From: Cellulosimicrobium sp. Marseille-Q4280
Lineage (GTDB): Bacteria > Actinomycetota > Actinomycetes > Actinomycetales > Cellulomonadaceae
Assembly (NCBI RefSeq): GCF_943181405.1
Contig: NZ_CALPBY010000002.1
Span: 670,920-734,919, forward strand
Length of the DNA stretch: 64,000 nt
Reading direction: 5' to 3'
Within the stretch, counting starts at the first letter, position 1, and every line of letters starts with the position of its first letter. The notes below the pieces were generated by a model. That model did not search any database. It was not told the origin of the DNA and saw only the letters and a program-made list of their open reading frames with translations. This document shows, one piece after another, positions 1 to 64,000 of the stretch. The position numbers and the translations under genes were made by a program.

Positions 1-3000
1 TGATCCCCGAGTTGCCGAGGAACGCGCGCTTGCCGACGCGCGCCCGGGCGACCCGGACCCAGCCGCCGCCGAGCTCGTAGGGAGCCACCATCGTGTCGTC
101 GGCGAGGAACGCGCCCCGCGCGACCTCCATCATCGACGGGAGGCCGACCACGGTCGAGGCCTCGACGTCGCGCCCCACGCGCGCGCCGAGCAGGCGCAGC
201 CACCCGGGCGTGAAGACGCTCGAGTACAGCGGGAACAGCGCGGTGCGCGCCGAGTCCATGAGCCGCTGCGTGACCCACGCCTGCCAGCCCTGCCGGCTGT
301 GCGCGGCGTGGTAGCCCTCGCCGAGGCCGACGGCGAGGAGCCGGACGCTGGCGAGCACGAGCGCGGCGTACGTCGCCGCTGCCGCGAGCGCCGCGGCGGG
401 GACCCACGCCGCGAGCGGTCCGAGCAGCGCCCCGACGTCCCGCGGGACGCCGGTCAGCGGCACGCCCGCGAGCAGCACGAGGAGCCCCGACGCGACGGCG
501 AGCACCGGGAGCAGGCTCAGTGCGAGCCCGCTCAGCCCGTACGCGACCTCCCACCGGCGTCGCCGCGGGGGCCGCTCGTCGGGCCAGGGGTGCTTCACCT
601 CGGTGCGGACCCGCACGGCGGGCGACCCCGCCCAGTACTCGCTCGCGCCCACGCGTCCCGCGACGCACGACCCCGCGGCCACGTCCGCGCCCTTGCCGAC
701 CCGTGCACCGGGGAGGAGGGTCGAGCGGGCGCCGATCGTCGCGCCGGCTCCGACCCGCACCCTGCCGAGGTGGAGCGTGTCGCCGTCGAGCCAGTGCCCG
801 GACAGGTCGACCTCGGGCTCGACCGCGCTCCCCTTGCCCAGGACGAGCATCCCGGTCACGGGGGGCAGCGCGTGCAGCTCGGCGTCGCGACCCACCTTCG
901 CGCCGAGCAGGCGCGCGTACAGGCCGACGAGCGGCGCACCGGCCACCGTCACGCCACCGCTCGCACCGACCAGGCCCTCCGCCGCCCAGAGCCGCAGGTG
1001 GACGTTCCCGCCACGGGGATAGCTCCCCGGCCGCACGCCGCGCAGGAGCAGGCGCGCGCCGACGGCCGCGACGAGCAGGCGGCCCGGCGGGCTCACCAGC
1101 AGGAGCCAGCCGGCGACCACCCACCACCACGAGACCGGGCGGACGAACGGGAGCGACGTCGTGGCGGCGAGCACGTTGCCGAGGGCAGCCACCCAGACCA
1201 ACCAGCGCAGCCCGGCGATCGTGCGCAGCGCGAGCACGACGAGCAGCTGCACCGCCTGCGTCCGCCACCCCACCGGGGCGGCCGGGCTCGTCGGCCGGGC
1301 CGTGGGCCCGCCACCCGGTGCGGTGCCGTCCGTGGCCGTGGCACGGGCCCCGGCGCCGCGCTCGACGAACGCGGCGAGCTCCCCCACCGACGGGTTGTCG
1401 TAGAGGTCGGCCACCGTGGTGCTCGGCAGGCGTTCGCGCAGCGCCGAGACCACTTGGGCCGCCGTGAGGCTCCCGCCGCCCAGCTCGAAGAAGTCGTCGT
1501 CCGCGACCTGCGGCGCGGCGCCGAGCACCGTCCGCCAGATGCCCGCGACCCATTCCTCGCCGGGGGTGAGCGGCTGGGCGTCGTCCGGCACGCGGGACTC
1601 CGCGGCGAGCCGCGCGCCCTCCGGCAGCGGCCACGGGAGCGCGTCGCGGTCGACCTTGCCCGACGTCCGGGTGGGGATCTCGTCGACGACCGCGAGGAGG
1701 GGGACGAGCGCGGCGGGGAGCGTGTGGCGCAGCGCCTCGACGCACGCCCGCGCGTCGAGCTCCTCTCCTCGACCCGGGTCCGGCACCAGGTACCCGACGA
1801 GCACCTGGTTCCCCGCCTCCGAGCGGCGGACGGCGCTCGCGGCGGCGCTCACGCCGTCGAGCCCGAGCAGCGCGGAGTCGATCTCGCCGAGCTCGATCCG
1901 CCGGCCGCCGACCTTCACCTGGTCGTCGGCGCGCCCGACGAAGAGCAGCCCTGCGTCGTCGCGCACGACGAGGTCGCCCGACCGGTAGGCGCGGTCCCAC
2001 CCGAGGCCGGGGTGCGGGGCGTACTTCTCGGCGTCCTTGGCCGGGTCGAGGTAGCGCGCGAGCCCGACGCCGCCGATCACCAGCTCGCCCGTCGCACCGG
2101 GCGCGACCGGCGCGCCGTCGGGGCCGACGACCGCGAGGTCCCAGCCGTCGAGCGGCAGCCCGATGCGCACGGGACCGGGGCCCCCGAGCAGCGCGGCGCA
2201 CGCCACGACGGTGGCCTCGGTCGGCCCGTAGGTGTTCCACACCTCGCGGCCCGGCACAGCGAGCCGGTCGACGAGATCGGGCGGGCACGCCTCGCCGCCG
2301 AAGATCAGCAGGCGCACGGAGCTCAGCGTCTCCGGCGGCAGGAGGCCCGCGAGCGTCGGGACGGTCGAGACGACGGTGATCCCCTGCTCCGCGACCCACG
2401 GACCGAGGTCGGCGCCCGTCCGCACGAGCGACCGGGGGGCGGGGACGAGGCACGCGCCGTGACGCCACGCGAGCCACATCTCCTCGCACGAGGCGTCGAA
2501 CGCGACGGACAGCCCGGCCAGGACCCTGTCCCTCGGCCCGAGCGGGGCGTCCTGCAGGAAGAGCCGCGCCTCGGCGTCGACGAACGCCGCCGCGCTGCGG
2601 TGCGTCACGGCCACGCCCTTGGGCGTGCCCGTCGACCCCGACGTGAAGATGATCCAGGCGTCGTCCTCCGGACCGGGACGCTCCCCCGTGCGCGGGCTGG
2701 GTCCGACGTCCGGCGGAACGGCGAGATGCCCGTCGTCACCCACGACCGCACGGACCCGCGCCTCGGTGAAGACGAGCTCCGCCCGCTCCTCCGGGTCGTC
2801 CTTGTCGACGGGGACGTAGGCCGCTCCGGCGGTGAGGATCGCGAGGATCGAGAGGTACAGGTCGGCGCGTCCGGACGTCGCCCGGACGCCGACCCGGTCC
2901 CCCGGCCCGACCCCCTGCTCGACGAGCCGGGCCGCCCGCGCACCGACCTCGGTGAGGAGCTGCGCGTAGGTCAGCGGCCGGCCGTCGTCGATCGCCGGGG

Positions 3001-3109
3001 CCTCCGGGTGGGCGGCCGCCGTCGAGGCGAGGACGTCGAGGAGCGTCCTCGGAGCGGGCGCGCGGTCGGCCGCGAGGAGAGGGTCGGGCGAGGTGGTGAC
3101 GGGCTGCAC
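1..3109 (-). CDS. Pls/PosA-type NRPS-like protein (3' end outside window)
   Basis: The reading frame begins at a GTG with CTGGAG just upstream and stays open to the left edge, giving about 1036 visible residues. An AMP-binding adenylation domain comes first, with core motif FTSGSTGTPKG near residue 153 and YRSGD further on. A carrier-protein domain follows with its phosphopantetheine serine in FFELGGGSL near residue 545. After that come hydrophobic membrane segments interleaved with left-handed beta-helix (hexapeptide-type) repeats. This order is that of polylysine-synthetase-like Pls/PosA proteins: one adenylation and one carrier domain on a membrane-bound C-terminal part, without a condensation domain. 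The family activates an amino acid and may make homopolymers or modify a surface component; the substrate here is unknown. It is divergent from the GH92 gene. Confidence 0.85.
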   Translation of the reverse strand, partial: MQPVTTSPDPLLAADRAPAPRTLLDVLASTAAAHPEAPAIDDGRPLTYAQLLTEVGARAARLVEQGVGPGDRVGVRATSGRADLYLSILAILTAGAAYVPVDKDDPEERAELVFTEARVRAVVGDDGHLAVPPDVGPSPRTGERPGPEDDAWIIFTSGSTGTPKGVAVTHRSAAAFVDAEARLFLQDAPLGPRDRVLAGLSVAFDASCEEMWLAWRHGACLVPAPRSLVRTGADLGPWVAEQGITVVSTVPTLAGLLPPETLSSVRLLIFGGEACPPDLVDRLAVPGREVWNTYGPTEATVVACAALLGGPGPVRIGLPLDGWDLAVVGPDGAPVAPGATGELVIGGVGLARYLDPAKDAEKYAPHPGLGWDRAYRSGDLVVRDDAGLLFVGRADDQVKVGGRRIELGEIDSALLGLDGVSAAASAVRRSEAGNQVLVGYLVPDPGRGEELDARACVEALRHTLPAALVPLLAVVDEIPTRTSGKVDRDALPWPLPEGARLAAESRVPDDAQPLTPGEEWVAGIWRTVLGAAPQVADDDFFELGGGSLTAAQVVSALRERLPSTTVADLYDNPSVGELAAFVERGAGARATATDGTAPGGGPTARPTSPAAPVGWRTQAVQLLVVLALRTIAGLRWLVWVAALGNVLAATTSLPFVRPVSWWWVVAGWLLLVSPPGRLLVAAVGARLLLRGVRPGSYPRGGNVHLRLWAAEGLVGASGGVTVAGAPLVGLYARLLGAKVGRDAELHALPPVTGMLVLGKGSAVEPEVDLSGHWLDGDTLHLGRVRVGAGATIGARSTLLPGARVGKGADVAAGSCVAGRVGASEYWAGSPAVRVRTEVKHPWPDERPPRRRRWEVAYGLSGLALSLLPVLAVASGLLVLLAGVPLTGVPRDVGALLGPLAAWVPAAALAAAATYAALVLASVRLLAVGLGEGYHAAHSRQGWQAWVTQRLMDSARTALFPLYSSVFTPGWLRLLGARVGRDVEASTVVGLPSMMEVARGAFLADDTMVAPYELGGGWVRVARARVGKRAFLGNSGI

Positions 3110-3367
3110 ACTGCTCCAGGGCTGGTGGATGGTCCTGGGCGAAGGGTAGACGGGCCAGGTGCACGGCGGGCGAACGGACGGTGTCGGTGGACGGTGCCCC
3201 GGCGGTGCTCGGAGCTGTGCGCGGCGGCTGCGACGGCGCGTCGGCGGCCGCCGGGCCCGCGTCACCTGACGGAAACTCCCCGGACACACCGCGGTCGTAC
3301 CGTCGCAGCACGACGCACGCACGGGACGCGGCGCCGCACGTGGCCGGTGACCGCGGAGGGGGGGTCC

Positions 3368-5623
3368 ATGACCGACAGCCTGCTCGACCTCGTCGACCCC
3401 TTCGTCGGCACGGAGGCCACCGCCCTGCCTCCTGCGACGGGTCTCGCGGCGACCTGGTGGGCGCCGAAGCCTCAGGTCGGGAACACCCACCCGGGCGCGT
3501 GCCATCCGCTCGGCATGGTGTCCGCGTGCGCGTACTCGGGCGCGTACCCCACCGGCTACGGGCGCTACGACATCAGCACGGAGGGGCTGCCGACGTCGCT
3601 CGCCGACGACCAGCTCGCGTCGGGCGTCACGCACTTCCAGCAGTCCGGCACCGGGGCGATCCGCAAGTACTACAACTACCTCCGGGTGACGCCGATGCTC
3701 GAGCCCCTCGACGCGCTGGGGCGCACGTGGGCGCTGCACGACGAGGTCGCCTCGCCCGGCTACTACGCGGCGACGCTCGCGAGCGGCGTGCGCTGCGAGG
3801 TGACGGTGGGGCCCAAGAGCGCCGTGCACCGCTTCACGTTCCCCGAGCACCCTGACGCCCGGATCGTCGTCGACCTCTCGCTCGGTGGCCTGGCCATCCC
3901 GTACGGCGCGACCGTCCCGCTGCGCGCCCACCTCGGGACCCTCGGACCGGGGTCCGCCTACGGCGAGATCGTCGTCGAGGGCGCACCGCTGGCCGCTCAC
4001 CTCGAGTGCGACGCCCCGCGCTGGCGCCAGATGCTCTGGTACGACCGGCGCCTCATGCCGGGCAGCACGCGCCTGGAGTTCGGCGACATCCGGCCGACGA
4101 CCCTGCGCCCGTTCGGTCTCATGTGGGCGGGACCGACGAGCGCGGGCCAGGTCGTCGAGCTGCGCGTCGGGTTCTCCCTGCGCGGCCCCGAGCGGGCCCG
4201 CGACAACCTCGTCACGGACTGCGGACCGGGACCGGCGTCGTTCGCGGAGCGACGCACGGTCACGACGGCCACATGGCGCGAGCACCTCGGTCGCGTCGAG
4301 GTCGACGGCGCGGACGACGAGCGCCGATCGGTCTTCGCGACGGCGCTCTACCACTCGCTCCTCAAACCCTGCCTCGCCCCCGACGAGAGCCCGTTCTGGC
4401 CGACCGACGGGCCGTTCGCGTACGACGTCTCGACGATGTGGGACATCTACCGCACGCAGCTCCCCCTGCTCACGACGTTCTTCCCGGAGCGCGCCGTCGA
4501 GCTCGCGACGGCGCTGCTGCACATCTGCGAGGAGGAGGGCAACTTCCCCATCGGCTACCGGATGGCGCGCGGCGCGGACCGGTTCTCGCGGCAGGCCAGC
4601 GCTCTCGTCCAGACGTTCCTCGCCGACCTGTGCGCGCTCGAGGTCCCGGGGATGGACTGGGACTGGGCCCTGGTCCACATGCACAACGACCTGCGCCGCA
4701 CGTACGGGGAGGACTACCTCCTGCACGGCGTCGCGCACCCGATCAGCCACACGCTCGACCTCGCGTTCGGGTACTGGTGCACCGAGCGGGTCGCGCGTCG
4801 CGTCGGCGACGTCGCGCTCGCCGACGAGCTCGCCCGGCTCGCCACCGGGTGGGCCAACGCGTTCGACCCGTCCACCGGGCTGCTGCACGACTCGACCTTC
4901 TACGAGGGCGGGCGCTGGAACTACTCGTTCCGCCTCGTGCACGACATGGCGGCACGGATCGCGCTCGCGGGAGGTGACGACGCGTTCGTCGCGCTGCTCG
5001 ACCGGTTCTTCGGGTACGGCGCAGAGCCGGTCGTCCAGCCGGGCGAGCGGCCCGGCGTCGCGGAGATGGCCGCGGGGTACGCGCTCGACCGGTTCGAGGG
5101 GCTGAACAACGAGCCCGACATGGAGGCCCCGTGGGCCTACCACTACGCGGGCCGGCCCGACCGCACGGCCGAGGTCGTGCACGCGGCCGTGCACCAGCGG
5201 TTCGGCCCCGGTCCCGGTGGGCTGCCCGGCAACGACGACTCCGGCGGGCTGAGCTCCTGGTACGTGTGGGCGTCGCTCGGGCTGTTCCCCGTCGCCGGGC
5301 AGGCGCTCTTCCTCGTCAGCGCCCCGGCCTTCTCCGAGTCCCGTCTGAAGGTCCCCGGCGGGGTCCTCACGATCGAGACCACCGGGTTCGCGCCGCCGGG
5401 CCGGTCGACGCCGCCGCAGTACGTCCGCGCCGCCTGGCTCGACGGGCGCCCGCTCACCCGGACCTGGGTCCCCGCGAGCATCGTCCGTGGCGGCGGGCGA
5501 CTCCTCCTCGAGCTCGGGTCGGAGCCGGCCGCGTGGGGCACCGCCCTCGCCGACAGGCCTCCGTCCTTCCCACCACCCCGGTACCTCACCACACCCACCC
5601 CACCCTCCCGGGAGACGCCATGA
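3368..5623 (+). CDS. Glycoside hydrolase family 92-like protein
   Basis: The 751-residue protein starts at an ATG preceded by a strong purine-rich site (GGAGGGGGG). It matches the GH92 exo-acting alpha-mannosidase layout: an N-terminal beta-sandwich with GNTHPGA and YPTGYGRYD, then an (alpha/alpha)6 domain with WDIYRTQLPLL, NEPDMEAPWAYHYAG and the signature GNDDSGGLSSWYVW followed by LGLFPV. Family members usually have GNxDxGQMSAWYV, so Gln-Met is replaced by Gly-Leu here. No signal peptide is visible, so it probably acts in the cytoplasm, unlike most characterised secreted members. Its stop overlaps the next gene in ATGA, so hydrolase and glycosyltransferase are probably made together. The substrate is not deducible. 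Confidence 0.85.
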   Translation: MTDSLLDLVDPFVGTEATALPPATGLAATWWAPKPQVGNTHPGACHPLGMVSACAYSGAYPTGYGRYDISTEGLPTSLADDQLASGVTHFQQSGTGAIRKYYNYLRVTPMLEPLDALGRTWALHDEVASPGYYAATLASGVRCEVTVGPKSAVHRFTFPEHPDARIVVDLSLGGLAIPYGATVPLRAHLGTLGPGSAYGEIVVEGAPLAAHLECDAPRWRQMLWYDRRLMPGSTRLEFGDIRPTTLRPFGLMWAGPTSAGQVVELRVGFSLRGPERARDNLVTDCGPGPASFAERRTVTTATWREHLGRVEVDGADDERRSVFATALYHSLLKPCLAPDESPFWPTDGPFAYDVSTMWDIYRTQLPLLTTFFPERAVELATALLHICEEEGNFPIGYRMARGADRFSRQASALVQTFLADLCALEVPGMDWDWALVHMHNDLRRTYGEDYLLHGVAHPISHTLDLAFGYWCTERVARRVGDVALADELARLATGWANAFDPSTGLLHDSTFYEGGRWNYSFRLVHDMAARIALAGGDDAFVALLDRFFGYGAEPVVQPGERPGVAEMAAGYALDRFEGLNNEPDMEAPWAYHYAGRPDRTAEVVHAAVHQRFGPGPGGLPGNDDSGGLSSWYVWASLGLFPVAGQALFLVSAPAFSESRLKVPGGVLTIETTGFAPPGRSTPPQYVRAAWLDGRPLTRTWVPASIVRGGGRLLLELGSEPAAWGTALADRPPSFPPPRYLTTPTPPSRETP

Positions 5624-6945
5624 ACCGCACCGACGCCACCCGCGACCGCCGACTCGTGATCGTCGTCCGCGCCGACCCCGTGATCTGCGGCCACTCCGGA
5701 GAGGCGCGCAACCTCGCGGAGGCCGCGCTCCACCGAGGGTTCACCGACGTCCGGATCGTCACGTGGCCGGTCGACCGGCTGCGCGAGGCCGGGCTGCCGC
5801 TCAAGCCGCTCGACACCGTCCTGCCCTACAGCCCGGGCATCACCGTCGAGCGGCCGGAGCCCGTCGGCGACTACAAGGTCCCCGACGGCCGGTACCTCGC
5901 CGGGCTCACGGGTCGGCTCGTCGAGCTCTTCACCGACGGCGTCCCGACGGTCTGCCTCTCGCTCTACCTCAGCCCGCACACGACCGCGGTCTCCGACGCG
6001 GTGCGGGTCGCGCGCAGCACCGGTCTGCCGGTCGACGTCGCGACCGTCGCCGAGGCCGTCGGCTCGGACGTGACGAACGTCGTGCGCTCGTGCGTCGAGG
6101 CCGGGCGGTTCGGCGCCGCCGCGCACGTGCTCGCCGACTACCTGTCCAGCGACCTGTGCGTCGCGGTGTCCCGCTACACGCGCGACCTCATCGTCGAGTG
6201 CGCCCAGGAGATCGACGACCGGCACGGCACCTTCTTCGCCCCGCAGTGCCGCGAGCGCGTGCGGGTCTCGTACCCAGCGATCGACACGAGCGCGTACACG
6301 GACCTCGACCCCGAGGAGACCGCCGCCGTCCTCGCGCGACGAGGGCTCCACGCGGACGGCTACGTGCTGTTCCTCTCGCGGCTCGCCGCCGCGAAGGGCG
6401 TCGACGACCTGATCGAGGGGTTCGCGCGCTCCGGTGCGGCCACGACGCACCGGCTCGTCGTCGCGGGCCGCGGCCCGCAGGAGGCGGAGCTGCGCGCGCA
6501 GGCCGCCGCGAGCGCGGTCGCCGACCGCATCACGTTCCTGGACGACGTCGACGACGCGGAGAAGCCGCACCTCATGGCGGCGAGCGCCGCGTTCGTGCTC
6601 CCGAGCAAGCCGCGACCCGAGTTCGTCGAGACGTTCGGCATCGCCCTCACCGAGTCGATGCTCGCGGGCGGCGGGCCTGTCGTGACGACCGACACCGGAG
6701 GCATCGGCGAGGCCGTCGGTGACCACGCGACGATCGTCCCGGTCGCCGACCCGGCGGCGATCGCCCGCGCCCTCGACGAGATCCTGGCGGCCGACCCGGC
6801 GGCGCGTGCGCGCGCGCGAGAGGCCGCGCGCGCCCACGCCCTGCAGTTCGACCGTGCCACCGTGCTCGACGGCATGCTGCGAGCGCTCGCGCTCAGCCCC
6901 GACGCTCCGGCATGGCTCACACCGTGGGAGCCGGCCGCCGTGTGA
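5620..6945 (+). CDS. GT-B glycosyltransferase (GT4-like)
   Basis: The 441-residue protein starts at the ATG of an ATGA overlap with the GH92 gene, behind a GGGAGA site. The C-terminal half has the GT-B donor-binding fold typical of GT4: VLFLSRLAAAKGVDDLI near residues 247-263 and VVAGRGPQ after it. The region PEFVETFGIALTESMLAGG holds the E-x7-E motif. The N-terminal half contains PVICGHSGEARNLAEAAL, an acceptor-side glycine-rich loop. No membrane segment is seen. Coupling to a GH92 enzyme suggests that it builds or remodels the same glycan or glycoconjugate. Its 3' end overlaps the converging downstream gene by 29 bases. Confidence 0.85.
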   Translation: MNRTDATRDRRLVIVVRADPVICGHSGEARNLAEAALHRGFTDVRIVTWPVDRLREAGLPLKPLDTVLPYSPGITVERPEPVGDYKVPDGRYLAGLTGRLVELFTDGVPTVCLSLYLSPHTTAVSDAVRVARSTGLPVDVATVAEAVGSDVTNVVRSCVEAGRFGAAAHVLADYLSSDLCVAVSRYTRDLIVECAQEIDDRHGTFFAPQCRERVRVSYPAIDTSAYTDLDPEETAAVLARRGLHADGYVLFLSRLAAAKGVDDLIEGFARSGAATTHRLVVAGRGPQEAELRAQAAASAVADRITFLDDVDDAEKPHLMAASAAFVLPSKPRPEFVETFGIALTESMLAGGGPVVTTDTGGIGEAVGDHATIVPVADPAAIARALDEILAADPAARARAREAARAHALQFDRATVLDGMLRALALSPDAPAWLTPWEPAAV

Positions 6946-7816
6946 CGTCCGGGGCGTACCGGTCCACGAGACCGCGGAACGCCTCGGCGGCCGTCTCGCG
7001 CGCCGCCGCACGCTTCCCCGCGACACCGTCGGCCGCCACGCCGTTCCTCGCCGTCCCGACGGCCGTCCGCGCACGGTCCAGCTCGTCCTCGACGAACCTC
7101 GCGAGAACGCCCGGGACCGTGCCCGTGCCGGCCTCGCGCGTGACCGCCTTGCGCGCCACGAGGTCCGCCGCCGCGCGCACGACGACGCCCGGCGCGGCGG
7201 ACTCCTCGAGAAGCCGCAGCAGGTCGATCGGCGGCGCCACCGCGCCGTCGTGCACGCGCAGCCAGCGCAGGGCCGCGGCGGGACGCAGGACGTAGAAGAA
7301 CGTCTTGAGGCGCGGCCCGGCGGCGCCGGCACCGGCGACCAGAGCGCCGTCGTCGCCCGCCCCGTGCCGTCGCCCCTGGGCGAGCGCGACGTGCAGATAG
7401 TGCCGACGCATGTCGTCACGGTTCACGACCTGCTCCGCGAGCCGCAGCATCTCGGCCCGGAACCCGTCGTCCCCGCGATAGACGATCCGCGACCGCAACC
7501 ACTCCGTCACGGTCGCGTTCCCGCGCACCATCAGGCGCACGGCCTTGAGCAGGTCCCAGCCGTTGACGTCGAGCACGGCGTCGAGCGGCGTCTCGACGAC
7601 GTCGCGCGCCGGCCAGGGGTCGAGGTAGTCCGCGCGCGACCGCACGTACAGGAAGCGGCAGTCGTAGTCGGAGTCCGGCGACGGGAAACCCCAGGCCTGG
7701 CTCCCGCTCTCCACGGCGAGCGGGATCGCGACCCGCTCGTCCCGCACCACGGCGTCGAGCCGCGCGTCGACCCGACGCACGACCTCGGGGTCCAGGGAGT
7801 CGGGCACGGCGCGCAT
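6917..7816 (-). CDS. RlaP-like nucleotidyltransferase
   Basis: The 299-residue protein carries the pol-beta-type nucleotidyltransferase motif GSQAWGFPSPDSDYDCRF near residues 38-55, with the two metal-binding aspartates in DSDYD. The wording ESGSxAWGFxSPDSDYD is typical of the COG3541/PF10127 (RlaP) family, predicted nucleotidyltransferases found with or without an RNA ligase. No ligase gene is adjacent here. The downstream part (TEWLRS, YLHVALAQGR, KTFFYVLRPAAALRWL) also fits the family. The chemical role is unproven. The gene converges on the glycosyltransferase and overlaps its end. Confidence 0.8.
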   Translation of the reverse strand: MRAVPDSLDPEVVRRVDARLDAVVRDERVAIPLAVESGSQAWGFPSPDSDYDCRFLYVRSRADYLDPWPARDVVETPLDAVLDVNGWDLLKAVRLMVRGNATVTEWLRSRIVYRGDDGFRAEMLRLAEQVVNRDDMRRHYLHVALAQGRRHGAGDDGALVAGAGAAGPRLKTFFYVLRPAAALRWLRVHDGAVAPPIDLLRLLEESAAPGVVVRAAADLVARKAVTREAGTGTVPGVLARFVEDELDRARTAVGTARNGVAADGVAGKRAAARETAAEAFRGLVDRYAPDVTRRPAPTV

Positions 7817-7908
7817 CCCGAGATGGTAGGGGCGTCGCCGGGTCGCTGTCGCTCCGTTTCCGTCCAGCTCGACCGCTCACGCCGCCACCTCGAGAGTGCG
7901 GTACGACG

Positions 7909-7950
7909 ACGCCCGGGTGGGTGCGCCGTGCGGCGCGCCCACCCGGGCGT
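7909..7950. terminator. Long GC-rich hairpin after pyk
   Basis: Two 19-base arms (7909-7927 and 7932-7950) pair with one mismatch around a GTGC loop. A second small hairpin, GCACCC-TCAC-GGGTGC, lies at 7961-7976. Both are downstream of the pyruvate kinase stop and upstream (5') of the convergent side. There is no U-tract, which is common for terminators in high-GC actinobacteria. The palindrome would act in either direction. Confidence 0.6.
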
Positions 7951-7983
7951 CAGGTCGTGCGCACCCTCACGGGTGCGACGGCG

Positions 7984-9414
7984 TCACTTCCGGGTGTCGG
8001 AGTGGTCGCCGATCTTGTGCACGAGGATCGAGTTCGTCGTGCCGGGCTGGCCGACCGGCGCGCCGGACACCACGACGACGAGGTCGCCGACCTCGGCGAG
8101 ACCGTTGGCCTGCAGGGTCGTGTCGACCTGGCCGACCATCGCGTCCGTGTTCTCCACCTCGGGGACCTGGTACGTCTGCGTGCCCCACGTGAGCGACAGG
8201 ACGTTGCGCACGTGCTCGCGCGGCGTGAAGGCGAGCAGCGGGATCGACGAGCGCAGGCGCGACATGCGACGCGCCGAGTCGCCCGACTGCGTGAACGTCA
8301 CGAGGTACTTGACGCCGAGGATCTCGCCGATCTCCGCAGCGGCACGGGTGATCGCGCCACCGCGGGTGTGCGGCGTCGAGCCGAGCGGGGCGATGCGCTC
8401 GCGTCCGGCCTCCTCCGTCGCCTCGATGATGCGGGCCATCGTCTGGACGGTGAGGATCGGGTACTCCCCGACGCTCGTCTCGCCGGACAGCATGACCGCG
8501 TCCGCGCCGTCGAGCACGGCGTTGGCGCAGTCCGACGCCTCGGCGCGCGTGGGGCGCGGCGAGTTCGTCATGGACTCGAGCACCTGCGTGGCCACGATGA
8601 CGGGCTTCGCGTTGCGGCGCGCGAGCTCGACGATGCGCTTCTGCACGAGCGGGACCTGCTCGAGCGGGAGCTCGACCGCGAGGTCGCCGCGCGCGACCAT
8701 GACGCCGTCGAAGGCGTCGACGATCTCGGCGAGGTTGTCGATCGCCTGCGGCTTCTCGATCTTCGCGACGACCGGGACCGTGCGGCCCTCCTCGTCCATG
8801 ATCGCCTTGACGTCGTCGAAGTCGGCCGCGGAGCGAACGAACGACAGCGCGATGATGTCGGCGCCGAGGCGCAGCGCCCACCGGAGGTCGTCGCGGTCCT
8901 TCTCGGACAGCGCCGGGACGGAGACGGCGACCCCGGGCAGGTTGATGCCCTTGTTGTTGGACACCGGGCCGGCGACCTCGACGCGGGTGACCACGCGCGG
9001 TCCCTCGACCGCCGTGACCCGGACGAGCACCTTGCCGTCGTCGATGAGCAGCGGGTCCCCGACGCGTGCGTCGCCCGGCAGGCCCTTGTGGGTCGTCGAG
9101 ACGAGCTCCTTGGTGCCGACGACGTCCTCGGTCGTGATGGTGAACGTGTCACCCTCGTCGAGCCAGTGCTTCTCGTCGCCGCCGAAACGCCCGAGGCGGA
9201 TCTTCGGCCCCTGGAGGTCGACGAGGACGGCGACGGAGCGGCCCGAGGCCGCTGCGGCCTCACGGACGCCGTGGTAGACGGCCTCGTGCTCCGCGGCGCT
9301 GCCGTGGCTCCGGTTGATCCGGGCCACGTCCATCCCGGCGTCGACGAGCGCCTTGAGCTGCTCCTTCGACTCGGTCGCGGGTCCGATGGTGCAGACGATC
9401 TTTGCTCTGCGCAT
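7984..9414 (-). CDS. pyk: Pyruvate kinase
   Basis: Pyruvate kinase converts phosphoenolpyruvate and ADP to pyruvate and ATP in glycolysis. The chosen ATG (MRRAKIVCTIGPA) gives 476 residues, the normal length, and has GGAG closely upstream. A longer frame to 9507 exists but adds a 31-residue tail without conservation. Seen motifs are TIGPATES, ARINRSHG, LVDLQGPKIRLG, SFVRSA, the active-site lysine and metal-binding region VVAKIEKPQA, MVARGDLAVELP and the ADP/substrate region TQVLESM, then AVMLSGETSVGEYP. The C-terminal allosteric-type domain is present. The ARINRSHG motif has arginine-serine where most enzymes have Asn-Phe-Ser (xRxNFSHG), a small deviation. Confidence 0.95.
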   Translation of the reverse strand: MRRAKIVCTIGPATESKEQLKALVDAGMDVARINRSHGSAAEHEAVYHGVREAAAASGRSVAVLVDLQGPKIRLGRFGGDEKHWLDEGDTFTITTEDVVGTKELVSTTHKGLPGDARVGDPLLIDDGKVLVRVTAVEGPRVVTRVEVAGPVSNNKGINLPGVAVSVPALSEKDRDDLRWALRLGADIIALSFVRSAADFDDVKAIMDEEGRTVPVVAKIEKPQAIDNLAEIVDAFDGVMVARGDLAVELPLEQVPLVQKRIVELARRNAKPVIVATQVLESMTNSPRPTRAEASDCANAVLDGADAVMLSGETSVGEYPILTVQTMARIIEATEEAGRERIAPLGSTPHTRGGAITRAAAEIGEILGVKYLVTFTQSGDSARRMSRLRSSIPLLAFTPREHVRNVLSLTWGTQTYQVPEVENTDAMVGQVDTTLQANGLAEVGDLVVVVSGAPVGQPGTTNSILVHKIGDHSDTRK

Positions 9415-9525
9415 ATCTCCAGCCTCTGGTTCTCCGACCGGCCGCGAGCCGGTCGTCGCGGGGTGCCCCTCCCAGGATGCCCCGCTCATCGTCCCGGCGC
9501 CGGACACCCGGCGCCGGGGTGCACG

Positions 9526-10984
9526 TCAAGCGCGCAAGGACACGGTGCTCGCGCGTACCGGCGCGGGCAGCTCCGTCCCTCCCTGAAGGTAGGCGTCGAC
9601 GGAGGCCGCCGCCGCCCGACCCTCGGCGATCGCCCACACGATCAGCGACTGACCGCGCCCGGCGTCCCCCGCCACGAAGACGCCGGGGAGCGTCGACGCG
9701 AAGTCGTCGTCACGGGCCACGAGCCCGCGGTCCGTCAGCCCGGCCTCCGACTGCCCCGTGAGGGTGTGCGTCTCGGGACCGGTGAAGCCCATCGCGACGA
9801 GCACGAGGTCTGCGGGGATCTCGCGCTCGGTGCCCGCCTTCGGCACGCGGCGGCCGTCGGGCAGGTACTCGGTCTCCGCGACGCGCAGCGCCGTGACCCT
9901 TCCCGCCTCGTCACCGAGGAGCTCGACGGTCGACGCGAGGTACTCGCGCTCGCCGCCCTCCTCGTGCGAGGACGACACCTCGAAGACGATGGGGTCGGTC
10001 GGCCAGGGCTGGCTCGCGGCCCGCTCGAGCGGGGGCTGCTTGCCGATGGCGAGGGTCGTGACGCTCGCCGCGCCCTGGCGCAGCGACGTGCCGAGGCAGT
10101 CGGAGCCGGTGTCGCCGCCGCCGATGACGATGACGTGCTTGCCCGTCGCCGTGATCTGCCCGGGGACCTCGTGACCTGCGACGACCTCGTTCGCCTGGTG
10201 GAGGAACTCCATCGCGAAGTGGACGCCGTCGAGCTCGCGGCCGGGGATCGTGAGGTCGCGCGGCACCGTGGCGCCCGTCGCGACGACGACCGCGTCGAAG
10301 CGGGCGCGCAGCTCGTCCCACGTGATGTCGACGCCGATCTCGACGCCGGGGCGGAACCGCGTGCCCTCGGCCTCCATCTGCGCGATGCGGCGGTCGATGT
10401 GGACCTTCTCGAGCTTGAAGTCGGGGATTCCGTAGCGCAGCAGCCCGCCGATCGCGTCGTCCCGCTCGTACACGGCGACCGTGTGGCCGGCGCGCGTGAG
10501 CTGCTGCGCGGCGGCGAGCCCGGCCGGGCCGGACCCGACGACGGCGACCGTCGAGCCGGTGAGGCGCTGAGGCACCTGCGGCGTGACGTAGCCCCGGGCG
10601 AACGCCTCGTCGATGATCGAGACCTCGACGTTCTTGATCGTCACCGCCGGCTGGTTGATGCCGAGCACACAGCTCGACTCGCACGGCGCCGGGCACACGC
10701 GACCCGTGAACTCCGGGAAGTTGTTCGTCTCGTGGAGGCGGTCGATCGCGTCGGCCCACTGCTCGCGGTAGACGAGGTCGTTCCACTCCGGGATGAGGTT
10801 CCCGAGCGGGCAGCCCTGGTGGCAGAACGGGATGCCGCAGTCCATGCAGCGGCCCGCCTGCTCCTTGAGGAAGACCTGCCCCTCCTCGAGGTGGGCGTGC
10901 ACGTCCTGCCAGTCCCGCAGGCGCACGGCGACGGGCCGGTTCGGCGGGAGCTCGCGCTCCCGCACCTTCAGAAAGCCACGGGGG

Positions 10985-10992
<8 letters not shown>
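9526..10992 (-). CDS. gltD: Glutamate synthase (NADPH) small subunit
   Basis: GltD passes electrons from NADPH to GltB for glutamate formation from glutamine and 2-oxoglutarate. The GTG start at 10992 has GGAGGT six bases upstream and overlaps the gltB stop by eight bases, so translation is coupled. The 488-residue protein has the N-terminal cysteine cluster [17 protein letters not shown] for iron-sulfur centres, a second cluster [12 protein letters not shown], the FAD Rossmann motif [14 protein letters not shown], the NADPH motif [13 protein letters not shown] and the C-terminal FAD motif [19 protein letters not shown]. Length and motif order match the family. Confidence 0.96.
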
Positions 10993-15568
<4,576 letters not shown>

Positions 15569-15587
15569 CAACACCGTCCTCACAGGC

Positions 15588-15608
15588 GCCCGGCCATGAC
15601 GGCCGGGC
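15588..15608. terminator. Hairpin in the gltB leader / after lgt
   Basis: Arms GCCCGGCC and GGCCGGGC (8 bases) flank a 5-base loop. It lies 20 bases upstream of the gltB start and 100 bases after the lgt stop. It could terminate lgt transcription or be a leader structure of gltBD. No U-run follows. Confidence 0.35.
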
Positions 15609-15707
15609 TGGTTCCAGCTGGGGGGATTCGGGACGTCTTCGGCCCTACGGACATGACAGAACCCACCGGGCGGTCGCCCGGCGGATTCGCCGATGAATGA
15701 CGGGAGC

Positions 15708-16736
15708 TCAGCGACCTGGGTCTGGTCGCGCGGCACCTGCCTGCTCGGACTCCTCCGAGTCGTCGGAGTCCTCGGTCTGCTCGGCGTCCTCGTCACCGGT
15801 CGACTGCTCGACCGGCTCCTCCGACGCCGTGGCGGTCGTCTCCTCGGGCGATCCCTCGGAGGACGTCTCCAGAGAGACCGTCTCCTCGCGCCCGGGGTGG
15901 CGACGCCCGACAACGATAAACGCTACCAACGCACCGACACCGACCACGATCGAGGTCCAGACGTTCAGCCGAAGACCCCAGACGAGCTCGGCCTCGTCGA
16001 TGCGCAACATCTCGATCCACACCCGACCCAGCGTGTAGACGAAGACGTACAGCCAGAATACCCGACCATGACCGAGCCGGAACCGACGGTCCACGTAGAT
16101 CAGGAGCAGGGCAGCGCCGATGTTCCAGACCATCTCGTACAGGAACGTCGGGTGGAACAGCGTCCCGGGCGGGAACCCGGCGGCCGCGGCGACCGAGTCG
16201 TCGACCCGCAGGCCCCACGGGAGCGTCGTCGGCGACCCGAACAGCTCCTGGTTGAACCAGTTTCCGAGCCGCCCGACCGCCTGGGCGAGCAGGAGGCCGG
16301 GCGCGAGCGCGTCGGCGAACGCGGGGAAGCTGACCTTCTGCCGGCGGCAGCCGATGTACGCGCCCACGGCGCCGAGCGCGACGGCGCCCCAGATCCCCAG
16401 GCCGCCCTCCCACACGTACAGCGCGCGGACCGGGTCGCCGCCGGGACCCCAGTACGGGTCGGGCGTCGAGAACACGTGGTAGATCCGGCCGCCGATGATG
16501 CCGAACGGCACGGCCCAGAAGGCGATCTCCAGCACGTCGTCCGCCTCGCCGCCGCGCTCGACCCAGCGACGCCGGGTGAGCCACAGCGCGACGACGATGC
16601 CCGCGAGGATCGCGAGCGCGTACGCGCGGATCGGGAACGGCCCGAGGTACCACGTGTGCTGCGGCGGGCTGGGGATCGCCGCGGGCAGCGCGCCCGCGGC
16701 CTCGACGACCTGCGCGACGGCGAGCGCGGCGCTCAT
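15708..16736 (-). CDS. lgt: Prolipoprotein diacylglyceryl transferase
   Basis: Lgt transfers diacylglycerol from phosphatidylglycerol to the lipobox cysteine of prelipoproteins at the cytoplasmic membrane. The 342-residue protein has several membrane helices and the family signature [13 protein letters not shown] with the catalytic-region arginine and asparagine, plus HPTFLYE and the early [16 protein letters not shown]. An acidic, Ser/Glu-rich cytoplasmic tail of about 55 residues after residue 285 is typical of actinobacterial Lgt. Its ATG overlaps the trpA stop as ATGA, the usual trpBA-lgt arrangement of actinobacteria. The FKBP lipoprotein at 28936-29967 would be one of its substrates. 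Confidence 0.95.
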
Positions 16737-17665
16737 GCGACCACCTCGCCCGTGCGCGCGGCCCCCGCCGTCGCAGCGGCCTCGTCGTCGGCGGCCGGTG
16801 GACGAGCCCCGCGGACGCCGTCGACGAGCGACGACGCGACCGCGCGCAGCGCGGCGAGACGCTCCTCCCAGGGCGCGTCCGTGAGCAGCGGGCGGACGAA
16901 CGCCGAGCCCACGATGACGCCGTCGGCGAAGCGCGCGACCTCCGCGGCCTGCGCGCCGGTCGAGACCCCGAGGCCGACGCACACGAACGACGCTCCGGCT
17001 GCGCGTGTGTCGGCGACGAGCTGCTCGGCGCGCGGTCCGACCTGCGTCCGCTCCCCCGTGACACCCATGGTCGAGGCCGCGTAGACGAAGCCGCGCGTCG
17101 CGCGCACCGTCAGGCGCAGCCGCTCGGGCGTCGAGCTCGGCGCGACGAGGAACACGCGGTCGAGACCGTGGCGGTCCGCGGCCTCGATCCACTCCCGCCC
17201 CTCGTCGGGGATGAGGTCCGGCGTGATGAGCCCCGCGCCGCCGGCCGCCGCGAGGTCGCGCGCGAACGCATCGACGCCGTAGCGCAGGACCGGGTTCCAG
17301 TAGGTCATGACGAGGACGGGCACCGTGCCGCCCGTGCGCGAGGACACGGCCTCGACGACGCGGAACACGTCCGCGACGCGGCTCCCCGCGTCCAGCGCGG
17401 TCTGCGCCGCGGCCTGGATCACGGGGCCGTCCATCACCGGGTCGGTGTACGGGACGCCCAGCTCGAGGACGTCGACGCCCGCGTCGACGAGCGCGAGCGC
17501 GGCCTCGATCGACCGGTCCACGGTCGGGAACCCGACCGGGAGGTAGCCCACGAGCGCCGCCCGTCCTTCGCCCCGCAGCGCGGCGAGGCGGTCGGCGGTG
17601 GGCGAGGTGATCACGCCCGGCTCGCTCGGCACCGCAGTGCCACGGGCCTCCTGCACGCCGTTCAC
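16733..17665 (-). CDS. trpA: Tryptophan synthase alpha subunit
   Basis: TrpA cleaves indole-3-glycerol phosphate to indole and passes it to TrpB. The GTG start at 17665 follows GGAGG by seven bases and overlaps the trpB stop as GTGA. The 310-residue TIM barrel shows [17 protein letters not shown], which contains the catalytic Asp region and corresponds to the ELGxPxSDPxADGPxIQ signature. The catalytic Glu of the family would lie in the GYLPVGFPT region, where the usual AGDP is replaced by VGFP. The phosphate loops GVSTGAQAA and GVIVGSAFV are present. The last 20 residues are alanine-rich and not conserved. Confidence 0.95.
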
Positions 17666-18990
17666 AGCTGTCCCTCCGTACCCGTCGCCGTCTCGGCGAT
17701 CGCGTCGTCGTCCACGAGGTCGAACCACCGTGCGGCGGTCGCCACGTCCTTGTCCCCCCGGCCCGAGAGGTTGACGAGGACCACGTAGTCCTCGCGACCT
17801 GCCGCGACGGCGTCGCGGCCCACGCGCAGCGCGCCGGCGAGGGCGTGCGCCGACTCGATCGCCGGGATGATGCCCTCCGTGCGGCACAGCAGGCGGAACG
17901 CCTCCATCGCCTCGGCGTCCGTCACGGGCTGGTAGGTCGCCCGCCCGAGGTCGTGCAGCCACGCGTGCGCGGGACCGACGCTCGGGTAGTCGAGCCCGGC
18001 GGAGACCGAGTGGCTGGGCAGCGTCTGCCCGTCCTCGTCCTGGAGGAGGTAGGAGCGAGCGCCGTGCAGCACGCCGGGGACGCCGCCGCTGAACCGGGCG
18101 GCGTGCCGGCCGGTCTCGACGCCCTCGCCGCCCGCCTCGAACCCGAACAGCTCGACGCCGTCGTCGTCGAGGAACGCGTTGAAGATGCCGAGCGCGTTGG
18201 AACCTCCGCCGACGCACGCCGCGACGGCGTCCGGGAGGCGGCCGATCCGGTCGAGGACCTGGGTGCGCGCCTCCTCGCCGATGACGCGGTGGAACTCGCG
18301 CACCATCTCGGGGAAGGGGTGGGGCCCGGTCACGGTGCCCAGGAGGTAGTGCGTGGACTCGACGTTCGCGACCCAGTCGCGCAGCGCCTCGTTGATCGCG
18401 TCCTTCAGGGTGCGCTGCCCGATCGTCACGGGGACGACCTCGGCGCCCAGGAGCCGCATGCGGGCGACGTTGAGCGCCTGGCGCCGCGTGTCCTCCTCGC
18501 CCATGTAGACGACGCACTCGAGGTCGAGCAGCGCCGCGGCCGTCGCCGTCGCGACGCCGTGCTGGCCCGCCCCGGTCTCGGCGATGACGCGCGTCTTGCC
18601 CATGCGCTTCACGAGGAGCGCCTGGCCGAGCACGTTGTTGATCTTGTGCGAGCCGGTGTGGTTGAGGTCCTCGCGCTTGAGGAACATCCGGACGGCGCCC
18701 GGGGCACCGCCGACGTGCTCGGCGAAGCGAGCGACCTCCGTGAGCGGGCTGGGCCGACCGGTGTACTCGCGCTGCAGGCGCGCGAGCTCGTTGACGAACG
18801 CCGGGTCGTCGAGCGCCTTGCGGTACTCGGTCTCGAGCTCGTCGAGGGCGGCGATGAGCGCCTCGGGGACGAAGCGTCCGCCGAAGGCACCGAAGTACGG
18901 GCCTTCCTGGTTCGCGAGCGAGCGGGTGAGCTCGGCGCGCACCGAGGCGGTGTCGGCAGTCTCAGGGGTGGTGGGTGTCGAGTCGGGCAC
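17662..18990 (-). CDS. trpB: Tryptophan synthase beta subunit
   Basis: TrpB condenses indole with serine using pyridoxal phosphate. A GTG start behind AGGAGG gives 442 residues. The PLP lysine lies in [15 protein letters not shown], and the glycine-rich phosphate-binding loop is [12 protein letters not shown]. The motifs [27 protein letters not shown] and NLSGRGDKD are intact. The first ~25 residues are Thr/Pro-rich and variable. Overlap with trpA (GTGA) couples the two subunits, which work as an alpha2-beta2 complex. Confidence 0.97.
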
Positions 18991-19070
18991 GGGGCCGGAC
19001 CTCCTGCGGGAGACGGGGTGGGGGCCGGGGCGCGGCACCTGCTGCGTGACGGTCGGGGACGGTCGACGCC

Positions 19071-19883
19071 TCAGGGCCGCACGGACCACAGGGACGGGTG
19101 CGCACCGGCCGCCACGAGGTCCGCGACGGACGCGCGCGGGGCGTCGTCCGTGACGAGCGCCTCCCCGACGAGCACGGCGTGGGCCCCGGACCGCGCGTAG
19201 TCCATGACGTCGTGCGGTCCGCGCACACCCGACTCGGCGACGCGCACGACCTCGTCGGGGATGGCGGGCGCGAGGCGCGCGAAGGTGGTGCGGTCGACGT
19301 CGAGCGTCTTGAGGTCGCGCGAGTTCACACCGACGACGCGGGCGCCGGCGTCGAGCGCGCGCCCCACCTCGTCGAGCGTGTGGACCTCGACGAGAGCTGT
19401 CATGCCGAGCGAGTGCACCCGCTCCACGAGCGACGTGAGCACCGTCTGCTCGAGCGCGGCGACGATGAGGAGCACGATGTCCGCGCCGTGGGCGCGCGCC
19501 TCCCACACCTGGTAGGGCGTCACGACGAAGTCCTTGCGCAGCACGGGCACGTCGACGCGCGCGCGGACGGCGTCCAGGTCTGCGAGGCTGCCGTTGAACC
19601 GACGCTGCTCGGTGAGCACGGAGATCGCGGACGCGCCGCCCTTCTCGTACTCGCCGGCGAGCTCGGCGGGGTCGGCGATCGAGGCGAGCACGCCCTTGCT
19701 CGGGCTCGAGCGCTTCACCTCGGCGATGATCGCGACGGCGTGGTCCGCCTTCAGGCGGCTCACGCACTCGAGCGCGCCCGGCACGCGTGACGCACGCTCC
19801 TTGAGGTCGTCCAGCGAGGTCGTCGCCTGGCGTGCCGCGAGATCCTCGCGCACCCCGGCGACGATGTCGTCGAGTACCGTCAT
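19071..19883 (-). CDS. trpC: Indole-3-glycerol phosphate synthase
   Basis: TrpC closes the indole ring from CdRP. The 270-residue TIM barrel has the signature [13 protein letters not shown] with the catalytic lysine, then [32 protein letters not shown] (second catalytic lysine), [14 protein letters not shown] and VAESGV. The ATG start at 19883 fits the family. An 80-base gap separates it from trpB. Upstream lie the small membrane-protein genes rather than trpD, which is not in this window. Confidence 0.96.
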
Positions 19884-20052
19884 CGCCCCATCACTCCCCG
19901 TGCTCGTCCCCTCGGCCTCCGTCGTCGGTCGACCCGAACGGGCTCGTCCACAGGTACGAGTCAGCCCGTTGACACGGAGGTATCTGCCATCGTAGAGCCG
20001 TGCCCGAGTGACGATGACCACGGCCCACCCCGCGAGACGTGCGCCGGAGCCC

Positions 20053-20544
20053 TCAGGAGGGGCTGGGCCCGAGCCACTCGGCGAGCCCCGGGACGTTGCG
20101 CAGGACGCCGAACGCGACGAGCACGACGAGGCCTGTCCACGCCACGGAGGGCGGCAGGCTCGGACCCGGTCGGCCCTTCCACGCACGGACGAGCCACACC
20201 GACCACAGGCCCACGAGCAGCGGTGCGACGAGCACCCAGAGCGGGTTCATCGACCAGGCGCCGGCGACGTCGAGGTGGACCAGGTCGTGCGTCGCGCGGA
20301 GCCCTCCGCACCCCGGGCACGCGAGGCCCGTCAGCGCGAGCAGGGGGCACGTGAGGAAGTGGCCGGGCCGGTTCGGGTCGACGAGCCCGACGTACGCGAC
20401 GCCCGCCGCGACCGCGGCGCCGGTCGCGAGCGGCGCCGCCGCACCCCGCGGCCCGCGAACGCGGTGCTCGGGCTCCGGCTCGGGCGGTCCGCCGACCGGC
20501 ACGCCGCTCGGGAGCGTCCCGCTCCGGGACGACGGCTCGCTCAC
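20053..20544 (-). CDS. DUF2752 membrane protein
   Basis: The 163-residue protein has three or four hydrophobic helices and the DUF2752 hallmark [19 protein letters not shown] followed by [12 protein letters not shown], where a CxGCGxxRA motif sits at a membrane boundary. Its GTG start overlaps the preceding gene's stop as GTGA. Members of this family are common small membrane proteins in actinobacteria, and their function is not known. The position between trpE and trpC suggests co-transcription with tryptophan genes but not necessarily a role in the pathway. Confidence 0.85.
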
Positions 20545-20975
20545 TGCTGGTCCGGGATCGACCCGACCCAGGCGAGCAGTGCGGGGAACAGGATCGCGGC
20601 CAGGGCGATCGCGACGACGGAGAGCCCGACGGCGACCCAGCCGAGCACGATGCCCGCAGTGGCCAGGCCGCCGTTGTCAGCCTGGCCGTTCGCGACCGCC
20701 CGCCTCGCCTGCGTGCCGAGGATGATCGCGGGGATGCCCGTCAGCAGCCCGCAGCTCAGGACGAACGACGCGATGCCGAGGACGAGCGACCACACCGCGC
20801 GACCGTTCTGCGGGAGGGCCGGCGGGTACGGGCCGGGTCCGGGGTACGGAGCAGCCGCGGGGTACGGGCCACTGGCGGAGTACGGACCAGCGCCCGGGTA
20901 CGGAGCAGCGCCGGGGTACGGCGTCGCCGGAGCGCTCTCGCCCTCCGGCTGTCCGCTGACCGGCGGCTGGGTCAC
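20541..20975 (-). CDS. DUF4190 membrane protein with Pro/Tyr/Gly-rich head
   Basis: The 144-residue protein begins with a low-complexity segment of about 55 residues made of repeated APYPG/GPYPA units. Two membrane helices follow, with the DUF4190 pattern of a conserved Gly-Ile-Pro-Ala-Ile-Ile-Leu-Gly turn (TGIPAIILGTQARRAVANG) between them. The GTG start overlaps the upstream stop as GTGA. The head is likely disordered and cytoplasmic. Function unknown; the family is widespread in actinobacteria. Confidence 0.85.
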   Translation of the reverse strand: MTQPPVSGQPEGESAPATPYPGAAPYPGAGPYSASGPYPAAAPYPGPGPYPPALPQNGRAVWSLVLGIASFVLSCGLLTGIPAIILGTQARRAVANGQADNGGLATAGIVLGWVAVGLSVVAIALAAILFPALLAWVGSIPDQQ

Positions 20976-21244
20976 CGCGAGACGGACTTCTGCCCGTAGC
21001 CCATGTTCCGGAGCACGACACCGGCCACGAGGCTCAGCGCGACGACGCCCATGCCGACCCAGAAGAGCCAGACGGCGGAGGAGACGTCCGAGACCGCAGG
21101 GAGCACGACGCCGACCGCGGCGACGAGCGCACCGGTCATGATGCCGATCATCGTGGTCCACGCGGCGACGGTGTGCCCGTGGTTGGTGGGCGGTGCCGCG
21201 GGCGGGAGGTAGGCGATCTCGGTCGTCTTCTGGTTCTCGGCCAT
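20972..21244 (-). CDS. HGxxPAAW-family small membrane protein
   Basis: The 90-residue protein carries NHGHTVAAWTT near residues 22-32, a variant of the HGxxPAAW motif that names this actinobacterial family (Val-Ala for Pro-Ala), followed by two membrane helices and a basic C-terminus. The family typically sits between trpE and trpC, as here. Its function is unknown. The ATG at 21244 has AAAGGCACGACCC upstream. Confidence 0.85.
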   Translation of the reverse strand: MAENQKTTEIAYLPPAAPPTNHGHTVAAWTTMIGIMTGALVAAVGVVLPAVSDVSSAVWLFWVGMGVVALSLVAGVVLRNMGYGQKSVSR

Positions 21245-21351
21245 GGGGGTCGTGCCTTTCGTCATGATGTGCAGCCAGACTATCGGACCCGTCCTCGGCG
21301 CCGCGCGGTGCGGCGGGCCCTCGGCCGGGTCGTGGGGACGGGTTCTGGGGG

Positions 21352-22038
21352 TCAGCGGTCGGTGGGGTCCTCGCCCCGGGACAGCGCGTCCCAGGCGTCG
21401 TGGTCGGTGAGGTCGTCGTCCCGCGGGGTCCGCGCCGGGTCGTGGGTGCCCGTGCCCGGGCGCGCCGCCGTCGGGCCCACGGTCGCGCCCCCGGCGTCGC
21501 CTCGCGCCGGGCCGCCGGTCGCGGAGGCGTCGCGCTCGTGCCGCGTCGAGGCCTGCTGCCACCCGCGCGAGCCGACGGCGACCCACGCCACCGCCAGGAC
21601 GGTCAGCACGCCGAGCGCGGCCGCGACCCACGGCGCCGGTGTGAGCGAGACGGCCGACGTGAGCTCGGTGACCCCGGTCGCCTCGGCGACGGCGGAGCGC
21701 GCGCTCGGCTCGGGGTCGAGCGCGACGCCGAGCGCCGCGGCGGTGGTGACCGCGCCGCTGGCCGCCGCGACGGCGAGCACGACCCACCGCCCGACGCGGC
21801 CGACCAGCCCGAGCGCGAGCCCGGCGGCCACGAGGACGAGAGCGGCGGCGCCGACGCCGGGGGCCGCGGTGGTCCCGTTCACCGAGACCTCCACGACGGG
21901 GTCGAGCGCGGTCGCCCCCGTCGTGGTCGACCACGTGACGGCGGACGCGGCGAGCGTCGCGCCCCCGAGCAGCAGGAGCAGCCAGATCGCCGCACGACGC
22001 GACGGCCTCCGCGCGCCCGACGTGGCGTCAGTACTCAT
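21352..22038 (-). CDS. Trp biosynthesis-associated membrane protein
   Basis: The 228-residue protein has four hydrophobic helices in the first ~165 residues and a charged, low-complexity tail. It has the layout of the actinobacterial Trp-operon-associated membrane protein family (TIGR02234): an N-terminal helix WLLLLLGGATLAASAVTWST, then a short extracytoplasmic loop and three helices. Its ATG shares one base with the trpE stop (TGATG), so it is translationally coupled to trpE. Function unknown. Confidence 0.85.
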   Translation of the reverse strand: MSTDATSGARRPSRRAAIWLLLLLGGATLAASAVTWSTTTGATALDPVVEVSVNGTTAAPGVGAAALVLVAAGLALGLVGRVGRWVVLAVAAASGAVTTAAALGVALDPEPSARSAVAEATGVTELTSAVSLTPAPWVAAALGVLTVLAVAWVAVGSRGWQQASTRHERDASATGGPARGDAGGATVGPTAARPGTGTHDPARTPRDDDLTDHDAWDALSRGEDPTDR

Positions 22039-23606
22039 CACAGGCCCCGCAGCCGTGCGGCGACCTGGACGGCCCGGACGGCGGCCGCGGCCTTGTTCCG
22101 CGACTCCGCGTACTCCAGCGCCGGGACCGAGTCGGCCACGATCCCACCGCCGGCCTGGACGCTCGCGCGCCCGTCGCGGATGAGCGCGGTGCGGATCGCG
22201 ATCGCCATGTCCATGTCGCCCGCGAAGTCGAAGTAGCCGGCCGTGCCGCCGTAGATCCCGCGGCGCGCGGGCTCGAGCTCGTCGATCAGCGCGATCGCGC
22301 GCGGCTTGGGCGCGCCCGAGAGCGTGCCGGCCGGGAACGTCGCGCGGAACGCGTCGAGCGCCGTCGCGCCGTCGCGCAGGGTGCCCACGACGGTCGAGCA
22401 CAGGTGCATGATGTGGCTGAACCGCTTGGTCGCCATGAACTCCACGACCTCGACGGACGTCGGCTCGCACACCTTGACGAGGTCGTTGCGCGACAGGTCG
22501 ACGAGCATGATGTGCTCGGCGCGCTCCTTCGGGTCCTCGAGGAGCTCCTCGCCGAGCGCCACGTCCTCCTCGGGCGTCGCGCCCCGGGGTCGCGACCCCG
22601 CGATGGGGAACGTCACGACCCGGCCGGCGGTCACCTTGACGAGCGTCTCCGGGCTCGACCCGACGACGGCGAACTCCCGCCCGTCGGGGTCGGTGAGCTG
22701 GAAGTAGTACATGTACGGGCTGGGGTTGATGGTCCGCAGCGCGCGGTACACGTCGAGCGGCTCCGCGGGGCAGTCGAGGTCGAGGCGCTGGGAGAGCACG
22801 ACCTGGAAGACCTCGCCCTCCCGGATCGCGTCCTTGCCCGCGACGACCGACGCCTCGAACTCCTCGCGCGTCGAGCGGAACTCGAGCTGGGGCTCGGGCA
22901 CGTCGGCACCGACCGACACGACGTGCGAGCCGCCGGCGACGAGCCGCGCCTGCATCGCGTCGAGCCGCGCGACGGCGTCCGCGTAGGCCTCGTCGACGCG
23001 CTCGTCGGTGTCGTCGAAGTTGATCGCGTTCGCGACGAGCCACACGCTGCCCTCGCGGTGGTCGACCGCGGCGACGTCCGTCGCGAGGCACAGCGTCAGC
23101 TCGGGCACCCCGAGCTCGTCGGGCGCCGCGGCGGGCAGCGTGGGCTCCCAGTGCCGGATGACGTCCCAGCCGATCGCGCCCGCGAGGCCCCCGGTGAGCG
23201 GCGGGAGGCCGTCGACGGGCGGCGTGCGCAGCGCCTCGAGCGTCGCGTCGAGGACCTCGACGACGTCGCCCTCGGTCGGGATGCCGACAGGCACGTCCCC
23301 GGACCACACGGCGCGGCCGTCGCGCGACGTCAGGGTCGCGCGCGACGCGGCGCCGACGAACGACCAGCGCCCCCACGTGCCGTCGGACTCGGCGGACTCG
23401 AGCACGAACGTGCCCGGCCGGCCCTGCGCGAGGGTGCGGTACAGCCCGACGGGAGTGACGTCGTCGGCCAGGAGGCGGCGGACCACCGGCACGACGCGGC
23501 GCGTCGACGCGAGGGCGCGGAAACCTGCGGCGACCGGCCAGGTCTCGCCCCACGCCGGTCCGCCTGCCGGGACGGTGGTGGGCTCGGCCTGCGCGGTCGC
23601 GTTCAC
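22038..23606 (-). CDS. trpE: Anthranilate synthase component I
   Basis: TrpE makes anthranilate from chorismate with ammonia delivered by TrpG (not in this window). The 522-residue protein contains the chorismate-binding domain motifs [66 protein letters not shown] and [12 protein letters not shown], then [10 protein letters not shown]. The N-terminal half carries the LLES-like feedback site ([20 protein letters not shown]). The GTG start overlaps the hisI stop as GTGA. No leader-peptide attenuator is visible, because the gene follows hisI directly. Confidence 0.96.
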
Positions 23607-24073
23607 TGGTTCTCCTCCTCGGGATCGGTCGCGGGGTCGGTCGTGCGTCCTGCAGCGGCGGGGGCGGTCCCGGCGACCGCGTCGGGGAGCTCCCCGACGA
23701 CCGCGCCGAGGTCTCCCCCGGCCTCGAAGCAGGTGCGGGTGCCCGTGTGGCACGCGGCGCCGACCTGGTGGACCCGCACGAGCAGCGCGTCGCCGTCGCA
23801 GTCGAGCGCGACGGAGCGCACGACCTGCACGTGCCCGGACGTGTCGCCCTTGCGCCAGTACTCCTGCCGCGATCGGCTCCAGAACGTCACGCGTCCGCTC
23901 GTGAGCGTGCGGTGCAGCGCCTCGTCGTCCATCCAGCCGAGCATGAGCACCTCGCCGGTGTCGTGCTGCTGGACGATCGCGGCGACCAGGCCGGCGTCGT
24001 CGCGCTTGAGGCGCGCCGCGACGTCGGGGTCGAGGGAGGTGGTCGGCGCGGGCGGGCGCGTGTCGTCGGGCAC
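23603..24073 (-). CDS. hisI: Phosphoribosyl-AMP cyclohydrolase
   Basis: HisI opens the purine ring of PR-AMP in step three of histidine synthesis. The 156-residue protein has [28 protein letters not shown], the metal-binding DCDGDALL (three aspartates) and the zinc cysteines in [10 protein letters not shown]. It is the single-domain form without a HisE fusion. A C-terminal tail of about 40 residues is low complexity. The GTG start is preceded by GCAGGA. Confidence 0.95.
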
Positions 24074-24141
24074 CCGAGAATCCTGCCAGACGCCGCGCCT
24101 CGCCGGGCCGCGTGTCTCGCCCCGGACGGACGTGGGACCGG

Positions 24142-25995
24142 TCACCGCGTCTGCGAGACCCACGCGTCGTGCATGTGCGCGTAGACGCCGCCGGCGCGCA
24201 CGAGCTCGTCGTGGTGCCCGAGCTCGACGACGTGCCCGGCGTCGACCACGACGACGAGGTCGGCGGCCTCGGCCGTGGACAGGCGGTGCGCGATCGTGAG
24301 CGTCGACCGCCCCGCCGTGAGCGACGCGAGGGCGCGCGCGATCCGCACCTCGGTCGCGGGGTCGACGGCGGACGTCGCCTCGTCGAGGACGAGCAGGTCG
24401 GCCTCCGCGAGGTACGCGCGCAGAAGTGCGACGAGCTGACGCTCCCCCGCCGACAACGACTCCCCGCGCTGGCCGACCTCGGTGTCGAGGCCGTCGGGCA
24501 GGTCCGCGACCCAGTCGGCGAGACCGAGCCGTTCGACCGCCGCCTCGATCTGTCCGCGCTCCGGCGTGCCCGCCGCGGGGTCGCCCACGTCGCCCCGCAG
24601 GCCGTAGGCCACGTTGTCGGCGAGCGTGCCGTCGAAGAGGAAGCCCTCCTGCGGGACGAGCACGACGCGCTCGCGGAGGCTCGCGGTGCGGAGCTCGCGC
24701 AGGTCGACCCCGTCGAGCAGCACCCGGCCGGCGGTGGGGTCCATGAGCCGCGTGACGAGCTTCGCGATCGTCGTCTTGCCCGACCCGGTCGCGCCGACCA
24801 CCGCGACCGAGGCGCGGGCCGGCAGGTCGAGGTCGACCCCGTGCAGCACCTCCGGGCCGTCGGGGTACGCGAACCGCACGCCCTCGAGGCGCACGTGCGC
24901 CGGTCCGCGCGGACTCGTGACGCCGTCCTCGCCCGGGTCGACGACCTCGACCGGGGTCTCCAGGACCGCGAGCACGCGCCGCCAGCCCGCCACGGCGTTC
25001 TGCAGCTCGTTGAGGATCTCGGTCGCCATCTGGACCGGCCCCGTGAAGAGCTGGACGAGGAAGAGGAACGCGAGGAGCCGGCCCACGGAGATGTCGCCCG
25101 CGACGCCCAGGAGCGACCCGACGACCACGACGACGGCCAGGACGAGGTTCGCGACGAGGACGCCGCTGGAGAAGACCACCGCGACGAGCTTCTGCGCGCG
25201 GACCATCGCCCGGCGCGTGCCGTCGACGGCGGAGTCGATCCGCCGCGCGGTGCGCGCGCCCGCGCCGTAGGCCCGGATGGTCTCGGCGCCGACCACGGAC
25301 TCGGAGATCGCGCCGAGCATCGCGCCGACGCGCGCCCGCACGGTCGTGTAGGCGTCGTTGACGCGCCGCTGCGCGGGACGCAGCACGAGGAAGAGGGGCA
25401 CGAAGCAGGCCCACACGACGAGCGTGAGCTGCCACGAGTAGATCGCCATGAGCACCGTCGCGACGCCGATCTGCAGCACGGAGACGAGCAGCATGATGCC
25501 GCCCCACTGCACGAACAGCGAGATGGTGTCGACGTCGCTCGTCACGCGGGAGACGAGCGAGCCGCGGCGCTCGGTGTTCTGCGTGAGGACCGACAGGTCG
25601 TGGACGTGGCGGAAGGCGCGCACGCGCAGGTGCGCGAGCCCTGCCTCCGTCGACCGGAAGAGCCGGACGTTGACGAGCGCCGAGCACAGGCCCGCGACCA
25701 CGAGCACCGCCGCGGCCGCGCCGACGAGCATCCCGACGCGTGCCGTGTCGGGCCCGCCGTCGGCGAGGATCCCGGTGTCGATCGTCTGCTGGACGGTCAC
25801 GGGCACGACCACGCGGCCGAGCGCCGCCGCGACCGCGAGGCCGAGGGTGATCCAGAGCCCGTCGAGGATCTGCGGCGAGACCTGGACGCCGCGGCGCAGC
25901 GTCGCGAGCACGCCGAGCGAGCTCGCCGAGGCGATGCGCGAGTCGGCGGTCGCGCGCGTGGTCGTGCCCGGGTCCTGGGCCGTCGTGGTCGTCAT
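24142..25995 (-). CDS. ABC exporter half-transporter, catalytic subunit
   Basis: The 617-residue protein is a type IV ABC exporter: six membrane helices in residues ~45-330, then a nucleotide-binding domain. Walker A is GATGSGKT, Walker [10 protein letters not shown] with the catalytic glutamate, and the switch is TIAHRLST with its histidine. The signature is SLSAGERQ, which departs from LSGGQ. Its ATG overlaps the stop of the next half-transporter (ATGA). Together the two genes read as a heterodimeric exporter: this subunit supplies the intact Walker B/His side and its partner the canonical LSGGQ. Such heterodimers export drugs, lipids or peptides; the substrate is unknown. Location between hisF and hisI is common in related actinobacteria. 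Confidence 0.9.
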
Positions 25996-28037
25996 TCCTC
26001 CAGCGCCCCTGCCTCGGTCCGACGCACGACGTCGTCCGCCTCGTCCTCACGCCAGCCCTCGCGCCGGTCCGGGTCCCCCGTCGAGGGTTCGGCCGTCTCG
26101 TCGGCGGCCTGCTCCTCGTGCCGACGGATCTCGTCGTCCGCGGCGTCCTGCTCGTCCGCGGCGCGCCGTTCCGCCTCGCGCGCGTAGGCGGTCGCGAGCT
26201 CGCGGTACCCGGGGTCGCGCGCGAGCAGCTCCTCGTGCGTCCCGACGTCGACCACGCGTCCCGACCCGACGTGCACGACGACGTCCGCGAGCGCCACGCT
26301 CGCCATGCGGTACGCGACCATGACGACCGTCGGCCGGTCCCGGCCCTCGTCCCGCAGCCCGGCGAGGATCTGCTGCTCGACGCGCGGGTCGACGGCTGAC
26401 GTGGCGTCGTCGAGCACGAGCAGACGCGGGCGCCGGACGAGGGCGCGGGCGATGGCGAGCCGTTGGCGCTGTCCGCCGGAGAGGTTCGCGCCCCGCTCGC
26501 CGAGGGGGGCGTCGAGCCCGCCGGGCAGCCGCTCGATCACGTCGTCGACGCGCGCGAGCCGCAGCGCGTCCCAGACCTGGTCGTCGTCGGGACCGGTGCC
26601 CTCGTCGGCGAGGGTGACGTTCGAGCGCACGGTGTCCTCGAACACGAACGCCTGCTGCGCGACGAGCGCGACCTGCGCGGTGAGGTCGGACTGCCGGACC
26701 TCACGCACGTCGGTGCCGTCGAGCGTGACCCGGCCCCGCGTGGGGTCGGACAGGCGCGCGAGGAGGGACACGAGGGTCGTCTTGCCCGCGCCCGTCGAGC
26801 CCACGACCGCGACCGTGCTGCCGGGCGCGAGGTCGAGGTCGATCCCGTCGAGCAGCGTGACCGGACGGCCGCCGGGGCGGACGTCGACGCCCACGTCCTC
26901 GAACCGCACCCGGACCCCGCCCGCGCCGGCGAGGGTCCGCGCGCCCGGGACGAGCCCCGTCCCGGCGTCGACGACGCGGCTGATGCGCTCGTACCCGACG
27001 AGGCCGCGCGGCAGCTCGCCGAGGACCCAGCCGAAGGCGCGCACCGGGACGGCCATGATGGTCAGGAGGTACGCCGCCGTGACGATCTCGCCCGCCTGGA
27101 CGCCGCCCGCCGCGAGGCGCACGGTGCCCACCCCGAGCACGAGGAGCGTGCCGAGGGACGGCAGCAGCTCGATGACCGGGTCGAAGAAGGCCCGCACGAC
27201 GCCCACGCGGACGTTCGCGCCGCGCAGGGCGTCGGTGCGCTCCGCGAAGCGGCGCTCCTCGCGGTCCGCGGTGCCGAGCGACGTGACGAGCAGGGCCGCC
27301 TCGAAGCTCTCGTGCGCGACGTCGGCCACTTCCGCGCGCAGCTGCTGGGCGCGCGTGATCGCGGGCGACATGTAGCGCTGGAAGACGACGTTCACGGCGA
27401 CGGCCACCGGGATGACGACGAGCGCGGCGCACGCCAGCCACACGTCGACGCGGAACAGCATGACCGCGGCGACCCCGATCATCACGACGACGCCGAGCGC
27501 GAAGGGCAGCGGGTTGAAGACCCCGGTCGCGGCCTCGACGTCGGAGCTCGCGTTCGACAGGAGCTGCCCGGCCGGGTGCGCGCGGTGCCACGACATGGGC
27601 AGCCGCAGGTACTGCCGCGTCACGGCCGTGCGGTGGCGGGCCTGGAGCGCGGCGTACCCGTTCCCGGCGAAGATGCGCCGCGCGGCGACGCTCGCCGCGA
27701 GGGAGACGGCGATGCCCGCGAGCACGAGGCCCGCGATCCAGATGCGGTCCCGCGCGGCCTCGTCACCCGCGAGCGCCGGCACGACGACCTCGTCGGTGAC
27801 GGTGCCGATCGCGGCGCTCACGCCGACCGTCAGCGCGCCGAAGACCGCGGACGAGCCGATCGCGAGGACGTACGTGCGCGGCTCGTCGCGCAGGCCACGG
27901 CCCATGAGGGCGAGCGAGCGGCGCACGCGCGACCCGGTGAGGCCGTGGGGGCGACGGACCCGCGGTTCCGCGGGGAGGGAGTCAGGGACGGAGGGCTGGG
28001 CGTCGGCACCGTTCGGGCGCGTCGTGCTGCCGGGCAC
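25992..28037 (-). CDS. ABC exporter half-transporter, degenerate-site subunit
   Basis: The 681-residue partner has six membrane helices (residues ~50-350) and a nucleotide-binding domain with Walker A GSTGAGKT and a canonical signature NLSGGQRQ. Walker B is LLVLDDATS, with aspartate in place of the catalytic glutamate, and the switch region reads VAYRMAS, with tyrosine in place of histidine. These two replacements are the mark of the degenerate subunit in heterodimeric exporters. A highly charged Glu/Asp/Arg tail of about 70 residues follows. The GTG at 28037 has GAGGTA upstream; longer starts lack a site. A TAGGAT element (28064-28069 on this strand) about 30 bases upstream could be a -10 box, and an inverted GGATC-N4-GATCC lies over it. 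Confidence 0.9.
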
Positions 28038-28168
28038 GGGACGTACCTCGTCTTTCGTTCGGGATCCTACGATCCTCTCACGAGGAATCGGTCCTGCCCG
28101 AGCCCGGTGCGCCGGTCCGGCCGCTACCGGCACGCCCGCACCTCGCCGTCATCCGGCGCGTGCCCGGC

Positions 28169-28939
28169 TCAGCGCACCTCGATGCCTGCGTCGCGCAGCG
28201 CGTCCTTCACCTGCCCGACGGTGAGCGCGCCGAAGTGGAAGACGCTCGCGGCGAGGACCGCGTCCGCCCCCGCCCGCGCCGCCTCGACGAAGTGCTCGGT
28301 GGTACCGGCTCCCCCGCTCGCGATGAGCGGTACGCGGACCTCGCGCCGCACCGCGGCGAACATCTCGAGGTCGAAGCCCGACGTCGTCCCGTCCGCGTCC
28401 ATCGAGTTGAGCAGGATCTCGCCCGCCCCGAGCTCGGCCGCGCGCGCGGCCCAGCCGACCGCGTCGATGCCCGTGCCGCGTCGCCCGCCGTGGGTCGTCA
28501 CCTCGTACCCCGAGTCCGTGCGCGCGTCCCCGGTGGTGCGGCGCGCGTCGACCGACAGCACGAGCACCTGGCTGCCGAACCGGTCGGCGATCTCGGCGAT
28601 GAGCTCGGGACGCGCGATCGCGGCCGTGTTCACCCCGACCTTGTCGGCCCCCGCGCGCAGGAGCCGGTCGACGTCGTCGACCGCACGCACGCCGCCGCCC
28701 ACCGTGAGCGGCACGAACACCTGCTCGGCGGTGCGACGCACGACGTCGTACGTCGTCTCGCGGTTGCCGGAGGACGCCGAGACGTCGAGGAACGTCACCT
28801 CGTCCGCGCCCTCGCGGTCGTAGCGGGACGCGAGCTCGACGGGGTCGCCCGCGTCGCGCAGGTTCTCGAAGTTCACGCCCTTGACGACGCGTCCCGCGTC
28901 GACGTCGAGGCACGGGATCACGCGGATCGCGACGGTCAT
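28169..28939 (-). CDS. hisF: Imidazole glycerol phosphate synthase cyclase subunit
   Basis: HisF uses ammonia from HisH to make imidazole glycerol phosphate and AICAR. The 256-residue TIM barrel starts [19 protein letters not shown] with the first catalytic aspartate (CLDV). [12 protein letters not shown] contains the second, and phosphate-binding loops are VGGGVR, ASGGAG and AASVFHFG. Its ATG overlaps the FKBP-gene stop as ATGA, a somewhat unexpected coupling with a lipoprotein gene. hisH and hisA are not in the window. Confidence 0.97.
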
Positions 28940-29967
28940 GAGGTCTCTCCTTGGTCGGCCGGCGCCTCGCCGGTCTGGTCGGGCGCGGCAGGATCGGCCC
29001 CGCCCGCCGCCTCCTCCGCCGTCACGGGGAAGTGCGCGTCGAGGATGTCGACGACGTACACGAGCGTCTCGCCGGCGAGCGGGCTCGCGGTGCCCTCGTA
29101 GCCGAGCTCCGGCGGGACGACGAGCATGACCTGGCTGCCCACGGACTGCTCGAGCAGCCCCTGCTCCCAGCCCTCGATCACCTCGCCGAGGCCGATCATC
29201 ACGGACGACGGGGCCGCGTCCGGCGCCCACGAGGTGTCGAACACCTCGCCGTCCGACCAGCGCACCCCCGTGAAGCGGACCGTGACGACCTGGCCCGCCT
29301 CGACCTGACGTCCGTCGCCGCGGATCAGCGGCCGGATCCCGAGGTCGCCCGGCGGGGCGGCGTCCGGCGGGATCGTGATCGTCGGGGCGCCGTCCTCGCC
29401 GAGCGTCACCGTCGGTACGCCCTCGGCGGCCGCGGGCGCGACGGCCTCCCCGTCCGCCCGGGTCGGCAGCACGTCGACCACGAGGACGACGGGGACGCCG
29501 TCGTCCTCCTCGACGTGCAGCAGGCGCGCCCCGACGCGCTGCCCGCGCAGCTCGTCGGCGAGCTCGCTGCCCACGGAGGAGTCGTCGAGCGTGAGCCACT
29601 GCGGCGCGTCGGCGTAGGTGTTCTGCAGCACCGTCGCGTCCCGCGCGTCCTGCGCGTAGAGGTTGAGGAGCACCGGGTCGCCGTCCACGAGCTCGCGTCC
29701 GGTCCCCGGCCACACCACCTCGGAGCGCACCTCCGGCACGTCGAGCGGGGGTGTGTAGTCGAGCGTGGGGGGCGACCCCGCGGAGCCGGTCACCTCGAGC
29801 GCGGTGTTCGCCGGCGTCGACGGCGTGTCCCCGGGCTCCTCGCACGCCCCCAGCAGGAGGGTGGCGGCGACCACCAGCCCGGTCGCGAACGCTCCGCGCA
29901 CGCGCCGTCGTACCGGCCGTGCCGTCCCCGCGAAGGGCCGCACGACCGCCGGAACCACCGTCCTCAC
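28936..29967 (-). CDS. FKBP-type peptidyl-prolyl isomerase lipoprotein
   Basis: The ~343-residue protein starts with a signal peptide (Arg-rich, then [14 protein letters not shown]) ending in the lipobox LLGAC, so it is lipid-anchored outside the cell by Lgt. A first, divergent FKBP-like region covers residues ~75-170. The C-terminal FKBP domain (residues ~225-320) has [30 protein letters not shown] and VPPELGYE. It probably assists folding of exported proteins. The start is uncertain: GTG codons at 29967 and 29958 are both possible. It lies directly after pafA. Confidence 0.88.
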
Positions 29968-29982
29968 ATCACGCCCCGCACG

Positions 29983-31344
29983 TCACATCGACTCGATGAG
30001 TCGTTCCACGCGCTCGTCGACGCTGCGGAAGGGGTCCTTGCACAGCACCGTGCGCTGCGCCTGGTCGTTGAGCTTGAGGTGCACCCAGTCGACCGTGTAG
30101 TCGCGGCGGGCCTCCTGTGCGGCGCGCACGAAGTCGCCGCGCAGCTTGGCGCGGGTCGTCTGCGGCGGGACCGCGGTCGACTCGAAGACCTCGAGGTCGG
30201 TCGTGATGCGCTCGACCATCCCGCGCGCCGCGAGGAGGTTGTACAGGCCCTCGGTGCGCGAGATGTCGTGGTAGGCCAGGTCGAGCCGGGCGATGCGCGG
30301 GTCGTCGAGCTCGAGGCCGTGCTTGGCCTGGTAGCGCTGGATGAGCCGGTACTTGATGACCCAGTCGAGCTCGCGGTCGACGAGCGAGAGGTCGCCCGAC
30401 TCGAGCGCGCGCAGCCCGCGCTCCCACAAGTCGAGGACCTGCTTGACGACCGGCGTCGGGGAGACGCCCGCCTCCACGAACTCCTTGACCCGCTGCAGGT
30501 ACTCGCCCTGCAGGTCGATCGCCGTGACCGTGCGCCCGCTCGCGAGCTGGACGGGCTGCTTGCCCGTCATGTCGTGGCTGATCTCGCGGATCGCGCGGAT
30601 CGGGTTCTCCAGCGCGAGGTCCCGCATCGGTACGCCGGCCTCGATCATGCGCAGGATGAGGTCGGTCGTGCCGACCTTGAGCATGGTCGTCGTCTCCGCC
30701 ATCGACGAGTCGCCCACGATGACGTGCAGCCGTCGGTAGCTCTCCGCGTCGGCATGCGGCTCGTCGCGCGTGTTGATGATGGGCCGCGAGCGCGTGGTCG
30801 CGCTCGACACGGCCTCCCAGATGTGGTCGGCGCGCTGCGACAGGCAGTAGACCGCGCCCCGCGGGGTGGAGAGCACCTTGCCGGCCCCGGTGAGCACCTG
30901 CCGCGTGATGAGGAACGGCACGAGCACGTCCGACAGCCGCGCGAAGTCGCCCTGGCGGCGCACGAGGTAGTTCTCGTGGCACCCGTAGGAGTTGCCCGCC
31001 GAGTCCGTGTTGTTCTTGAACAGGTGGATGCGACCGGGCAGCCCCTCGTGCTCGAGGCGCTGCTGCGCGTCGGCGACGAGGCCCTCGAGGATCCGCTCCC
31101 CGCCGCGGTCGTAGGCGACGAGCTGGCGCACGTCGTCGCACTCCGCGGTCGCGTACTCGGGGTGCGAGCCCACGTCGAGGTACAGACGCGAGCCGTTGCG
31201 CAGGAACACGTTCGACGAGCGTCCCCACGCGACGACCTTGCGGAACAGGTAGCGCGCGACCTCGTCGGCGGACAGCCCGCGACCGTCGTCCGACGCGCAC
31301 GTCACGCCGTACTCGGTCTCGAGCCCGAAGATCCTGCGGTCCAT
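29983..31344 (-). CDS. pafA: Pup-protein ligase
   Basis: PafA attaches the C-terminal glutamate of Pup to lysines of target proteins using ATP. The 453-residue protein begins [14 protein letters not shown], the family's nucleotide-binding start. It contains [19 protein letters not shown] (carboxylate-amine ligase motif with catalytic Asp), [34 protein letters not shown] and the C-terminal domain with DWVHLKLND. The gene starts six bases after prcA and belongs to the proteasome operon. Confidence 0.97.
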
Positions 31345-31350
31345 GCCGTC

Positions 31351-32112
31351 CTACCCCTCGCTCGTCGCGCCGGGCGCGGGTTCGGCGTCGTCGCCCGTCG
31401 CCGGGGGCTCGCCGGGCGGCGCCTGCAGCAGGCCGTCGAGCACCGTCCCGGACAGGCGGCGGAACGCGCGGCGCGGTCGGGTGCGGTCGAGCACCGCGAC
31501 CTCGAGCTGGTTCGCCGCGATCTCGCGCACCGGCTCGCCCTCGCCGCCCGAGCCCAGGGCCCGCACCGCGAGCCGCAGCACCTCGCCGAGCGACAGCCCG
31601 GGCTGCCACGCGTCGTCGAGGATGCGACCCAGCTGCTCCGACTGCCCGCCCATGACGACGTGGCCCTGCTCGTCGGCCACGGAGCCGTCGTACGAGAGGC
31701 GGTAGATCTGGTCCTGCGCGGACGTCGGCCCCACCTCCGCGACGACGAGCTCGACCTCGAGCGGCTTGGACTCCGTGGTGAACACCGTGCCGAGCGTCTG
31801 GGCGTACGCGTTCGCCAGACCCCGCGCGTTGACGTCCGTCCGGTCGTAGGAGTAGCCGCGCAGGTCGGCGTACCGCACACCCGCGACCCGCAGGTTCTCG
31901 AACTCGTTGTACTTGCCGACCGCCGCGAACGCGATCCGGTCGTAGATCTCCGAGATCTTGTGCAGCGCGCGCGACGGGTTCTCCGTCGCGAACGCGATCC
32001 CGTCCTCGTACGCGAGCACGACGACGGAGCGACCCCGGGCGATGCCCTTGCGCGCGAAGTCCGCCCGGTCCTTCATGAGCTGCTCGGGCGAGACGTAGAA
32101 CGGCATCGTCAT
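31351..32112 (-). CDS. prcA: 20S proteasome alpha subunit
   Basis: PrcA forms the outer rings that gate the proteasome and bind the Arc ATPase. The 253-residue protein has the alpha-type N-terminus [26 protein letters not shown] and no catalytic threonine. The motifs [23 protein letters not shown] and VMGGQSEQL are typical. A low-complexity tail of about 30 residues ends it. The ATG overlaps the prcB stop as ATGA, matching equal alpha/beta synthesis. Confidence 0.97.
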
Positions 32113-32996
32113 GCGAGGTCACCTCCCTGCTCGGCCGCGCCGCGACCGCCACCGGCGAGCCCGCGACGCTCGGCCACGATCTCCTCGACGACAGCCTCGA
32201 GCTCGGTCTCCGGGACCCGCGCGTAGCCGGCCCCCGTCACCACGGCGACGACCGGCCAGATCCGTCGCACCGTGTCGGGGCCGCCCGTCGCGGAGTCGTC
32301 GTCCGCGGCGTCGTACAGCGACTCGACGGCGACGCGCACGACCGCGTCCCGGTCCAGGCCCGGCCGCCACAGCTTCTTCAGCGCGCCGCGCGCGAACACC
32401 GACCCGGAGCCGACGCTGTGGTGGTCGCGCTCCTCGTAGCGCCCGCCCGTGACGTCGTAGGAGAAGATCCGGCCCTGCCCGCGGTCGAGGTCGAAGCCCG
32501 CGAACAGCGGCACCACGGCGAGGCCCTGCATCGCCATGCCGAGGTTCTGCCGGATCATCGTCGAGAGCCGGTTCGCCTTGCCGTCGAGCGACAGCAGCGT
32601 GCCCTCGATCTTCTCGTAGTGCTCGAGCTCGAGCTGGAACAGGCGCACGAGCTCGACCGCGAGGCCCGCCGTGCCGGCGATGCCGACGGCGGAGAACTCG
32701 TCCGCCGGGAAGACCTTCTCGATCTCTCGGTGCGCGATCATCGAGCCCATCGTCGCGCGCCGGTCACCGGCCATCACGACGCCGCCCGCGCCGTCGGCCC
32801 CGAACGTGCACGCCACGATCGTCGTGGCGTGCGGCGCCGCGGGTGCCGCGCCGGAGCCCGCGTGCGACGCCGCGCGGTGCGACGGCAGCAGGTCCGGGGC
32901 GTGACCGGAGAGGAAGTCGAGGAACGACGACGACCCGGGGGTCGTGAACGTGTCGGGGAGCCGCCCGGGCAGGCGGTCGGACCGGTGGGTGCTCAT
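32109..32996 (-). CDS. prcB: 20S proteasome beta subunit
   Basis: PrcB is the proteolytic subunit. The 295-residue precursor has a propeptide of 57 residues ending ...APHA, and the mature chain would start at Thr58 (TTIVACTF), the N-terminal nucleophile. The lysine-type region [14 protein letters not shown] and the [14 protein letters not shown] segment fit the family. The propeptide is removed autocatalytically in the assembled particle. It sits 19 bases after pup. Confidence 0.97.
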
Positions 32997-33015
32997 CAGC
33001 GGTCGGCCACCCTTC

Positions 33016-33216
33016 CTACTCGCCGCCCTTCTGCACGAAGCCCCGGACGAAGGACTCCGCGTTCGTCTCCAGGACCTCGTCGATCTCCTCCAGGAGGGCG
33101 TCCACCTCGGCGTCGCGCGACTGCGCCTGCGGCGCGGTGGGGACCTCCGGGGCGTCCGGCTCGTCGTCCGGACGACGCTCCTCGTGCGACGCGTGGGTGC
33201 GCTCCGTACCCGCCAT
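33016..33216 (-). CDS. pup: Prokaryotic ubiquitin-like protein Pup
   Basis: Pup is a 66-residue, mostly acidic and disordered tag. The C-terminal half has [20 protein letters not shown] and [10 protein letters not shown]. It ends in GGE, not GGQ, so it is ready for PafA without deamidation by Dop; Dop would then mainly act as depupylase. GAGGAGG lies upstream of the ATG. It is the first gene of the pup-prcB-prcA-pafA unit. Confidence 0.97.
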
Positions 33217-33305
33217 GGTGGCCTCCTCGTCCGCCGGTCGTGACCGGCGCTCGTCGTCCGACCCGTCCGCGACCTCGGCCGCGGACGGTTCCTGCTCGCA
33301 CGCGA

Positions 33306-33321
33306 CGCCCCGTGCGGGGCG
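33306..33321. terminator. Short hairpin between dop and pup
   Basis: Arms CGCCCC and GGGGCG flank a GTGC loop, about 35 bases after the dop stop in the dop-pup gap of 135 bases. It may terminate dop transcripts or lie in the pup leader. There is no U-run. Confidence 0.3.
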
Positions 33322-33351
33322 CCGTCGTGCGTCCAGCCTAGTTCCTGACCG

Positions 33352-35004
33352 TCACCCCGGTGCCGCGAGACCCGCCAGGAGGGACGCCGCGTCGGGGCTC
33401 GCGTCGAGCAGCGCGCCGATGTGGGCGCGGCTCCCCCGCAGCGGATCCATCATCGGGACGCGCTGCAGCGACGGCGAGCCCGGCACGTCGAAGATCACCG
33501 AGTCCCAGCTCGCCGCCGACACCTGGTCCCCGAACCGCGCCATGACCTCGCCGCGGAAGTACGCGCGCGTGTCCTCCGGCGCGTGGTGCACCGCCGCTCC
33601 CACATCGCGCTCCGTGACGACCCGGTCGACCGCACCGGCCGCGAGCAGCCGGTGGTAGATCCCGCGCTCCGGCCGCACGTCGGACCACTGCAGGTCCAGC
33701 GCCGCGAGCCGCGAGTGGCCCCAGTCGAGACCGTCGCGCTCGCGCAGCCGGTCGAGCAGACGGAGCTTCGCGACCCACTCGACGTCGCGCGCGCACGACT
33801 CCCGGTCGGTCGCGAGGCGCGTCAGGACGGACTCCCAGCGCTCCAGGACGTCGCTCGTCGGGTCGTCGAGGCCGCGCTCGCCCGCGAACCGGCGCGACGC
33901 CTCCGCGGCGACCTCGAGGTACTCGCGCTGGATCTCCAGCGCGGTGAGCGTCCGGCCGTCCGCGAGCCGCAGCCCCTGCGTCAGGTCGAGGTCGCGGCTC
34001 ACACGCTGCACGTCGCCCACCGGGTCGGCGAGCCGCAGGCCCGCGAGGCGGGAACGCACCGCGGTGCCGAGCTCCTCGAGATGCTCGACGACGAACAGGA
34101 CGAGCGACGTCGTGCCCGTCTTGAGGTACGTCGCCGTCTCGAAGAGGTTCGCGTCGCCGACGATGAGGTGCAGCCGCCGCCACCGCTGCCGGTCCGCGTG
34201 CGGCTCGTCGCGCGTGTTGACGATCGGGCGCCGCAGCGTCGTCTCCAGCCCCACCTCGGCCTCGACGTAGTCCGCGCGCTGCGAGACCTGGAACCCGTCC
34301 CCGTCGCCCGTGGGACCGAGCCCCACCCGCCCCGACCCGGCGAACACCTGTCGCGAGACGAGGAACGGCGTGAGGACCTCGACGATCACGCCGAACGGCA
34401 CCGCGCGGTCCACGAGGTAGTTCTCGTGCGTGCCGTAGCTCGCGCCCTTGCCGTCGACGTTGTTCTTGTAGAGCACCACCGGGGCACCCGGCGCGTTCGC
34501 CAGCTCGCGCGACGCCGCCAGCATCACGCGCTCCCCCGCGACGTCCCAGCACACCACGTCGTGCGGCACCGTGACCTCGGGCGACGAGTACTCCGGGTGC
34601 GCGTGGTCCACGTACAGCCGCGCGCCGTTCGTCAGGATGACGTTCGCCGCGCTCGGGTCGTCGTACTCCTCCGTCGTGGGCCGCGCGACCTCCTGGAACG
34701 AGGCGTCGGTCTCGTCGACCCCGTCCCCCGCGACCGGCCCCGACGGCGCCGGCGCGGCCGGGTCGTCCGTGAGCAGGGACGGGTGCGCCGACGCGCGCGG
34801 CACGTGGAACCCCCGCGCGTCCTGCAGCGGGTCCTCGTCGTCGTAGTCCCACCGCGCCCGGCCCCGCGCGCCGTCGCTGCGCGCGGCGAGCGCCCGGTAC
34901 GTCGTGACGACCTGGCTCGACATGAGCATCGGGTTCGCCAGGGGCTGGCCCGGCTGCAGCACGCCGTACTCGGTCTCGATCCCCATGACCCGTCGAACGC
35001 TCAC
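33352..35004 (-). CDS. dop: Depupylase/deamidase of Pup
   Basis: Dop removes Pup from substrates and, where Pup ends in Gln, deamidates it. The 550-residue protein is a PafA homologue: [12 protein letters not shown] at the start, the Dop-specific insert region (residues ~40-110) rich in acidic residues, [21 protein letters not shown] with the catalytic aspartate, [40 protein letters not shown] and SWDSVIFD near the end. A GTG at 35004 or the ATG at 34986 could be the start. Because Pup here ends in GGE, only the depupylase activity is needed. Confidence 0.95.
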
Positions 35005-35158
35005 GCGCCCACCCTAAGCCGCACCTGCGACGACGCGTCGCCCGTGTCCATGGGTGGCGCGCCGTCGGTGCTCGGGCTGGCCGCGCCGTCACCACGGCCG
35101 GCCGGCTGTCCGTCCGAGGAGCGCGGCCTTGACGCCCTTCGCATCCGACGTCGCCCCA

Positions 35159-35283
35159 CCCGCTCGTCCGTCGGCTCACCAGGGCGGGCCTCGCCAGACG
35201 CCGCCCGCTCGTCCGTCGGTTCGCCGCCTCAGGCAGTGCCCGTCGCCGTCACGCCGTCACGCCCGCTCGTCCGACGGCGCGCC
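35159..35283. repeat. Three 22-base direct repeats in the dop-arc gap
   Basis: Near-identical copies of CCCGCTCGTCCGTCGG plus six more bases occur at 35159-35180, 35204-35225 and 35262-35283, 45 and 58 bases apart. They lie in the 499-base gap between the arc stop (35504) and the dop start (35004). No convincing gene is seen in the gap; open frames there are Arg/Pro-rich shadows. The repeats could be regulator-binding sites for dop. Confidence 0.5.
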
Positions 35284-35313
35284 GCAGTCGACCGGCCCCG
35301 TGCCAGCCGGCCG

Positions 35314-35334
35314 GTCACCACCGCGCGTGGTGAC
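35314..35334. terminator. Perfect inverted repeat downstream of arc
   Basis: Arms GTCACCAC and GTGGTGAC (8 bases) flank the loop CGCGC, 170 bases after the arc stop. It may be the arc terminator or an operator for dop. Confidence 0.35.
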
Positions 35335-35503
35335 GTCTGTACGGGACGGCGCCGGGGCGTGGCCGGAGAGGCGGCCGTGCCGGGTCGAGGTGGGCCCTGG
35401 CGGGAGCGGTGCGAGGAACGAGCACCGCGGATGGTAGACCCGGCACGGCCGCCCCGGAGTGCCACGTCCCGGCGCACCCCGCGAACCGCGAACCCGCGAC
35501 GTC

Positions 35504-37156
35504 CTACAGGTACTGGCCGGTGTTCGTGACGGTGTCGATGGTGCGCGGGGAGCCGCCCTCGCCCTTCTTCTGGACGATCGTGCGGATGAAGACGATGCGC
35601 TCGCCCTTCTTGCCGCTGATGCGCGCCCAGTCGTCGGGGTTGGTGGTGTTCGGCAGGTCCTCGTTCTCCTTGAACTCGTCGACGCACGCCGAGAGGAGGT
35701 GGTCGACGCGGATGCCGCGCTGCCCGGTCGCGAGGAGGTCCTTGATCGCGGACTTCTTCGCGCGGTCGACGACGTTCTGGATCATCGCGCCGGAGTTGAA
35801 GTCCTTGAAGTAGAGGATCTCCTTGTCGCCGCTCGCGTAGGTGACCTCGAGGAACTGGTTCTCCTCGTCCTCGGAGTACATGCGCTCGACGACGGAGCGG
35901 ATCATCGCGTCGAGCACCTCGCGCTCGTCGCCGCCGTGCTCGGCGAGGTCCGCCGCGTGGATCGGCAGGTCGTCGGTGAGGTACTTCGCGAAGATCTCCT
36001 TCGCGCCCTCGGCGTCGGGCCGCTCGATCTTGATCTTCACGTCGAGGCGTCCGGGCCGCAGGATCGCCGGGTCGATCATGTCCTCGCGGTTCGAGGCGCC
36101 GATGACGATGACGTTGTCGAGGCGCTCGACGCCGTCGATCTCGGACAGGAGCTGGGGCACGATCGTCGTCTCGACGTCCGACGAGAGGCCCGTGCCGCGC
36201 GTGCGGAAGAGCGACTCCATCTCGTCGAAGAACACGACCACGGGTGTTCCCTGGGACGCCTTCTCGCGCGCCCGGGCGAAGATCAGCCGGATGTGCCGCT
36301 CGGTCTCGCCGACGTACTTGTTGAGGAGCTCGGGCCCCTTGACGTTGAGGAAGAAGCTCTTCGCCGTGCCGGGCTCGACGTCCTCGCCGCGTGAGCGCGC
36401 GACGGTGTGGGCGAGCGAGTTCGCGACGGCCTTGGCGATGAGCGTCTTGCCGCAGCCGGGCGGACCGTAGAGCAGGACGCCCTTCGGCGGGCGCAGACCG
36501 TGCTCGCGGAACAGGTCGGGGTGCGTGAACGGCAGCTCGACGGCGTCGCGGATCTGCTCGATCTGCGGCCCGAGGCCTCCGATGTCCTCGTACCGGATGT
36601 CCGGCACCTCCTCGAGGACGAGCTCCTCGACCTCGGACTTCGGGATGACCTCGAACACGAAGCCCGAGCGGGTGTCGATCGTCAGGGAGTCGCCGACACG
36701 CAGCGCCGTGTGCGCGACGGAGCCCGCGAGGCGCACGACGCGTTCCTCGTCGGCACGCCCGACGACGAGCGCGCGGTCGGCGTCGAGGATCTCCTTGACC
36801 GTGACGATCTCGCCGGTGCGCTCGTAGCCACCGGCGGCGACGACCGTCATGGCCTCGTTGAGCTTGACCTCCTGGCCGGGGCGCAGGCGCTCGACGTCGA
36901 GGCTCGGGCTCGCGCCCACGTGCATCTTGCGACCGGACGCGGACACGTCGACGGAGCCGTCCGCGTGCGCCGCGAGGAACACGGCGTACGTGCCCGGGGG
37001 CTTGGCCAGGTCGTCGATCTGGCGCTTGAGGTCGAGGATCTGGTCCCGCGCGGCGCGCAACGCCTCGGCGAGCCTCTCGTTCTTCGCGGAGAGCAGTGCG
37101 AGCTCTCGCGCGCCGCTGGGCGCGCTCTCGTCGCTGCGGCCGAATGTCTCGCTCAT
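35504..37156 (-). CDS. arc: Proteasome-associated AAA ATPase (ARC/Mpa)
   Basis: This ring ATPase recognises pupylated proteins, unfolds them and threads them into the 20S core. The 550-residue protein starts with a coiled coil (residues ~15-50) that binds Pup, then two OB-fold segments, then the AAA domain with Walker A GPPGCGKT, the pore-loop stretch KYVGETERH and Walker [10 protein letters not shown]. The C-terminus is GQYL, the QYL tail that docks into the alpha ring. The ATG at 37156 (MSETFG) has GAGAGGGG upstream. It leads the proteasome block. Confidence 0.97.
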
Positions 37157-37286
37157 CGGGTGTTCCCCTCTCGCCGGCGGCTCCCCCGGTCGCCGCACGG
37201 CGGCCGGGAGGCCCGCGGCGTGAGCCGCGACCTGCCGTGGTCGGCCACCACCGGCGATCGGGTTCTAGACCTTAGGCACAATTCTG

Positions 37287-37302
37287 GTCCGCGTACACGG
37301 AC
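37287..37302. promoter_or_regulatory. 16-base imperfect palindrome upstream of arc
   Basis: GTCCGCGTACACGGAC reads the same on both strands except for one symmetric pair. It lies 131 bases before the arc start and 45 bases after trmI ends on the other side. A candidate operator only; no factor can be named. Confidence 0.3.
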
Positions 37303-37346
37303 GACACCCACCGTGAGACGACGCGGTGCCGATCGTTACCGGAACG

Positions 37347-38486
37347 TCACGCGCCCGACACGTCGTCCGGGGCCTCTCGGACGACGCCCGTCGCGGCCTC
37401 CGACACGGCCCCCGACGTGGTCTCCGAGGCGGCCTCCGGGGCGTCCGCCCCGGGTGCCTGCCCGACGTCGCGCCGCACCCGGCGGATCTTCTTCTCCGAC
37501 ACGGGTCGCTCCCCGAGCTCCTCGGGCGACCACTGCTCCGCGTCGGTCGGGTACGCGCCCTTCGCGGGCCGGCGCCTGCGCTCCGGCGGCGCGACGCCGT
37601 CGGCGAGACGCCGCGCGGTGAGGAGGAAGCCGGTGTGCCCGATCATGCGGTGCTGCGGGCGCACCGCGAGCCCTTCGAGGTGCCAGCCCCGGACCATCGA
37701 CTCCCACGCGACCGGCTCGGCGTAGCGGCCGTCGGAACGCAGGTCCTCGGCGAGCCGGGACAGCTGCGTGGTGGTCGCGACGTAGCAGACGAGCACGCCG
37801 CCGGGCACGAGGGCGCGCGCCACGACGTCGAGGTTCTCCCACGGGGCGAGCATGTCGAGCACCACGCGGTCCACCGTGCCGTCGGGAGCGACGGTCGGCA
37901 GGACGTCGGCGAGGTCACCCACGGAGAGCGTCCACGCGGGGTGCTCGCCGCCGAAGAAGTTCTCGACGTTGCCGCGCGCGATCGCCGCGAAGTCCTCGCG
38001 GCGCTCGATCGAGTGGAGGTCGCCCGCGTCGCCGACGGCGCGCAGGAGCGACATGGTCAGCGCGCCGGAGCCCACGCCCGCCTCGATCACGCGCGCACCG
38101 GGGAAGACGTCGGCCATCGCGACGATCTGCCCGGCGTCCTTGGGGTAGACCACCGCGGCGCCGCGCGGCATGGAGAGCACGTAGTCGGACAGCAGCGGGC
38201 GCAGCGCGAGGTACTCGATCTCCGCGGTGTTGCGGACGACCGAGCCCTCAGGGGCTCCGATGAGGTCGTCGTGCCGGAGGTAGCCCTTGTGCGTGTGGAA
38301 CGTGGCTCCCGGCGCGAGCGTGATCGTGTGCAGACGGCCCCGGGGGTCCGTGAGCTGCACCTTGTCCCCCACGCGCAGCGGGCCACGCCGCTGGTCGGCA
38401 CCCGTCGTGCCGGGGCGCGCTGGGCCGTCCGCGGTCTCGGGGGCGGAGGGCTGGCCGGGCGGGGTGGCGGTGGGCTCGTCGGTCAC
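37347..38486 (-). CDS. trmI: tRNA (adenine-58-N1)-methyltransferase
   Basis: TrmI methylates A58 in the T-loop of tRNA. The 379-residue protein has an N-terminal beta domain (GDKVQLTDPRGRLHTITL, FHTHKGYLRHDDLIG), the SAM-binding motif VIEAGVGSGALT, ERREDFA, and VDRVVLDMLAPWENL as the substrate-side motif. The last ~50 residues are low complexity. trmI lies upstream of the proteasomal ATPase gene in most proteasome-bearing actinobacteria, as here. The GTG start (38486) follows GTAGGATGG. Confidence 0.93.
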   Translation of the reverse strand: MTDEPTATPPGQPSAPETADGPARPGTTGADQRRGPLRVGDKVQLTDPRGRLHTITLAPGATFHTHKGYLRHDDLIGAPEGSVVRNTAEIEYLALRPLLSDYVLSMPRGAAVVYPKDAGQIVAMADVFPGARVIEAGVGSGALTMSLLRAVGDAGDLHSIERREDFAAIARGNVENFFGGEHPAWTLSVGDLADVLPTVAPDGTVDRVVLDMLAPWENLDVVARALVPGGVLVCYVATTTQLSRLAEDLRSDGRYAEPVAWESMVRGWHLEGLAVRPQHRMIGHTGFLLTARRLADGVAPPERRRRPAKGAYPTDAEQWSPEELGERPVSEKKIRRVRRDVGQAPGADAPEAASETTSGAVSEAATGVVREAPDDVSGA

Positions 38487-38566
38487 GGGCGACCATCCTA
38501 CGGGGCCGCCTGCGCGGCCCGGCGAGCTCGGCCCTGCGCGAGCCGCACGAACCGTGGCGGACGGGC

Positions 38567-39754
38567 TCAGCGCCGACGTGCGTCGCGGAGCGCGGTGACG
38601 ACCCGGGCGACCTCGAGCACCCCGACGACGCGGCCGCCGTCGGTCACGGGGACGACGGCCGCCTGCCGCCCCGCGCGGGCGAGCGCGGCGAGCATCTCCT
38701 GCCCGGCGAGGCCGGCGTCGACGGCGGCGCCGGGCGGCAGCGGCACGGCGACCGCGCCGACGGGCGTCGTCTCGGCGGCGTCGGGCGGGACCGCGGCGGC
38801 CGCGGCCGGGTCGACGTACCCGACGGACCGGCCACCGTCGTCGACGAGGACGGCCAGCACGTGCGGGCCGCCCGCGAGCGCCACGGCACGACCGGCCGCC
38901 GCGACCGACGCGGCCGTGCCCACGGGGACGGCAGGCCGCGCGAGGCCCCGCACCGACAGGCCCGAGACCGCCTCGCGCGTCCGCCCGGCCGCGATCGCCT
39001 GCCCCGCGCCGGACCAGAGGAAGGCGCCGATGAGGGCCGCCCACGCGACGGTCCAGAGGGAGGGCTGCCGGCCGACCGACAGCGGCCACAGCAGCGCCCA
39101 CGCGACGACGCCCACGGCGACGGCGCGGCCGACCCAGCCCGCGGCGACCGTGCCCGTGGTCCGCGAGCCGGTCGCCGCCCACACGGCGGACTCCAGGATC
39201 TGCCCGCCGTCGAGCGGGAGCCCGGGCAGGAGGTTGAAGAACCCGACGAACGCGTTGGAGAACGCGCCCGCGTACAGCAGCAGGGCGGGGACGGAGAAGA
39301 CGTCCATCGTCTGGAAGGTGAGCCAGAACACGACCGCGAGCGCGAGGTTCGTCAGCGGGCCGACGACCGAGATGAGGAACCCGTCGAGCGGACGGGCCGA
39401 CGTCCCGGAGTACGCGGTGTGCCCGCCCCACAGCGTCACCGCGAGCTCGGTCACGTGCTGGCCCCGGGCGCGGGCGACGAGCGCGTGCGCGACCTCGTGC
39501 AGGAAGACCGACCCGAACAGCAGCAGGACGAAGGCGAAGGACACGAGGAACCGCTCGCCGCCGAGGTGGGGCGCGAGGTTCTCGACCGTCGGCGCGAACA
39601 GCACGGTGAGGATCGCGGCAGCCAGGAACCACGACGGCGTGAGGATGACGGGGGCACCCGAGACGCGACCGATCACCCAGCCCTTGGTGCGCCCGGGCGC
39701 GTCCTGGCGTGCGGGCCTGCGGGGGGCTCGGGGCTCTGGTCCGTCCACCGGCAC
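38567..39754 (-). CDS. Site-2-type M50 metalloprotease with CBS-like domains
   Basis: The 395-residue protein has about six membrane helices, the zinc motif HEVAHA (HExxH) near residue 90 and the second metal ligand in LPGLPLDGGQIL. The C-terminal ~150 residues hold two CBS-like units (GGPHVLAVLVDDGGRSVGYVD and VVPVTDGGRVVGVLEVA). This is the cytoplasmic-membrane SpoIVFB-like subgroup with CBS regulation. Such enzymes cut membrane-bound regulators; the target is unknown. GTG codons at 39754 and 39748 are both possible starts. Confidence 0.9.
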   Translation of the reverse strand: MPVDGPEPRAPRRPARQDAPGRTKGWVIGRVSGAPVILTPSWFLAAAILTVLFAPTVENLAPHLGGERFLVSFAFVLLLFGSVFLHEVAHALVARARGQHVTELAVTLWGGHTAYSGTSARPLDGFLISVVGPLTNLALAVVFWLTFQTMDVFSVPALLLYAGAFSNAFVGFFNLLPGLPLDGGQILESAVWAATGSRTTGTVAAGWVGRAVAVGVVAWALLWPLSVGRQPSLWTVAWAALIGAFLWSGAGQAIAAGRTREAVSGLSVRGLARPAVPVGTAASVAAAGRAVALAGGPHVLAVLVDDGGRSVGYVDPAAAAAVPPDAAETTPVGAVAVPLPPGAAVDAGLAGQEMLAALARAGRQAAVVPVTDGGRVVGVLEVARVVTALRDARRR

Positions 39755-39757
39755 AGA

Positions 39758-42508
39758 CTATGCGGTCGGCGGGTCCGCTCCCCGGAGCACGTCGGCGAGC
39801 TCCTCCCGGGAGTGGATGCCGAGCCGCGTGTACACCTTGCGCAGGTGGTACTCGATCGTCTTGGGGCTGAGGAACAGGGCCGCCGCCGCCTCGCGCGTCG
39901 TCCGTCCCTCCGTGAGGAGCAGGCAGACCTGCAGCTCCTGGGGGGTGAGTGCCCCGGGTCCCACCCCCTCCCGTGCGGCGACCCTCTCGCCGGTCGCCTC
40001 GAGCTCGACCCGCGTGCTGGCCGCCCAGACGACCGCCCCGAGGGCGTCGAACGTGCCCAGTGCGTCCCGCAGGAGCAGCCGGGCGTCGACGCGACGCCCG
40101 GCCCGGCGCAGCCGCATCCCGTAGGCGAGCTGCGTCCGGGCGCGCTCGAAGACGTCCCGGGTCCGCGCGTGACGGGCGAGGGCCGACGCGAAGTGCGCCT
40201 CGAACTCGCCCTCGGCGGCGACGAGCCCGAGCGCCCGGTCGGCGCGGGCGCGCGTCCAGGGTCGCCCGCTGGCCGTGGCGGAGGCCGCGAACCGTGCGGC
40301 GACAGCCCGGGCCGCCGCGGACCTCCCCGTCCGTTCCAGGGCGTCGACCAGCTCCGGCCCGGGGTGCAGGTCGGGATCGCCCACACCCAGCTCCTCGAGC
40401 CGCGCGGCGAGCACCGTGAGCCGGTCCGCCGCCTCGTCCGGCCTGCCCTCCGACAGCGCGAGGTCGCCGAGCGCGAGCTCGCACCAGATCTCGCCGAAGA
40501 GCATCGACCGCTCACGGCAGAGCGCCGACGCGTCCGCCGCGTGCTGCCGGCACGCCGCGCTCCGCCCGGCGCGCGACTCGAGCCAGGTGAGTCCTGCGAG
40601 CGCCATGGCGAGCTCCCCGCCCTGGCCGGTCTCCCGGGCCAGCCGTGCGGCCTCGTCGTAGTTGGCCGCCGCCCGCTCCCAGGCGTTCGACGTCGCCTGG
40701 TCCCGGGCCACGTGGAAGAGCACGTCGGGCAGCACGCCCACGCCCACGCGCGTGCGGACCTGGTCCACCAGGGCGCGCAGCGGCGCGCCGTCGACGGCGT
40801 CGCGCAGGAACAGCGGCGCCAGCATGAGCCAGGGCAGCGCGGCGGGGTGCGCGAGGGGGTCGACGTGCTCGGCCAGCAGCGCGACGGCGGCACGGAGTCG
40901 CGACGTGCTGTCCCGACCGAGGAGGACGCCCGACGCCCCGGACGACGCCAGCCCGACGGCCCGGGCCACGGGATCCGTCGTGTCGGGCAGGGACGCGACC
41001 AGCCGTGCCTCGACGCGACGCAGGGCGACCGTGTCGACGAGGTACATGCACGCGCGGCTCGCCTCCGCGAGGAGCAGGACACGGTCGTCGACGGTGGCGA
41101 GGTCGGCCGCCCGCTCGAGCAGGTCGAGGCCGACGCGCGCCGAGCCCGAGCGCATCGCGAGGGTGGCGCGCAGCTCCGCTCCGTGCGCGGTGAGAGGACC
41201 GCTCGGCGGTTCGGCCTCGTCCAGGAGCGCCAGCGCCCGGTCGGGAAGGCCCCCTGACGCGGCAGCGCGTGCGGACGCGACGAGCCGCGTCCGCGCCGCA
41301 CCGGTCGTCGGGCTCAGCCGGGCGGCGCGCTCGAGGGCGGTCGACGCGACGGTGAACGCCGTGCGTGCCGCCGCCCTGTCGCCGAGCTCCTCGAGGAGGG
41401 TCGCGACGTCCTCGTCGAGCCGGGTCGTGGCGGCGGCCAGGTGCCACGCGTGCCGGTCGGCGTCCACGGACGCGAGCTCGGCGGCGAGGCTGCCGTGCAC
41501 CCGGCGGCGCACCTCCTGGTCGGCGGCACCGTAGACCACCGAGCGCAGCAGCGGGTGGCGGAACGTGATGCGCTCGCCCTCGACCGTGAGCAGGCCCGCC
41601 CTCGCGGCACCGTCGAGACCGGTGGGGTCGAGGTCGAGCCGACGGCACGCGGCGCGGGTGAGCCGGAGGTCGCCCCCGGCGAGCGCCGCCACGAGCGCGA
41701 CGGTCCGGTCGGCCGTCGACAGGGCGTCCAGCCGCCGCGCGAAGGACCTCTGGAGCCGCTCGGGGAGGGTGTGCGGGAACCCCGCCGCGGCGTCGCCCGC
41801 GGTCGGGTCGTCCAGCGGTTCAGCCGCGAGCTCGAGCAGGGCGAGGGGGTTCCCGCCGGTCTCCCGGTAGAGGTCGTCGAGCGCGCGCGACGGCCCGGAC
41901 GGGAACGCCGCGGAGAGCAGCCGCGCGGCGGCGTCCGGTGCGATGCCGGCGAGGTCGAGCGCGGGCAGGTCGCGCACGGGCTCCGGGAGCTCGCCGCTGC
42001 GTCCCGCGACGAGCACCGCGACGGGGTCGTCGCGCACGCGGCGCGCGGCGAAGGCCAGCGCGTCGACCGACGGCCGGTCCGCCCAGTGCACGTCGTCCAG
42101 GACGACGACGACCGGGCCGTCCTCGGCATACCGGCTGAGCAGGCTCAGGGTCGCCGCGCCGATGGCGAACCGGTCCCTCCCGTCGCCGGGACGGAGGCTG
42201 AGCGCTGCCCCCAGCTCGACGGCCTGCGGGCCGGGGATGTCGTCGAGCAGCGGCAGGGCGGGCAGCAGCAGCGCGTGGAGCGCCGCGAACGGCAGGTCCC
42301 GCTCCACCTCCGCAGGCGTCACCTCGAGCACCCGCGTGACCCCGTCGCCGCCGACAGAGGTCGCGACGGCGTCGGCCAGGAGCGCGGTCTTGCCGATCCC
42401 CGGCTCCCCCGTGACGACCAGCGCGCCACCGCGGCCGAGACGCGCGGAGGCGAGGAGGCGGGAGACCGTCTCCTGCTCGGCGGCCCTGCCGAGGAGCACC
42501 ACGTCCAC
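39758..42508 (-). CDS. LAL-type LuxR-family transcriptional regulator
   Basis: The 916-residue protein has an N-terminal AAA/NB-ARC-like ATPase (Walker A GEPGIGKT near residue 35, Walker B VVVVLDDVHWAD) and a long helical TPR-like middle. A C-terminal LuxR helix-turn-helix closes it (LTPQELQVCLLLTEGRTTREAA, then LFLSPKTIEYHLRKVYTRLGI). This is the large ATP-binding LuxR (MalT-like) type, usually an activator. It is divergent from the methyltransferase and the hydrolase-glycosyltransferase fusion, which are its likely targets. The GTG start at 42508 follows TAGACTT; no clear ribosome-binding site is seen, so the start is tentative. Confidence 0.88.
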   Translation of the reverse strand: MDVVLLGRAAEQETVSRLLASARLGRGGALVVTGEPGIGKTALLADAVATSVGGDGVTRVLEVTPAEVERDLPFAALHALLLPALPLLDDIPGPQAVELGAALSLRPGDGRDRFAIGAATLSLLSRYAEDGPVVVVLDDVHWADRPSVDALAFAARRVRDDPVAVLVAGRSGELPEPVRDLPALDLAGIAPDAAARLLSAAFPSGPSRALDDLYRETGGNPLALLELAAEPLDDPTAGDAAAGFPHTLPERLQRSFARRLDALSTADRTVALVAALAGGDLRLTRAACRRLDLDPTGLDGAARAGLLTVEGERITFRHPLLRSVVYGAADQEVRRRVHGSLAAELASVDADRHAWHLAAATTRLDEDVATLLEELGDRAAARTAFTVASTALERAARLSPTTGAARTRLVASARAAASGGLPDRALALLDEAEPPSGPLTAHGAELRATLAMRSGSARVGLDLLERAADLATVDDRVLLLAEASRACMYLVDTVALRRVEARLVASLPDTTDPVARAVGLASSGASGVLLGRDSTSRLRAAVALLAEHVDPLAHPAALPWLMLAPLFLRDAVDGAPLRALVDQVRTRVGVGVLPDVLFHVARDQATSNAWERAAANYDEAARLARETGQGGELAMALAGLTWLESRAGRSAACRQHAADASALCRERSMLFGEIWCELALGDLALSEGRPDEAADRLTVLAARLEELGVGDPDLHPGPELVDALERTGRSAAARAVAARFAASATASGRPWTRARADRALGLVAAEGEFEAHFASALARHARTRDVFERARTQLAYGMRLRRAGRRVDARLLLRDALGTFDALGAVVWAASTRVELEATGERVAAREGVGPGALTPQELQVCLLLTEGRTTREAAAALFLSPKTIEYHLRKVYTRLGIHSREELADVLRGADPPTA

Positions 42509-42546
42509 AAGTCTAGGGAGCCGCCCGCGGGCCCGGCGGGACGAGG

Positions 42547-42570
42547 CCCCTGGCGCCGGACGACCAGGGG
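42547..42570. promoter_or_regulatory. Inverted repeat in the divergent promoter region
   Basis: CCCCTGG at 42547-42553 and CCAGGGG at 42564-42570 form an inverted repeat with a 10-base spacer, between the LAL regulator and the methyltransferase. Dyad sites in such a gap are good operator candidates for the regulator. Confidence 0.35.
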
Positions 42571-42655
42571 GGCCACCTGACGCGGGCGGTGCGGGCAGAC
42601 GCCTACGTTCGCGGTACCGGCACCCGCCGGGACACCGACACGACAGGAGCATCCG

Positions 42656-43738
42656 ATGAGCACCCCGACCGAGGCGCCCCCGGCCCTCGACATGGACGCC
42701 CTCATGGCGTTCGTCTTCCGCGCCGTCGACGAGGTCGGCGCGACCCTCAACGCGGCGCTCGTCGTCCTCGGCGACAAGCTCGGCTACTACCGGGACCTCG
42801 CGGCCCACGGGCCGACGACGCCGGCGGAGCTGGCCGAGCGCACCGGGACGGCCGAGCCGTACGCCCGGGAGTGGCTCAACGCCCAGGCCGCGGGCGACTA
42901 CCTCACGTACGACCCGCCGTCGGGCCGCTACACGCTCCCGCCCGAGCAGGCGGTCGCGCTCACGGTCGAGGACAGCCCGGCGTTCCTGCCCGGCTTCTTC
43001 CAGCTCGCCCTGGGCACGGTGCACGACGTCGACCACGTGCTCGACGCCGCCCGGAGCGGCGGGGGGTACGGGTGGCACGAGCACGTCACCGACGTCCACG
43101 TCGGCTGCGAGCGGTTCTTCCGTCCCAGCTACCACGCGCACCTCGTCGACGAGTGGCTCCCCGCGCTGGACGGGGTCGTCGAGAAGCTGCAGGCGGGCGC
43201 CCTCGTCGCGGACGTGGGCTGCGGGCACGGTGCGTCGACCGTGCTCATGGCCCAGGCGTTCCCGGAGTCGCGGTTCGTGGGCTCCGACTACCACCCCGAG
43301 TCGATCGCCACCGCGCGGCAGCGGGCGGCGGACGCGGGCGTCTCCGACCGTATCCGGTTCGAGGTCGCCTCGGCCCAGGAGCTCCCGGGGACGGGCTTCG
43401 ACCTCGTGACGATGTTCGACTGCCTGCACGACATGGGCGACCCTGTCGGGGCGGCCGAGCAGGTCCGGCGCGCGCTGGCCCCGGACGGCACCTGGATGGT
43501 CGTCGAGCCGATGGCCGGAGACCACGTGGAGGACAACCTCAACCCCGTCGGTCGCGCCTACTACGGCTTCTCCACGCTGCTGTGCACGCCGGCGTCGCTG
43601 TCGCAGGACGTCGGGCTCGCGCTCGGCACGCAGGCCGGGCCGGCCCGCATCCGGGACGTCGCGACCGCGGCGGGCTTCGGCCGGTTCGCGTCCGTCGCCG
43701 AGACGCCGTTCAACCGCGTCCTGGAGATCCGGGCCTGA
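42656..43738 (+). CDS. SAM-dependent methyltransferase with winged-helix head
   Basis: The 360-residue protein starts at an ATG with ACAGGAG upstream. Residues 1-95 form a winged-helix dimerisation-type domain (LGYYRDLAAHGPTTPAELAERTG, YAREWLNAQAAGDY). The class I fold follows with motif I VADVGCGHGAST near residue 183, SDYHPESI and VTMFDCLHDMGDP. The pattern resembles Rv2258c-like methyltransferases. The substrate is unknown. It is likely co-transcribed with the fusion gene 32 bases downstream. Confidence 0.88.
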   Translation: MSTPTEAPPALDMDALMAFVFRAVDEVGATLNAALVVLGDKLGYYRDLAAHGPTTPAELAERTGTAEPYAREWLNAQAAGDYLTYDPPSGRYTLPPEQAVALTVEDSPAFLPGFFQLALGTVHDVDHVLDAARSGGGYGWHEHVTDVHVGCERFFRPSYHAHLVDEWLPALDGVVEKLQAGALVADVGCGHGASTVLMAQAFPESRFVGSDYHPESIATARQRAADAGVSDRIRFEVASAQELPGTGFDLVTMFDCLHDMGDPVGAAEQVRRALAPDGTWMVVEPMAGDHVEDNLNPVGRAYYGFSTLLCTPASLSQDVGLALGTQAGPARIRDVATAAGFGRFASVAETPFNRVLEIRA

Positions 43739-43770
43739 CGCTCGGGGGCCGGGAGGAGTAGGAATTGAGC

Positions 43771-45927
43771 ATGGAACCGAGGGAGCCGCGGCCCGCACGC
43801 CCGCCGGACCGGACCGGAGTCACCGTCCGGGACGGCGTGCGGCTCCCCTGGGCCGTCCACGGCAGCGGGGCGCCCACGGTGGTCCTGCTGCCCACCTGGT
43901 CCCTCGTGCGGTCCCGGTTCTGGAAGGCCCAGGTGCCCTACCTCTCCCGGTCCTCCCGCGTCGTCACCTTCGACGGCCGCGGCAGCGGGGACGCCGGCCG
44001 GCCCGAGGGCGCCGCGGCCTACACCGACGAGCAGTACGCCGCGGACGCCGCCGCGGTCCTCGACGCCACCGGGACCGACCGGGCCGTCGTCGTGGGGTAC
44101 TCCTGCGGGGCGGCCTGGGCGGTCCACCTGGCCGTGGCCCACCCGGCACGCGTGCTGGGGATCGTCGCCATCGCACCCTCGTGCGGGCTGGCCGTCTCGA
44201 TGCCGGAGCGCGAGCGGTACGCGTGGGACGGCCACCACGACACCACGGAGGGCTGGGCCAAGTACAGCAAGGAGTACTGGCTCGGCGGCGGCTACGACGA
44301 CTACGTCGACTTCTTCGCCCGGAAGATGTTCACCGAGCCCCACTCCACCAAGCAGGTCGAGGACGTCGTCGCGTGGGCCCACGAGGTCAGCCCGCAGACG
44401 CTCGCCGACACCACGGCCGGGCGGCTCGGGCTCGAGGGCGCCACCCGGACGCCGCTCGACCCCCTGTGCGAGCAGGTGCGCTGCCCGGTGCTCGTCGTGC
44501 ACGGCACCCAGGACGCCGTCCGTCCCGCCGCCATCGGGGAGCGGCTCGCCGCGCTCACCGGGGGCGAGCTCGTCCTGGTCGACGGCGGCGGGCACGGGCT
44601 GCCGGCACGCGACCCGGTCCGGACCAACCTGCTCGTCCGGGAGTTCGTCGAGCGGATCGCGGCCAGGGAGACCCGGCCGCCGCCCCGCCGTCGGACCTGG
44701 ACGCGTGCGCAGCGCCGGCGCCGCCGGGCCCTGTACCTGTCCTCCCCGATCGGCCTCGGCCACGCCCGGCGCGACCTCGCCGTCGCGCGCGGGCTGCGCG
44801 AGCACCACCCGGACCTCGAGGTCGACTGGTTGACCCAGCACCCGGTGACCCGCGTGCTCGCCGACGCCGGCGAGCGGGTGCACCCGGCCTCGGCGTGGCT
44901 CGCCAACGAGTCGGCCCACGTCGAGGACGAGTCCGCCGACCACGACCTGCACGCGTTCCAGGCGATCCGCCGGATGGACGAGATCATGGTGAACAACTTC
45001 ATGGTGTTCGCCGACGTCGTGGCGGACGGCGACTACGACCTCGTCGTCGGGGACGAGGCGTGGGACGTCGACCACTTCCTCCACGAGAACCCCGAGCTCA
45101 AGCGGTTCTCGTTCGCCTGGATGACGGACTTCGTCGGCTGGGTCCCGATGCCGGACGGCGGTGCCCGCGAGGCGGCGCTCACCGCGGACTACAATGCGGA
45201 GATGGTCGAGCAGAGGGCGCGCTATCGGCGGGTGCGGGACCGCTCGTTCTTCGTCGGCGAACCGGCGGACGTCGTCGACCTCCCGCTCGGTCCCGGCCTC
45301 CCGGGGATCCGGGAGTGGACCGAGGACAACTTCGACTTCGCCGGCTACGTCACGGGGTTCGTCCCACCGACCGTGGCGGAGCGCGAGGACCTGCGGCACC
45401 GTCTGGGCTACGGCCCCGACGACGTGCTGTGCGTCGTCACCGTCGGTGGTTCCGGCGTTGGGACCTCGCTGCTGCGGCGCGTGCTCGACGCCGTCCCGGC
45501 CGCCCGACGGCTGGTCGACGGGCTGCACGTCCTCGTCGTGACCGGGCCCCGGATCGACCCCGCGAGCCTGCCGCGTCAGACCGGCGTCACGTACCGCGGC
45601 TACGTCCCGGAGCTGTACCGGCACCTGGCCGCGTCCGACCTCGCCGTCGTGCAGGGCGGGCTGACGACGTGCATGGAGCTCGCCGCCGCGGGCACGCCGT
45701 TCCTCTACGTCCCGCTGCGCCATCACTTCGAGCAGAACGTCCACGTCCGGCACCGGCTCGAGCGCTACGGCGCGGGCCGGTGCGTCGAGTACGCCGAGGC
45801 GTCCGACCCGGACGCGCTCGCTGCGGCGATGGTGGCCGAGCTCTCCGGCGGGCGCGACCGGCGCACCCTGCCGGTCGAGACGGGTGGCGCCGCGCGCGCC
45901 GCCGCGATGCTCGCCGAGCTGCTCTGA
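43771..45927 (+). CDS. Alpha/beta hydrolase fused to a GT-B glycosyltransferase
   Basis: The ATG at 43771 follows AGGAGTAGGA; a TTG six bases earlier is an alternative. The 718-residue protein joins two enzymes. Residues ~20-305 are an alpha/beta hydrolase with nucleophile elbow GYSCG near residue 112, acid in HGTQDAVRP and histidine in GGGHGLPA. After an Arg-rich linker (~305-325), residues ~325-718 resemble a MurG/MGT-type GT-B enzyme: YLSSPIGLGHARRDL at the start and QGGLTTCMELAAAGTPFLY with HHFEQN at the donor site. No signal or membrane segment is seen. It may act on a small molecule or lipid together with the adjacent methyltransferase. Natural product or resistance chemistry is a guess. 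Confidence 0.85.
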   Translation: MEPREPRPARPPDRTGVTVRDGVRLPWAVHGSGAPTVVLLPTWSLVRSRFWKAQVPYLSRSSRVVTFDGRGSGDAGRPEGAAAYTDEQYAADAAAVLDATGTDRAVVVGYSCGAAWAVHLAVAHPARVLGIVAIAPSCGLAVSMPERERYAWDGHHDTTEGWAKYSKEYWLGGGYDDYVDFFARKMFTEPHSTKQVEDVVAWAHEVSPQTLADTTAGRLGLEGATRTPLDPLCEQVRCPVLVVHGTQDAVRPAAIGERLAALTGGELVLVDGGGHGLPARDPVRTNLLVREFVERIAARETRPPPRRRTWTRAQRRRRRALYLSSPIGLGHARRDLAVARGLREHHPDLEVDWLTQHPVTRVLADAGERVHPASAWLANESAHVEDESADHDLHAFQAIRRMDEIMVNNFMVFADVVADGDYDLVVGDEAWDVDHFLHENPELKRFSFAWMTDFVGWVPMPDGGAREAALTADYNAEMVEQRARYRRVRDRSFFVGEPADVVDLPLGPGLPGIREWTEDNFDFAGYVTGFVPPTVAEREDLRHRLGYGPDDVLCVVTVGGSGVGTSLLRRVLDAVPAARRLVDGLHVLVVTGPRIDPASLPRQTGVTYRGYVPELYRHLAASDLAVVQGGLTTCMELAAAGTPFLYVPLRHHFEQNVHVRHRLERYGAGRCVEYAEASDPDALAAAMVAELSGGRDRRTLPVETGGAARAAAMLAELL

Positions 45928-46108
45928 GCCGCCCGACCTGTGACCCACGACCGCGCCGCGGGCGGACGGCTCGTGCGACCATCGGCCGGTGCGCACCGAC
46001 GACGCCGCTGACGCGAGCACGCGCGCACGACCGGCCGGCCGGAGCTGCACGAGCACGCGGCGATGTACCGACGGGACGCCGGGCGCTCGCCGTCGTGGGG
46101 ACCCGCCG

Positions 46109-46843
46109 TCAGCGGCTGACGGGCATGAGGTCCACGGGCTCGCCGGCGACGAGTCGTGCGAGCAGGTCGAGGTCGACCAGCTCGAGGGACGGCGTGCGGC
46201 TCAGGCCGGGAGCCGGTTCGACCGGGACCACCGCCTCGACGCCGAGCGTCGCGGCGCCCGAGGCGAGCGCGGACGCGATCCCCGCCGGCGAGTCCTCGAT
46301 CGCGACGCAGCGCGCGACGTCGACGCCCAGGCGCTCCGCCGCGAGCAGGTACGGCTCCGGGTCGGGCTTGCCGCGCTCGACCTCGTCCCCGCACACGAGC
46401 ACCTGGAACGCGTCCGCCGGCGCGAGCGCCGCGACGGGTTCCGCGAGCTCGCGGTAGGACATCGTCACGAGAGCGCACGGGACGCCCGCCTCGCGCAGCG
46501 ACCCCAGCAGCTCGCGCGCGCCCGGCTGCCACGGCACCTCGACGCGGACCTGGTCGATCACCCGGCCGATGAGGAACTGCACGATCTCCTCCACGGGCAG
46601 GTCGACGCCGCCGCGCTCGCGGATGATCTGCGCCGAGGTGAGCAGCGGGTTGCCGACGAGGGACATCGCGTCCTCATGGGTCCAGGTGCCGCCGTGCGCG
46701 TCCACGAGCTCGTGCTCCGCCGCGATCCAGTACGGCTCGGTGTCGACGAGCGTGCCGTCCATGTCCCACAGCACGGCGGCGGGCAGACCCTCAACTGGTG
46801 CGGCGCCCTGACCTGCAGAAACGTCGTTCAACGAGAGGGTCAA
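46109..46843 (-). CDS. HAD-superfamily hydrolase with island-supplied start
   Basis: The 244-residue protein has HAD motif I DMDGTLVDTE near residues 28-37, motif II VTMSYRE, motif III lysine in ERGKPDPEPY and motif IV AIEDSPAG. This is the beta-phosphoglucomutase-like phosphatase subgroup; the substrate is unknown. The start is TTG at 46843, seven bases after AGGAG. The first ~19 residues (to about GLPAAVLWD) derive from DNA inside the proposed island. The native start appears to have been left at 63725. Expression may therefore now depend on island sequences. Confidence 0.85.
   Translation of the reverse strand: MTLSLNDVSAGQGAAPVEGLPAAVLWDMDGTLVDTEPYWIAAEHELVDAHGGTWTHEDAMSLVGNPLLTSAQIIRERGGVDLPVEEIVQFLIGRVIDQVRVEVPWQPGARELLGSLREAGVPCALVTMSYRELAEPVAALAPADAFQVLVCGDEVERGKPDPEPYLLAAERLGVDVARCVAIEDSPAGIASALASGAATLGVEAVVPVEPAPGLSRTPSLELVDLDLLARLVAGEPVDLMPVSR
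46758..46771. repeat. Attachment-site core, left (attL)
   Basis: TCCATGTCCCACAG is identical to 63682-63695. It lies in codons for L-W-D-M of the HAD gene. Flanking bases on the outer side of each copy still code for the same peptide with synonymous changes, as expected if the element carries its own version of the target gene's 5' end. Confidence 0.65.
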
Positions 46844-46861
46844 CGTGTGCTCCTGTAGTCG

Positions 46862-46884
46862 CGGTGCATCAAACGGTGCATCAA
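46862..46884. repeat. Paired direct repeats, probable integrase arm sites (left)
   Basis: CGGTGCATCAA occurs at 46862 and again at 46874, a period of 12. Matching copies are near the right end (63534, 63546). The pair lies 91 bases from the core, between the HAD start and the excisionase gene. Paired arm-type sites with such spacing are typical of tyrosine integrases. Confidence 0.55.
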
Positions 46885-46958
46885 GCGAGGGTATCGGCAA
46901 CGCCCGGCATAGAGGTCGGGCAATCTGGACATCGGCGTTCGCCGCACATATACGACCC

Positions 46959-47189
46959 ATGACGAACAACACCATCGCGCCCAAGATCAGCTCCTGGGCG
47001 GAGCTGTGGGCGACCGACCGCGAGGTCCTCAACGTAGGCGAGGTCGCCTCACTCTTAGGCGTCGATCCGAGAACCGTCTCCTCGTCTGTCCACGCCGGCG
47101 AACTGCCCGGCACCCGCCTCGGGCGCCGACTGCTCATCCCTCGCGCTCCGCTGCTCGACCGCCTGGGCGTCAGGGCACCCGCGGCATGA
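46959..47189 (+). CDS. Excisionase-like MerR/helix-turn-helix protein
   Basis: The 76-residue protein has LNVGEVASLLGVDPRTVSSS followed by GELPGTRLGRRLLIPRAPLL, the HTH_17/excisionase pattern. Its stop overlaps the integrase start as ATGA, the normal xis-int order. TATACG at 46949-46954 lies 4 bases before the ATG, with CTGGAC 18 bases further up. If this is the promoter, the message would be nearly leaderless. Confidence 0.85.
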   Translation: MTNNTIAPKISSWAELWATDREVLNVGEVASLLGVDPRTVSSSVHAGELPGTRLGRRLLIPRAPLLDRLGVRAPAA

Positions 47190-48470
47190 GCGCCGAGGAG
47201 AAGATGTCGCGACGCAGGTACGGCGAAGGATCGATCTCCCTACCGGACTCGCACCGGTGCGCAGCGCTACCGCATCCAGTGGTACGAGCCGCGCGACTTC
47301 AAGAACCCGGAACGCGGTAAGCACGCCGTGGGCAGGGCCGGCTTCCTGACTGAGGACGAGGCGCGCCTAGAGCTCAAACGCCGCCAGGTCGCCCTTGCCG
47401 ATGGCAAAGCCAGGCCGGCATCGGGCGACAAGTTGACTTTCGACACGTACGCGCGGAGGTGGCTGGCCGGTCACTCCGTCGGAGAAAACACGCGCGCGTA
47501 CGTCTCGCGGGTCATCGACGACGTCGAGTCGCATATTGGACGCCTGCGCCTGGCCGACATCCTCCCCAGCGACCTCGCGGCGACGTACCGCGCCTTGGAG
47601 GCAGGTGTCGGCCGCGCATCCACAACGAAGGGCGGCGGTCCTCTCGCGCAGTCAACCGTCGCGCGCTACGCGGGCTGGCTCGTCACCATCTTCAACGCCG
47701 CGATCGAGGATGGCTTGATTGCCAAGAACCCAGCCTCAAACCGGCGCTCGGGAAGACCCAAGGGCTCAGTGGCCAAGCGCAAGAAGCCGATCGTGGTTTG
47801 GACCCCCGAGCAGGCCAGGCACTTCTGCTCCTGGGCGAGCGCCACGCAACAGCACTGGGCGGACGCGTACGAGATCCTCGTCCGCACGGGCCTGCGCATC
47901 GGCGAGCTGTTCGGACTCGAGTGGCCGGACATCGACCTGTCCCGCGCGACGTTGACGGTCGCTCGACAGGTGCGGACAGTTCCCGGGAACGGTGAAGATC
48001 GGCAGCGGCTCGCTCCGCCCAAGGGCGGGCGAATCCGCACGATCCGCCTGGACAACACGTCGGTACGCATCTTGCAGGAGCTCCGCCGCAAACAGATGTC
48101 AGCTCAGCAGAGCCCTCGTCTCACGCGTCACGCGGTGTTCATCGACCGCCCAGGGGCGAAGGCCACCAAGGCTGCCTTTCTGCACGCTCTGCACCGCGCT
48201 CAGGACCAATACGCGGCAGCGCACCCAGACGTGATCTTGCCGCGGGTGTGCACGCACGACCTGCGGCACACCCACGCGTCGCTGCTGCTCAGCGCGAACA
48301 TCGACATCAAAGTCATTCAGGAACGTCTCGGACACGCCACTGCCAAGCTCACACTCGACACCTACGCGCACCTCATGCCGAACGCGCACCACACCGCGAT
48401 GAGCAAGCTGAGCAACATGCTTGACGCTCTGCCGGGGAGTGAAGACGTGGCAGGCCGTGAGGTCACCTAG
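47186..48470 (+). pseudogene. Tyrosine integrase with N-terminal frameshift
   Basis: The start ATGAGCGCC overlaps the excisionase gene. The frame reads MSRRRYGEGSIS and then is lost at a CCC run (47238-47240). Removing one C restores ...GSISYRTRTGAQRYRIQW and joins the long downstream frame. The rest is an intact phage-type integrase: core-binding domain from ~47430, catalytic Arg in RTGLRIGELFGLEW, HDLRHTHASLLLS with His and Arg, LGHATAKLTLDTYAHLM with His and Tyr. A GTG at 47328 could make a shortened protein without the N-terminal arm-binding domain. It may be a real mutation or a sequence error. Confidence 0.85.
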
Positions 48471-48839
48471 CGGCTAGACACCACGCCGGACTGTCTTGTC
48501 AGAAGACCGCGCCAGGTGCCGATCGCCAACGCTCGTCGGAGCTGCGTCTGACCACTCAAATCACTCCCCCACATGCGCTCTGCGTACTTGCACCGGACAA
48601 ATTCCTCGCAGCGCCGGGTCTATGAACTTCCCGCCCGTGTCGGCGATGCGTCGTCTGGCGCAAGAGCGTGACGTCGAGCCGGGAGGCGTATTGGTGCGTG
48701 GCGTTCCAGCGCGTAGTACCCGTTCGTCGCGGCTGTGGGTAACCGAACTAAGGTTGCGTCTCACGCGAGCGACGTAGTTAGCAACGAGAGGCCCCTATGA
48801 CCAGCATCCCTCCGCTTCACGTCCGCCACGTCTTCTCGC
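48471..48839. other. Gap without a convincing gene
   Basis: This stretch is less GC-rich than the core genome. Open frames at 48496-48777 (+) and 48561-48764 (-) have no recognisable features and no good ribosome-binding site. An ATG at 48797 opens only a short frame. Confidence 0.5.
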
Positions 48840-49085
48840 GTGCGTCCGCGGCTCGAGGCCGACCTGACCACCGCGCGCGGCGATCTGCTCCTTGAGCGCG
48901 ACCTGATCCTGATCGTCACGATGCTCGGCGACCGGGTCCTCACCCCGCTCGCCGTGATTGCTGTGCAGCAGGAGCTGCGCACCCAGGTGAGCGCCGGGAT
49001 GATCACCAGCCCCGAGCACCTGATCGACGAGGCGATGACATCCATTAGCCTCCGCTCAGTGATGCTGGGCGAGCCGCTGGCATGA
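48840..49085 (+). CDS. Small hypothetical protein upstream of DUF2637
   Basis: The GTG-started frame encodes 81 residues: RLEADLTTARGDLLLERDL, MLGDRVLTPLAVIAVQQEL and SPEHLIDEAMTS. Composition is protein-like. Its stop overlaps the DUF2637 start as ATGA, which supports translation. No ribosome-binding site is clear, so it may have lost its 5' end. Function unknown; probably part of a former plasmid-type transfer module. Confidence 0.5.
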   Translation: MRPRLEADLTTARGDLLLERDLILIVTMLGDRVLTPLAVIAVQQELRTQVSAGMITSPEHLIDEAMTSISLRSVMLGEPLA

Positions 49086-49330
49086 GCCGGCGCGCACGTT
49101 GCGCGCCGCCAGTCACGCGCGCGGCGCTCACCAGCGCGCTGGTCGGCACCGCGGTGATCGCCGTCGGCGCGTTCTGGCTGGGCTTCTACGCGCTCACCGA
49201 CCTGGCGCTGCGCTCCGACGTGCCGCGCGAGCAGGCGTGGGTGTGGCCGCTCATCGTCGACGGCGTGATCATCGTGTCGACCGTCGCGGTGTTCGCGCTG
49301 CGCGGTCACTCGCGAGCGATCACGGCCTAA
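49082..49330 (+). pseudogene. DUF2637 protein, 3' end cut by IS481 element
   Basis: The 82 residues show the DUF2637 pattern: membrane helices with GAFWLGFYALTDLALRSDV and AWVWPLIVDGVIIVSTVAV. DUF2637 proteins occur on actinomycete plasmids and integrative elements and are often compared with spread proteins. The frame stops two bases before the left inverted repeat of the IS481-type element; full-size members continue with a cytoplasmic domain, so this copy is probably truncated. Confidence 0.7.
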
Positions 49331-50322
49331 CTGTGATGTCCAGGGAGGTTGGTCAGCCGGCTGACCGGTGGCTGGTTGCCGATCGCGCTGTGGAGCCTGT
49401 GGTGATTGTAGAAGTGGAGCCATCCGGGTAGCGCGGCGCGGCGTTCGGTCTCTGAGGCGTAGAAGCGGGCGTAGGCCCACCCGTCGGCGAGCGTGCGGTG
49501 GAAGCGTTCGATCTTGCCGTTGGTCTGCGGGCGGTAGGGCCGGGTTCGCTTGTGCTTGATCCCCAGCCTTGTGCAGGCGTCGCGCCAGGCGTGGGAGCGG
49601 TAGGCCGACCCGTTGTCGGACAGCACCTGCTCGACGTGCACCCCGCGTGCGGCGAACCAGGTCACGGCGCGTTCGAGCACGTCGACCGCGGTTGCGCCCT
49701 TCTCGTCGGACCGGATCTCGGCGTAGGCGAGTCGGGAGTGGTCGTCGATCACGGTGTGCAGGTAGGCGGTGCCGATGCTCGGGTTGCCCTTGGCCGTGCG
49801 GCCTGTGCGTAGAGCGGTTGCTGCTTGGTTCCGGTAGCCCTGTTGCCGCCCGACGTAGCGCCACCCGCCCCCGTCGGGGATATTGCCGAACTTGGTGACG
49901 TCGACATGGATCAGTGAGCCGGGATGGTCATGCTCGTAGCGGCGCAATGGTTCGCCGGTGACCCGATCGATCCGGGTGAGCCGGTTGATCCGGCACCGCA
50001 CCAGCACCGCATGGACCGTGGAGGCGGGCATGTGCAGGCGCCCGGCTATCTGGACCGGTCCCAACCGGTGTCGCCACCGCAGCCGCACGACCTGCTTGAC
50101 CAGATGTTGCGGGGTGCGGGTCGGGCTGTGGTGCGGGCGCGAACTGCGATCGGCCATCCCGGCCACGCCCTCGGTGCGATATCGCTCGGCCCACTTCCTC
50201 GCGGTGCGGGCCGAGACCATGAACATCTTCGCCGCGGCCGTGTAGGTCCAGCCGGACTCGACGACCAGCCGCGCCAGCCGCAGTCGTGTTCTCGGGGTGA
50301 GCAGGGCGTTAGCGTGTGACAC
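49327..50322 (-). CDS. IS481-family transposase
   Basis: The GTG-started protein (SHANALLTPRTRLRLARLVV) has 331 residues. An N-terminal helix-turn-helix (YTAAAKMFMVSARTARKWAERY) is followed by the rve DDE domain: Asp in HVDVTKFGNI, Asp in VLSDNGSAYRS and Glu in NGKIERFHRT. The frame runs through the inverted repeat, and its TAG stop is formed by flanking DNA outside the element. It appears intact and could be active. Confidence 0.88.
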   Translation of the reverse strand: MSHANALLTPRTRLRLARLVVESGWTYTAAAKMFMVSARTARKWAERYRTEGVAGMADRSSRPHHSPTRTPQHLVKQVVRLRWRHRLGPVQIAGRLHMPASTVHAVLVRCRINRLTRIDRVTGEPLRRYEHDHPGSLIHVDVTKFGNIPDGGGWRYVGRQQGYRNQAATALRTGRTAKGNPSIGTAYLHTVIDDHSRLAYAEIRSDEKGATAVDVLERAVTWFAARGVHVEQVLSDNGSAYRSHAWRDACTRLGIKHKRTRPYRPQTNGKIERFHRTLADGWAYARFYASETERRAALPGWLHFYNHHRLHSAIGNQPPVSRLTNLPGHHS

Positions 50323-50447
50323 GAAGGCCTCCGGCGGGTGGAAGTGGTTCCTCGACAGCTCCACTTCACAACCGGAGGCCTTCGTCATCCGGTAACCCGC
50401 CCCCGTGTCGTCATCACGGGATCCGGACAACCTCCCTGGACATCACA
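49332..50447. mobile_element. IS481-family insertion sequence
   Basis: The 1116-base element is bounded by perfect 20-base inverted repeats, TGTGATGTCCAGGGAGGTTG at 49332-49351 and its complement at 50428-50447. Ends in TGT...ACA are usual for the family. No clear target duplication is present (CTAAC left, ACTAG right). It separates a truncated DUF2637 gene from a truncated acetyltransferase gene, so the insertion probably came with a deletion. Confidence 0.85.
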
Positions 50448-50452
50448 ACTAG

Positions 50453-50650
50453 GCGCGAGGCGAGGGCGTGGGTTCGGCGCTGCTCGCCGACGCCGTCGCC
50501 CGCCATGGCGTGACCCGAGTGGACGTGAACGAGCAGAACCCTGGCGCGCTCGGCTTCTACCTACACCGCGGCTTCCAGGAGGCGGGACGCAGCCCGCTCG
50601 ACTCCGACGGTCGGCCCTACCCGATCGTGCACCTGCGCCTACCCGTCTGA
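50453..50650 (+). pseudogene. GNAT acetyltransferase remnant
   Basis: About 65 residues remain: ARGEGVGSALLADAVA is the acetyl-CoA motif (RGxGxG), and NPGALGFYLHRGFQEAG is the usual GNAT C-terminal half. The N-terminal half is missing at the IS481 right end. No start codon is supported. Confidence 0.7.
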
Positions 50651-50664
50651 CACGTGCGACTTAG

Positions 50665-52139
50665 TACTACAACTGTAGATTGTGACCGTGACCTGCGGTG
50701 ATGCCGTGAGACGGGGTGGACGCAGCGCGGCTACCGCGTCAGGGTTCGTTGCTTGTGTGGAACATATCGCCCGTGGCGGTGGCCGCGGAACACAAGGTAG
50801 CGGCCAGTAGGTGGGAAGCGGAGTTCGCGTCTGCGGTGGGACGGGTATCGGGCCGGTTCGCCCGGCGTGAGCCGCTCGCCCACGCGCGCGATCTGGTTGC
50901 CGGGCTGGTCGCGCCGTTGGAGCGCAAGAACTGTTGGATGATCGCCGAGCACGCCGGTCACGCGAGCCCGCACGGGCTGCAGCACCTGCTCGGGCGGGCG
51001 GTCTGGGACGCCGACGGTGTGCGGGACGACGTTCGCGAGTACGTGCTGGACCATCTCGCCGACCCGGGTGCGGTGCTCGTGATCGATGAGACGGGGGACC
51101 TGAAGAAGGGCACCGCGACGGTCGGGGTGCAGCGTCAGTACACCGGCACCGCGGGACGGATCGAGAACGCGCAGGTTGCGGTCTACCTGACCTACGCCGC
51201 GCCGGGCGGGCACGCGTTCATCGACCGGGCGTTGTATCTGCCGAAGTCCTGGTGCGACGACGCTGGTAGGCGCCGGCGGGCTGGCGTCCCGGACTATGTG
51301 CGGTTCGCGACCAAGCCCGCGTTGGCCGCGGGGATGATCGAGCGCGCCGTCACGGCTGGGACCCCGGCGTCGTAGGTCGCCGACGACGAAGTCTACGGCG
51401 GCGACGCGAAGCTGCGCGCCGCTATCCGCGGCCACGGCATGGGGTATGTCATGCAGATCGCCGCCACCCGACAGGTGGCCTCCCGGGCCGGGAAGCTGCC
51501 CGTGCAGGATCTGGCAGCGAGCATGCCCGCTGCGGTGTGGCAGACATACTCCGCCGGCGAGGGATCCAAGGGGCCGCGCTACTACTCCTGGGCCCTGATC
51601 AGCATCGAGCCCGAACCCGAGGCCCCCGACGCCGCCACTGACGAGAACGAGCCAGCCACGGGCGGTGAGCAGATGCTGCTGGTGCTGGTGCGTCGCAACG
51701 ACGCCACCGGCGAGCTCGCCTATCACCTGTGCCACGCCCCGAGGCCGGTGCCGATGCGCACCCTGGTGCGCGTGGCCGGGCAGCGGTGGCGCATCGAGGA
51801 GAACTTCCAGGCGGCCAAGGGCATGGTCGGGCTCGACCAACACCAGGTCCGACGCTGGGACTCCTGGCACCGGTGGACCACCCTGGCCATGCTCGCCCAC
51901 GCGTTCCTGACCGTCCTAGCCGCCACGATCCGTGACGCCGAGAACGACCAGCACGGCCTGATCGCGATCACCGTTGCCGAAGCACGCCGCCTGTTCACCA
52001 CCGTCGACGTCGCCACCCGCGATCTCCATAACGTCCTGGCCTGGTCCAGCTGGCGAAGACGACACCAAGCCCGAGCCCGCACCGCGCACTACCACCGTCG
52101 CATCACCGCAGGTCACGGTCACGATCTACGGCTGTAGTA
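50665..52139. mobile_element. IS701-family insertion sequence
   Basis: Imperfect inverted repeats of about 37 bases (50665-50702 and 52101-52139; three mismatches) bound a 1475-base element. The flanks are TTAG on the left and CTAG on the right, each fitting the YTAR target pattern reported for this family but differing by one base. The transposase has an internal stop, so this copy is probably inactive. Confidence 0.8.
50716..52137 (+). pseudogene. IS701-family transposase with in-frame TAG
   Basis: The frame encodes a DDE transposase: VLVIDETGDLKKGTATVGVQ (first Asp), then the second-aspartate region V.DDEVYGGDAKLR and RIEENFQAAKGMVGLDQHQVR with the Glu. A TAG at 51373-51375 interrupts PAS-VADDEVYG, where relatives usually have tryptophan (TGG). 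One base change explains it. Reading resumes in the same frame to 52137. The exact start is uncertain (GTG codons at 50716 and 50752). Confidence 0.8.
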
Positions 52140-52275
52140 CTAGCCATCGGCAGCCCCGTCAACGGCAAGCCGATAGCCTCTGATATGTCACATTGATCGG
52201 ATTTGGCTGCCGTGCTTGTGGGTCAGCGCCCTGGGCTCAACTGTCGTTGTCCCTCCTGCCTGGCATGCTGCACAC

Positions 52276-53994
52276 GTGGACCAACTGCTGGGCATCGGCG
52301 TCGAAGGCTATCGATCGTTCAACCACGGAGCGGCACAGTATCTCGCGCCCATGGCGAAGGTTAATCTCGTCGCGGGCCAGAACAACGCCGGGAAGTCGAA
52401 CCTGCTGCGAGTCATCGCCGGTTCACTGCCCGGAGCGCCGCGTGAGTCGCAGTCGCACCCCCTCGACGTGCCGGTGGGCACAGGGGCCGATGGCGGCCCT
52501 ACCTGCGTGTCGATTGCGGTGCCGACAGCTGCGTTCGCTGAGGCTCTCCGAGCCCGCGTCGGGTCCGGGTTCGATACGAGTTATGTCGCTGCGATGGCTG
52601 TTCGGCTTCAAGAACTGCTGGGGCTGCCGGGACTCGAGGAGTTCCTCTGGTACCGGTACGTCTTCAAGAATCCGGGGCTCGAGCTCGACACCGAGTGGAT
52701 CCTCGAGCTTGATCGGGCTCAGACGAGCAGCCATCGGGACGACTTTCGCAACCTGTCGTCCGCAATTCTCAACAGCTCTGGCGGCCCCTCGCACGCAGAC
52801 CTCGAACGAGTCCTCAAGACCATGGACCCCGTCGGCGCCCTCCCCCGCGCCGCCACAATTTCTGCGTATCGTCGAATCGAGGCCGGCGACCAAGAGGCGT
52901 CCCTCGACGGTTCCGGTCTCATCCATCGCCTCGCTGACCTCGAACGGCCAGAGGCAGTCGGCCACGACGAAGAGCGCGCGAAGTTCGATGCGATCCAAGA
53001 GTTCACACGAAGCGTCCTCGACGATCCCGGACTCACGCTGACAGTGCCCACGACCCGAACCACTATCAACGTCCGCCTTTCGGAGGGCGGAGTACTCCCC
53101 CTCGAGCACATGGGCACGGGCATCCACCAGGTCGTGATCCTTGCCGCGGCCGCGACCCTACTAACGGACACCGTCGTGTGCATGGAGGAGCCCGAGATCC
53201 ATCTCCATCCGTTGCTGCAGCGCAAGCTGCTGAACTACTTGGCCCACGAGACGACGAACCAGTACGTCATCGCGACTCACTCGGCGCACATGCTCGATGC
53301 CGATGTCGCGTCGATCTTCCATCTCACCCACGAATCGCGTTCCGGTACGAGGCTCACCCGGGCAGCTACACCCGCCCAGAGGGCAGGGATCTGCGCCGAT
53401 CTCGGTTACCGCGCCTCGGATCTTGTGCAGGCGAACGCGGTCGTCTGGGTCGAGGGCCCCTCTGACCGGATCTACATCCGCAGGTGGATCGAACTCCTCG
53501 ACCCGAGCCTGATCGAGGGGATCCACTACTCGATCATGTTCTACGGTGGCAGGCTCCTCAATCACCTCACGGCCGACGACCCCGATGTCGATGAGTTCAT
53601 CTCCCTGCGCAGACTTAACCGCCAGGTTGCGATCCTGATCGACTCGGACCGGAGCAGGCGTGGAGCGCGGCTCAACGCGACGAAGAAGCGTGTCGTCGAC
53701 GAACTCTCGACCGAAGGGTTCGCCTGGGTGACGCACGGCTACACGATCGAGAACTACGTGCCCTTCCAGGACTTCCAAGCGGCGGTCACGGCACGGCACG
53801 GTGGCGCGCACCTCGAAACGGTAGATCGGTGGGGCAACCCTCTAGCTGCGCCGGCCCTCACGGGTGTCAAGCAGCCCGACAAGCTTGGAATCGCCCGCGG
53901 CGTTGCCGAGCGCTGGAAGCCGGACACCACGTGGCCGTATGACCTGCGAGACAAGGTCCGCGGTCTGGTCGACTTCATCCGCGCCGCGAACTGA
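52276..53994 (+). CDS. OLD-like ATP-dependent nuclease (AAA ATPase plus TOPRIM)
   Basis: The 572-residue protein starts at GTG (DQLLGIGVEGYRSF). Walker A is AGQNNAGKSN near residues 34-43, Walker B VVCMEEPEIHLHP near 295-308 and the switch is ATHSAHML. A C-terminal TOPRIM domain follows with the acidic motif VWVEGPSDRIYI and ILIDSDRS. The domain order matches OLD-family class 1 nucleases, which cut DNA and often act against phages. No UvrD-like GajB helicase is next to it, so it is not Gabija. It follows the IS701 element directly. The longer frame to 52216 lacks support. Confidence 0.82.
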   Translation: MDQLLGIGVEGYRSFNHGAAQYLAPMAKVNLVAGQNNAGKSNLLRVIAGSLPGAPRESQSHPLDVPVGTGADGGPTCVSIAVPTAAFAEALRARVGSGFDTSYVAAMAVRLQELLGLPGLEEFLWYRYVFKNPGLELDTEWILELDRAQTSSHRDDFRNLSSAILNSSGGPSHADLERVLKTMDPVGALPRAATISAYRRIEAGDQEASLDGSGLIHRLADLERPEAVGHDEERAKFDAIQEFTRSVLDDPGLTLTVPTTRTTINVRLSEGGVLPLEHMGTGIHQVVILAAAATLLTDTVVCMEEPEIHLHPLLQRKLLNYLAHETTNQYVIATHSAHMLDADVASIFHLTHESRSGTRLTRAATPAQRAGICADLGYRASDLVQANAVVWVEGPSDRIYIRRWIELLDPSLIEGIHYSIMFYGGRLLNHLTADDPDVDEFISLRRLNRQVAILIDSDRSRRGARLNATKKRVVDELSTEGFAWVTHGYTIENYVPFQDFQAAVTARHGGAHLETVDRWGNPLAAPALTGVKQPDKLGIARGVAERWKPDTTWPYDLRDKVRGLVDFIRAAN

Positions 53995-54039
53995 CCAACA
54001 CCTGGTGCTGGTGGTACTGGCCATACCCTCACCCGCCCA

Positions 54040-54400
54040 AGCGCAGCGACGCTCGCCGGCGACTGCCCCGCTCCCGGAGCCGGTTCAGGCGGACGTCGCG
54101 GCCCTGCCCGTCGAGCCGTCCACGATGGAGGAGTTCTCCGGCATTGCCGGCGCTTCAACACGGAGATCGCTGCGATGGAGAATGCGAGCCGCCGGGCGTT
54201 CCTCGTCGCCCGTGCGCATTCTTTTTTCAACGGCACGCTGGAGCAGATGAAGTGGTCGGTGCTGCCGCTCGCGATCCCGGATGGCGGGGCGTTCGACTCG
54301 ACCATCGCTCCGTCGCGTGAGGGCGCGCTGGCGCTGGCTGCTCCGATGTTCGCGGCATACCCGGACGTGCCTGTGATCGGCCGATCACCCGCTCTTGGGC
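54040..54400 (+). pseudogene. Decayed hypothetical gene in the OLD-DUF5677 gap
   Basis: Two protein-like pieces lie in different frames: PVQADVAALPVEPSTMEEFSG up to 54148, then RFNTEIAAMENASRRAF with FFNGTLEQMKWSVLPLAIPDG and LAAPMFAAYPDVPVIG. Inserting one base near 54150 joins them. No start codon is convincing, and the family is not recognised. The piece could be a remnant of a gene that once lay between its neighbours. Confidence 0.35.
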
Positions 54401-54517
54401 GGCCGGTAGGTTGCCGCGCGATCAGGAGCGGAGTGGGTGCTTTTTGGGATTGACCAGCCTCGCACTTGCCACTTGCTCCCCCCGCATCGCAAGCGCGGTG
54501 GCCGGTAGGTTCTCCCC

Positions 54518-55318
54518 ATGTCGATGAAGCTCGAGGGCCTGCGGTCGCGAATGGACGAAGTCGTCGCCACGTGGGACACAGACGCCGGTACGATCGCTCT
54601 GCGCACGCGCGAGCACCACATGCTCGGCATCATCGTCTTCGGACTCACCAGCCACTGCCACCACCTCGCGCGCGGGATCCGCGCACTGGACGATGCGGGA
54701 CAACACCAGGCGACAATCCCACTCGTGCGACAGCTGATCGAGTGCGCTATCACCGTGCTGTGGATCGAGTCCTACGGAGTGCGCGCCGCCCGGGCGATGC
54801 TTGGCGAGTACGCCCAGAACCGGCAGCAGACCTTCACCGAGTACGTCAAGAGCGGCGGCGACCTTGACGAAGACACCCTCGCCACCACGCAGCAGTACCT
54901 GACCCAACTCGAGGACGAGTTGAAGTCCTCCGGGCGCAAGTTCCGCGAACGCTGCGAGGACCTCGAGGGCGGGATGCGCATCTACGCGTTCTGGCGGATC
55001 GCCTCGAGCCAGTGCCACGCGTCGACGGCGATCGCCGACCTCTACGTCTACGAGCAGCCCGGCACCGAGGCCGGTGTAGTCCTTTCGCCGAACCCACGTC
55101 CCGGCGCACACGAGGCGTGGATTGGCACCAGTCTGACGATGCTGGTACTTGCCTCCCTGGCTGCCGACCGGTACGACCCAGGGCGTCGGAGGCGGTCCCG
55201 GCTCAAGGCGATCGCACGCGAGCTCGGCACCCTCACGCGGTGGGGCAAAACGGCGACGGGACTCGCTCGCGAGGCCGCGTATGATCGCGCGCAGCGGCAG
55301 CGATCTCGGTCCGAGTAG
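54518..55318 (+). CDS. DUF5677-like helical protein
   Basis: The 266-residue protein is mostly helical. HHMLGIIVFGLTSHCHHLA and LVRQLIECAITVLWIESYG resemble the DUF5677 pattern (a histidine-bearing helix and an R-x-L-x-E-x-x helix near residues 75-95). CHASTAIADLYVY carries another conserved-looking histidine. No catalytic function is known. Proteins of this type occur near defence and mobile genes. It follows the OLD-like gene on the same strand, with a decayed gene between. Confidence 0.6.
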   Translation: MSMKLEGLRSRMDEVVATWDTDAGTIALRTREHHMLGIIVFGLTSHCHHLARGIRALDDAGQHQATIPLVRQLIECAITVLWIESYGVRAARAMLGEYAQNRQQTFTEYVKSGGDLDEDTLATTQQYLTQLEDELKSSGRKFRERCEDLEGGMRIYAFWRIASSQCHASTAIADLYVYEQPGTEAGVVLSPNPRPGAHEAWIGTSLTMLVLASLAADRYDPGRRRRSRLKAIARELGTLTRWGKTATGLAREAAYDRAQRQRSRSE

Positions 55319-55375
55319 GTCAGCGCCGACCCTAGGGGCGGGCGGCCCTCCCGGCGCTGTCCCTACACGCACGAC

Positions 55376-55636
55376 TCAGTGGCCAACTCGCGCCGTACAG
55401 CTGCCAGCGGCGCTTCGCGCAACGCACGTCGACAGCGGCACTGTGGCCGCCCTCGTCGTGGCGGTCAGCATCCCCGGGTAGTCCTTCGCGATACATCCGG
55501 GGAGCCCGAGGCCGACGTCTGCGGCGACCTCGAACTCGATCGTGGCAGCGTCGCCGCCTTCGGCCTGGATCTCGTCGTGGTGAGCCTCGATGTACGCGGC
55601 CGCCTCGGCGTCGCTCATGGCGTCGGTGTTGCCCAT
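55376..55636 (-). CDS. Small protein, possible degenerate RHH antitoxin
   Basis: An excellent ribosome-binding site (GGAGGGCTGGCG) precedes the ATG of this 86-residue protein. The N-terminus SDAEAAAYIEAHHDEIQAEG and the C-terminal RAATVPLSTCVARSAAG recall actinobacterial ribbon-helix-helix antitoxins, which have an acidic YxxHHDE-type start and a VPLSxYVRxAA helix. The expected central SLRLP strand is replaced by LGLPGCIAKDYPG, so the copy may be altered. No toxin gene is recognisable beside it. Confidence 0.45.
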   Translation of the reverse strand: MGNTDAMSDAEAAAYIEAHHDEIQAEGGDAATIEFEVAADVGLGLPGCIAKDYPGMLTATTRAATVPLSTCVARSAAGSCTARVGH

Positions 55637-55756
55637 CGCCAGCCCTCCCCCTCCTCGGCCGCCGGGATGGAGCCGGCCCTCCGCGCGCATCGATGGCTCG
55701 GTCTGGCAGCGTACGCCGCGCCGAGTCGGTCGCACGGGCCGCAGTGTGCGTCGCTG

Positions 55757-57151
55757 TCAACTGGCGGCCGGCCGGTCTCCCTTGGCAAGGTTGCATCTCC
55801 AGTGCGCGAGCTGGGTGTTCTCGGGCGTGTGCTGACCGCCTCGGGCGATCGGTACGCGGTGGTCAAGGGTCGCGCACCCCTCGGACGGCCATTCGAGCTC
55901 GCGGTCGACCTCCCCGCCGCAGATCCCGCAGACCCAGTCGTCACGCTCGAAGACTGACCAGGGGTCGAACAGTACGACGTCGCGGGGCTCGATGCCGAAG
56001 GCGATCGCGCGGCGACGGAAGCTCGCTGAGGCGCGCACGGCCCGCGCACGAGCGCGCTCGAGCTCGGCGTACCTCGCACCCTTGCGGTGGCCTCCCCAGG
56101 TGCTGCCGAACGAGTGCGCACTCCACGTCCAGCTGGCGCCCTCCTCGTCGACGTCGCGCACGTGCTCGACGCCGAAGTACCAGGTGGTCCCGTCCACCTC
56201 GAACTCGACCTGCACGTTCCTGCCGTTCCCCCACCCGCGGCGCATCCAGCGCACGTCGTCGGCCTCGTGCACATGACCGTCGACCGCGCCGCTCGCGCCC
56301 GTAGAGTCGAGGGCGATCGCGGCCCACACGCCCGTGCGGCGGTGGCGCGCGACGTGCACGTCCCACCCGGTCGCCAGGGCCGAGGCGATGCCGTCGCGGC
56401 TGGACGTCTCCTGCCAGGCGAACTCAGTCAGCGGGACGTACTCGGTGAGCTCGCCGTCGCGCTCGAGCACCTCACCGACCACCGGGTGCGCGAGCTCCGC
56501 CCGCGGCAGCACGTCGGGCCCGCCGGGCGCCGTCATCGCCACCAGGTCACTCACGTCTAACCGCTCGAAGCGGCGCACATCGGTGAACACGGGCGCCGGC
56601 GTCTGCTTCGAGGCGGTGAAGGGAGGACGCAGCGGACCCGAGAGCCGAGACGCGCGCGGGGGCGCGAGCAGGCGCATCCCGCGCTCGGCTGCGAAGGTCG
56701 CGACGGCAGCATGCACCGTCTCCGGCTCGGCCAGGGAGACCATGATGTCGTCGAACCAACCGCCAGGGCTGCGCACCCATGCCCGGACCCCGAGCTGCCC
56801 GACGTCGAACTCCGCGAAGGCTTGGACGAGGTGAAGGTGGTGCCACCAGATCGTCCCGAGTCGTCGACCGTCGAGCGCAGTCCCGATCAGGCGGTCCTCG
56901 TCGTCCTCGGCGCCGACAGCCAGGACGACGGCGTCGAGCTCGTCCGGGGCGAAGTCGTCTGCGTCGTAGACGTCGGCCATCGAGGTGTAGCGGAACAGGC
57001 CAACCTTGCGTCGGCAGCCGACGACCAGAGCGTCGTAGGTCGTCTGGTCCATCTGGCCGTCCAGGGTCAGCGCCCGCGGCACGCGCGGGTTCGCCGGCAG
57101 CAGCCACAGCCCGGTGCGCTCATCCCGCACCAGCTCGCGCGTCGTCGTCAC
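55757..57151 (-). CDS. HNH endonuclease with large N-terminal region
   Basis: The 464-residue protein ends in a zinc-bound HNH nuclease: CGICGG, then ATLDHRVPIARGGQHTPENT and CNLAKGDRP. The first ~400 residues are not recognised but are protein-like, with several Trp/His-rich stretches (GTIWWHHLHLVQAF, GTTWYFGVEHV). The GTG start is seven bases after CATACT on its strand, which would suit a leaderless message. The long N-terminal part may recognise a target. Restriction-type cargo is likely. Confidence 0.75.
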   Translation of the reverse strand: MTTTRELVRDERTGLWLLPANPRVPRALTLDGQMDQTTYDALVVGCRRKVGLFRYTSMADVYDADDFAPDELDAVVLAVGAEDDEDRLIGTALDGRRLGTIWWHHLHLVQAFAEFDVGQLGVRAWVRSPGGWFDDIMVSLAEPETVHAAVATFAAERGMRLLAPPRASRLSGPLRPPFTASKQTPAPVFTDVRRFERLDVSDLVAMTAPGGPDVLPRAELAHPVVGEVLERDGELTEYVPLTEFAWQETSSRDGIASALATGWDVHVARHRRTGVWAAIALDSTGASGAVDGHVHEADDVRWMRRGWGNGRNVQVEFEVDGTTWYFGVEHVRDVDEEGASWTWSAHSFGSTWGGHRKGARYAELERARARAVRASASFRRRAIAFGIEPRDVVLFDPWSVFERDDWVCGICGGEVDRELEWPSEGCATLDHRVPIARGGQHTPENTQLAHWRCNLAKGDRPAAS

Positions 57152-57369
57152 GAGCGTCAGTATGGCCGCACGGCAGACCCAGCGCCGACCCGCACCTCGC
57201 GAGACCCGCCGCTACCCCGGGGGAGGCGTCCGGTTCCAAGGTAGTGGGACGCCGTCGGGCCGGCGCCGGCCCGAAGGCGACACGCCGCGCGGACCGTGTC
57301 CTAGAAGTCATCCCACAAGTCGCTGTCCCGGAACTCGCGCTGTCCCCCACTTCCGGTACGGTCCACCGC

Positions 57370-57962
57370 ATGCTCCTGGGGTACGGACGGATCTCGACCG
57401 AGAAGCAGGACCTCGCGCGCCAGCTGGACGCGCTCGCCGGCGCCGGGGTCTCTCCCGAGCACACCTACGTCGACCGCAAGTCCGGGGCGACCACCGACCG
57501 CGAGGGCCTGCAGCAGATGCTCGCCTACGCCCGCTCCGGCGACGTCATCGTCGTGCACACCCTCGACCGGCTCGGGCGCAGCGTGCGCGACACGCTCAAC
57601 ATGCTCCACGACCTCGGCGAGCGGGGCATCGGCCTGCGCAACCTCGCCGACCCGATCCGGTCGACACGAGCGACCCCGACGACCCGATGGCCCAGCTCTC
57701 GGTCGTGATGCTCGCGCTGTTCGCCCAGATGGAGCGCACCTACATGCTCGAGCGCCTCTCCCACGCCCGCGAGGTCGCCGCGGCTGCCGGCAAGCAGGTC
57801 GGGCGTCCGCGCACCGTCACCGACGAGCAGATCCGCTACGCCACCCACCTGCGCGACGACGAGGGCATGACCCTCGCGGAGATCGCCGCGGAGACCGGCA
57901 TCCCGCGCACGACGCTGAACCGCCACCTGCCCGCCCGTCCTGAGGGCGCCGCCTCTGCCTGA
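57370..57962 (+). pseudogene. Serine recombinase (resolvase) with frameshift
   Basis: MLLGYGRISTEKQDLARQLD has the catalytic serine at residue 9; TLDRLGRSVRDTLNML carries the active-site arginines. One G is missing at 57660. Restoring it joins ...LADPIR to VDTSDPDDPMAQLSVVM, MERTYMLERL and the C-terminal helix-turn-helix MTLAEIAAETGIPRTTLNRH. Total length (~197 residues) equals small resolvases. Two copies of CGCTGTCCC at 57322 and 57341 lie just upstream and could be part of a res site. Confidence 0.82.
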
Positions 57963-57990
57963 GGCGCGCTCGCCCTGGGGCGCCGGTGGC

Positions 57991-58119
57991 TCAGGGGAAC
58001 AGCGTCGAGAGGAACGGCAGCGCGATGCTGACCGCTGCCGCCGCGGCGAGGATCACGACGACCGTGCCGAGGATCCACCGCAGCTCACGCCGTCGTGCTT
58101 GCCTCGACCGCTTCGCCAT
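57991..58119 (-). CDS. Short single-span membrane protein
   Basis: The 42-residue protein begins AKRSRQARRREL and continues with one hydrophobic helix (WILGTVVVILAAAAAVSIAL). GGGAGGG lies 8 bases before the ATG. Basic start plus single helix is plausible for a real small protein. Function unknown. Confidence 0.55.
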   Translation of the reverse strand: MAKRSRQARRRELRWILGTVVVILAAAAAVSIALPFLSTLFP

Positions 58120-58243
58120 GCCGCCACCCTCCCACGCGCGACGCACGTCGTTGCGGTCACCGATCAGCACGGGCTCGCTGTCGCCTCCTGCTCCACCCAC
58201 CATCTGCCCCCGCAGGTCAGTCCCCGACGCCAGGATGGGCACC

Positions 58244-58969
58244 ATGTCCTCCACGCACCCCTTGCCGCCCGCCCTTGCCGACCTGGTCTCCGCTCGCGCT
58301 GGCGACGAGCCGGCCGCAGTCCGCTTCCGCCCCCGCACCTGGGACGCCGCACTGGCCGACGTGGAGCCGGCCATCCGCGCCGTGCTCCGCGACGACGCGA
58401 TCACCGGCGAGAGCGTCCGCGTGAGCGGCGACCGCGTCGTCGACCGCGACGCCGTGCTCAAGGTCGCCACGAGCACCGATCTCGACGACGACAGCGGCTT
58501 GCTCCGAGCGTTCCTGCTGGCCCAGGTGTGGGGCTCCGGCACGTCCGGCGGCCGCACGCTCCGGCACACCGCCACCGCCTTCGCCCACCGCGAACAGTTG
58601 GTCGCTGCCCTGCGCACCAGCGCCGACCGCCTGCGCACCGCCGCTGAGACCAGGGCGCTGGCCGACGCCTACGCCGGCTGGTCCTGCCCGGGCGTCGGGC
58701 CATCATTCTTCACCAAGTGGTTCACCTTCGCCGGGCGGCGCGAGGGCCGCGCCTGGCAGCCGCTCATCCTGGACCAGCGGGTGTACCGGTCGCTCAACGG
58801 CCCGCTCGACGTCCGGCTGGTCGACCTCGCCGGACACCCAGCACGATCCGCTCGCTACCGGGCGTACGTCGACGCCATGCACGCCTGGTCCGCCGAGCTT
58901 GCCGTCGCCGCCGATCGGCTGGAGTGGATCCTGTTCGTCGACAACGGAAGAGGCGTCACGAGGTCGTAG
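58244..58969 (+). CDS. OGG-fold (8-oxoguanine glycosylase-like) protein
   Basis: The 241-residue protein contains CPGVGPSFFTKWFTFAGR and PLILDQRVYRSLN, like the helix-hairpin-helix plus LDxxV region of the OGG-fold protein family. The preceding part (LLRAFLLAQVWGSG, ALADAYAGW) is helical. A classical OGG1 Lys-Asp pair is not evident; the lysine in FTKWF and aspartate in LILDQ are candidates. The role is unknown, but members occur in defence-type gene groups. AGGA upstream favours the ATG at 58244 over 58235. Confidence 0.55.
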   Translation: MSSTHPLPPALADLVSARAGDEPAAVRFRPRTWDAALADVEPAIRAVLRDDAITGESVRVSGDRVVDRDAVLKVATSTDLDDDSGLLRAFLLAQVWGSGTSGGRTLRHTATAFAHREQLVAALRTSADRLRTAAETRALADAYAGWSCPGVGPSFFTKWFTFAGRREGRAWQPLILDQRVYRSLNGPLDVRLVDLAGHPARSARYRAYVDAMHAWSAELAVAADRLEWILFVDNGRGVTRS

Positions 58970-59021
58970 GAACTGATCACGGACCTCCTCTGCCTCGATC
59001 GGGCGCTTAGACGTCTCGCCG

Positions 59022-59239
59022 CGTTCGTCCAACGGCCCGTTGGACGAACGGCCCCGGGCTCCGACGCCGAGCGGCACGGCTTCGCGGGAATCGTCCAGCG
59101 GCCTGCTGGACGAACACCCGGCCACGATGCGGGGCCGTCGGAGCGCCTCACGGCAATCGGCCAACAGCCTGTTGGCCGAGCACCTGGCCGCGGCGTCGAC
59201 GAGCTCGCGCCGTTCGTCCACCAGGCCGGTGGACGAACG
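59022..59239. repeat. Array of four hairpins with covarying stems
   Basis: Inverted repeats at 59022-59050 (13-base arms), 59091-59113 (9), 59157-59179 (10) and 59211-59239 (12) each enclose a GCC-containing loop of 3-5 bases. Arms are related (CGTTCGTCCAACG, TCGTCCAGC, TCGGCCAACA, CGTTCGTCCACC) but differ at several positions, and each change is matched on the opposite arm. Spacing is 54-69 bases. Open frames crossing the array are only weakly protein-like. It lies in a 376-base gap after the OGG-fold gene. Confidence 0.75.
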
Positions 59240-59283
59240 CCGCGGCGCACAGGCACAGGCGCTGCGCTGCGACGCCCCCACGG

Positions 59284-59315
59284 GCTCATGGCTTCATGCG
59301 TTCATGCATTCATGA
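59284..59315. repeat. Four tandem 8-base repeats (TTCATG type)
   Basis: GCTCATGG, CTTCATGC, GTTCATGC and ATTCATGA follow one another without spacing, 31 bases before a small membrane-protein gene and 45 bases after the hairpin array. The regular 8-base period suggests a DNA-binding site for a multimeric protein. Confidence 0.6.
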
Positions 59316-59345
59316 AAACCTGATCCGTCCGCACATCCGTGGTGC

Positions 59346-59567
59346 ATGGACATCGACACCACGGCGGTCGCGCGCCGCCCTCTTCGCTTCAAGCCCCTCG
59401 CCGCGCTCGCGTGGGTCGGGCTGCTCGCCTCGCTGATGTGGTGGGTGCACGACACCGTCGACAGCGGCTGGCCGATCGTGGCCACCGCGGTGTGCACGCT
59501 CGCTGTGCTCAAGGTCGTCGACGACGCCTGGGTCGTGCGCGAGCAGCGTCGCCTCGCGCGCCGCTGA
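59346..59567 (+). CDS. Small two-helix membrane protein
   Basis: The 73-residue protein has a basic start, two hydrophobic segments (PLAALAWVGLLASLMWWV and WPIVATAVCTLAVLKVV) and a charged tail (REQRRLARR). The composition is that of a real membrane protein. Nothing identifies its function. It lies just after the 8-base repeats, which may control it. Confidence 0.6.
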   Translation: MDIDTTAVARRPLRFKPLAALAWVGLLASLMWWVHDTVDSGWPIVATAVCTLAVLKVVDDAWVVREQRRLARR

Positions 59568-59570
59568 GCC

Positions 59571-60139
59571 TCAGTCGGCCGCCAGCGCCATCGCGACGAA
59601 CGGCGCCGGGTCCACCTCGGCCCCGCGCCGGGCCAGCACCGTGTCCGTGCTGATCCGCAGCCGGCGCCCGTCCTCGAGCACGAGCAGCGCCGGCCACGCC
59701 ACCGCCCGGCGCGCCTCACCATCCCCGACAAACCGGGTCGGGCGGTCGCGCGCGACCAGCAGCTTCTCCACCACGCCCCAGCGCGCGTTGCCGTACCGCT
59801 CGTACAGCGGCGAGACGACATCGCCCCGCTTCACCTGCCACGCCTTCGGCCGGGCCGCGGCGGTGCGCTCCATGTAGAACTCCGCGACCGCGTCGGCGAC
59901 CGGCCCGCGCGGGTACCGGCGCCCGACGCCGTTGCACGCGAAGCAGCGTGAGTGCCCGGCGCCGCGGTTGTACGCCTACCTGCCCGACCCTCGCAGCGTC
60001 CGCACAGCACGGTCGGGAAGCCGTACTCGTCCGGCTCGGTCTCCCCTGCCCGAGCGACGGCGAGTTCGACGTCGGTCTCACCGCGCGCTTGCTCGGCGAA
60101 CCGACTGCCGCTGCGCGCCCTCCGGCGCTCGGGCAGGGG
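59571..60139 (-). pseudogene. Zinc-finger protein gene with frameshift
   Basis: The 3' part (VKRGDVVSPLYERYGNARWG, WPALLVLEDGRRLRIST) is intact to the stop at 59571. Upstream in the same frame is CFACNGVGRRYPRG. In another frame, TVLCGRCEG follows ETEPDEYGF. Together they form a DnaJ-like pair of CxxCxG fingers, separated by a one-base loss between 59973 and 59989. No start codon is found before the TAA at 60140. A 100-residue product from the ATG at 59873 is also possible. Function unknown. Confidence 0.5.
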
Positions 60140-60315
60140 TTAGCGGGCACGTGCGCAGCGCGGTCGGTGCCCTGCAGGGCACCAACTCGGAGGGCAGTGA
60201 CGGCTTTCTTGGGCGGCGAGCGCGGATGTCATGGCTGCCAGATGTGCGCCAGCTGGTCATCGGCCGCCGGCCCGGCGCTCAGCGCGAACGTGCCGGGGCC
60301 GCACATCTACCCGCC

Positions 60316-61014
60316 ATGAGCACCACCGCCACCATCTCCTTCCGCCGCCCGGTCGCCTGGACCGACGAGCACGGCGAGCACTTCGGCATCACGATCGGCG
60401 ACGACGTCGACGGCCTGACCCGCGTGCGCGAGTACGCCTCGGGCACCGAGCGGACGGTGCCGGCCGCTTCCTTGCGCCCGGGCAAGAGCCCGCAGCGGTT
60501 CAAGGTCGACCTGTGCGCCGAGCTCGCCGACGGCTGGTGGGGCCGCGGCTCCAAGGCGGTGCGGCGTCGGCTGCTGGCCGAGGCCGAAGCGCTGCTGGGC
60601 GATCTCGAGACGTCCGCGGTCTCGATCGCCCCGACGACCGAGGGCGGGCTGGTCCTGGAGTGGACCGACGCGCACGAGTGCGGCTGCAGCGCCGACCTCG
60701 ACGTCGACGGATCGATGTACCTCGTGATCGCCGACGGCGACCTCGTGCTCGCCCAGGCACGCTCGCTCTACGACCGGGCGACCCTGGCCGCGTTCGTCCG
60801 CGGCGAGTCCATGCCCTCCGCCGCCGCCCACGCGGCCCGAGGGCCGGAGCGCCCGGCTCGGGGCTACTGCTTACCGCGCCGGATGTGGCGCAGGAGACGA
60901 ACACGCCGTACGCGCCGGATCAGCCACAGCAGGGCGAACGATCCGACGGCAAGGCCGAGCGGCAGGGTCGCGACGATGAGCTCGGCGTCCGGGTTGGTTC
61001 CTGCCACGGCCTGA
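60316..61014 (+). CDS. Hypothetical protein, converging on the Mrr-type gene
   Basis: The ATG opens a 232-residue frame. Residues 1-180 are protein-like (SFRRPVAWTDEHGEHFGITI, LCAELADGWWGRGSKAV, LEWTDAHECGCSADLDVDG). The last ~50 are Arg-rich and overlap the facing gene by 151 bases, so the natural stop may have been lost. Family not recognised. Confidence 0.55.
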   Translation: MSTTATISFRRPVAWTDEHGEHFGITIGDDVDGLTRVREYASGTERTVPAASLRPGKSPQRFKVDLCAELADGWWGRGSKAVRRRLLAEAEALLGDLETSAVSIAPTTEGGLVLEWTDAHECGCSADLDVDGSMYLVIADGDLVLAQARSLYDRATLAAFVRGESMPSAAAHAARGPERPARGYCLPRRMWRRRRTRRTRRISHSRANDPTARPSGRVATMSSASGLVPATA

Positions 61015-61622
61015 CACGAGATGCCGACAGCCCCGATCACGCCGACCACCCCGATGACCAGCAGCGCCTTCTCGAGCCAGTTGGCGAGCTGGCGCATGGA
61101 CTCGGCCGTCTCGCGCCTCCGCTCCTCCGGGCTCAGCCCTTGGAGACGCTCCCGCTCCGCGCGGCTGGCCTCGGCCGCATCTCGGAACGCAACTCGAAAG
61201 GTGCCGCCAGTCGACGAGCTCGACGGCGCAGCAGGCTCCTCGGCGCGGATGCGCTCGACGAGGGCGCGGGCGTGGCCGTTGACGGGCGTGACCTCCCCAC
61301 GCACCGAGTAGATGAACAGGGCCATGCCCATCCGGTCGGCGTACTCCTGACCGGCGACGGAGTACCCGCTGGCCGAGTAGTAGGCGAGGGCGACGTCTTG
61401 CCGCTCGCTCGCGCCGGCGAGCCGCTGCAGCAGCGGGCGACCGACCACCGCGGCGATCTGCTTCACCTCGGCGAGCACCTGGCTGCCGCGGACGTCGACG
61501 CCGCCGTCGCCGCTGGCGGCCGTCACCTTCGCGTCGGCGAACCCAATCTGGCGCAGGTGCCAGGCGGCACATTCCTCCGCCTCGCGCGGACTCGCGATGT
61601 GCTCCCCGGGCTGCCACGTCAC
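60864..61622 (-). CDS. Mrr-type restriction endonuclease with membrane anchor
   Basis: The 252-residue protein starts at GTG (TWQPGEHIASPREAEECAAW). Residues ~10-110 form an Mrr_cat fold: GDGGVDVRG with the catalytic aspartate and VLAEVKQ with Glu-x-Lys, then VGRPLLQRLAGAS. Two membrane helices lie at about 186-207 and 217-237, followed by an Arg-rich tail. The nuclease would face the cytoplasm at the membrane. Membrane-tethered Mrr-like proteins occur among defence genes. The substrate (possibly modified DNA) is inferred. Confidence 0.75.
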   Translation of the reverse strand: MTWQPGEHIASPREAEECAAWHLRQIGFADAKVTAASGDGGVDVRGSQVLAEVKQIAAVVGRPLLQRLAGASERQDVALAYYSASGYSVAGQEYADRMGMALFIYSVRGEVTPVNGHARALVERIRAEEPAAPSSSSTGGTFRVAFRDAAEASRAERERLQGLSPEERRRETAESMRQLANWLEKALLVIGVVGVIGAVGISCQAVAGTNPDAELIVATLPLGLAVGSFALLWLIRRVRRVRLLRHIRRGKQ

Positions 61623-61703
61623 GCCAGGAGGGTACCGGCGGCCTGAGCCGCAGCGGGCCGCTCTCAGGGTCGGCGCGCCGAGCGGCGTCCGCCAGCCCCG
61701 ACA

Positions 61704-61901
61704 TCAGCGCGGCCGGTCGGCCACGGGCTGAGCACCACGTCCGCGCCGCGGCGTGCCCGTGCGGTCCAGGCTGCGACGCACGGCCGTTTGCGTGCGGCCG
61801 GTGAGCTCGCCGATCTCGCGAAGGGACCGCCCCGCCGCGTACTGCTCGGCGACGAAGGAGTCGAACCGGCGCAGCTGGAACGGGTTGTACCCGTTCTTCA
61901 C
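61704..61901 (-). CDS. Small helix-turn-helix protein
   Basis: The frame contains FDSFVAEQYAAGRSLREIGE and LTGRTQTAVRRSLDRTGTPR, a clear helix-turn-helix of the resolvase C-terminal or Hin-like type. A GTG at 61901 gives 65 residues; the frame stays open to 62054. There is no strong ribosome-binding site. It is divergent from the broken gene at 62041 and could regulate it. Confidence 0.5.
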   Translation of the reverse strand: MKNGYNPFQLRRFDSFVAEQYAAGRSLREIGELTGRTQTAVRRSLDRTGTPRRGRGAQPVADRPR

Positions 61902-62040
61902 GTCGCCCGGAATTGCGGCAGCACCTCGAGCGTCGGGCGCGACGGGTACGACATGGGCGCGAGGGTAGACGACCCGGGGCGCGACGGACCTTCCCGGTAC
62001 CGTCGCAGTGCCAGTTCGACCGGGACCGCAGGAGGGGCGC

Positions 62041-62266
62041 ATGGCCGCAGTCAAGAGGGCGCACCTCGACCAGGTGCGTCGCCGCTACGGCGTCCCCCGC
62101 GCGCCGCGGTGCGCGGATCACGTTCGACGGCCGACCCGGCACCATCGTCTCGGCGAGGATGGGCGGGCTCATGCTTGGCGTCCGGTTCGACGACGCCGCG
62201 GACGTCGTCGAGCAGGTCCACCCCACGTACCTTGTGCAGTACGACGGCGAGCCGCAGGCAGGCTGA
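62041..62266 (+). pseudogene. Small hypothetical gene with frameshift
   Basis: An ATG behind GCAGGAGGGGC begins AAVKRAHLDQVRRRYGVPRA. Near 62107 the reading moves to another frame: GARITFDGRPGTIVSARMGG, LMLGVRFDDAADVVEQVHPT and YLVQYDGEPQAG. One missing base explains it. The product would be about 75 residues with a small beta-barrel-like C-terminal part. Family not recognised. Confidence 0.55.
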
Positions 62267-62309
62267 CCGACCGGTTCGTGAACGCGGCTCGCGAGGGCGG
62301 CCACAGCGC

Positions 62310-63197
62310 CTAGGGCGTCGTCAGCTTCGCCAGACGCACACCGAGCTTGCTCGTCGCCCTCTGCCCCGCCGGAAGGTGCGCTAGGTACCGCTCGAGGACC
62401 TCGATCTCGCCGTCCTTGTCGCCCATCTTGCGCAGGACGATCGCCGTCTGCTCGGTGTACCACGGCGCGGGCGCCCCGCCGATCAGGTCGCCCTCGGCAC
62501 CTTGAATCGCGGCGTAGCAGAGCTCGAGCGCCTCATCGAGGCGCCCTTCACGCTTGAGCTGCTTGATGGGCTCGACGAGCTCGAGGTAGTGGACGCCTTG
62601 GACCATCCCGGACTGGAACTGCGCGGCGCGGTGCCCGCCGCCCGCGACCGCGTCCGCGACCATCTCTCGGGTGCGGGCGTGGTCGGCCGCAGCCCGCTCC
62701 TTGGTCGTCATCGGGGGGAGGTTCTCGGCCGAGTGGGCCCAGCGGGCGGGCGGCTCGTCGAGCCACACCCACGCCTCGACCCGCAGCTTGCCCTCGGACT
62801 CTGCCCAGGCCACCTGCACCGGAACAGCCTGTGCGGCCCCCACGTCAAGCGTGGTCGTCCGGGCGTAGCCAGAGGTTAGCGCGCCGATGTGCTCGCCGTC
62901 GACGAGCACCGCGACCGCGTTCGGGTCGACCGGGTTAGTCGGGTCGCGCTGCAGCACCGCGGTGTCTTCGAGGACGCCGTGCCCACCGAGGCCGCGCCGA
63001 CGCACGAGCCCTTGTGCTCCCGCGGCGGCGAACGTCGTCGTGCCGGCCACTTTCGTCAGCGGGCTCAACCCCAGCGAGATCGAGTAGGTCACCGTCGGCT
63101 CCGGGCGGGACTGCGGCTTGGGACGCGGCGCAGGTGCGCGCTCGAGGTCGGTGCTGGGCTCGGTTCGCTTGCCGAGCAGGCGCTGGAGGAATCCCAC
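62310..63197 (-). CDS. HIRAN-like domain protein with helical C-terminus
   Basis: The 295-residue protein starts at GTG (GFLQRLLGKRTEP). The region VLQRDPTNPVDPNAVAVLVD, then GEHIGALTSGYA, follows the HIRAN pattern (L-x-R-x-P-x-NPxDxNAVxV), a domain linked with DNA binding at stalled forks. The C-terminal ~130 residues are TPR-like helices (EGRLDEALELCYAAIQGAEG, DKDGEIEVLERYLAHLP). No catalytic domain is seen. It may guide or regulate a nuclease such as the nearby Mrr-type protein. Confidence 0.65.
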   Translation of the reverse strand: MGFLQRLLGKRTEPSTDLERAPAPRPKPQSRPEPTVTYSISLGLSPLTKVAGTTTFAAAGAQGLVRRRGLGGHGVLEDTAVLQRDPTNPVDPNAVAVLVDGEHIGALTSGYARTTTLDVGAAQAVPVQVAWAESEGKLRVEAWVWLDEPPARWAHSAENLPPMTTKERAAADHARTREMVADAVAGGGHRAAQFQSGMVQGVHYLELVEPIKQLKREGRLDEALELCYAAIQGAEGDLIGGAPAPWYTEQTAIVLRKMGDKDGEIEVLERYLAHLPAGQRATSKLGVRLAKLTTP

Positions 63198-63553
63198 GGC
63201 GTGATCGTTGCACGCGCCGCCGGATGTGGGTAGCGGGTCACGGGGCGAAACCGCGCACGCCGCCGTGCGGTCAGGCGGGCGTGCGCGAGCTGGCGGGCGG
63301 GCTGGCGCTTGGCCAGCGCTTTGGCACGCACTCCGACTCGCTCGGTGACGATGGCGATGGCGATGGCGATGCTGGCCACCGAGGCGACGTCGTCGGTCTC
63401 CTGGTGGGTGACCGAGGTGTCGTAGCCCTGGCCGAGCACCGGGTCCAAAATCTCGGCCTTGCGGTGCTGGACGCGCCGCAGGTGCTCGTCGAGCGTGCCG
63501 GAGGCGATTCCCTTGGGCAGGACGAGTCCGGGCCGATGCATGATCCGATGCAT
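63089..63553 (-). CDS. Possible small ORF near the island's right end
   Basis: The first ~75 residues look protein-like (GTLDEHLRRVQHRKAEILDP, GYDTSVTHQETDDVASVAS, VTERVGVRAKALAKRQ) with an internal IAIAIAI run from the GATGGC repeat. After that the frame is Arg-rich and overlaps the start of the HIRAN gene. It may be a truncated or frameshifted gene. No family is recognised, and the start overlaps the arm-type repeats. Confidence 0.3.
   Translation of the reverse strand: MHRIMHRPGLVLPKGIASGTLDEHLRRVQHRKAEILDPVLGQGYDTSVTHQETDDVASVASIAIAIAIVTERVGVRAKALAKRQPARQLAHARLTARRRARFRPVTRYPHPAARATITPWDSSSACSASEPSPAPTSSAHLRRVPSRSPARSRR
63350..63370. repeat. GATGGC microsatellite
   Basis: GATGGC is repeated three and a half times without interruption. 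In the minus-strand frame it encodes an Ile-Ala run. Such tracts can change length by slippage. Confidence 0.6.
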
Positions 63554-63558
63554 CAAAC
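63534..63558. repeat. Paired direct repeats, probable integrase arm sites (right)
   Basis: CGATGCATGA at 63534 and CGATGCATCA at 63546 keep the 12-base period of the left pair. Bases 63546-63558 match 46862-46874 at 12 of 13 positions. They lie about 124 bases inside the right core. Confidence 0.55.
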
Positions 63559-63597
63559 CCGCGCTCCATCGCCGTGTACGGTGATGCTGCTCATTGA

Positions 63598-63611
63598 GTT
63601 CTATACAGAAC
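63598..63611. promoter_or_regulatory. Inverted repeat GTTCT-N4-AGAAC
   Basis: Perfect 5-base arms around a 4-base centre lie between the right arm sites and the attachment core. It could bind the excisionase, integrase or a host factor; this is not shown by the sequence. Confidence 0.3.
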
Positions 63612-63632
63612 GGTTGGCCGGATTCCGCGGTT

Positions 63633-63725
63633 CTATGCGTCTTCCTGCACGAAGTTGTACCGACCGAAGTGACGCTCGCCTTCCATGTCCCACAGGACTG
63701 CGGCGGGGAGCCCGTCGCGGGACAC
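63633..63725 (-). pseudogene. Severed native 5' end of the HAD-hydrolase gene
   Basis: A GTG at 63725 reads [13 protein letters not shown] and then runs into element DNA ([16 protein letters not shown], stop). [10 protein letters not shown] is the same peptide as in the intact HAD gene, with synonymous codon differences outside the 14-base core. This is what remains of the original start after integration. Confidence 0.65.
63682..63695. repeat. Attachment-site core, right (attR)
   Basis: TCCATGTCCCACAG, the same 14 bases as at 46758-46771 and in the same orientation, marks the right end of the island. Confidence 0.65.
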
Positions 63726-63805
63726 GGGCGCGGGGGCAGGGCGGGGGAGGCGGCGGAGGCCGCAGGAGACGCAGCCCCCGGGACGGGAGACGGCCGGGAC
63801 GACGT

Positions 63806-64000
63806 GGAGCTGGCGAAGGCGAACATCTTGTTGATCGGTCCGACGGGGACGGGTAAGACGTATCTGGCGCAGGCGTTGGCGCGGATGTTGAACGTGCCGT
63901 TCGCGATCGCGGACGCGACGGCGTTGACGGAGGCGGGGTATGTGGGTGAGGACGTGGAGAACATCCTGCTGAAGCTGGTGCAGGCGGCGGACTTCGACGT
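63806..64000 (+). pseudogene. clpX: ClpX ATPase fragment lacking its N-terminus (runs off window)
   Basis: [20 protein letters not shown] with Walker A, then [20 protein letters not shown] and [17 protein letters not shown] are unmistakable ClpX sequence around the first part of the AAA module. The zinc-binding domain and the first ~70 AAA residues that should precede it are absent: the upstream DNA is a Gly/Ala-rich linker-like stretch and then the HAD fragment. Codons favour TTG, GCG, ACG, GGT and TAT, unlike neighbouring genes. Whether the gene is intact beyond the window cannot be seen. Confidence 0.7.

Follow-up and report, generated by a model that had tools for sequence, protein, structure and literature searches.

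Organisation of the locus

The window, the whole 64-kb stretch of DNA that was analysed, includes on its minus strand a gene for a HAD-IA hydrolase (46109..46843; Pfam HAD_2/Hydrolase, with TIGR01509 above cut-off). Near the 5′ end of this gene lies a 14-base core, TCCATGTCCCACAG, which occurs exactly on the plus strand at 46758-46771, within the codons for LWDMD (presumably the first catalytic motif of the hydrolase), and again at 63682-63695, and is absent from the rest of the window. The identity of the two copies, proposed in a sequence-only reading of the same DNA, is thus upheld; both are in frame within LPAAVLWDM codons, they bound an island of 16.9 kb (~17 kb), and the flanks outside them, when joined, translate as one continuous reading frame.

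On translation, the HAD gene runs from a TTG at 46843-46841, just inside the left core, through that core into the resident body. Its first 24 codons (MTLSLNDVSAGQGAAPVEGLPAAV; 46772..46843, minus strand) are supplied by the island, as is a ribosome-binding site, AGGAG, that precedes the TTG by six bases (46850..46854, minus strand), in agreement with the earlier view that a full gene with a TTG start lies inside the left core and that the element carries first codons and a ribosome-binding site of its own. The original start had been placed outside the right core, and displaced HAD codons are indeed found there (63696..63739, minus strand), readable up to the base before a clpX match and probably continued on another contig, C9, beside the gene for PAC2. 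Reading through the right core gives these codons, then after the core a short continuation and a stop. Past the right core the sequence can be trusted for ~45 bases only; taken alone, this stretch is not significantly similar at the DNA level to four native HAD 5′ ends (best z 1.9). The six codons directly before the core spell GLPAAV on both sides with four of the six differing, the synonymous recoding of one peptide that had been remarked upon before.

After the right core, 305 bases of contig remain. The last ~260 of them (63740..64000, plus strand) form a clpX-like repeat that is probably chimeric. That clpX natively adjoins HAD was considered and rejected, since contigs C4 and C11 of the assembly also break in this gene and relatives have PAC2, the divergent neighbour of HAD, at this position. 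The window genome's own PAC2 (in G000) lies close to the end of contig C9, at a distance of 216 bp; the adjacent DNA aligns with the native spacer of locus L045 (score 95 against 36 for the best of 300 shuffles).

Inside the left end are an excisionase-like small HTH protein (46959..47189, plus strand; HTH_17 38.4 bits, cut-off 27; TIGR01764 37.0 bits, cut-off 28.8) and a tyrosine recombinase whose main frame, identified by a profile match, occupies 47328..48470 (plus strand). The xis-int pair described earlier is therefore present, with the qualification that the integrase frame is broken: the first ~20 codons, from an ATG at 47204, are in a different frame from the main part, which would reflect either a broken gene or an assembly error. 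The excisionase gene has no match in the stretches of ten relatives. Beyond this pair, protein-family matches define a cargo region (48496..63530) with an IS481-type transposase (49327-50430, minus), DDE_5 (50716-51375, plus), an OLD/GajA-like AAA ATPase (52216-53994, plus), DUF5677 (54518-55318, plus), HNH (55757-57151, minus), an OGG-like protein (57986-58969, plus), an Mrr-like protein (60864-61622, minus) and a weak HIRAN match below cut-off (62310-63569, minus). GC content is clearly low in the first half of the island only.

What kind of element is this? ARAGORN finds no tRNA gene in the 64-kb window and hence none at an island end. Eleven island proteins compared with PHROGs gave no phage structural or lysis match; the families hit were integrase, transposase, HNH, DNA-binding/excisionase, families of unknown function and one terminase-small-subunit, the match of the excisionase to the terminase-small-subunit family being marginal (E 0.0067). 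No relaxase, TraB or replication gene was detected with Pfam among 18 island ORFs (some of which may not be genes) and the excisionase. Three hallmarks of gene-restoring elements that target 5′ ends are present, namely integrase and excisionase genes adjoining one attachment site, a direct-repeat core in the 5′ codons of the target, and new in-frame 5′ codons with the native end on the far side. The observation of an island at this position is confirmed as a whole, and we consider it very probable that this is an integrative genomic island inserted by integrase-mediated attP × attB recombination in the 5′ codons of HAD, with replacement of the start. The tyrosine recombinase would act within the LWDMD codons of this conserved hydrolase gene. 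As the crossover falls inside the gene, the resident body on the left would be joined to island DNA providing a -10-like hexamer, ribosome site, TTG and 24 codons, with the native start and first codons carried to the right end of the island and the native promoter region now beside PAC2. On this reading the window's own integrase would have performed the recombination, and the island may be able to excise.

The site in related genomes

Relatives with an uninterrupted HAD gene, which the sequence-only reading had suggested looking for, do exist. In 12 of 17 genomes of the genus, PAC2 and HAD are divergent neighbours, with PAC2 at a measured distance of 212-282 bp from the core. All 12 lack the GCAGGTCAG codons that form part of the island-supplied HAD start. 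The other five (G000, G014, G011, G009 and G002) have no PAC2 within 1.5 kb, and four of them carry GCAGGTCAG; across the family, these codons occur at the set distance from the core in 5/221 genomes. Outside the genus, PAC2 is missing beside HAD in six of 13 sampled genomes, of which only G026 has island-type codons, and therefore a missing PAC2 alone is no marker of an island. Among loci L044-L049, only the HAD-PAC2 spacing of L045 (186 bp) was used, the PAC2 positions of L044 and L046-L049 having been placed manually; the same limit applies to the end points of L046-L048 in the spacer comparison.

The two-ended design is repeated in G009, on one contig. Here an integrase 54% identical to that of the window, and open throughout, lies beside HAD, with cores at 2977384 and 2998336 (~21 kb apart) and a displaced peptide, ..VVLPDAVLWDM, at the far end. 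As in the other relatives examined, the excisionase gene of the window has no match in the G009 stretch. In G133, which belongs to another genus, an integrase is again found beside HAD, but at a left end only, no right end being found on its contig. Homologues of the integrase (E<=1e-70) are present in three of 221 family genomes and are beside HAD in all three; eight candidates per genome were scored in this search, which found G133. With four candidates scored per genome, 396 genomes of the order yielded the window's own copy only at E<=1e-75. More distant relatives are found elsewhere: 15 on viral contigs (21-30% identity; no HAD motif in any of the 15 in the stretches examined), three on other genome contigs (25-27%; no HAD motif nearby), and matches in phages and plasmids that are all below 60% (27-31% among the matches listed, ten each).

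The 5′ end of HAD in G009 matches that of G133 (score 130 against 25-28 for the best of 500 shuffles). The left end of the window scores merely as well as the best shuffle against that of G133, and does not match those of G002 and G026. In a tree of HAD bodies, G009 falls together with seven genomes of the native type, at a support (85/76) that does not reach the starred level. This tree has 26 rows, comprising 25 of the 30 loci L010-L039 together with G133, and omits L032 and L037-L039 (not entered) and L033 (core not found by the script); 11 of its 23 inner branches are open and it does not place G000.

Putative arm sites and possible control of HAD

Two pairs of putative integrase arm sites, each with a 12-bp period, were recognised by motif counting: GTGCATCAA twice at the left end (46864..46884, plus strand), and ATGCATGAT with ATGCATCAA at the right (63536..63556, plus strand), 134 bp inside the right core. 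The motif RTGCATCAA, picked after the ends had been seen, occurs three times in the 64 kb against 0.11 expected, always at the two island ends. Pairs of putative arm sites spaced by 12 bp are present at all five readable island ends.

Upstream of the island-supplied HAD start, a -10-like hexamer, TACCCT (46888..46893, minus strand), aligns with TAGGGT in G009, G011 and G002 and with TAGAGT in G026; TAGGGT is also present in G133. No match to the sigma-70 consensus was found. Since the putative left arm pair is situated between hexamer and start codon, binding of the integrase could repress HAD. The sequence-only reading had the hydrolase kept working and placed under island control. Its insertion, substitute start with ribosome-binding site and displaced original start are all supported; control by the island is suggested by the position of these putative sites, and continued expression and function of the hydrolase are presumed.

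Apparent scars and possible serial occupancy

Four genomes (G014, G011, G002 and G026) have island-type HAD starts without the integrase. The presumed start codons are TTG in G011, G002 and G026 and GTG in G014. The 5′ end of G014 resembles that of the window and matches neither that of G009 nor that of G133; those of G011, G002 and G026 resemble that of G009. No recognisable arm pair is present in G014, and the G002 pair failed the same test. A search of the 2-3 kb inserts between HAD and PAC2 in these four genomes for the right core (<=3 mismatches) found a single reverse-strand match, in G002. These four starts seem to be scars left by past islands.

G009 points to serial occupancy, as its displaced start seems itself to be of the island type. 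The hexamer-plus-arm module is present in this displaced 5′ end (z 8.7 against the left end of G009 and 10.8 against that of G133), which has no match to the left end of the window (z 0.5). A newer island thus seems to have displaced the 5′ end left by an older one. The relatives suggest repeated visits by islands to the same HAD gene.

Might the hexamer-plus-TGCA module instead be the operator of a host regulator in some lineages, the scars being ordinary promoter variants? An operator would account equally for the position of the module at the promoter, and a loose form of the module was found at the HAD orthologue in three of 396 order genomes, from one other family, although three reversed-control matches came alongside and the window's own genome was not among the matches. 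However, the arm motif is restricted in the window to the two island ends, the right one being far from the HAD start, the right end of G009 has the same paired motif, and the arm pair is present in 0/12 native genomes of the genus at the tolerance used. We regard a host operator as rather unlikely.

Even less plausible is that the TTG-type left end is ancestral, the right-hand fragment being a later partial duplicate or a foreign piece of HAD and the island merely adjacent. Island-free relatives with a TTG-type start had been named in advance as evidence against insertion, and on their face G011, G002 and G026 are such relatives; with G014, they show that these 5′ ends exist without an integrase. 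We read the three as scars and not as ancestral because PAC2 is absent from the 1.5 kb that precede HAD in each of them. PAC2 is likewise missing next to HAD in all four integrase-less genomes, whereas island-type codons are absent from the 12 genomes of the genus (of 17) in which the HAD-PAC2 spacing is intact; moreover, the HAD body of G009 is placed, with moderate support, among native genomes, and the DNA beside the PAC2 of G000 can still be aligned with a native spacer. An assembly artefact that misjoined the right core and its codons to the island, to which the clpX-like contig end 305 bases past the right core and the junk-like ends of C4 and C9 might point, is highly improbable given the same two-ended design and arm-site spacing in the one-contig G009 genome and the arm sites 134 bp inside the window's right core.

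Insertion with replacement of the HAD start thus remains our preferred reading. Beyond this, we propose tentatively, and with less than even confidence, that one integrase subfamily repeatedly visits the 5′ end of HAD and leaves a promoter and N-terminal codons behind permanently on decay or replacement, such that the control region and first codons would evolve by island turnover and the body vertically, with the integrase, through arm sites in the new 5′ leader, doubling as a regulator of HAD. Among the relatives, one and the same site is seen filled and empty, and apparently also scarred and visited twice, which makes it possible to follow what becomes of an island-supplied promoter in the long run. 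The G009 integrase could become a new site-specific integration tool.

Comparison with known systems

The earlier remark that protein-coding 5′ ends are uncommon targets is apt: they are unusual, yet documented for other elements. The mechanism is already known from SXT at prfC and from dusA islands; what is new here is the target, the integrase subfamily and the scar history. SXT/R391 ICEs also supply new 5′ codons to prfC. Insertion into the 5′ end of prfC by the element's integrase, with int/xis, is described in the cited part of PMC4344509, and the provision of a new promoter in that of PMC8409611. Like SXT/R391, the window island has entered a conserved gene at its 5′ end, presumably by way of an element integrase; the two differ in target, host phylum and size, and the proteins of the window island that were scanned brought up no conjugation gene. 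The dusA-specific elements, as far as the cited sections report (Farrugia 2015, PMC4482086; IMEVchUSA3, PMC8409611), come from Proteobacteria and use another target gene, the Vibrio element IMEVchUSA3 being mobilised by IncC plasmids (PMC8409611). SpyCI of Streptococcus pyogenes is likewise a 5′-end insertion, in mutL; an island-borne promoter rescues mutL in one strain (PMC3430984, PMC4689407). SpyCI blocks mutL transcription in strain SF370, whereas the window island restores an open frame. To the few elements that rewrite gene starts rather than ends, the present island adds an actinobacterial case whose target is new and whose integrase subfamily is rare.

Target gene and island ends

In the window (G000:C2:670920-734919, whose end is the end of contig C2), positions 46109-46843 of the minus strand hold the HAD hydrolase gene. 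The left-end start that the sequence-only reading had assigned to this gene is borne out, its TTG codon standing six bases after the AGGAG of a ribosome-binding site, as is the predicted xis-int pair just inside that end, which comprises an excisionase-like gene (TIGR01764, 37.0 bits, cut-off 28.8) and a tyrosine recombinase gene. Also as proposed, an identical 14-base core is present at both island ends (46758-46771 and 63682-63695) and the same peptide is encoded by different codons in the two copies, with four of six GLPAAV codons differing; in both, the LWDMD codons contain the core and GLPAAV precedes it in the sense strand. The reading frame of the right copy enters island DNA and stops after 16 codons. 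The left flank (40000-46999) has a GC content of 72-78% and the island one of 64-73%, clearly lower in the island's first half only.

Past the right core only about 45 bases of HAD codons are seen. From about 63740 the sequence is clpX-like, with matches close to the start of C4 and the end of C11, and we read 63740-64000 as a probable contig-end chimera. Junk or chimeric sequence seems to occur at several contig ends in this genome (63740-64000, C4:1-165 and C9:~215090-215173), and at least two clpX-type genes, named by reading (on C11, adjoining clpP-like genes, and on C4), seem to have broken the assembly.

Relatives have a divergently oriented PAC2 gene next to HAD; at the native locus L045 it lies 186 bp away from the HAD motif. 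The PAC2 gene of G000, the window's genome, is at C9:214085-214957, close to the contig end at 215173, where the last 85-105 bases look by eye like junk. The remaining end DNA aligns with the L045 spacer (score 95, against a best of 36 in 300 shuffles) and more weakly with that of a second locus, L048 (49 against 43). In L045 the alignment starts ~76 bases away from the core, and the C2 fragment spans ~58, so the C2 and C9 ends nearly meet. Taken alone, the 45 bases past the right core have no significant similarity to native HAD starts, so the case for a displaced end rests on frame, peptide, this C2/C9 bookkeeping and the relative G009.

Distribution, integrases and cargo

In 12 of 17 genus genomes PAC2 is upstream of HAD at a measured 212-282 bp from the core; the other five (G000, G014, G011, G009 and G002) have no PAC2 within 1.5 kb of HAD. 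Outside the genus, six of 13 sampled genomes are also without it, island-type codons occurring in G026 alone among those six. In G009, a one-contig genome, an integrase 54% identical to the window's (198/366 positions) adjoins HAD, the cores lie at 2977384 (left) and 2998336 (right), and the displaced peptide ends in ..SSSVVLPDAVLWDM. In G133, which is from another genus and whose stretch is also that of JACXUT010000062.1 (a Micrococcales MAG), a third integrase adjoins HAD; a search for the right end there found none. Among 221 family genomes, with eight candidates scored per genome, the integrase was found at E<=1e-70 in these three only.

The first ~20 codons of the window integrase are in a different frame from the remainder; the break is near the start (47204-47330), where the G009 and G133 homologues have an open frame, and reflects either mutation or assembly error. 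The excisionase gene has no match in ten relatives' stretches, including that of G009.

Cargo varies. The window has an OLD-like ATPase together with HNH, OGG-like and Mrr-like proteins, G009 a metallophosphatase and a weak match to NACHT, and G133, as putative cargo beyond its integrase, one adenylosuccinate-synthetase-like and one dehydrogenase-like protein. Judged from single-protein matches, part of the window cargo at 52216-62463 looks defence-like (the OLD/GajA-like ATPase and the HNH, OGG-like and Mrr-like proteins). IS481-type and DDE_5 transposase genes lie within the island at 49327-52137.

The end module

RTGCATCAA, a motif picked after inspection of the island ends, has three copies in the 64 kb, all of them at island ends (0.11 expected). 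The window's left end has two copies spaced by 12 bp (46864, 46876); the G009 left end has CATGCAACGAA and CGTGCAACAAC, and that of G133 a similar pair, both at the same 12-bp spacing. The right ends of the window (63536/63548) and G009 (2998211/2998223) each carry a full copy with a degenerate partner 12 bp away. We take the paired repeats as putative integrase arm sites. A TANNNT hexamer adjoining the left pair is common to the window, G009, G133, G011, G002 and G026. Solely from the position of the arm pair between hexamer and start codon, we infer that the island may control HAD. In another family, f19, three genomes (L087, L088, L089) have a GGTCG..TGCA motif upstream of their HAD orthologue; it could be chance or a related promoter.

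Origin of the HAD 5' end

The HAD body of G009 clusters with seven native genomes (support 85/76, under the starred level). Its 5' end, common codons excluded, matches that of G133 (score 130 against a shuffle maximum of 28) and none of four native 5' ends; it also matches those of G011, G002 and G026, at 119, 61 and 38 (shuffle maxima 29, 27 and 26). The window's 5' end matches those of G014 (57, shuffles at most 27) and G009 (46, at most 25), scores 35 against that of G133, equal to the best shuffle only, and matches none from G011, G002, G026 or the four native genomes. The G014 end matches neither that of G009 nor that of G133. The HAD 5' end appears to travel with the island.

No such integrase is present in the stretches examined from G011, G002, G026 and G014, in all of which 2-3 kb of other genes precede PAC2. 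We read all four as probable scars, G011 being the safest case. Between HAD and PAC2 in G011 (L041:4182-5881, window orientation) is a HipB/HipA-like pair, named from sequence, at a position that in other genomes is either empty or taken by an island.

Outside its right core, G009 carries a further hexamer-plus-arm module, its distance to the core being ~9 bases shorter than at left ends. It resembles the left ends of G009 and G133 (scores 40 and 45, z 8.7 and 10.8); scores against G011 and G026 (35 and 32) are not above the best shuffle, and that against the window's left end is 19 (z 0.5). This suggests that a newer island displaced the end of an older one.

Comparison with known elements

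A dusA element has been shown to insert into the 5' end of its target gene and to supply a replacement promoter and N-terminus, and SXT is reported to bring a new promoter at prfC (PMC8409611); PMC4344509 also places SXT in the prfC 5' end. A related case is that of the SpyCI islands in mutL (PMC3430984). A small literature search, on HAD targets in actinobacteria and on Cellulomonas islands, showed no report of this site among the papers listed. We therefore take the HAD-site island as a further case of an already known type, with an unusually readable history of visits.
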